The notes under the pieces are model-generated. The model ran no database searches. It saw only the letters and a program-made list of their open reading frames with translations, and was not told the origin of the DNA. A stretch of 23,579 bases of DNA from a virus. Location of the stretch: IMG/VR virus record IMGVR_UViG_3300034160_000208, positions 1-23,579 of that record; one strand, given 5' to 3'. The position numbers and the translations under genes are program-made. Shown here in pieces: positions 1 through 23,579 of this stretch (positions within the stretch are counted from its first letter, which is position 1; each line of letters begins with the position of its first letter).

Positions 1-576
1 TCATCCTCGCCCTCCAGCTCGGCTAAAAGCCGCAGCCATTTTTTTATCGTAATTATTGATCGCGTAACCTGGGCCGTTATAACCCTTGGCAAACGCAGGC
101 CAATCAAGCGCGCGCAGGGCCTTAACCAGCGCCGAATTAGCATTGATAAAACGTACAAAGGCCTCCAACTGCGCTACGTCACCGCTGTACATAGCGTTGA
201 TAAAGGATTGTAATGTAGTGTATTTCAGCGATTTCCAGTGATAACCCATTATCTGGAATGCCCCCCAACTGCATGACTGGAGTGCGCATTCGCGTTCGAT
301 GTTCGCTGCCCGTGCCAGGCGGTCATGCTCCGCCGCACCGCCGCTATAGCCACCCGCCGCGCGGTTAACCAGATCGGCAGGCAAGGCATCGATTTTGCTC
401 CCTTTCTCCAACAATAAACGACGGAACACATGGCGTTCGAACAGAATTTTTGGCCGGCCATCAGGCAGCATCCCCCGCCCCACACTTTCTACCTCAGCCA
501 CCGCCTGCACGGCGGCACAAGGAACTCCTAGCAGTGTTGCTGCCCGTTGATAATCCTGAGAGGTCAGATTACTCAT
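1..576 (-). CDS. Endolysin, N-acetylmuramidase (DUF3380/PF11860-type)
   Basis: This 191-aa protein should hydrolyse peptidoglycan in the periplasm at the end of particle production, once holins open the inner membrane. Residues about 18-190 match the N-acetylmuramidase family. An AVAEVES segment carries the likely catalytic Glu30, followed by DGRPKILFERH, a WGAFQIMG stretch and a C-terminal GYNGPGY. Length is that of a bare catalytic domain with no separate wall-binding domain. I start it at ATG 576 because GAGGA lies five bases upstream; an in-frame GTG at 588 has a poorer ribosome site. It overlaps the stop of the upstream 3TM holin by 8 bp, so the two are translationally coupled. It has no signal peptide, so it needs the holins. 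The stop codon is the first three bases of the window; spanin genes, if any, lie beyond. Confidence 0.88.
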   Translation of the reverse strand: MSNLTSQDYQRAATLLGVPCAAVQAVAEVESVGRGMLPDGRPKILFERHVFRRLLLEKGSKIDALPADLVNRAAGGYSGGAAEHDRLARAANIERECALQSCSWGAFQIMGYHWKSLKYTTLQSFINAMYSGDVAQLEAFVRFINANSALVKALRALDWPAFAKGYNGPGYAINNYDKKMAAAFSRAGGRG

Positions 577-874
577 GGCCGTCCTCACTTTTCTTAATCC
601 CAGAAAAACGGACTAATTGTTTGATGTTACCCTTAACCGAAAACACGCCAATACATAACGCAACGTTGAGCAGAGCTTCAGCGGGGTCCACCTCATCATA
701 TACGCCCAGGGCAAGGCGCAGCGCCACCGTGCCACTGGCAACAATGACGCAGAAAGCAAAAATAGCCGCACCGTAATCATGATTCTTTTTACCCCGACGG
801 AAGGCGAGTAGCCGTAGCGCAATCAAACTACAGGCTATTCCATTTATCACTAACAGCAGAGTATCAAGGCTCAT
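569..874 (-). CDS. 3-TM holin-type membrane protein (PF05449-like)
   Basis: This 101-aa protein has three hydrophobic segments at roughly residues 4-23, 35-57 and 66-82, with a basic loop (FRRGKK) after the first and a charged C-terminus. The pattern VDPAEALLNVALC followed by a KGN segment resembles the putative 3TM holin family. It probably acts in the inner membrane to release or help release the muramidase encoded next to it. It overlaps the stop of the 126-aa holin upstream by 11 bp and the endolysin start downstream by 8 bp, giving a tight three-gene lysis cassette. A role as antiholin rather than holin is possible, since two small membrane proteins sit side by side. Confidence 0.75.
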   Translation of the reverse strand: MSLDTLLLVINGIACSLIALRLLAFRRGKKNHDYGAAIFAFCVIVASGTVALRLALGVYDEVDPAEALLNVALCIGVFSVKGNIKQLVRFSGIKKSEDGHE

Positions 875-1244
875 TGTTATGCCCCCCTTTTTTGAGCAGA
901 TCGGGATCTGCAGCGCGCTTGGTTAACGCCATTAATAAGCGGACACTGACGGCCGAACTGACAATAGCACCAATCAGCTTGGTTACTGCCAGTTCACCCG
1001 GCAACGTAGTGGATAGTGCATTAGCAAAAAATTCGCTCGAGACCACACCGATCAAAAACGACACCACAAACAGCACGGTTCGGGTGATAAAAGGGTAATC
1101 TTTCGCGCTAATGACAAAGATCACCGAACCAATAAACGCACCAATCACCACATCGGCTGCCTCCGGCCCAGACAGCAGCCCAGCGATAGTCGCACCAGTG
1201 ACGATAGCGGTAGCCATTGCCGCACTTGAAATAGGTTCTGACAT
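864..1244 (-). CDS. Putative phage holin, 126 aa
   Basis: This small, very hydrophobic protein has four candidate membrane segments (about residues 8-25, 31-47, 53-71 and 87-107) and a charged, hydrophilic tail rich in Lys, Asp and Asn. It is the first gene of the lysis cassette, with a good ribosome site (GAGGAGAG) before ATG 1244. The size, segment count and position ahead of another holin-type protein and an endolysin fit a phage holin. I do not recognise an exact family. It starts only 17 bases after the T-tract of an intrinsic terminator, so its expression must depend on read-through or on a promoter upstream of that hairpin. Confidence 0.72.
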   Translation of the reverse strand: MSEPISSAAMATAIVTGATIAGLLSGPEAADVVIGAFIGSVIFVISAKDYPFITRTVLFVVSFLIGVVSSEFFANALSTTLPGELAVTKLIGAIVSSAVSVRLLMALTKRAADPDLLKKGGHNNEP

Positions 1245-1261
1245 AGACTCTCCTCAGAAAT

Positions 1262-1285
1262 AAAAAAGCCCCGCATTGCGGGGCT
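1262..1285 (-). terminator. Intrinsic terminator between fibre genes and lysis cassette
   Basis: On the minus strand an 8-bp GC-rich stem (AGCCCCGC / GCGGGGCT, loop of three) is followed directly by six T residues. It lies between the last fibre gene (stop at 1339) and the holin start (1244). It should stop leftward transcription before the lysis genes unless polymerase is antiterminated. Confidence 0.9.
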
Positions 1286-1338
1286 AGGTAGAGCAAATAA
1301 AGGGTTACTCGGCACAGCCCTTTTCGACGGAGTCGTCG

Positions 1339-3081
1339 TCAATATTCGGTTGCTGGCTGAATATCTGCCTGTGATGCCACTTCTGGTTCTGGATCCGCGC
1401 CATACACCTGCACGCGCAGATCCAGCCAGCGGCCTGCCGGGATATCGATCGGGTCGCCGTCGTTGTAACCAGTAACAATGTTTTGAGCGAAAGCAGGGGC
1501 AGATAAATTTGCCCGATGGAAGGTTTTGATCAGTAGATCGCCCGATTCATCAACTTCATAATCTACCCAAACCAGCGACAGCTTATTGCGATCGGTGGGT
1601 ATCTCAATACCACCGTCAATACCGCCCCATTCAGCATCAGAGTTAAATCCAAGCGTACCGCACACCCGGTAAACGCCCTCACTGATGCGCTCGGTGGTTA
1701 CACCTTGGCTTTCGATGTTGAGTTCACTGGCACCATCACCGAATAGTTTGACGATTGGAGAGGCTTTTTTAAGGAAGCCATTGGCATCTACCGTAGTGTT
1801 GTAATCGCCCCAGATACTATACGACGTCAAGGTACCTGATGCTCCAGATAGACCAGTCCGCAATTTTCCAGTCGCGCTGACGAAAACATATCCGACTGTT
1901 GGAGTACCATCCATCGGCAAAGACAGAACACCATATAACTGCTCTGCTGTTGGTTTATTTGCCGAGCTAGCTGTGATGCGGTAAATTTTGCCCACAGTCT
2001 GTCTTGTGTCATCCTGATGCTGCGGCCCGCTACCTATTCCATAATCACCAATCTTTATATAACGTGTATCATTTTTACTACGCGAGTCATAGACATCCCA
2101 TGCTGACCATGTAGATGACGTAGCACTGTAATTTCGTTGATAGTAATAATCGTTGATGCTGTATGGGTAGTATCGTTGCGTTACAAATGTATTACCGTTA
2201 GCACCGGCCACACCGGCTCTTGAGTCCAGAACAAGTAATGACCCAGATATAACAGCTGGATAATTACTTGCACCAGAAATATTAGAGTTCATACTTTGAT
2301 AATACGTACCCTCAGTTTTTATGGTATTCAAGTCAGATGTTCCCAACGGTGTTGCACGCGTTGCAACTTGAATATTGTTGGAATAAAGCGGACCGGGAAA
2401 GGTTACAGAACCATCGGCTTTGGCGCTAATAGAAGATGCTGTTCCATTCCAGCGAATAGTCATATTTCCGGTTGCTGTATCTGAAAATATCGCCCCTTTT
2501 TCCACGTCATTGACATCGCGGAATCTCAGCAACAGATTCGGCGTTGTGCTGGTAGCACGCATTTGCTGATCGCCGTTGGATGTGATGTTTTTCTTGAATT
2601 CAACGGCACTTGCTACCGTCTGCGTCGCCGTCGTGGTTTTATTCAACGTATCATTAATCGCCGCCGTCAACGCTGCCTGCGATTTCACCATCACCGTCGA
2701 ACCATCAGGCGCGGTCAGTTTGACATCCCCAGTGCCGCTGAGGATCTGCTGCCAACCATCCAGTTGGCTCTGCCACTGATTCACCAGCACCGACAGTTGC
2801 CGCGAGAAATCCGCCACGCTGCCCACCAGCGCGGTGACAATCGCATACTGCTGCCCCGTGGCGGCACTGCCGGTGTAGGCCGTTGCCAGGGTAATTTGCG
2901 TATCTGAGACCACGCGCTGAATCTCATACATCACCACCGTACCCGCACCGGGTACCAGCAGCATTTGACCAGGAGCCACACCGTAAACCGGGTTGTTCCA
3001 TTGTGTTCCCGTGCCGGTAATGGTTGCTGAATTTTGCGCAAGCGCTATCGTGCCTGTGCGATACCAAGCTGTAGAAGCCAT
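1339..3081 (-). CDS. Tail fibre / receptor-binding protein, 580 aa (copy 2)
   Basis: This is a receptor-binding type tail fibre. The first ~220 residues, starting MASTAWYRTG, are almost identical to those of the 677-aa fibre immediately upstream; they probably form the particle-attachment and shaft part. The middle region is unrelated to its paralogue, with runs such as YYPYSINDYYYQRNY, while the last ~150 residues (from NTTVDANGFLKKASP onward) are again similar in pattern but diverged. That is the expected layout for conserved anchor plus variable receptor domain. Start chosen at ATG 3081 with AAAGGAAA upstream. It is the last structural gene before the terminator. No assembly chaperone follows it. 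Confidence 0.82.
   Translation of the reverse strand: MASTAWYRTGTIALAQNSATITGTGTQWNNPVYGVAPGQMLLVPGAGTVVMYEIQRVVSDTQITLATAYTGSAATGQQYAIVTALVGSVADFSRQLSVLVNQWQSQLDGWQQILSGTGDVKLTAPDGSTVMVKSQAALTAAINDTLNKTTTATQTVASAVEFKKNITSNGDQQMRATSTTPNLLLRFRDVNDVEKGAIFSDTATGNMTIRWNGTASSISAKADGSVTFPGPLYSNNIQVATRATPLGTSDLNTIKTEGTYYQSMNSNISGASNYPAVISGSLLVLDSRAGVAGANGNTFVTQRYYPYSINDYYYQRNYSATSSTWSAWDVYDSRSKNDTRYIKIGDYGIGSGPQHQDDTRQTVGKIYRITASSANKPTAEQLYGVLSLPMDGTPTVGYVFVSATGKLRTGLSGASGTLTSYSIWGDYNTTVDANGFLKKASPIVKLFGDGASELNIESQGVTTERISEGVYRVCGTLGFNSDAEWGGIDGGIEIPTDRNKLSLVWVDYEVDESGDLLIKTFHRANLSAPAFAQNIVTGYNDGDPIDIPAGRWLDLRVQVYGADPEPEVASQADIQPATEY
2520..3081 (-). repeat. Direct repeat, copy B (5' end of 580-aa fibre gene)
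   Basis: About 560 bp nearly identical to 4689-5250, in the same orientation and exactly 2169 bp away. Differences are scattered single bases. It encodes the common N-terminal part of the two fibres; similarity falls off beyond the GGAATCTCAGC segment near 2520. Confidence 0.9.
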
Positions 3082-3216
3082 TGTTAATTTCCTTTGTGAT
3101 TATATTGCTGAAGATAAGAACGTTAGAAAAGAGTATTCAATGCGGCTATGGCTATGCATGCCTTACGTATTCTTCAAATATGCAGCCCTGCGGTTCCAGA
3201 GCAGATTAGCGGTTGT

Positions 3217-5250
3217 TTATTCGGCGTTATTATCGGTTGTAGATTCAGCATCAACCTCAGATTCAGGTTGTACCTCTTCTGGTTCGACGATCTCTGGTTC
3301 TGGCTGAGCTGGCATGCTTAAGCGCAGATCGATCCAACGCCCTTCGGGAATATCCATCGGCTCCCCGGCTACCACCATTGCGCTCTCTGGATCGAACCGG
3401 CGCTTGTGGGTGTACACCCTGATGGTGCCATCCTCATCCACTTCCGTGCTGGCAAACACCAGACGATTACCGTTGGTATCCTGTGGAATTTCAATCTGCC
3501 AGCCTTCGGTTGCCAGCCCCAAGGAGCCCGTAATCTGGTATATCCCAGTTGCTAGCCGTTGAGCGGAGACTCCTGCGGCTTCACCATTGACGGCACCAAC
3601 TCCGGCAAGCGTAAAGCCAGACAGGTAATCGGCAGCCATTTTTTCTGGATCATTGGATAGACGAATAATTGGGGAAGCCTTTTTAATAAAACCGTTGGAG
3701 TCTACAGTGGTGTTTCTATCAGTCCAAACTTCTGCCCAAGAACCTGTGATACCACTGGCAATGCGCCGAAATCCCAATCTGGCGGTAGCAGAGACATTAG
3801 ATGCTATTTGTAAACCAGAGGTACGAGCAGTATTTCCAAACACATTAAGAATGTGATTATCCTCTCCACCAAAAGAATCAGTCACTGTGTTTCTACTAAA
3901 GAATACTGGCCCATTAATCCTATAATCAGATGCTAATGTAATGCCCGTTACAGCAGGACGATAATCAGCACCTAGGCCATATGCCCCTATTTGGAGGTAG
4001 CGGGAATCATTCAGACTGCGGGATGCCATTACCTCCCATTCACTCCATGTTGCTATACTGGCATCGTAAATACGTTGGTAAAAAAATGAGCTACCTTTAT
4101 AGGGGTAATATTGCTGAGTAGCATACAACTCGCTGCCAATTGATGCTTTCGATTTCAGAACCCTTAAAACACCCGCCACGTTTGTTGGATAATGTCTACC
4201 TGCTGTTGCATTAGCATTAAGCGCCTGATAAAAGTCCCCCTCGTCAAATACAGTATCTAAATCAAGCGTACTTAGTGATATAGATTTAGTGGCTACCGGA
4301 GTAGATCCTATATACAGATTGTTTAATACTTTTGCGGTACCTGCTCTTGCATCCACAGAAAAAACTGGTTGCCCATAGTTCACATTAGATGCAAGATTAG
4401 TTGTTGCTGTAGAAACAACTGAGAAACCATTATTCGTCGCTATGCTCGCATTATTTGGATGGGCAAGATCTGCTCTGTCACCACCACGAAATATAAATGG
4501 AAGAGTACCAATATCAGGTACAGCACCTGTAGTCGTATAGGCGTTATTTAATACGAGGCCATTATACAGCGAGACAAATCCATCAGCCCGGAATGATGCC
4601 GTATTTACAGTCCCATTCCAGCGGATATTCATCACTCCCGTATCCGTCTGCGCATAAATAGCCCCCTTTTCGACATGATTAGCATCGAGGAATCTCAGCA
4701 AAAGATTTGGCGTTGTGCTATTAGCACGCATTTGCTGATCGCCGTTGGATGTGATGTTTTTCTTGAATTCAACTGTACTTGCTACCGTCTGTGTCGTAGC
4801 CGTAGTTTTACTCAACGTGTCATTTATCGCCGCCGTCAACGCCGCCTGCGATTTCACCATCACCGTCGAACCATCAGGCGCGGTCAGTTTGACATCCCCA
4901 GTACCGCTGAGGATCTGCTGCCAACCATCCAGTTGGCTCTGCCACTGGCTCACCAACACCGACAGTTGCCGCGAGAAATCCGCCACGCTGCCCACTAGGG
5001 CTGTGACAATCGCATACTGCTGCCCCGTGGCGGCACTGCCGGTATATGGCGTTGCCAGGGTGATTTGCGTATCTGAGACCACGCGCTGAATCTCATACAT
5101 CACCACCGTACCCGCACCGGGCACCAGCAGCATTTGGCCAGGAGCCACACCGTAAACCGGGCTGTTCCATTGTGTCCCTGTTCCGGTAACGGTGGCTGAA
5201 TTTTGCACAAGCGCTATCGTGCCTGTACGATACCAAGCTGTAGAAGCCAT
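3217..5250 (-). CDS. Tail fibre / receptor-binding protein, 677 aa (copy 1)
   Basis: This is the larger of two paralogous fibres. Residues 1 to about 220 are shared almost exactly with the 580-aa fibre downstream. Residues about 220-500 are unique, contain repeated aromatic stretches (QYYPYKGSSFFYQRIYD) and are more AT-rich than the flanking gene ends by eye. The C-terminal part (NTTVDSNGFIKKASP, then GVSAQRLATGIYQITGSLG) is a diverged version of the one in copy 2. The protein ends in an acidic Glu/Pro/Asp-rich tail. It starts 18 bp after the end of the 449-aa shaft gene, with AAAGGAAA before ATG 5250. Role inferred: target-cell recognition at the baseplate rim. Confidence 0.82.
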   Translation of the reverse strand: MASTAWYRTGTIALVQNSATVTGTGTQWNSPVYGVAPGQMLLVPGAGTVVMYEIQRVVSDTQITLATPYTGSAATGQQYAIVTALVGSVADFSRQLSVLVSQWQSQLDGWQQILSGTGDVKLTAPDGSTVMVKSQAALTAAINDTLSKTTATTQTVASTVEFKKNITSNGDQQMRANSTTPNLLLRFLDANHVEKGAIYAQTDTGVMNIRWNGTVNTASFRADGFVSLYNGLVLNNAYTTTGAVPDIGTLPFIFRGGDRADLAHPNNASIATNNGFSVVSTATTNLASNVNYGQPVFSVDARAGTAKVLNNLYIGSTPVATKSISLSTLDLDTVFDEGDFYQALNANATAGRHYPTNVAGVLRVLKSKASIGSELYATQQYYPYKGSSFFYQRIYDASIATWSEWEVMASRSLNDSRYLQIGAYGLGADYRPAVTGITLASDYRINGPVFFSRNTVTDSFGGEDNHILNVFGNTARTSGLQIASNVSATARLGFRRIASGITGSWAEVWTDRNTTVDSNGFIKKASPIIRLSNDPEKMAADYLSGFTLAGVGAVNGEAAGVSAQRLATGIYQITGSLGLATEGWQIEIPQDTNGNRLVFASTEVDEDGTIRVYTHKRRFDPESAMVVAGEPMDIPEGRWIDLRLSMPAQPEPEIVEPEEVQPESEVDAESTTDNNAE
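4689..5250 (-). repeat. Direct repeat, copy A (5' end of 677-aa fibre gene)
   Basis: Partner of 2520-3081. Homologous recombination between the copies would delete one fibre's variable part and fuse the shared N-terminus to the other C-terminus. Confidence 0.9.
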
Positions 5251-5268
5251 AGTGAATTTCCTTTTATT

Positions 5269-6618
5269 TTAATTGCTAGATTCAAATGCCGTTAACCGAG
5301 CATTGATGGTAGAGAGAGAAGAGGCTAATTGACGTAATGTGCTCAATACATTGGCATTGGCAATGCGTGCTTCAATGGCCGTGGTGGCAGCACGTTCCAC
5401 GCGATCGTCGATATTAGTGGTTAACGCGGCTTGCGCCGTATTAGCACTGGCCAATGCTTGAGATATCACCGTAATACTGTTGCTAAGTGCTGCATCTGCC
5501 GCATTCACATCCCCCCTCAAGGCTGATATCGATTGTGTTAATACGGCATCCGCAACAGCACGGTTTTTCGCTTCACCATCAATAGCGTTTGCTAACACCC
5601 CATTTTGGTTATCAAGCAATTCTAACTGGCCATCAAACTTACTATTTAGGGTTCGTTGCTGATTCTGAGTGGCATTTAACTTGCTATTGGTCACTACCAC
5701 GGCAGCAGAAACCGCATCAACCTGTTGTGTCAGTTGATCGATCTGTGACAATACGACCTTTTTATCGCCATCTGTCGTAGCAGTTAACTGGCTGATATTG
5801 AGATGTAAAATCTCATCAGCAGCAAGCCGCGAACTGCTTTCCGTTGCCAAAAACGCCAAGGCATCGTCAACACGCTGCGATAACGCGCTATCAGCTCCAA
5901 CACGCATAGCGGTTTCTGCTGCAAGTTGCGCAGACAGTTCACCGTTAATCCCGCGCTGTTGGCACTGAACAGCACTCAGCTTTGCTGCTGTCACCACTGC
6001 CGCAGCAGAAACGGCATCCACCTGCTGTGATACCTGCGTAATCATAGCCGCATTGTTGGCCACGGTGTCAGTCGCACGCTGAGCGGAATCTCGCGCACTG
6101 ATTTCTGATTTCAACGCCGCAGTAGCGGATACCTCAGCAGCGCTGGCGCTCTTAGCTGCATCATCACGACTCTTACCAGCAGATAATTCAGAATTTGCAG
6201 CTAGACTGGCACTGTGTGTCGCGTCCTGAGCAGATTGCGCGGCGGCCAGCTCAGAGATTTTCGAGTTATCTTCTGACTTTTGTGCCTGCTGTGCGGCGGC
6301 CCGTATCTCTGCCAACACAATCGGCCCAGTCAGTTCCGGGGCACTCTCCACCAGATAATCATTGAGCGTCCCCGATGGGCTACCATCAAGCAGCGTGATC
6401 ATCCCCAATACCACCCGTTGCCCGTTTTTATACACTACCGTGACCGTATATTCGCCTGGATAGAGTTCGAGTTTATATTCTCCCCCGGGCCCGGTAGTAA
6501 CACTGGCGGCAATCTGTAAAAACGTCTGGCGGGTGTTATGGCGGGAAGTAATAACCAGATTGGCACTGGGGATCGGAATCCCCTCAGGACTACGGTAGAT
6601 ACCTGATAGTGTGATCAT
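5269..6618 (-). CDS. Coiled-coil tail fibre shaft with phage_tail_N-type N-terminus, 449 aa
   Basis: Residues 1-100 resemble the N-terminal domain of lambda-type side tail fibres: a small beta fold beginning MITLSGIY, with TTGPGGEYKLELYPGEYTV and then SPSGTLNDYLVES. Residues about 105-449 are almost entirely Ala/Ser/Gln-rich predicted coiled coil. Two segments, about 194-232 and 294-332, repeat with a period of exactly 100 residues, each containing QQVDAVSAA. The protein ends in coiled coil without an obvious receptor-binding tip. It is followed after 18 bp by the 677-aa fibre, which suggests that it is a shaft or adaptor for separately encoded tips. It is preceded by a fibre assembly gene ending 9 bp upstream. 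Confidence 0.75.
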   Translation of the reverse strand: MITLSGIYRSPEGIPIPSANLVITSRHNTRQTFLQIAASVTTGPGGEYKLELYPGEYTVTVVYKNGQRVVLGMITLLDGSPSGTLNDYLVESAPELTGPIVLAEIRAAAQQAQKSEDNSKISELAAAQSAQDATHSASLAANSELSAGKSRDDAAKSASAAEVSATAALKSEISARDSAQRATDTVANNAAMITQVSQQVDAVSAAAVVTAAKLSAVQCQQRGINGELSAQLAAETAMRVGADSALSQRVDDALAFLATESSSRLAADEILHLNISQLTATTDGDKKVVLSQIDQLTQQVDAVSAAVVVTNSKLNATQNQQRTLNSKFDGQLELLDNQNGVLANAIDGEAKNRAVADAVLTQSISALRGDVNAADAALSNSITVISQALASANTAQAALTTNIDDRVERAATTAIEARIANANVLSTLRQLASSLSTINARLTAFESSN

Positions 6619-6627
6619 ATTCCCCCC

Positions 6628-7038
6628 TTAGGCTGGGATGTCGGGCCAGATAATATTGGGTGTAGACGTATCCACCGCACGCAGTTGCTGAATATAAAGC
6701 ACCCAAACCGTGAGAAATTCTTTATCCTGATCGCTGATAACACCCAGTTGTAATTCTGTCTGCCATACACTGATGGTATTTTGTGCCTGTGATAACAGGT
6801 AAGATCTTTTATTTTCTGCCGACTCTGGTGTTTCCAGTGATTGAGGAATTTCAATCCAAGTAGGCAGCCCCTGATAATCTGCACCGCGTATTTTTCCTGC
6901 TGGTGGCGTCTGGATATATTGATGGTAAATTTCTTCGCTAACATCAACTAAATCATCAGGCAGCGAACCCGCCGAGAGATAATCGCCAAGCATTGACACA
7001 GGATAAAAAGCCCCTGTTTTTTGACTAAATTTATACAT
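6628..7038 (-). CDS. Tail fibre assembly chaperone (caudo_TAP-type), 136 aa
   Basis: This small chaperone is of the family that helps trimerise and fold the fibre encoded just upstream. It starts MYKFSQKTGAFYP, the usual N-terminal signature, and ends in the family-typical QQLRAVD ... IIWPDIPA. I place the start at ATG 7038, two bases after the stop of the 350-aa fibre; an upstream in-frame ATG at 7062 lies inside that fibre and lacks the family N-terminus. It is diverged from the 196-aa chaperone (8109-8699) but the last ~50 residues follow the same pattern, so the fibre/chaperone pair is probably an old duplication. Confidence 0.85.
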   Translation of the reverse strand: MYKFSQKTGAFYPVSMLGDYLSAGSLPDDLVDVSEEIYHQYIQTPPAGKIRGADYQGLPTWIEIPQSLETPESAENKRSYLLSQAQNTISVWQTELQLGVISDQDKEFLTVWVLYIQQLRAVDTSTPNIIWPDIPA

Positions 7039-7040
7039 AA

Positions 7041-8093
7041 TTAATACCCCACAGCCATCCAATAAGCCTCACGTTCCCTTGCACCATGATACCAAGCGAA
7101 ACTTGTATTGCTTGCCATTAAATTGCTCGTTTGTGTATTCCAGGTCGTTTCATAACCCTGAGCGAAATTACGTAGAGTAAATGATACGGACAATATTCTA
7201 TTTGGCATGGCGATATGTAACCCCACCCAATCAGTACTACCATTAGAGTTATTAGTACCTGAGGCAAAACCACCTTGAAAAATCATCCCGCTGCTGAGAT
7301 CTTTATACCACCATGCATCTCCACTGACCGCTCGCTGAGTGGGGGGATTGTTTGGGCTATAAACCCGCTGCCCCTGCTCATAGAGCCCAGCACCAGTATC
7401 AATATTTCCTAATACTCTGCCGCCATGTATGCTTAAATAACGACTATCAGGAGGATTATTGGGGCTATAAACTCTCTGACCTTGCTCATAGAGTCCTGCA
7501 CTAGTATCAATACTTCCTAATACTCTGCCACCGTTGATACTTATATAACGGCTATCAGGAGGGTTATTTGGGCTATAGACCCTCTGCCCTTGCTCCAGAA
7601 CCTCTGTGCCAGTCGCAGTGTTTAAATTACCATTTCTATCAATTTCAAAATACTTTCCTGTGACATTAGAAGTCACTCTAACATATCCATCTGTTGGTGT
7701 TGAAACCGTACCCTGCACTTTACCGTTGGCATCTTTGATGGTGTATTTTGTTGCAGTGGCATTTGATTTAACCTCTAACCCCCCCGTCAGTATTCCGCCA
7801 GTCAATGGAAGATAACCTTTGTTAATAAATTGAGTGAGTGCATTCACTAAATTTATTTGTAAAGTCTTCGTATCCCCATTATCCAGTACATCTTGCTCAC
7901 TATTATCAGCAATAAACTGTGCTACTGCATTAGTAATGACGCTGGATTGCCGCAAAGCGGTATTAATCTCTTTGGATTTTGCCACTCCGGTATTAAACCC
8001 CGAACTTCTAGCACTTAGCGCCAACCATTCGTCTGAGCTTAATACATTCGCACCATTATTTACCCCAAAGGGTAGAAACTCATTTTTAGCCAT
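7041..8093 (-). CDS. Tail fibre with Gp53-like C-terminus, 350 aa
   Basis: The N-terminal ~85 residues (MAKNEFLPFG...) are clearly paralogous to the 225-aa collar-domain fibre at 8699-9376, so both probably dock on the same baseplate partner. A middle region carries three tandem 36-residue repeats built around EQGQRVYSPNNPP. The last ~95 residues, ending WMAVGY, resemble the Gp53-like tail fibre C-terminal domain. Start chosen at ATG 8093 because it gives the same MAKNEF start as the paralogue and has AAAAGGA upstream; ATG 8102 sits on that ribosome site. It is followed after 2 bp by its own assembly chaperone. Confidence 0.83.
   Translation of the reverse strand: MAKNEFLPFGVNNGANVLSSDEWLALSARSSGFNTGVAKSKEINTALRQSSVITNAVAQFIADNSEQDVLDNGDTKTLQINLVNALTQFINKGYLPLTGGILTGGLEVKSNATATKYTIKDANGKVQGTVSTPTDGYVRVTSNVTGKYFEIDRNGNLNTATGTEVLEQGQRVYSPNNPPDSRYISINGGRVLGSIDTSAGLYEQGQRVYSPNNPPDSRYLSIHGGRVLGNIDTGAGLYEQGQRVYSPNNPPTQRAVSGDAWWYKDLSSGMIFQGGFASGTNNSNGSTDWVGLHIAMPNRILSVSFTLRNFAQGYETTWNTQTSNLMASNTSFAWYHGAREREAYWMAVGY
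7341..7595 (-). repeat. Tandem 108-bp coding repeats in fibre gene
   Basis: Two full copies and a partial third, with unit starts at 7595, 7487 and 7379, each encode 36 residues starting EQGQRVYSPNNPP and containing GGRVLG.IDT.AGL. Copies differ by a few bases. The period is a whole number of codons, so copy-number change would keep the frame and alter shaft length. Confidence 0.85.
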
Positions 8094-8108
8094 AGGTAAC
8101 ATCCTTTT

Positions 8109-8699
8109 TTACGCAGGTAATTCAGGCCAATTAATATCGGGCGCTGCATCCAGGTCTATACGACTTAATTGAACGCGATAGCGTCGCCAATGGCTGAGTA
8201 ATGCAACCTCCGCCTCGGTTGCCATACCTAAATCTACGGCATCAGTCAGGGGAGTAATTACCGCATTAGCTGCCGCGTTCAACTCTGCACGTTGATGGGT
8301 TGCAGTAACAATGTCGGCAGCGTGCTGTGCTGTTTTGTCGGTAACCCATTTTTTGCCATCCCATTGATCAAACGGGGTGTTAGGAAACAAAGCAGTGGTA
8401 TTAAGTGGCAATGCTCCCAGCTCGTTAATCGTTACAGGTTGACCATTTTCGGTGTTATACAACTTTTTACCGCGATGATCTTCAACAATTTCCCAGATAT
8501 CATCGACGCGACAAACGATATATCCTGACTTCGTTTTTGGTGGTGCGTCAATACAGGCATTAGCGGGTAATCCAACACCTTCTGACAAGAACTCATCACA
8601 ACAGTTCAAATACTCGCCTGTTGTACCGTCGTAATTAAATACTGTAACTAATCCTGATGTAATGGCAGTATAATTATTATCTAAAATAGCCTGATTCAT
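8109..8699 (-). CDS. Tail fibre assembly chaperone (caudo_TAP-type), 196 aa
   Basis: This protein has the longer, usual form of the phage fibre assembly family: a variable N-terminal half, then WDGKKWVTD and a C-terminal ALLSHWRRYRVQLSRIDLD ... INWPELPA block. Its start codon ATG 8699 overlaps the stop of the 225-aa fibre by one base, so the two are coupled and this is presumably that fibre's chaperone. The next fibre starts 15 bp downstream. Confidence 0.88.
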   Translation of the reverse strand: MNQAILDNNYTAITSGLVTVFNYDGTTGEYLNCCDEFLSEGVGLPANACIDAPPKTKSGYIVCRVDDIWEIVEDHRGKKLYNTENGQPVTINELGALPLNTTALFPNTPFDQWDGKKWVTDKTAQHAADIVTATHQRAELNAAANAVITPLTDAVDLGMATEAEVALLSHWRRYRVQLSRIDLDAAPDINWPELPA

Positions 8700-9376
8700 T
8701 ACGCAGCCCTCACGATATAGTTAAATGCGATATTACGCGGTACAGTTTCATTACTGCCCTCCTCTGAAATATATACTCCGCTCTCACCAAAATAGGCGAA
8801 ATATGTCTGTGAGGAAGAAGCCCTGTACATCTCATGCACTGCTGGCACCTTGGTACCCGTTCCGTTGCCAAACAACAGCGCGTGATTGTGTTTACGCATC
8901 TTATCTGTTTGGGGGCTTACGAGAGTTCGCCCAGTATCCACCCCTCTACCATCATCCCACCCGCGAATAAACTCGCCGCGTAAATCGGGTAATACGCCGC
9001 TGGGATATGCTAATGCCAAGTTGGGATAGAGCGTTTTGCTAAATGTTGCGCCATTACATTTTAACCAGCCTGTGGGTGGGGTCGCTGTCGGCCAAGGGAG
9101 CGGGATGCCCGTTGGGGTTAGCAGGTTTTTTAGCGCAGCAAGCAACGTTGAGGTATCGCCGTTATCCAGCACATCCTTGCCACTACTATCGGCAATAAAC
9201 TGCGCCACCACGCTGCTGATAACGCTGGATTGCCGCCAAGCGGTATTCAGTTCTTTAGATTTTGCTGCACCTGAGGCAAAACCCTTGCCGCGCGCAGGCA
9301 GTGCCGACCAATCTGCCGGGGTAAGGACGTTAGCCCCAGCCCCAATGCCGAAGGGTAAAAACTCATTTTTAGCCAT
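8699..9376 (-). CDS. Short tail fibre with collar domain, 225 aa
   Basis: The N-terminal ~85 residues are shared with the 350-aa fibre downstream (attachment part). Residues about 88-145 form a phage tail collar domain: the segments GIPLPWP, GWLKCNGATF, LPDLRGEFIRGWDDGRG are characteristic. The C-terminus ends NIAFNYIVRAA, the usual end of such fibres. It is short for a side fibre. It starts at ATG 9376 with AAAGGAAA upstream and overlaps the end of the DUF2612 gene by 8 bp. It is the first of the receptor-binding genes. Confidence 0.86.
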   Translation of the reverse strand: MAKNEFLPFGIGAGANVLTPADWSALPARGKGFASGAAKSKELNTAWRQSSVISSVVAQFIADSSGKDVLDNGDTSTLLAALKNLLTPTGIPLPWPTATPPTGWLKCNGATFSKTLYPNLALAYPSGVLPDLRGEFIRGWDDGRGVDTGRTLVSPQTDKMRKHNHALLFGNGTGTKVPAVHEMYRASSSQTYFAYFGESGVYISEEGSNETVPRNIAFNYIVRAA

Positions 9377-10037
9377 TAGTGATTTCCTTTAGGTCCAGAC
9401 CCCACATGCCTTTGTCAAAGCCGGACAGGTATTTGTTGTCAGCATCAAAACCGAATAACGGCCCCGGTTCCGATACCATGGTGTAATCTGCAATACGCAC
9501 GCCGCCGGGTTTCACATCCAGATAGCCAAAGGCAATGATCGATTGCACTACGGCAGGTAATGGGGCTCCACTCAGATAGACGCTCATGGTCATATCAAGA
9601 TTATCGACGGCAAAGATCTGGGTTTGGTCATCGGGGAAAACACTCTGATAGATGTTACTGAGGGTCGCCATCGTCCCGTCCCAGTTGTTCGCCAGGATTT
9701 TGGCACGCAGGATGGTGCGGTAAGCCTCATCATCCAGCGCGGTAAATCCCATATCATCGAACACGCCTTGCCAGCTTCCCTGGTTGTAACCTAACCCTTC
9801 GGTATCAAAGGAGAAATAGATGCCGTTAATGGTGCTTCTCACCACGCGGCCGATACCGATCCACAACCCCAGAGCGTCGAGCTGGCTGCTTACCGCGCGA
9901 TCGAGATCGAACTTATTGATAAAATCGTCCAGGGTTGACTGCAAAGCAGCAAACGGCGCACTGCTCAGGCCGATGGTGTCGAGATATTTCGGTTTTCCGG
10001 CATGGTAGGCCGTAATAAGCGCTTGATAACGATTCAT
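9369..10037 (-). CDS. Baseplate/tail protein DUF2612, 222 aa
   Basis: This protein is the tail-protein-I analogue in this type of contractile tail. It begins MNRYQALITAYHAGKPKYLD, then a segment with DLDRAVSSQLDALGLWIGIGR, typical of DUF2612. It should cap the baseplate wedge and connect the GpJ-like protein to the fibres, in line with its position between them. It overlaps the GpJ-like gene by 4 bp (start within its stop) and the first fibre by 8 bp. Full-length. Confidence 0.85.
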   Translation of the reverse strand: MNRYQALITAYHAGKPKYLDTIGLSSAPFAALQSTLDDFINKFDLDRAVSSQLDALGLWIGIGRVVRSTINGIYFSFDTEGLGYNQGSWQGVFDDMGFTALDDEAYRTILRAKILANNWDGTMATLSNIYQSVFPDDQTQIFAVDNLDMTMSVYLSGAPLPAVVQSIIAFGYLDVKPGGVRIADYTMVSEPGPLFGFDADNKYLSGFDKGMWGLDLKEITNG

Positions 10038-11215
10038 ATTGTCACCACCGTGACGTTCACGGCCGAACAGGTGACTGCCTGATTAAAAGTGACGTTGATA
10101 TTAGCCGCCGCCAACGCACTGGAAGATTTACCGATTTGCAGATCGCTCAAGTCATACACACGCCCTTCGCCATTAAGGTTGGCAGGGACAAACAGGCGGT
10201 GCAGCAATACCGGATCGCCGATCGCCACGCCGTTAATGTAATCTGCAATGGCAGATTTCATCTGCTCAGCAATGTTGGTGGTGTACCCCACCAACGGCTT
10301 CAAGGTGACGCGCACATAGATCGGAACACTGGTTTTACGAAAGAAAGAAACCGAACGCGTAATGCCATACTGATCGGTCACTGGAACAACGGTGGTGCCA
10401 TAGGTCCCGGTGCCTGGCGTTTTTTTGGTGGCAATCGTCTTGGCTATCTGCCGGTCATCGCCGCCGTCCACCACAATCGCAATCGAGTGGCTGGGGATAC
10501 CGTTGCTGTCGGTGGTACTGGTATCATTTTCATAGCCACGGTAGCGCTCCACATTAGGCAAAGTGGCGATAGCACCGATAATCCCCTCCAGCACCGTGCG
10601 CGATGGCAGCGAAACAGAACGCGCTTGGCGAATGCGCAATTCTGCATCCGACTCTACAGGTTGCCCCGGCGACGCCGCTTGTGGGTTAGTGACCGCTTGC
10701 CAGCCACGGGTTGGAGAACCAATTACGCTAAGATCGCCCGGCAATGCAATCACCGCACCGATTGCCTGGCAAGTCGCGGTCACGGTTACCTGCCCTGACG
10801 AACCAATCACTACGCTACTCGGCAGGCTCCAACTGATGCCGTTGGTGTCGCGCACCACACCGTTGGTGATTTGCGTGCCGACTTGCCCGGTGAGCACCAC
10901 GTCAGCCGTGGATTGGCTGGCAGCATTTTTAGTAATACCGTTGATTTTGACATTATTTTCCAATGCTCGACCCTGGGCCGTTGCTGGGCTGAAAGAGTTA
11001 AATACCGCGATCGCCATATTATTGGCGTCATGAATTGCCAGCGCGATCACAGCGATCCACTGCCCATCTTTGCTGTCTGGTTCCAGGTAGGCATCTTCGC
11101 CATAAATCTGGCGGAAAAAAGCAGTCAGCGTGCTAAGGATGGTCTGATAATCGGGCGCACTGATCCCACGGGCATCGACGCTAGCCGATAACCCTAATGT
11201 ATCGAGATTGAGCAT
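10034..11215 (-). CDS. Baseplate J-like protein, 393 aa
   Basis: This is the baseplate wedge protein of the gp6/GpJ class, which forms the ring around the hub and triggers sheath contraction. The central block GWQAVTNPQAASPGQPVESD followed by AELRIRQARS is the hallmark of the family, and the following residues form the LEGIIGAIATLPNVERYRGYEN segment typical of domain II. The length is normal. It follows the gp25-like gene with a one-base overlap. Confidence 0.93.
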   Translation of the reverse strand: MLNLDTLGLSASVDARGISAPDYQTILSTLTAFFRQIYGEDAYLEPDSKDGQWIAVIALAIHDANNMAIAVFNSFSPATAQGRALENNVKINGITKNAASQSTADVVLTGQVGTQITNGVVRDTNGISWSLPSSVVIGSSGQVTVTATCQAIGAVIALPGDLSVIGSPTRGWQAVTNPQAASPGQPVESDAELRIRQARSVSLPSRTVLEGIIGAIATLPNVERYRGYENDTSTTDSNGIPSHSIAIVVDGGDDRQIAKTIATKKTPGTGTYGTTVVPVTDQYGITRSVSFFRKTSVPIYVRVTLKPLVGYTTNIAEQMKSAIADYINGVAIGDPVLLHRLFVPANLNGEGRVYDLSDLQIGKSSSALAAANINVTFNQAVTCSAVNVTVVTI

Positions 11216-11568
11216 TATGCCTCGCTATTAATGATGGTTGTGCCGTACAAGGTGTTGATTGAGGATGTAAAGGTCACACGGCGGGTCTGCGGGTTAGATT
11301 GCACCTGAAAATCGGTGATCTCGTTCACTCCCTGGGTTCCCAGAATACGTTCACGAACGGCCATCTGATAAACCAGCGACCTATGCTTTCCCAGAATATC
11401 GGTTTTATAGGGCGTACCTGCGGCCGTATCCAAAAACCACTCCCCTTGCCACAGCTCAAAACGGGTTTTCACTGCCTGAACCACCGCCTCTGGGGTATTA
11501 ACCATAAAGGTGTTATCTCCCGCGCCAAAAATGTAATCGCCAGAGCTATCTTCTCTGCGGTAACGCAT
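11215..11568 (-). CDS. gp25-like baseplate wedge protein, 117 aa
   Basis: A small wedge protein lying between spike and GpJ, as in many simple contractile tails. Visible features include WQGEWFLDTAAGTPY near the middle and KTDILGK with a C-terminal beta-rich region (QTRRVTFTSS). The family nucleates sheath assembly at the baseplate. Its start overlaps the spike gene's stop by one base, and its stop touches the GpJ start. The order spike, gp25, J, DUF2612 supports the call more than any single motif. Confidence 0.8.
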   Translation of the reverse strand: MRYRREDSSGDYIFGAGDNTFMVNTPEAVVQAVKTRFELWQGEWFLDTAAGTPYKTDILGKHRSLVYQMAVRERILGTQGVNEITDFQVQSNPQTRRVTFTSSINTLYGTTIINSEA

Positions 11569-12323
11569 TATTGTGCTCCTCCTGTGCTGCCACTGCCGGT
11601 CTGCACACCGCCGTGCTTGTGATTTTTCAGGCTGATACCGGCTGCTGTAACATCGTTTTTTACCGTCACCGGCCCGTTAATGGTAGCGCTGCCGCCACTG
11701 CTCCCCATACCCTGAGACAGATTGCCATTGATGGTGACATTGCCATTAAACACGATGGTAGGAGAGGTGATCTCCGTTCCACCGTTGGCATTTGCCGTCA
11801 GTTTTCCCGACGTGATGACATTAACCGCGTGGCTGCCGGGGATCAGTTCGATCATCGCGGCCCCATCGTCACTGCGCAGTTGTGCCGATGAGGTGCTGAT
11901 ATTACTGATTTTGTGGGGCTGCGATTGTGGCCCAAGAATGGCAAAAGCATCTGCCAGATGGTGCATACGCCCATCTACCGCATCCTGTACATCCCCACTT
12001 TGCCACCAGAAATCAATACAGCGGTCGGCAAACACCACCAGGCATTCATCGCCTGCTTTCACTGGAAATGTCAGGCTGACGCCACCGCCACGCGGGAAGA
12101 TCACTGGCACATCTACCAGCAGAGGTAATTCAGTTTGGGTGACTGTACCGTCGGGATTTTCAACCCTGCCACGAATGGCAGGGCGCACTTCGCAGGTCAC
12201 AGCATCGGCATTAAAAGATTCGATAATACCCGGCATCGCCACACGCAGTTCTGAGAGAAGAGATTCGCGTAGGGTATCGAGAATATTCTCCGTCGAACTG
12301 GCACGTTCTTTATTAGTTATCAT
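11568..12323 (-). CDS. Membrane-puncturing spike, Gp138-type, 251 aa
   Basis: The spike sits under the tube and pierces the target outer membrane when the sheath contracts. Residues about 20-130 form the OB-like Gp138_N domain (ESFNADAVTCEVRP, VIFPRGGGVSLTFPVKAGDECLV, DRCIDFWWQSG). Residues about 140-230 are a repetitive beta-helix region with IVFNGNVTINGNL. The C-terminus carries H235-K-H237 within LKNHKHGG, an HxH pair that in known spikes binds iron at the tip. A Gly/Ser-rich tail follows. It overlaps the hub gene by 11 bp. Confidence 0.92.
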   Translation of the reverse strand: MITNKERASSTENILDTLRESLLSELRVAMPGIIESFNADAVTCEVRPAIRGRVENPDGTVTQTELPLLVDVPVIFPRGGGVSLTFPVKAGDECLVVFADRCIDFWWQSGDVQDAVDGRMHHLADAFAILGPQSQPHKISNISTSSAQLRSDDGAAMIELIPGSHAVNVITSGKLTANANGGTEITSPTIVFNGNVTINGNLSQGMGSSGGSATINGPVTVKNDVTAAGISLKNHKHGGVQTGSGSTGGAQ

Positions 12324-13269
12324 TACTTCTCACCTTATTTAACGCGATAGCACCCGCCTTGCCTTTTGCGACACAAACCAGATCCATATACCACTCATTG
12401 CCGCGAGTATCGCCATGGTAAGAGATATTAATCACCTTATAATCGCCATCTTTTGACAAGACGGAAGACATTGCCTTGATCTGCTTTTTGGCTACTCTGG
12501 CTGAATCCACACTCATAACCTCAGTGGATGAAGTCGATTTATAGACACTGCTATTATCGAGCCTAATCAGGCTATTAATAACAATGCTGGGGTTAATTAA
12601 ACACTGCAGATTAATCCCGCCATCAATCGTCTGCTGGGGCATCCCAACCAATCCGGTCCTATTGTTAAGAATAATAATATCGGTACTATGAGAATTTTCA
12701 GGTCTTATCTGGATAGTATTATTTACGTACTGCCAGGTCGCCTTGGTTTGCGACGCCAAGCGGTCCATCTCATCCCGGTGCATACCATAAATCGGTTTGC
12801 CACGGGGCATTTTTATATCATCCAGTTCAGGAATAAGGCCTACGGTAACGCCAAACTCCCTTACAGACTTCAACAAGGCTTGAAAGACATCTGTTTTACT
12901 GTAACCCGCTGCCAACGTGGTATTTACTGTGGCATAGCAAAAAGCTTTGTCGTTCTCCGATGCCTGGATAGTGACAAAGGTATCCGTCGAATTATCCCTA
13001 CCATCGATGGAAAAACTTATCTCCCCACTGAATATTAAACTGACATTATCCTGATACCCTGCCGATAATTGTATTTGTGCAAACTCTCCGCGCGTTATTT
13101 TATTCGCCACATCCGATGAGAGGTTATAAATTTTAAACACCGCGACTTTAGGATATTTTGTGTCTTGCCAATTGATTGAAAAAGTGAATTTAAAGGGAGA
13201 TAAATCCAACCCATTCCCCTCTTCATCAACTATTACCAGAGAGCATTTCCTTATCCAGTTTTTACTCAT
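12313..13269 (-). CDS. Baseplate hub protein, gp27-like, 318 aa
   Basis: This protein probably forms the hub ring joining tube end and spike. It starts MSKNWIRKCSLVI, with the pattern FTFSINWQDTKYPKVAVFKIYNLS and AQIQLSAGYQ typical of phage hub proteins of this order, and a later segment QQTIDGGINLQCLINPSI. It lies directly before the spike gene. By eye its base composition is more AT-rich than that of the spike, J and sheath genes. The assignment rests on position and overall pattern. Confidence 0.78.
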   Translation of the reverse strand: MSKNWIRKCSLVIVDEEGNGLDLSPFKFTFSINWQDTKYPKVAVFKIYNLSSDVANKITRGEFAQIQLSAGYQDNVSLIFSGEISFSIDGRDNSTDTFVTIQASENDKAFCYATVNTTLAAGYSKTDVFQALLKSVREFGVTVGLIPELDDIKMPRGKPIYGMHRDEMDRLASQTKATWQYVNNTIQIRPENSHSTDIIILNNRTGLVGMPQQTIDGGINLQCLINPSIVINSLIRLDNSSVYKSTSSTEVMSVDSARVAKKQIKAMSSVLSKDGDYKVINISYHGDTRGNEWYMDLVCVAKGKAGAIALNKVRSNDN

Positions 13270-13302
13270 ATTTCACCTACTGATAAAGTTACCCCGTTTA
13301 AG

Positions 13303-13602
13303 TCAGTTGGTAATAAAATAAAGATGCCCACCGCTACCAAGATTCTCTTTAGTTGGAACTGCATAAATATCAACATCAGAGGCTACCACCAGCGCACCAT
13401 TAAAGCCCAGATGTCGATAGGGCTGTAAAAGATTAGTACCGGTCACCAGAGGTATACCATTGACAATATCAGCTCCAGTACTGCTAGCAATATCGAGAAT
13501 CCAGCCAGCCATATCACGCCAGAGTAAGGTCATTTGATATTCAACACTCCCCAATGTGATTCTGAAGCGTTGATTATCTGCTGTCAGAGCGATCTCTATC
13601 AT
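13303..13602 (-). CDS. Baseplate plug protein, Pam3 gp18-like, 99 aa
   Basis: A small protein with the pattern FRITLGSVEYQMTLLWRDM and WILDI, then DIVNGIPLVTGTNLL and a C-terminal YRHLG ... LGSGGHLYF. This matches the domain known from the plug protein of cyanophage Pam3 baseplates, which closes the hub. It overlaps the Dit-like gene by 4 bp (ATGA-type) and precedes the hub gene, the usual order in this class. Confidence 0.82.
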   Translation of the reverse strand: MIEIALTADNQRFRITLGSVEYQMTLLWRDMAGWILDIASSTGADIVNGIPLVTGTNLLQPYRHLGFNGALVVASDVDIYAVPTKENLGSGGHLYFITN

Positions 13603-14234
13603 AACCCCAATACTCCTTTGAGTTCAGACACCCCAGTTTTTATCGCGCCCGTCACAGTATCAACAAAGGATCTCAACATATTATTCGGGTTTACCGTCAG
13701 CGGGTTTTTTAACCCAGTATTGGAAATACCGGCGGTATTCTGCCCTTGAGCCATATCTTCAACCGGGGTCGCGGTAATGGTTTGAGTATTAGTGATATTG
13801 ATTTGCTGCATAGTGATGGTGATCATCAACACATTTTCAGTGGCTGCATCCGTTGTCACATCCAATGAGCGGATCAGCATATTTTCATACTCTCGCTTAC
13901 CGGTAATAACAGTAAAATGTTCAAATGTGTTTTGTAACTTCAGTAACTGCTGATAGATCTCTCTCGGGCTGGTACCAATGGAAAGTTCATGCCCTGCAAT
14001 TTCATACTGCGAGGTATCAAAAAAATCCACCAATGAACCTGCACCGGCAAACCCTAGTTCCATCACCAGATCGGCAGGGCGATTATAGGCGTGATCGTTA
14101 ATCGCCGCCCCGACCCCCACCGGATGTTCAGTGATTACCGTGCTATCGTTGTGCTTCTCGCTGATCACAATGCTGGGCACAATGATTCCAATACGCCGTT
14201 TTTGCTGATTAAACAGCACTGATAGCAGATCCAT
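13599..14234 (-). CDS. Dit-like baseplate/tail protein, 211 aa
   Basis: Probably the ring protein that joins tail tube to baseplate hub. The N-terminal half (IVPSIVISEKHNDSTVITEH, then a segment ending GVGAAINDHAY) fits a Dit-like domain, followed by SPREIYQQLLKLQNTFEHF and VITGKREYENMLI, also typical. The last ~60 residues are low-complexity Thr/Asn/Gly-rich with a possible amphipathic end. Start ATG 14234 overlaps the tape-measure-position gene's stop, giving coupling. Confidence 0.8.
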   Translation of the reverse strand: MDLLSVLFNQQKRRIGIIVPSIVISEKHNDSTVITEHPVGVGAAINDHAYNRPADLVMELGFAGAGSLVDFFDTSQYEIAGHELSIGTSPREIYQQLLKLQNTFEHFTVITGKREYENMLIRSLDVTTDAATENVLMITITMQQINITNTQTITATPVEDMAQGQNTAGISNTGLKNPLTVNPNNMLRSFVDTVTGAIKTGVSELKGVLGL

Positions 14235-15787
14235 TATGATATCCTCGGTATTATTTTACGCACCATATCTCTATTCACTCTATCCTGAGCGCTGGTCACT
14301 ATTTTTCCTAGCTCTTGAGGATCCTTACACGCGGAGTTTAACGTAATTGAGGTGTTCTGGTTAATCACCGGTGAAGCTGGCCCGGATGCACAACAACAGC
14401 CCTCTTTTGCCGAGCGATAATCTTCAGGCTGACGCGAGAGTAATGCCTTACTGGCCTGTTGCAAATTAGGAACAGATAATTGCTTTAATACAGACACCAT
14501 GCTACTTAGCAGATCATAGCCTGGTGATGATTTTTTTCCTTCAGCTATGCCGATGCTGTTTTTTACCGCCACAGGTGCAGGAACTGCTTTAGGGGATGAT
14601 GGCTTTTTCTGGGCGACAACGGTATTTTTTTGGAGCGTTTTGTTTAAATACTCAGCCCTAGGACGTAGATATGACTTAGGTTCCTTCCAGTAACCCGCAT
14701 TAGGACCAAAATAAGTAGAGTCCGGACCAGAACTCGTTTGTGACCCATAGAATTTGCCTATTTTTTTGTCAGCATCTATAGGTTCTTCAACTATGCCAGT
14801 GTGTCCATCCCATAATGCAATATCTCCCGGTTTCACATCTTTGGCATCTATCTCATCAAAGAATTTTGAATTTTTTAATGCTGCAGTGTTTTGATAAGGA
14901 ATTTTATAACCATATCGTTTTAATATTTCACTAACCAAATGCGAGCAATCTATTGTAGGAGTACCATCCTCTAACCTTCCTTTTCCCTTAGCCCATTTAT
15001 AACCTTCATACAATTTTTCAATATCTTTCGTAATCAATGGGGGAGTGTAACTCCCCGGTTGCTCCGTAACAACACTTGGTTTAATAACAGGAACCACTCC
15101 ATCTGTATTATTTAACTTTCCACTATCGTTCGAAAAATCGCTCTGACTTTTACTAACTGGATTAATAATATCCTTTACATATTTATCTGCTCCAGATAGA
15201 TATTGATTCATATTGCTATAGGCTTCCGCCAATGATATTGAGCCATCAGCATATAGAATACTATTGTTTTTTATAACCTTCGGGGATAACACAGAGCTGA
15301 CTTTGGCATTTGGGTCTTCCACTAGCGCTTTTAAAAACTTAGCCCCCCCTCCCACACCTAAATTATGTAAAGAATAAACATCGGCAATATTACCTTTTCT
15401 GCCTAAATCTTGCACCCGTTTAATGTTATCTTGGGTAAATTCCGCCAACATAGCCGCTTGCAGCCTTGCATCATCTCTATATGTAAGAGCTTGTGCCATA
15501 GTAAGCTGCCTAGCATTCTTAATGCCATACTTTTCACCATATTTTCTTAGCACATCTAACCAAGTACCTTTTGTAAATTGGCCAAGGCCATATGCAGTCG
15601 AAGTACTTGGTCCTACATTAGTTCTGAATCTACTTTCAAAATAAGCCATTCTGACTATGATTTCAGGGTCAACACCAGCACTCTTGGCTGCTTCAGCCAA
15701 CAAGGGTTTAGCCGCTTGCCAATTATTCCATCTAATCCTCTCCACTTCTTGCTGTGTCATTTTAGGTTTTGATTTACTCTTACTCAT
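14234..15787 (-). CDS. Tape-measure-position protein with SLT and NlpC/P60-like hydrolase domains, 517 aa
   Basis: This gene occupies the place between the assembly chaperone and the Dit-like gene where a tape measure is expected. Residues about 25-150 form a lytic transglycosylase-like domain: MAYFESRF has the likely catalytic Glu51, followed by TAYGLGQFTKGTW. Residues about 255-375 form an NlpC/P60- or CHAP-like peptidase domain with Cys281 in IDCSHL and His329 in WDGHTGIV. Residues about 400-517 resemble the ends of tape measure proteins of this tail class (NTSITLNSACKDPQELGKIV and a basic end). No long helical ruler region is seen. By eye bases 14640-15780 are markedly AT-rich compared with neighbours. 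It starts 7 bp after the frameshift product's stop. Likely role: local cell-wall breach during injection, plus some tail-length function. Confidence 0.82.
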   Translation of the reverse strand: MSKSKSKPKMTQQEVERIRWNNWQAAKPLLAEAAKSAGVDPEIIVRMAYFESRFRTNVGPSTSTAYGLGQFTKGTWLDVLRKYGEKYGIKNARQLTMAQALTYRDDARLQAAMLAEFTQDNIKRVQDLGRKGNIADVYSLHNLGVGGGAKFLKALVEDPNAKVSSVLSPKVIKNNSILYADGSISLAEAYSNMNQYLSGADKYVKDIINPVSKSQSDFSNDSGKLNNTDGVVPVIKPSVVTEQPGSYTPPLITKDIEKLYEGYKWAKGKGRLEDGTPTIDCSHLVSEILKRYGYKIPYQNTAALKNSKFFDEIDAKDVKPGDIALWDGHTGIVEEPIDADKKIGKFYGSQTSSGPDSTYFGPNAGYWKEPKSYLRPRAEYLNKTLQKNTVVAQKKPSSPKAVPAPVAVKNSIGIAEGKKSSPGYDLLSSMVSVLKQLSVPNLQQASKALLSRQPEDYRSAKEGCCCASGPASPVINQNTSITLNSACKDPQELGKIVTSAQDRVNRDMVRKIIPRIS

Positions 15788-15793
15788 TTTTCG

Positions 15794-16377
15794 TCACTCA
15801 CTTTGTCGGCGCCATTTCTCTACCCTTTCAGCGTTATCAAACTGCAGGTCGAGAAAATCATTCATCAATGCCACATCAGCCAAGCCAATAGAACGATCGC
15901 GCAGTGCAGTATACGGAATAAGACCTGCGTCGACCGGGCGCAGCAGGTACTCTTCCCCCCCCGGCAGGGTATCCAGCGTTAAACCGCTGGCAGGTCGGCT
16001 ATCTCGCTGGCGAGGGGTACGGGAAAAAAATCGCCAAGGGAATCTCGGAGAACGTTACCGACCAGTTCCAGCATGCCCAGCATGTCGATATCGTCAAACA
16101 TCATCACGCCATCCTGGAAAACTGCAGTCCAGATTTTGCCGTTCTTGCGCGAGACCACTGAGAGGCAAGGATGGAGGATCGCATCACAGTCGGCGTCGCT
16201 CATGGCGGCAACGGCTTCCGCCACCTGCGGCAACAGCGCCGCAAGCGTAATTTCACCACTTTTCAGTTCCTCAAAAACCCCCGCCACCGCGGGGAGTAAT
16301 TTACGAGAAACACGAAACTGGTCGAAAACATCGAGCTTTACCGCCCGATATTCTTGCCCTTTTAACTCAAATTCCAT
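15794..16377 (-). CDS. Tail assembly chaperone -1 frameshift product (G-GT type), 194 aa
   Basis: If ribosomes slip -1 at the T7 run (16024-16030), translation leaves the chaperone frame after residue 118 and continues for 76 more residues to a TGA at 15794-15796. The added part contains GGEEYLLRPVDAGLIPY, then LRDRSIGLADVALMNDFLD, the hallmark of the short DUF6889-type proteins that follow chaperones in related phages. No ATG, GTG or TTG opens this frame near the conserved part, so fusion is the most economical way to express it. Known phage G/GT pairs bind tape measure and tube subunits during assembly. The frame is open from the slip to the stop; slippage itself is inferred. Confidence 0.82.
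15979..16377 (-). CDS. Tail assembly chaperone, unshifted product, 132 aa
   Basis: This is the short (G-like) product, which ends at TAA 15979-15981. It begins MEFELKGQEYRAVKLDVFDQFRVSRKL, with a conserved core LGMLELVGNVLRDSLGDFFP near the end. It follows the tube gene by 2 bp and precedes the tape-measure-position gene, exactly the place of tail assembly chaperones. Amount relative to the fused product would be set by slip frequency at codons 116-118. Confidence 0.88.
   Translation of the reverse strand: MEFELKGQEYRAVKLDVFDQFRVSRKLLPAVAGVFEELKSGEITLAALLPQVAEAVAAMSDADCDAILHPCLSVVSRKNGKIWTAVFQDGVMMFDDIDMLGMLELVGNVLRDSLGDFFPVPLASEIADLPAV
16024..16030 (-). other. Programmed -1 ribosomal frameshift site (T TTT TTT)
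   Basis: Seven T residues on the coding strand sit in the phase T TTT TTT relative to the chaperone frame (third base of the GAT codon, then TTT TTT, then CCC). This is a perfect X XXY YYZ heptamer. A -1 slip here enters precisely the frame encoding the conserved DUF6889-like extension. Confidence 0.82.
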
Positions 16378-16379
16378 AG

Positions 16380-16820
16380 TTAGAATTCTCCCAGCATCTG
16401 GTCGATCTTGCCGCAGTCAAACACCCAGCTCACATTGCCACCTTCTTTGGCATTCACATGGTCAGGGCGTTTTTGGAACGCACAGTTACGCGCCACAATG
16501 GTATCCCCAGAGGCGGTATTACGGATGGTGATAATGTTGTTGCCCCAGAGGGTTGAAGAGAGGCCCTGTGCGCCATAAACCGAAGAGAGCTTTTTGTTCA
16601 CCGGTGAGGTTTTAAGCAGCGTAACGGTAATGGTGCCGGACTTAGCGGCGTGCAGGCTGTGCATCACTTCACCATCTGCCCCTAGAGTCATGGTGTTTTG
16701 CGGGCCGCTCATGGAAACCACGATCCCCTCGTCGGCGTTAGAGGCGCCATAACCCAGATCAATCACCCCAGTCGGGCCTGCCAAAGTGGCGCTAACGTCT
16801 GCAAATGAATAAGTAGCCAT
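16380..16820 (-). CDS. Tail tube protein (DUF3277), 146 aa
   Basis: This protein should form the inner tube that is driven through the target envelope. It begins MATYSFADVSATLAGPTGV and includes AKSGTITVTLLKTSP and a C-terminal GGNVSWVFDCGKID, all typical of DUF3277. Length is normal. It lies between sheath (15 bp upstream) and assembly chaperone (2 bp downstream), the standard order. Confidence 0.93.
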   Translation of the reverse strand: MATYSFADVSATLAGPTGVIDLGYGASNADEGIVVSMSGPQNTMTLGADGEVMHSLHAAKSGTITVTLLKTSPVNKKLSSVYGAQGLSSTLWGNNIITIRNTASGDTIVARNCAFQKRPDHVNAKEGGNVSWVFDCGKIDQMLGEF

Positions 16821-16835
16821 AGTTTTTTCCTTAAA

Positions 16836-18308
16836 TTAACGATTTACGTTGATAATGACATCGGCGTAATGAACTGCGCCCGCCAGTTTGATGGCACACT
16901 GAATGACCGGTGCACGGCGTTTTTCACGTTCTGCCTGAGATTGTTCGGCAATCGGTGAGGCATAGGTGTAATAGCCTTTGGTCAGCGTCTCACCCGATTG
17001 CAGAATACCCAGCGGCCCGCCATTCCATACCCCTGGAGCAATAAGCCCGTTATCGACACCTTTCGCCAGTGACTGCTCGACGTTGGTCAACAGCCGTGTC
17101 ACGCCGCCATCGGTTTGTGGAATTTTGCTGGTAGAGGTGAACAGCAGGTTGTAGAGATTGTTCTGCACATAGTTTTGTAACCAGTCCAGACCATGACGCT
17201 CATCGATAAAGTCGCCATTACACATCACCCCTTCCTGGATGATCGCCGTATCGTTGTTGTAATTGACAAAGACGTTGGCATTTTTTCCTTGCAGCGTATT
17301 GGCATCGTTTTGCGACAGGGTTTCAGCGGTAATGCCCGGTTGCTGTTTGAACTTCAGAGTGATAGTGGTGTTGTTACCACTGAAATTGACAGTAAAGGCG
17401 CGCCCAAACAGCGAAGCCACCGCATAAGGATTGGCGCTCGAATACTGCACCAAAGTGCGTGAATAGTTCGCGGCTTTCAGGGTGCTGGCAATATCCGTGC
17501 TGCTGCCTGCATTGAGGATGCTGGTATTTTGCGTGGTGTGGCCAAAAATACGTGCAACACCATCAGATTCAATCAGCGCAGCAACCTTGGTGACATCTGC
17601 ATCACTCAGTGAAGTATCCGCAATCATCAGGCCGTACCAGGCAGTGGATTGGCTGGCCAGTGCAGCGATACACTCATCAATCTTCTCTGCCGCTTTGCGC
17701 GGCACAATTAACGCACCGACACTTTGTACCAGCCCCATCAAAACAGAGAGATCGGTACCGGTATTCACCGAACCATAAGTAACGGCAGACGTCGTACCTG
17801 TGGTTTTTGAGCTGATGATAAAACGGCTGCCATCCCACACCACAGTGGCCGTGCCAATGGCAGTAGCCACTTTGGCAGCAATACCGTTCAAGCTGGTGTC
17901 GGTGGAGAAATCCAATGGGCCCACGGTTTTCAGGGTGCCATCAACGGTGATTTTCATTGAGGCATCTTTCACCACAGTAAACCGGCTCAGTTGCTGTTGC
18001 GCTGGCGTCAGAACGCCACCACGCAAGACTGCGGACGCATCGTTCTTCGCCCAGCGCCCGATCAGCAAGTCCACAGGGCGCGGAGATTGTTGATAGTAAA
18101 GGTTCGCGGCTTGATATTCCGGTGAATTGAGGCCGAAATCGGCCAGCACACCGCTGATATCGCTGTAGGACCGCAGGCGCTCGTTGGCATCAATAACCGG
18201 CGAACTGCCAACAATCAGCAAAGAACCAAAGTTACGAGCCTGTGCGGCGCGGACCGCCATATTCACGGACACGTTGATAATGTTAGAAACAGGTAATCCC
18301 TGTGACAT
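16836..18308 (-). CDS. Contractile tail sheath protein (DUF3383), 490 aa
   Basis: This protein forms the sheath whose contraction powers injection. It begins [17 protein letters not shown], with [17 protein letters not shown] and [11 protein letters not shown] in the first 110 residues, and a C-terminal [20 protein letters not shown] followed by VIINVNR, matching DUF3383 sheaths. Full length with no interruption. Presence of an intact sheath marks the tail as contractile (R-type, not F-type). Confidence 0.95.
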
Positions 18309-18311
18309 AAG

Positions 18312-18893
18312 TTACTCTCCAAAAAAGTGTGTTGGTGCTTCGAGGATAGAGTGGATCGCGTACTCTCTGACCACTTTGCGTTGGAACGTCAAGTGTTGAT
18401 CGTAGCGTCTAACCCACTGATTATTTTTAAGTTCATGGGCTGAAACTATGGCTCCCGACGCCGAAAATGCGAGGCCAGACTGATTCAGTGCTTCCCGGTT
18501 TTGTGCGATGGCGACACCATCACGAAACTCGGTAGCGAGCCGCTGTCCATGAGGGCCGTAAAAACTGACCATGATTTCAATCAGCTCATTGCGCCAGAGC
18601 TGCACGCTGTCGTCCGTTTGATTGACGAATGCCGGATTATCGTTGGCCTGAAATTTCAATATTCCTACGGAACACCAATCCTCCGAGGCCGACGGCTGGT
18701 GAGGCTGTTCGGCAGTCCAGTCCAATAAAACGTGCTTCGGCGGCAGCCCAGAGACACCCCGTACCCAGCGGGAGAGGGTGCGCTCCAGTTCGATGTCATC
18801 CTGCTGTGATGAGGAAATAGGTCTTAGGTAAGTGGTTTCGCTGTTGCTGTTATCGAGGTGGTTCTGACTGTTGCTATCAAAGTTGTTGCTCAT
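18312..18893 (-). CDS. Tail terminator / neck protein (LIC_12616-type), 193 aa
   Basis: Probably caps the head-proximal end of the tube and sheath. The pattern LSRWVRGVSGLPPKHVLLDW, then SVGILKF and LWRNELIEIMVSFYGPHGQ, and the C-terminal RRYDQHLTFQRKVVREYAI fit the LIC_12616 neck-terminator family. The N-terminal ~40 residues are Asn/Ser-rich and probably disordered. I start at ATG 18893 (GGGG upstream); a TTG at 18911 would add six residues. The start lies 17 bp inside the upstream gene. It precedes the sheath by 3 bp. In a headless particle this cap is needed to end the tail. Confidence 0.82.
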   Translation of the reverse strand: MSNNFDSNSQNHLDNSNSETTYLRPISSSQQDDIELERTLSRWVRGVSGLPPKHVLLDWTAEQPHQPSASEDWCSVGILKFQANDNPAFVNQTDDSVQLWRNELIEIMVSFYGPHGQRLATEFRDGVAIAQNREALNQSGLAFSASGAIVSAHELKNNQWVRRYDQHLTFQRKVVREYAIHSILEAPTHFFGE

Positions 18894-19272
18894 CCGGCAC
18901 CCCACCGTCAAACGGCATCAGTTCACAATGGGCCAGTACGAATCCGGCACCATAAGCCAAGTAGGGATCGACAAAGGACACTCGGTAGTCACGCCCCTGA
19001 TATGTGACAATATCGGCGTCACGCCCACTTTGCCCCTGAGTTAACCTCTCCAAGGTGATGATCTGTATCGAGCCACTGATTGTCTGGCTCGGTGGCATAC
19101 GCTGGGTCATCAGTGAATGGTTGACCGTAACCACACCGATAAACGGCATTGATTGCCGGGCAACGCTGGTGACACCATCATCGTCGGTCAGCAACAGGTT
19201 GCGCGTGACCACCAGCGTCGAGTCGGCAAAATCGGCATCCAGCAGAATATCGGTTACATCAAGCAGCGGCAT
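18877..19272 (-). CDS. Putative neck/closure protein, 131 aa
   Basis: I do not recognise the family with certainty. The protein begins MPLLDVTDILLDADFADSTLVVTRN and has a beta-rich body with SGSIQIITLERLTQG, DIVTYQGRDYRV and FVLAHCELMPFDGG. In related contractile phages a protein of this size sits between the DUF4054 adaptor and the tail terminator and acts as a head-closure or stopper component. It has GGGAGG just upstream of ATG 19272 and is separated from DUF4054 by 55 bp. Confidence 0.65.
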   Translation of the reverse strand: MPLLDVTDILLDADFADSTLVVTRNLLLTDDDGVTSVARQSMPFIGVVTVNHSLMTQRMPPSQTISGSIQIITLERLTQGQSGRDADIVTYQGRDYRVSFVDPYLAYGAGFVLAHCELMPFDGGVPDEQQL

Positions 19273-19327
19273 GGCAACCTCCCTGCCGCACGCGGAAAGT
19301 TCATGCTATTTTTCATTGCGTTAGCAT

Positions 19328-19741
19328 TCATAGCTGACGGCCTCCTGCGCCAAACAGCAGCAGCAGATCGTAAAACTCGGCGCCATAACGGGTATGATTC
19401 CACCAGCTAGCCTTAGGATTAAGAGTGGCGCAGTTGTCATAGCGGATACTGACCTTATCCACAGATTTTGCTGCCAGTACGCCACTGTTGTTGCCACTGC
19501 TGCCCCCCAGTGTGCTGGCCCGCATATCGGCTGCAAACAGAGTGAGATAATGGGCTACGAACAGCTCGACCACGTAGGGGTAGAGCAGGTCATAGCGCGC
19601 TTCATCCAGCAGTTGATCGGCCAATGCCAAGTGGAGAGCAATTTGTGCCGAGGGATAACGGGTCACATCGGTAAATTGCGGAAAATCACTACGGAACTGT
19701 GCCTCAGTAGGCAGCGTCCGGTTGTTAGATGGTGGTGACAT
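19328..19741 (-). CDS. Head-tail adaptor (DUF4054), 137 aa
   Basis: This protein is a neck component that normally binds under the portal ring. It has TEAQFRSDFPQFTDVTRYPSAQI near the start, LDEARYDLLYPYVVELFVAHYLTLF in the middle and a C-terminal WWNHTRYGAEFYDLLLLFG, all typical of DUF4054. Length is normal. In head-bearing relatives a major capsid gene lies shortly upstream; here only a 56-aa ORF and the portal gene precede it. Confidence 0.87.
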   Translation of the reverse strand: MSPPSNNRTLPTEAQFRSDFPQFTDVTRYPSAQIALHLALADQLLDEARYDLLYPYVVELFVAHYLTLFAADMRASTLGGSSGNNSGVLAAKSVDKVSIRYDNCATLNPKASWWNHTRYGAEFYDLLLLFGAGGRQL

Positions 19742-19743
19742 AA

Positions 19744-19914
19744 TTAATGACCCCCTTTAATGGTTTCCGCCACTGGCGGCTTTCGACTCCGTCCTGTTTG
19801 TGGTGTTGCCGGAGCCACCGATCGGCGCACCAGCGGCGTGCCAAAACACAATAGGAAACCCTCGGCTAATCGATAACGAGTGTTATCGAGCCGGGCATTA
19901 AAAAAATATTTCAT
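19744..19914 (-). CDS. Small conserved-looking ORF, 56 aa
   Basis: ATG 19914 is preceded by AAGGA at a workable distance. The product begins MKYFFNARLDNTRYRLAEGF and has a basic, Pro-rich second half (GRSRKPPVAET). It ends 2 bp before the DUF4054 start. It fills the gap that would otherwise be noncoding. I recall similar small ORFs between capsid and adaptor genes in related phages, but the function is unknown. Its survival at the site where capsid genes are missing marks the downstream edge of the presumed deletion. Confidence 0.6.
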   Translation of the reverse strand: MKYFFNARLDNTRYRLAEGFLLCFGTPLVRRSVAPATPQTGRSRKPPVAETIKGGH

Positions 19915-19926
19915 GGTGATTAATCC

Positions 19927-19946
19927 TTGAGAAAGGGCTTTCTCAA
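19927..19946. repeat. Perfect inverted repeat at the portal stop codon
   Basis: TTGAGAAAG / CTTTCTCAA, nine-base arms around GG. It spans the portal stop (19943-19945) and the 28-bp gap before the small ORF, exactly where head genes are missing. No T-tract follows on either strand, so it is not a classical terminator. Confidence 0.8.
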
Positions 19947-21283
19947 CCTTGACGCAAGCGGGTTAAATCATCTTGACGAATGGTGGAGCCGATACCGGTG
20001 ACCCGCGATGAGTCACGCAACTGTTCCGCACCCGCATAAGCCGTCATCACGCCGCTGTTCACGGCGTTGCCGATCGCTTCAACGGTCTGCATGGCCACTT
20101 TGCTACGATCAAGCTCTGACATCTGCCATAGCGGATTGAAGCTAAATGCAAAATCCTGCGGCAAGGCTTTGCCCAGCACAGAACGATGAAGAATCGACAT
20201 CAGGGTATTGACCGGGCGGCGCAGCTGCCGTGCCTGTTGAGCCGCGATGCCATCGTAGTAATTCGCCAGGTCCACATCGCCAGTGGTAAAACCTGCCGGA
20301 GATTGGCCAAACAGCCTGACCAGCGGAATGTTAAGCGCCCCAGAAAGCTGTTGTGCAAACTGTGCCAGTACCTCGGGTAACCCATTGAGGTGATAGGCAT
20401 GGGTTTCGAACTTGTCGCTGACATCCATCAGCGTCAGGCCATCAATCGACTGCCCCTGCTGAATAGCCGCCATCTGCGTCAGCAACGCTTCTCTCGCCGG
20501 GCCTCCCATCGCCAGAATCTTGCGCAGGTCGGTCACGCTGTAAGTGCGCAGCTGGGCTTTGTTCATCAACTGCACGGCTGCGGTTGTGGCGCTATCAAAT
20601 GCCAGGATCCGGTCATAAATTCGCTCTATTACGCTGATCCCCCAGCCGTTCTCATCCTGAGCCGGTTGGCTGGGCAAGGTGATGCCATCAACGCGGATGA
20701 CCCGGCTGTAATGGATCTTCCATGGCGGAATACCGCTTGAGGTATCCGTCACCTGGTAAAAACGCGGTTGCCCTAAATCAGGCCCCAGCGCACTTTCCCT
20801 GTCGCTCAGCGATAGCGACACCTGCCAGCGATTCATCGGGACAATGCCGCGGAATACGCCCGCTTTCACTGTCTCTACCCGTAAGGGAGTTGACATATCG
20901 TCACCATCCAGCAGGATCACCCCAAGCGCACCGCCATACAGTCGGCCTTGCTTGATAACGTTATTCAGGCTATTCCACAGGCCCAAACTATCCCAAATCC
21001 CCTGCAGTTGCTGCTTTGCATCCGGCTCCAAAGTAGAGGTTATCGTTACCCCATTACGGGTCATATCCTCTGCTACGGTATCCACCGCCGCACCTACCAG
21101 CCATGATGAGCGGTAAGCCGAATCAATTAATGACCGCTGATCACTGATTCTTTCAGGAAGAGGATTCTGATTGCCAGAAAATGGCGGCACACGAATGCCT
21201 GGCAGCAACGTGCCGTCGCCGTTACCCAGTTGGGTTGCCGGGGTATTTGTAGGCTGACTATTGAGTGACGTATCTATTACCAT
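19943..21283 (-). CDS. Portal protein (DUF1073 / phage_portal_3), 446 aa
   Basis: In complete phages this protein forms the dodecameric DNA channel at the capsid vertex. YRSSWLVGAAVDTVAEDMTRNG near residue 60 and the middle segment GALGVILLDGDDMSTPL are diagnostic; the C-terminal half has LVRLFGQSPAGFTTGDVDLANYYD. The frame is open over the usual family length and ends with DDLTRLRQG. GGGGG precedes ATG 21283. It is the first gene of the late operon. No terminase lies upstream and no capsid or morphogenesis gene downstream, so its normal partners are missing. Families bearing this domain are sometimes labelled anti-CBASS Acb1; I see no support for that activity here. Confidence 0.88.
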   Translation of the reverse strand: MVIDTSLNSQPTNTPATQLGNGDGTLLPGIRVPPFSGNQNPLPERISDQRSLIDSAYRSSWLVGAAVDTVAEDMTRNGVTITSTLEPDAKQQLQGIWDSLGLWNSLNNVIKQGRLYGGALGVILLDGDDMSTPLRVETVKAGVFRGIVPMNRWQVSLSLSDRESALGPDLGQPRFYQVTDTSSGIPPWKIHYSRVIRVDGITLPSQPAQDENGWGISVIERIYDRILAFDSATTAAVQLMNKAQLRTYSVTDLRKILAMGGPAREALLTQMAAIQQGQSIDGLTLMDVSDKFETHAYHLNGLPEVLAQFAQQLSGALNIPLVRLFGQSPAGFTTGDVDLANYYDGIAAQQARQLRRPVNTLMSILHRSVLGKALPQDFAFSFNPLWQMSELDRSKVAMQTVEAIGNAVNSGVMTAYAGAEQLRDSSRVTGIGSTIRQDDLTRLRQG

Positions 21284-21409
21284 TCTATCCCCCTATATAT
21301 TTGAATAATAATTAAAACCTGTTTATTGGCTGTTCTGTCCACTTGAAAATCAACCTGAATTAACAGTCGTAGCGGCATGTACCGTGAACGCATTTTCAGA
21401 GATACAAAC

Positions 21410-21441
21410 AAAAAAGCCCTTCACGCAGAGGAGAAGGGCTT
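21410..21441 (-). terminator. Intrinsic terminator just upstream of the portal operon
   Basis: Minus strand: stem AAGCCCTTC / GAAGGGCTT with a ten-base loop, running into six T. It lies about 40-70 bases downstream of the predicted start from the 21487-21514 promoter and about 130 bases before the portal ATG. This is the position of a tR'-type terminator that Q proteins overcome. Confidence 0.88.
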
Positions 21442-21474
21442 CAGGTGGCTGAGTTCAAGATACAACTCTTTGAC

Positions 21475-21514
21475 CTTATAGTTGTTACTATATCTGTTAA
21501 TCAGATTAGATCAA
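21475..21514 (-). promoter_or_regulatory. Predicted late promoter with operator-like sequence
   Basis: Minus strand: -35 TTGATC (21509-21514), 16-bp spacer, -10 TATAGT (21487-21492). A perfect inverted repeat TATAGT-tgtt-ACTATA (21477-21492) overlaps the -10. The 13-mer at 21475-21487 is also present in the repressor control region at 22001-22013. Confidence 0.6.
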
Positions 21515-21544
21515 CACTTTTTTGTTGTTATTTTTGTTGTGGGC

Positions 21545-21570
21545 AAAAAAATACCGCCTTACGGCGGTAT
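21545..21570 (-). terminator. Intrinsic terminator after the Q gene
   Basis: Minus strand: eight-base stem ATACCGCC / GGCGGTAT with a GTAA (GNRA-type) loop and seven T. It starts 26 bp after the Q-type gene's stop. Confidence 0.92.
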
Positions 21571-21596
21571 CTCAAGAAAGCAGGTTGGAAGTGTCT

Positions 21597-21956
21597 TCAA
21601 GCGGTTGCGGCAGTCTCGGTATAAGAGAAGATTTGCCCGGCAATAAAGGCCTCGGCAACACGCAGTAGATTGGCTACATAACTCTGTGCTTTACCGATCT
21701 CTTTTGCCAAACGGTTCTGGCTAACGCGGTAGACATAATGCGCAACAATCAGTTTATAAGCCATTAAATCAAAACGTTTAAGCCCAGCAACCGCCGCGTC
21801 GATCAACATGCCTTCCTTGTCATCAATACGGATCCGGTTAGATGAACTCATCGGCAAGGCTTCCTGAAAAGTAATATTTACCGTTGCGAACTCTGTTCCC
21901 AGATGACAACGAGCCCAGTTGCCCCACGTCTCAAGGCTTTCCTTTACATTGTTCAT
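21597..21956 (-). CDS. Late antiterminator, phage Q family (PF06530-like), 119 aa
   Basis: Q proteins load onto RNA polymerase paused near the late promoter and make it ignore terminators. The N-terminal LETWGNWARCH is the family's signature start. A core with IDAAVAGLKRFDLMAYKLIVAHYVY follows, then a helix-turn-helix-like VSQNRLAKEIGKAQSYVANLLRVAEAFI, as in other members. Length is typical. GGAG precedes ATG 21956. It lies alone between the repressor-controlled promoter and a strong terminator, upstream of a second promoter/terminator pair. A plain transcriptional activator is the alternative. Confidence 0.78.
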   Translation of the reverse strand: MNNVKESLETWGNWARCHLGTEFATVNITFQEALPMSSSNRIRIDDKEGMLIDAAVAGLKRFDLMAYKLIVAHYVYRVSQNRLAKEIGKAQSYVANLLRVAEAFIAGQIFSYTETAATA

Positions 21957-21985
21957 TTTTGCTCCAAGACATACTTAATACAGTT

Positions 21986-22039
21986 GTTGTATACTACATA
22001 CTTATAGTTGTTAAATCAATATAATTGCGTTGTATCAAC
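21986..22039. promoter_or_regulatory. Operator region with repeated GTTGT half-sites
   Basis: Three dyads lie in 54 bp: GTTGTATACTAC (21986-21997, 10 of 12 symmetric), TTG...CAA (22008-22019) and GTTG-TAT-CAAC (22029-22039). They overlap the -10, the -35 and the upstream part of the leftward promoter, as expected for repressor operators. Confidence 0.6.
21991..22019 (-). promoter_or_regulatory. Leftward promoter for the Q gene
   Basis: Minus strand: -35 TTGATT (22014-22019), 17-bp spacer, -10 TAGTAT (21991-21996), about 35 bases before the Q ATG. Confidence 0.62.
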
Positions 22040-22048
22040 CCTCACAGG

Positions 22049-22076
22049 TTGTTATTGAATTTTTTTCATTTATAAT
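22049..22076 (+). promoter_or_regulatory. Repressor promoter
   Basis: -35 TTGTTA (22049-22054), 16-bp spacer, consensus -10 TATAAT (22071-22076). The leader is short and carries CAGGAG seven bases before ATG 22098. Confidence 0.65.
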
Positions 22077-22097
22077 CAGGGGAACAGGAGATCAATT

Positions 22098-22808
22098 ATG
22101 CAAACTTTAGGTGAACGCCTTGCTAAACGGCGCGAACAACTGGGCTTGAGCCAAAAGGCCTTGGCAGAAAAAGTCGGGGTCAGCCAGCAGTCGATCAATA
22201 AAATAGAGACTGGGCAAACCCGATCGCCACGCAATCTGGAGAAACTGGCAGAATCACTGTCGGTAACATCACAGTGGTTGCTGTTTGGTGAGGGTAACTC
22301 AGCGGCAACGTCACCTAAACTCGATGAAATCAAAGAGAGCCGCTTACGCGTTGAAGAATGGGAATCCATGGAGCAGGATCAGAAAGAGTTCATCGATATA
22401 CCGGTACTAGACGTTGAGGCCTCGGCGGGCAGCGGTGCCATGCCAGAAGAGGAAAGGGAAATCTATCGCCTGCCGTTTCGGCGCTATACCCTGCGCCGCT
22501 TGGGGGTGAATGCCCGTGATGCGCGGGTTGTCAGAGTGATTGGCAATAGCATGGCGCCGCTGTTACGCAGTGGTGACGTAGTCGGTATCGATACCGCGAA
22601 TCAGTTTCCGATCAACGATGGCGATTATTATGCGATCCGGGATGGGGATTTAATCCGCGTCAAGCAGTTGGTGGCCAAACCTGATGGTGGGGTGATCATC
22701 AAGAGCTTTAATAGTGCTGAATATCCGGATGAATCGCTGAATCGTCAGGAATTTGAACAACGCATCCATATTATTGGCCGGGTTTTCTGGTCTTCGACTA
22801 TCTGGTAA
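22098..22808 (+). CDS. LexA-like self-cleaving phage repressor (HTH_3 + peptidase S24), 236 aa
   Basis: This protein is the master repressor of the element. Residues about 5-62 are an HTH_3 domain (LGERLAKRREQLGLSQKALA, VSQQSINKIETG, ending SQWLLFGEG). Residues about 100-230 are an S24 peptidase: the cleavage site is Ala110-Gly111 in VEASAGSG, the nucleophile Ser151 in VIGNSMAP and the general base Lys189 in IRVKQLV. All elements for RecA-stimulated self-cleavage are present, so induction by DNA damage is expected. It is the only + strand gene of the element, divergent from Q and convergent with cysH, ending 36 bp from its stop. Confidence 0.93.
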   Translation: MQTLGERLAKRREQLGLSQKALAEKVGVSQQSINKIETGQTRSPRNLEKLAESLSVTSQWLLFGEGNSAATSPKLDEIKESRLRVEEWESMEQDQKEFIDIPVLDVEASAGSGAMPEEEREIYRLPFRRYTLRRLGVNARDARVVRVIGNSMAPLLRSGDVVGIDTANQFPINDGDYYAIRDGDLIRVKQLVAKPDGGVIIKSFNSAEYPDESLNRQEFEQRIHIIGRVFWSSTIW

Positions 22809-22810
22809 AC

Positions 22811-22836
22811 ACAATGAGGGGTTTTCCCCTCATTGT
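22811..22836. terminator. Bidirectional hairpin between repressor and cysH
   Basis: A perfect 11-bp inverted repeat, ACAATGAGGGG / CCCCTCATTGT, with a TTTT loop lies in the 36 bp between two convergent genes. There is no T-tract on either side, so termination is likely but weaker than at the element's other terminators. Confidence 0.7.
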
Positions 22837-22844
22837 CAGCCATC

Positions 22845-23579
22845 TTACCCCTCGTGCAAACCGCACTCGCGCTTCAGGCCGAAGAAGCGGGTTTCTTCCT
22901 CTTTCATGCCCTCTTCCCATTTACGGGTGGTGTGCATATCGCCAACGGATAAGTACCCTTGTTCCCACAGCGGGTGGTAACTCAGCCCGTGTTCGGTCAG
23001 ATACTGATAAATCTGGCGGTTATCCCAGTCGATGATCGGCAAAATCTTGAACACCCCGCGTTGTACCGCGATCACCGGCAGGTTAGCACGGCTGCCGGAC
23101 TGTTCACGGCGTAAACCGGCGAACCAGGTCTGCGCGCCCAGCGTTTCTAGCGCGCGGTTCATTGGTTCAACCTTGTTGATTTGATTGTATTTCTCAATCC
23201 CCTCAACGCCCTGCTCCCACAGTTTGCCGTAACGCGCTTCCTGCCAGGCCGGTGAATGCTCGGCACGGAACACTTGCAGATTCAGCTGCAGCTTGTCGGC
23301 CAGTTGATCGATAAACTGATAAGTTTCTGGGAACAGGTAACCGGTATCGGTCAGGATCACCGGGATATCCGGCTTGATGCGGGTGACCAGATGCAGACAG
23401 ACCGCCGCCTGAATCCCAAAGCTGGAAGAAAGCACGAATTCACCCGGCAAATGCTCCAGCGCCCAGGCGACTCGTTCCTGCGCCGAAAGGTGTTCCAACT
23501 GACCATTGACTACCGCCAGTGCCAGCGCCTGCCCTGATTTTGGCAATGCATTCAGCGCTACCAGATCGAGTTCAGCCAT
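22845..23579 (-). CDS. cysH: Phosphoadenosine phosphosulfate (PAPS) reductase
   Basis: CysH reduces PAPS to sulfite with thioredoxin in assimilatory sulfate reduction in the cytoplasm. The 244-aa length equals that of the E. coli enzyme. Visible motifs are [10 protein letters not shown] (nucleotide-binding P-loop-like, about residues 50-59), [12 protein letters not shown] (77-88), [13 protein letters not shown] (152-164) and the C-terminal KRECGLHEG with catalytic Cys239. The paired cysteines of iron-sulfur APS reductases are absent, which fits the PAPS-specific class. The start is the last codon of the window. This is a host housekeeping gene, normally the third of cysJIH, and marks the chromosomal edge of the element. 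Confidence 0.97.

Follow-up and report, generated by a model that had tools for sequence, protein, structure and literature searches.

A headless contractile-tail element of a Serratia lineage, very likely a domesticated tailocin, with predicted wall hydrolases in its tape-measure slot

Introduction

R-type pyocins and diffocin are contractile tails without heads, as is the element described here. Tail length is taken to be set by the tape measure. To our knowledge, R-type pyocins and diffocin have no portal, and the characterised contractile tails and tailocins all carry a tape measure, which is usual although not part of the definition of a tailocin.

In enterocoliticin of Yersinia enterocolitica 29930, a tailocin that has been studied by experiment, the genes of a headless Mu-type tail are preceded by those for a CI-like repressor and Q antiterminators (PMC13030884). 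It resembles our locus in its headless contractile cluster with CI-like repressor and Q before the structural genes. However, its tail is of Mu type and its tape measure is annotated, and the word "portal" does not occur in its description (PMC13030884). Carotovoricin of Pectobacterium shares with our locus a genus-wide fixed chromosomal site, holin and lytic genes, and variable fibres, but differs in its P2-type genes (GpU), tolC/ybiB site and fibre invertase; its tape-measure gene falls into 9 homology groups (PMC13195805). Diffocin too has a transglycosylase and NlpC/P60 pair, located however in the hub protein, and its full-length tape measure spans the tube (PMC11329794).

Among headed phages, Klebsiella phage ST16-OXA48phi5.2 and a prophage of Serratia sp. 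Ag1 (contig C19) share gene order, a homologous tail, DUF4054, tail terminator, spike and baseplate J with our locus. Both differ in possessing DUF2213, decoration and capsid genes and a tape measure of 639-689 aa, and the Klebsiella phage also in possessing terminase and MuF. We found no paper joining "tailocin" and "DUF3383"; as far as the literature searched shows, this tail lineage is new among tailocins.

Results

A complete tail and lysis set without head genes

The window, by which we mean the whole 23,579-nucleotide IMG/VR virus record IMGVR_UViG_3300034160_000208, was annotated over positions 1-22808, with gene calls from Pfam and PHROG scans. From portal to muramidase these scans reveal an uninterrupted minus-strand operon with all frames open (Table 1). 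Upstream of it lie Q and, in divergent orientation next to cysH, the S24 repressor. Sheath, tube, baseplate, spike and fibres are each present and intact, in the window and by comparison with its sisters, and the element has its own lysis genes, two holins and a muramidase. Terminase, capsid or head-shell, packaging, integrase and replication genes were absent from the window in the same scans, and the terminase and capsid of a complete temperate DUF1073/DUF3383 phage were found neither there nor in the sister flanks. DNA searches of phage and E. coli collections returned only remote tail matches or cysH. A sequence-only reading had described this DNA as a headless contractile-tail element beside cysH, and we confirm a complete tail with lysis genes, S24 repressor and Q, and no head genes. 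Judged by sequence, the identity of the element as a headless contractile tailocin is strongly supported.

The five fibre genes (window 1339-9376) are of three architectures, fibres 1/2 and 4/5 forming paralogous pairs. Two fibre genes were seen in the related headed prophage of Ag1 (genome G001), and the number of fibre genes differs between species. Some DUF3383 sheaths (L056, L057, L070; G370, G107, G036) lack a domain, about residues 94-215 of the window sheath.

Table 1. Features of the element, in window coordinates.
Feature	Position	Strand	Evidence and remarks
S24-type CI-like repressor (HTH + peptidase S24)	22098..22808	+	PF00717/PF01381, phrog_4; dN/dS 0.03-0.04
Divergent repressor-Q promoter/operator region	21957..22097	.	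kept in 4 species, without a conserved LexA box
Q antiterminator	21597..21956	-	PF06530, phrog_79; dN/dS 0.05
Late promoter and terminator, pR'-tR'-like block	21409..21516	-	near-invariant in 4 species; function by analogy with lambda
Portal (DUF1073/Phage_portal_3)	19943..21283	-	PF06381; dN/dS 0.08-0.15
DUF2213 head gene remnant, 56 codons (deletion scar)	19744..19914	-	open in 4 species
DUF4054 head-tail connector	19328..19741	-	Pfam; dN/dS 0.06-0.11
Head-tail adaptor	18877..19272	-	phrog_939
Tail terminator	18312..18911	-	PF23961
Contractile sheath (DUF3383)	16836..18308	-	nearest solved structure 7kh1 (tail sheath gp6)
Tail tube (KPP10_Orf10/DUF3277)	16380..16820	-	Pfam
Tail assembly chaperone	15979..16377	-	PF21822
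Tape-measure-slot chimera	14234..15787	-	domain and position evidence
Dit-like baseplate protein	13599..14234	-	PF21821
Baseplate plug (Pam3_gp18)	13303..13602	-	Pfam
Baseplate hub	12313..13269	-	phrog_196
Spike with Apex motif	11568..12323	-	PF18352, PF18946
gp25-like wedge	11215..11568	-	phrog_120
Baseplate J	10034..11215	-	PF04865
DUF2612 baseplate protein	9369..10037	-	Pfam
Fibre 1 (Collar)	8699..9376	-	Pfam
Fibre chaperone 1	8109..8699	-	PF02413
Fibre 2 (N-terminus paralogous to fibre 1)	7041..8102	-	PF21882
Fibre chaperone 2	6628..7062	-	PF02413
Fibre 3	5269..6618	-	PF08400
Fibre 4	3217..5250	-	PF25670
Fibre 5 (paralogue of fibre 4)	1339..3081	-	PF25670
Holin A	864..1244	-	PF16931
Holin B	569..874	-	PF05449
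Endolysin (N-acetylmuramidase), element boundary	1..588	-	PF11860; host iap next in sister genomes

The element occupies a fixed chromosomal site

The record ends at the endolysin stop (position 1), and the left flank was therefore read in sister genomes. Serratia sp. Ag1 and S. oryzae J11-6 carry the same element, with portal proteins 88-90% identical to that of the window, and so do further IMG/VR records. Next after the endolysin, these two genomes have a gene for an iap-like M28 peptidase and then cysG-cysD-cysN-cysC, with cysJIH on the opposite side; a third carrier species, represented by the single-contig genome G008, has the identical layout. No phage-like genes lie between endolysin and host iap in any of the three. 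The terminase and capsid genes that the sequence-only reading proposed to seek left of position 1 are thus missing in every sister genome examined, host genes following directly, and the comparison of the cysH locus that it suggested gave a fixed cysH-iap site in the three carriers, free of frameshifts.

Carriers account for 3 of the 7 species of the genus examined. In two element-free species (G007 and G010) cysH adjoins iap directly. A toxin-antitoxin-like pair occupies the site in element-free G006 and apparent decayed remains of such a pair in G009 (L051 2287-2902; L049 2236-2700). The cysH-iap site may be an insertion hotspot. By-eye inspection revealed no obvious direct repeats or att-like sequence at either element junction.

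A remnant of DUF2213 marks the head deletion

The headed relatives used for comparison were the Klebsiella phage, the Ag1 prophage, whose contig begins just before DUF2213 and leaves the terminase/MuF region outside, and a 41.7-kb contig in G388. Their gene order is portal, MuF, DUF2213, decoration, DUF2184 capsid, small gene, DUF4054, gp10-like, adaptor, terminator, sheath. That capsid genes stand between portal and DUF4054 in relatives, as the sequence-only reading had stated, holds for ST16-OXA48phi5.2, which has MuF, DUF2213, decoration and DUF2184 capsid there, and the interval in the window is indeed 201 bp. This gap encodes MKYFFNARLDNTRYRLAEG..., the start of DUF2213, the counterpart in contig C19 being MKYFFTTRLGETRYQLADG.... 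Aligned with two DUF2213 N-termini, the remnant shows 16/30 and 14/30 identities, as good a result being reached in 0 of 100,000 shuffles. Since the remnant ORF is open in and common to all four species (window, Ag1, S. oryzae and G008), the head deletion predates their split. The window also lacks MuF, the gp10-like gene and terminase, and the late promoter and portal come straight after Q.

The first 93 nt (31 codons) of the remnant (19822-19914, minus strand) vary little between species, with differences at 4-11 of 93 positions, counting third positions; divergence in the adjacent genes is much greater. What is preserved at the start of the remnant is a small protein or else an element at the nucleotide level.

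Purifying selection acts on nearly all genes, including the portal

We calculated dN/dS between the window and each of the three other species, at dS mostly 0.3-1.0. The values, 0.03-0.15 for most genes, indicate purifying selection on nearly all of them, portal included: 0.03-0.05 for repressor, Q and tube, 0.03-0.06 for J, 0.05-0.10 for the sheath, 0.06-0.11 for DUF4054 and 0.08-0.15 for the portal. There are no broken frames across the element in the four species, and the search for frameshifts in the tail genes of sister species found none. These data support the earlier suggestion that head loss with open tail frames reflects selection for a tail particle, and the preserved tail very probably serves as a bacteria-killing needle.

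The divergent genes are the tape-measure slot and the fibres, except for fibres recently shared. Relative to S. oryzae the divergence is mosaic (window 4187-14710): dS is about 0.1 in the tail core and fibres 1-3, which are close, and about 0.4-0.8 in repressor, Q, portal and lysis genes, which are distant. Recombination inside the element is the best explanation of this pattern.

Portal and neck (DUF4054, adaptor) are under purifying selection although the element is headless. The window portal lacks a C-terminal extension of ~40 aa found in a headed relative. No DUF2184 capsid gene exists anywhere in the sister genomes G002 and G008, so the kept portal and neck cannot serve a resident head of the DUF1073/DUF3383 family there. 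A selected portal in a headless tail is new as far as the literature searched shows. These retained genes count against the tailocin reading, as a headless tail should not need them.

Wall-hydrolase modules occupy the tape-measure slot

The protein encoded in this slot by the headed relatives has an extended N-terminal ruler together with hydrophobic segments. In the four headless elements the slot gene encodes only 517-553 aa, and both the ruler region and the TM-like segment are missing. The window chimera consists of a transglycosylase (aa 24-193), an NlpC/P60 domain (about aa 260-409), a Pro-rich linker and a tape-measure C-terminus. In the window and Ag1 the N-terminal module is a phiKZ gp144-type transglycosylase (PDB 3bkh, E about 1e-12 in a single-sequence search), while in S. 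oryzae and G008 it is a different, lysozyme-like one; the NlpC/P60 domain, with conserved DCSHL and H.G residues, the linker and the C-terminus are common to all four.

When the slot C-terminus was compared with 50,697 phage records, Klebsiella phages provided 7 of the 8 best matches, and the match in MK448230 is the C-terminal end of that phage's tape measure; the individual E-values are only 0.1-0.8, so the tape-measure origin of this segment rests on position. A homology search found no family tape measure elsewhere in the single-contig G008 genome. The same search matched only the transglycosylase part in G002, and in Ag1 its own headed prophage plus two partial matches. Among 295 genomes sampled from the family, a single one has the chimera. 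A PDB profile search with the four-row slot alignment gave no match, and AlphaFold models of the slot protein had a mean pLDDT of 40-46, only the NlpC/P60 core being usable.

The ruler gene has thus, unusually, been replaced by interchangeable, predicted cell-wall-cutting enzymes. Because the element has no ruler while characterised contractile tails have one, its tails might be misassembled or uncontrolled in length. The earlier R-type reading is supported; the loss of the ruler, which that reading had not noticed, departs from known R-type tailocins.

A similar slot in Mu-type headless elements

Searching viral contigs with the four-row slot alignment identified a group of IMG/VR proviruses (G669-G676) of 16-21 kb (GC about 0.64 in the one measured) that have Mu-type sheath, N, P and Mor and lack the gpT capsid. 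Where a flank is available, the repressor lies beside a gmhA-like gene (loci L114-L120, L142, L149-L151). Directly between tube and N they encode a slot protein of 677-769 aa, whose N-terminal module is either GH19 or the lysozyme-like module of S. oryzae and G008 (33-38% identical) and whose NlpC/P60 domain is 40-50% identical to that of the window. Pro/Ala-rich linkers, often a third lysozyme-like part, and a short C-terminus of their own complete the protein; the C-terminus had no match in the phage collection. A separate tape measure is absent from these elements, and no portal was seen.

They are thus like the window in combining an N-terminal hydrolase, NlpC/P60 and a short C-terminus from homologous modules, and unlike it in sheath, tube, N, P and Mor, in the C-terminus and in the portal. 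They probably represent a tailocin family, so far unreported, from a host of high GC. On the evidence of these proteins, two unrelated tail lineages are without the ruler, and as far as the literature searched shows, a ruler-less slot with swapped wall hydrolases has not been described in either. The lysozyme-like module also occurs within full-length tape measures of apparently headed DUF3383 phages, so the slot modules probably derive from phage tape measures.

The control region

A -35/-10 pair, TGTTGA-18-TATAGT, lies at 21487-21516 and is followed by a short leader and a strong terminator hairpin (21409-21442). This entire Q-portal block is near-invariant in all four species. The late promoter and Q-dependent terminator of lambda have the same layout, and by analogy Q may act at this block. 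The 10-mer TATAGTTGTT has only two copies in the window, one in the repressor-Q region and one at the late promoter; both are kept in all four species, so these are candidate sites at which the repressor may bind. Only non-conserved matches to LexA boxes, with 2 mismatches, were found in the four species. The repressor retains an SAG/SG cleavage-like (Ala-Gly) site, the Ser of GNSM and the Lys of RVK, which makes induction by self-cleavage likely, and SOS-type control fits both the S24 family and these motifs. Such control is not new, because enterocoliticin has the same kind of regulators. In Serratia sp. Ag1 (L002 9253-10000) about 430 extra bp, with further hairpins, separate Q from the late promoter.

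Discussion

The element is very likely an R-type-like contractile tailocin, domesticated in a Serratia lineage, that arose from a DUF1073/DUF3383 temperate myophage by loss of its packaging and head modules. We envisage that the S24 repressor would hold off the Q promoter and perhaps also the late promoter. On DNA damage the repressor would cleave itself and Q would be made; Q would load at the late promoter, allowing RNA polymerase to pass the terminator into the ~21-kb operon. Tails would then assemble and the producer be lysed by holins and muramidase. Released particles would attach to kin by any one of their several fibres and, on contracting, pierce the envelope. The slot chimera, kept close to the hub or the end of the tube by its C-terminus of tape-measure type, would cut glycan and peptide bonds of the target wall.

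The clear deletion scar, with a DUF2213 fragment left, could also be explained if this were a defective prophage in decay that happened to lose its head genes at an early stage and whose tail genes have not yet broken. That explanation is very improbable: four species at dS mostly 0.3-1.0 retain all frames open, with dN/dS of 0.03-0.15 for most genes, and a near-invariant regulatory block, so that the selection data already largely refute it. Selection of this kind on portal, DUF4054 and adaptor would suit a headless satellite that keeps portal and neck to borrow helper-phage capsids and be mobilised, and Ag1 does have a related headed prophage. We nevertheless regard a satellite as very improbable, given the absence of terminase, integrase and replication genes, the identical site in all carriers, and the lack of a DUF2184 capsid in the G002 and G008 genomes.

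The tail might instead be a contractile injection system aimed at the eukaryotic cells of insects or plants, not at bacteria. Carriers may be host-associated (S. oryzae by its name), and an eCIS is known in Serratia (Afp, PMC10598620). However, the Pfam/PHROG matches in the window include no AAA ATPase or eCIS (Afp/PVC)-type effector, the sole enzymatic load is the murein hydrolase modules, and fibres and chaperones are of phage type; we consider such a role highly improbable.

For the tailocin, the slot and portal admit a broader interpretation, which we advance tentatively and hold at somewhat below even chances. In contractile tailocins of at least two unrelated lineages, the ruler would have been discarded and the slot turned into a warhead bay. 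Murein-hydrolase modules that can be exchanged for one another (gp144-type transglycosylase, a second lysozyme-like module, GH19, NlpC/P60) would there be borne on a short C-terminus that is specific to each lineage and, in the Serratia elements, comes from a tape measure. The length of the tail would be loose or fixed by other means, digestion of the wall would be part of killing, and the portal would cap the tail or seed its assembly. The tape-measure diversity of carotovoricin may reflect the same trend.

If true, a selected, ruler-less, headless contractile tail would be a natural experiment on what determines tail length, and on whether killing requires a tail of defined length. Because the portal is kept, the role of a portal without a head can be tested directly. 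What is more, module swapping in the slot, present in two unrelated lineages and hinted at in carotovoricin, would, if true, be a second site of tailocin diversification beside the fibres.

Follow-up and report, generated by a model that had tools for sequence, protein, structure and literature searches.

A contractile-tail locus shared by four related lineages of Serratia lacks the genes for a capsid and for DNA packaging and still encodes an intact phage portal, an adaptor and a stopper, all held under purifying selection. The locus is probably an R-type tailocin with a head-proximal end that is capped or closed by this retained and remodelled portal-neck. It is described here from a 23.6-kb viral-contig fragment terminating in cysH (the window, i.e. 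the whole stretch of DNA that was analysed) and from the host genomes, in which the whole locus and both of its flanks are visible.

Organization of the locus

Starting from cysH, the minus-strand order comprises a CI-like repressor (on the opposite strand), Q, the portal, a 56-aa open reading frame (ORF), the DUF4054 protein, a PHROG 939 protein and the terminator; then follow, in the same minus-strand order, the DUF3383 sheath, a KPP10-ORF10-type structural protein, the baseplate genes, the fibres, the holins and the muramidase. The features are:

22098..22808, plus strand: CI-like repressor with an S24 peptidase domain, predicted to be SOS-inducible (PF00717, PF01381)
21597..21956, minus strand: Q-type antiterminator (PF06530)
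19943..21283, minus strand: portal, 446 aa, one open frame (PF06381, E=1.9e-94; PHROG 146, E=2.9e-121)
19744..19914, minus strand: 56-aa scar ORF between the portal and DUF4054 genes (tblastn, PHROGs)
19328..19741, minus strand: DUF4054 adaptor, homologue of SEN34_9, a dodecameric head-completion ring by homology (PF13262, E=7.9e-21)
19273..19327, minus strand: non-coding gap at the Neck1/tail-completion position (PHROG 222) of the phage relatives
18877..19272, minus strand: stopper or head-closure protein, 131 aa (PHROG 939)
18312..18911, minus strand: tail terminator (PF23961, E=1.4e-31)
16836..18308, minus strand: tail sheath, DUF3383 (PF11863, E=1.1e-146; homologue of XM1 gp6, E=7.4e-57)
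16380..16820, minus strand: structural protein of the KPP10 ORF10 family, tail tube by position (PF11681, E=2.3e-58)
9369..16377, minus strand: tail chaperone, tail lysozyme/tape region, hub, spike and baseplate genes (PHROG matches; syntenic in the other carriers)
1339..9376, minus strand: tail fibres and fibre-assembly genes in duplicated cassettes (PHROG tail-fibre matches; cross-hits)
1..1244, minus strand: lysis cassette with two holin-like genes and an N-acetylmuramidase endolysin (PF11860, PF05449, PHROG 198 holin)

No terminase, capsid, MuF, complete DUF2213 gene or integrase was found in the window by the ORF list, Pfam or PHROG matches. As in R-type tailocins of the diffocin and pyocin type, a contractile tail, a lysis cassette and a repressor are present without head or packaging genes. 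Sheath, tube, baseplate, spike and fibres are recognized by Pfam, PHROG and homologue matches, and lysis and regulation are represented by holin, muramidase, CI-S24 and Q; capsid, terminase and replication genes are missing also in S. oryzae and in genome G008, where the locus is complete between cysH and cysD. Tailocins have been described as being without head-formation genes (reviewed in PMC12090994), a description that does not hold here, as an intact portal, adaptor and stopper and a fragment of DUF2213 are present. The portal is the first gene in the operon that Q would control. A single terminator-like site lies between Q and the portal, a weak signal against the 0.8 expected by chance.

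The portal protein

The intact 446-aa portal, the DUF4054 adaptor and the closure protein that a first-pass annotation had recognized in the absence of a head (the last as probable) are upheld as such (PF06381, PF13262, and PHROG 939 together with the fold). The window portal covers positions 3-355 of the 357 of the PF06381 profile. Its structural model (mean pLDDT 73.5, with the first 43 N-terminal residues unreliable) matches the portals of Pam3 (Z 26.1 over 346 residues), Pa193 (Z 24.6), E217 (Z 24.3) and XM1 (Z 19.8), so that by structure match the wing, stem, clip and crown of the portal fold are in place. The nearest annotated phage portals, which are of the SEN34 type, are 53-55% identical over residues 47-440, and 57 of the 64 positions that are invariant among 42 phage portals are retained.

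All four tailocin portals end at one and the same position and lack a C-terminal tail of about 44 residues that is typical of enterobacterial phage portals. In a comparison with the 42 phage portals, the window portal has 0 residues beyond position 446, against 16-52 (mostly about 44) in the enterobacterial and marine phage homologues; the tail lies outside the PF06381 family definition, and in the enterobacterial phages it mostly ends in an LRWF-like motif. Judging by portal topology, the missing tail would point towards the inside of the capsid.

Variation among the tailocin portals is unevenly distributed: 10 of 118 positions vary in the stem, clip and tunnel (218-335) and 41 of 168 in the wing (46-217; Fisher p=0.0005, for four sequences and with domain boundaries taken from the model helices and drawn after a first sliding-window look). 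The N-arm also collects variation. In four groups of phage portals, a two-sequence group having been left out of the domain comparison, axial and wing variation are alike (p=0.15-0.88). Such axial constraint is the pattern to expect of a portal in which the axis and the face that docks the adaptor remain important and the rim that touched the capsid no longer is.

The adaptor, the stopper and the missing Neck1

The DUF4054 adaptor is related to the head-to-tail connector gp27 of phage E217 (E=1.2e-7). The extension by which the E217 protein inserts its C-terminus into the portal (PMC10329688) lies outside the aligned part, and such an insertion is not claimed for the Serratia adaptor. Before the fold comparison the stopper was the least certain of the three assignments. 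Sequence searches against solved structures returned chance ribosomal matches only, and the protein was therefore placed by its fold: the AlphaFold model (mean pLDDT 77) matches a neck protein of Pam3 (Z 11.8; 4.8 A over 106 residues), gp4 of XM1 (Z 11.7), Pa193 (Z 11.4) and the T1 stopper (Z 10.1). Neck1 (SEN34_10) is absent, and the gap at its position varies in length and content across the lineages, with no shared open frame.

The probable phage ancestor and the lost genes

The closest complete phages are of the SEN34 type, namely Brunovirus SEN34, Hafnia phage yong1 and relatives from E. coli and Citrobacter. In SEN34 the gene order is TerS, TerL, portal, MuF, DUF2213, decoration, capsid, orf8, DUF4054, Neck1, stopper, terminator and sheath. 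The Serratia locus has kept the portal, the DUF4054 adaptor, the stopper, the terminator and the sheath in the order common to SEN34 and yong1, which extends through tube and baseplate. Whereas the phages possess the complete packaging and head module of Brunovirus and the C-terminal tail of the portal, the locus has lost TerS, TerL, MuF, most of DUF2213, decoration, capsid, orf8 and Neck1. These losses flank the portal on both sides and also fall between retained genes: TerS and TerL upstream (TerL abuts the portal in SEN34), the portal C-terminus with MuF, the segment between about residue 30 of DUF2213 and the beginning of DUF4054, and Neck1.

The 56-aa ORF is a scar of one of these losses, present at the same place in all four lineages. 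It opens with ~29 residues from the N-terminus of the DUF2213 head protein and continues in an unrelated, variable tail: over its first 30 residues, identity to the start of SEN34-type DUF2213 proteins is 63% (2e-5 to 3e-5, tblastn), the same stretch matches positions 1-30 of PHROG 1961, and Pfam gave no match for the 56-aa ORF. In three of the four lineages codons 1-29 encode identical residues, and over all pairs 0-3 non-synonymous changes stand against 3-8 synonymous ones. The rest of the ORF varies freely, and the G008 copy has an insertion of 18 residues.

Carriers, insertion site and age

The four carrier lineages are represented by the window, Serratia sp. Ag1, S. oryzae and G008 (loci L002, L003 and, also from G008, L012). 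In all of them the locus lies beside cysH, with identical gene losses and intact frames, and in S. oryzae and G008 the whole of it, including fibres and lysis genes, sits between cysH and cysD. The cysH-cysD interval is empty, with no tail remnants, in four other genomes of the genus. The cysH tree unites the carriers in one clade (support 0.998), in which the other three group to the exclusion of G008; the portal tree gives the same split (0.914) and places the tailocin portals in a single clade (1.000) on a long stem branch (0.85). One insertion followed by descent is the simplest reading of these sequences; co-transfer of cysH together with the locus, to which it is linked, could formally also account for them. 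Searches with the portal, the terminator or the sheath found no portal-less sister locus inside the Serratia clade, and every sister locus found by terminator or sheath has a portal. A second headless lineage with a portal was not found either among the related loci (about 60 with a head and three without a portal) or among loci read from 392 genomes of the family.

Selection on the retained genes

Among the four lineages, with all frames intact, pairwise dN/dS of the portal is 0.071-0.150 at dS of 0.50-0.89; the adaptor (0.062-0.140) and the stopper (0.041-0.143) give comparable values next to the terminator (0.144-0.351), the sheath (0.044-0.103) and cysH (0.046-0.049). Portals of complete SEN34-type phages, taken as controls, range from 0.038 to 0.068. 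The portal is thus under clear purifying selection, a little weaker than in the phages. A dN/dS above that of active phages, together with the long tailocin stem (0.85), suggests that part of the protein has been relaxed or remodelled. Homogenization of the four sequences is excluded by their dS. The broken sister frames and the dN/dS near 1 that the first-pass annotation had named as counter-evidence were looked for; the frames are intact and the portal stands at 0.07-0.15. Purifying selection indicates function and is by itself silent on the presence of the protein in the particle.

Portal-less relatives and known neck structures

Searches with the sheath found about 60 related loci with a full head module and three (L109, L110 and L150) that have none of the portal, adaptor and stopper genes that the Serratia locus keeps. 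These three share with it a homologous sheath (51-67%), a homologous terminator (34-45%) and a CI-like repressor; in L110, lysis genes occupy the expected position of the head module. The portal is therefore dispensable elsewhere, and since SEN34-type tails can become portal-less loci, its retention in Serratia needs a reason. The diffocin tail, too, has a terminator-like collar as its end piece and does without a neck (PMC13324602), in agreement with the earlier statement that a tail particle requires only the terminator; where the collar suffices in diffocin, the Serratia locus retains stopper, adaptor and portal.

The retained set corresponds to a neck of known structure. In XM1 the neck is built of 12 portal (gp49), 12 adaptor (gp1), 6 stopper (gp4) and 6 terminator (gp5) chains and a collar spike (PMC10457771), and in E217 of portal gp19, adaptor gp27, collar gp28 and gateway gp29 (PMC10329688). 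The Serratia genes encode the XM1 ring stack minus the collar spike, and likewise the E217 neck set, the portal, adaptor, stopper and terminator fold families being those of the XM1, Pam3 and E217 necks. In these phages, however, the stack sits on a capsid filled with DNA. No description of a portal-bearing tailocin, or of a Serratia tailocin of this type, was found in the open literature (subscription papers lay outside the search).

Possible roles of the portal-neck

A contractile prophage of the SEN34 type (Brunovirus-like) was probably domesticated as a chromosomal R-type tailocin in an ancestor common to one Serratia clade. When the head was lost, the terminase, MuF, scaffold/protease, decoration, capsid and Neck1 would have been shed, and a chain of rings retained: terminator (6-mer), stopper (6-mer), adaptor (12-mer) and portal (12-mer), with order and copy numbers inferred by analogy with the homologous necks. 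In the released particle the portal, now without its C-terminal tail, would most likely cap the head-proximal tail end as a dodecamer, closing or stabilizing this end by holding the neck rings, by shutting the lumen, or by keeping the tape measure in until contraction. We infer both the presence of the portal in the particle and the action of the cap. Such a reading rests on the purifying selection, on the exact terminator-stopper-adaptor-portal contact chain, on the lost C-terminal tail and on the constraint in clip, stem and tunnel, and these points make probable the cap or plug that the first-pass annotation had offered as one of its options. The chances appear evenly balanced for a more specific form, in which a portal that lost its capsid-side tail was recruited as a dodecameric valve or cap at the head-proximal end of a contractile killing particle and may serve there as a docking platform as well.

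Portals are the assembly initiators of phage heads, and a role in assembly only, for example in nucleating stopper and terminator or in ending tail polymerization, with no cap left in the finished particle, would predict the same purifying selection and the same shared retention. It is nevertheless unlikely, as phage tails assemble up to the terminator without a portal, portal-less relatives exist, diffocin needs no neck (PMC13324602), and the known necks contain portal, adaptor and stopper as stable rings of their structure. Still less probable is that a helper prophage in the same cell provides capsid and terminase, the portal being kept for the production of whole or hybrid virions. On other contigs, Serratia sp. 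Ag1 does carry a SEN34-like portal, TerL, MuF, capsid and a further sheath. In S. oryzae and G008, however, searches for SEN34-type capsids gave no match, and each has only one such portal; the tailocin portal, moreover, is without the phage C-terminal tail and only about half identical to phage portals, and Neck1 is gone. A search for SEN34-type capsids, as a helper-dependent satellite would need in its host, found none in G002 and G008 and one in G001; the persistence of the locus does not require a helper. Supply of the capsid and terminase by another prophage, as proposed earlier, thus fails as a general explanation, two of the three carrier genomes searched having no capsid of this type.

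The loss of the C-terminal tail from an otherwise preserved portal core, in a genus infected by related phages, might also suggest a dominant-negative defence, in which the truncated protein co-assembles with the portals of invading or resident phages. We consider this quite improbable: a portal directly behind Q in the late operon would be made when the cell nears lysis, the constraint is axial and does not extend over the whole oligomer interface, and the retention of adaptor and stopper is left unexplained. As portal-less tailocins work elsewhere, the portal could, finally, be a neutral leftover of a recent head loss that has not yet decayed. This has next to no likelihood in view of a dN/dS of 0.07-0.15 at dS of 0.5-0.9, four intact frames and ancient shared losses on both sides of the gene, which together indicate that the head was not lost recently and that the portal is not decaying. 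The very recent head loss entertained in the first-pass annotation is ruled out by the insertion and gene losses that the four lineages share, the dS and the cysH phylogeny.

Significance

The portal is regarded as the defining part of the head and the DNA gate of tailed phages. A portal, adaptor and stopper that stay under selection after the loss of capsid, scaffold and terminase would provide a natural test of the role of a portal-neck that has neither DNA nor a head. Such a lineage would show one way of closing a tailocin at its proximal end, and could readily supply structural studies with portal-neck complexes free of DNA. If the cap reading is true, the Serratia locus would represent a new tailocin architecture with an exapted portal cap or valve.

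Remaining genes of the tail locus

The gene that occupies the tape-measure position in the window is short:
14234-15787, minus strand, gene at the tape-measure position, 517 aa
Its product has transglycosylase and NlpC/P60-like matches, and the gene is the fastest evolving of the tail genes measured (dN/dS 0.18-0.38). Fibre cassettes are present in duplicate (window 1339-5250 and 6628-9376, minus strand); in cross-hits, an N-terminal stretch of ~250 residues is common to the 677-aa fibre and the 580-aa fibre, and the fibre-chaperone pair of 225-aa/196-aa is paralogous to the 353-aa/144-aa pair. The 353-aa fibre (window 7041-8102, minus strand) also contains near-identical tandem repeats (YEQGQRVYSPNNPPDSRY...).

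In the DUF2213 fragment (window 19744-19914, minus strand), codons 1-29 are nearly invariant in amino acids across the four lineages and the remaining tail drifts; judged from this sequence pattern, the micro-ORF, or else its start region, behaves as if it retained some use.

Related elements

The portal C-terminal tail comprises just 16-25 residues in two complete-looking relatives (loci L036 and L037, genomes G113 and G036), and its length therefore varies somewhat among phages too. In addition to its tail locus, Serratia sp. Ag1 has a SEN34-like prophage with TerL, portal, MuF, capsid and a second sheath, spread across contigs (L031 on G001:C17 and L065 on G001:C19). Three SEN34-type tail loci without head or portal, L110 (1905-9932), L109 and L150, encode a CI-like repressor, terminator and sheath, with lysis genes noted for L110, and are probably independent tailocins.
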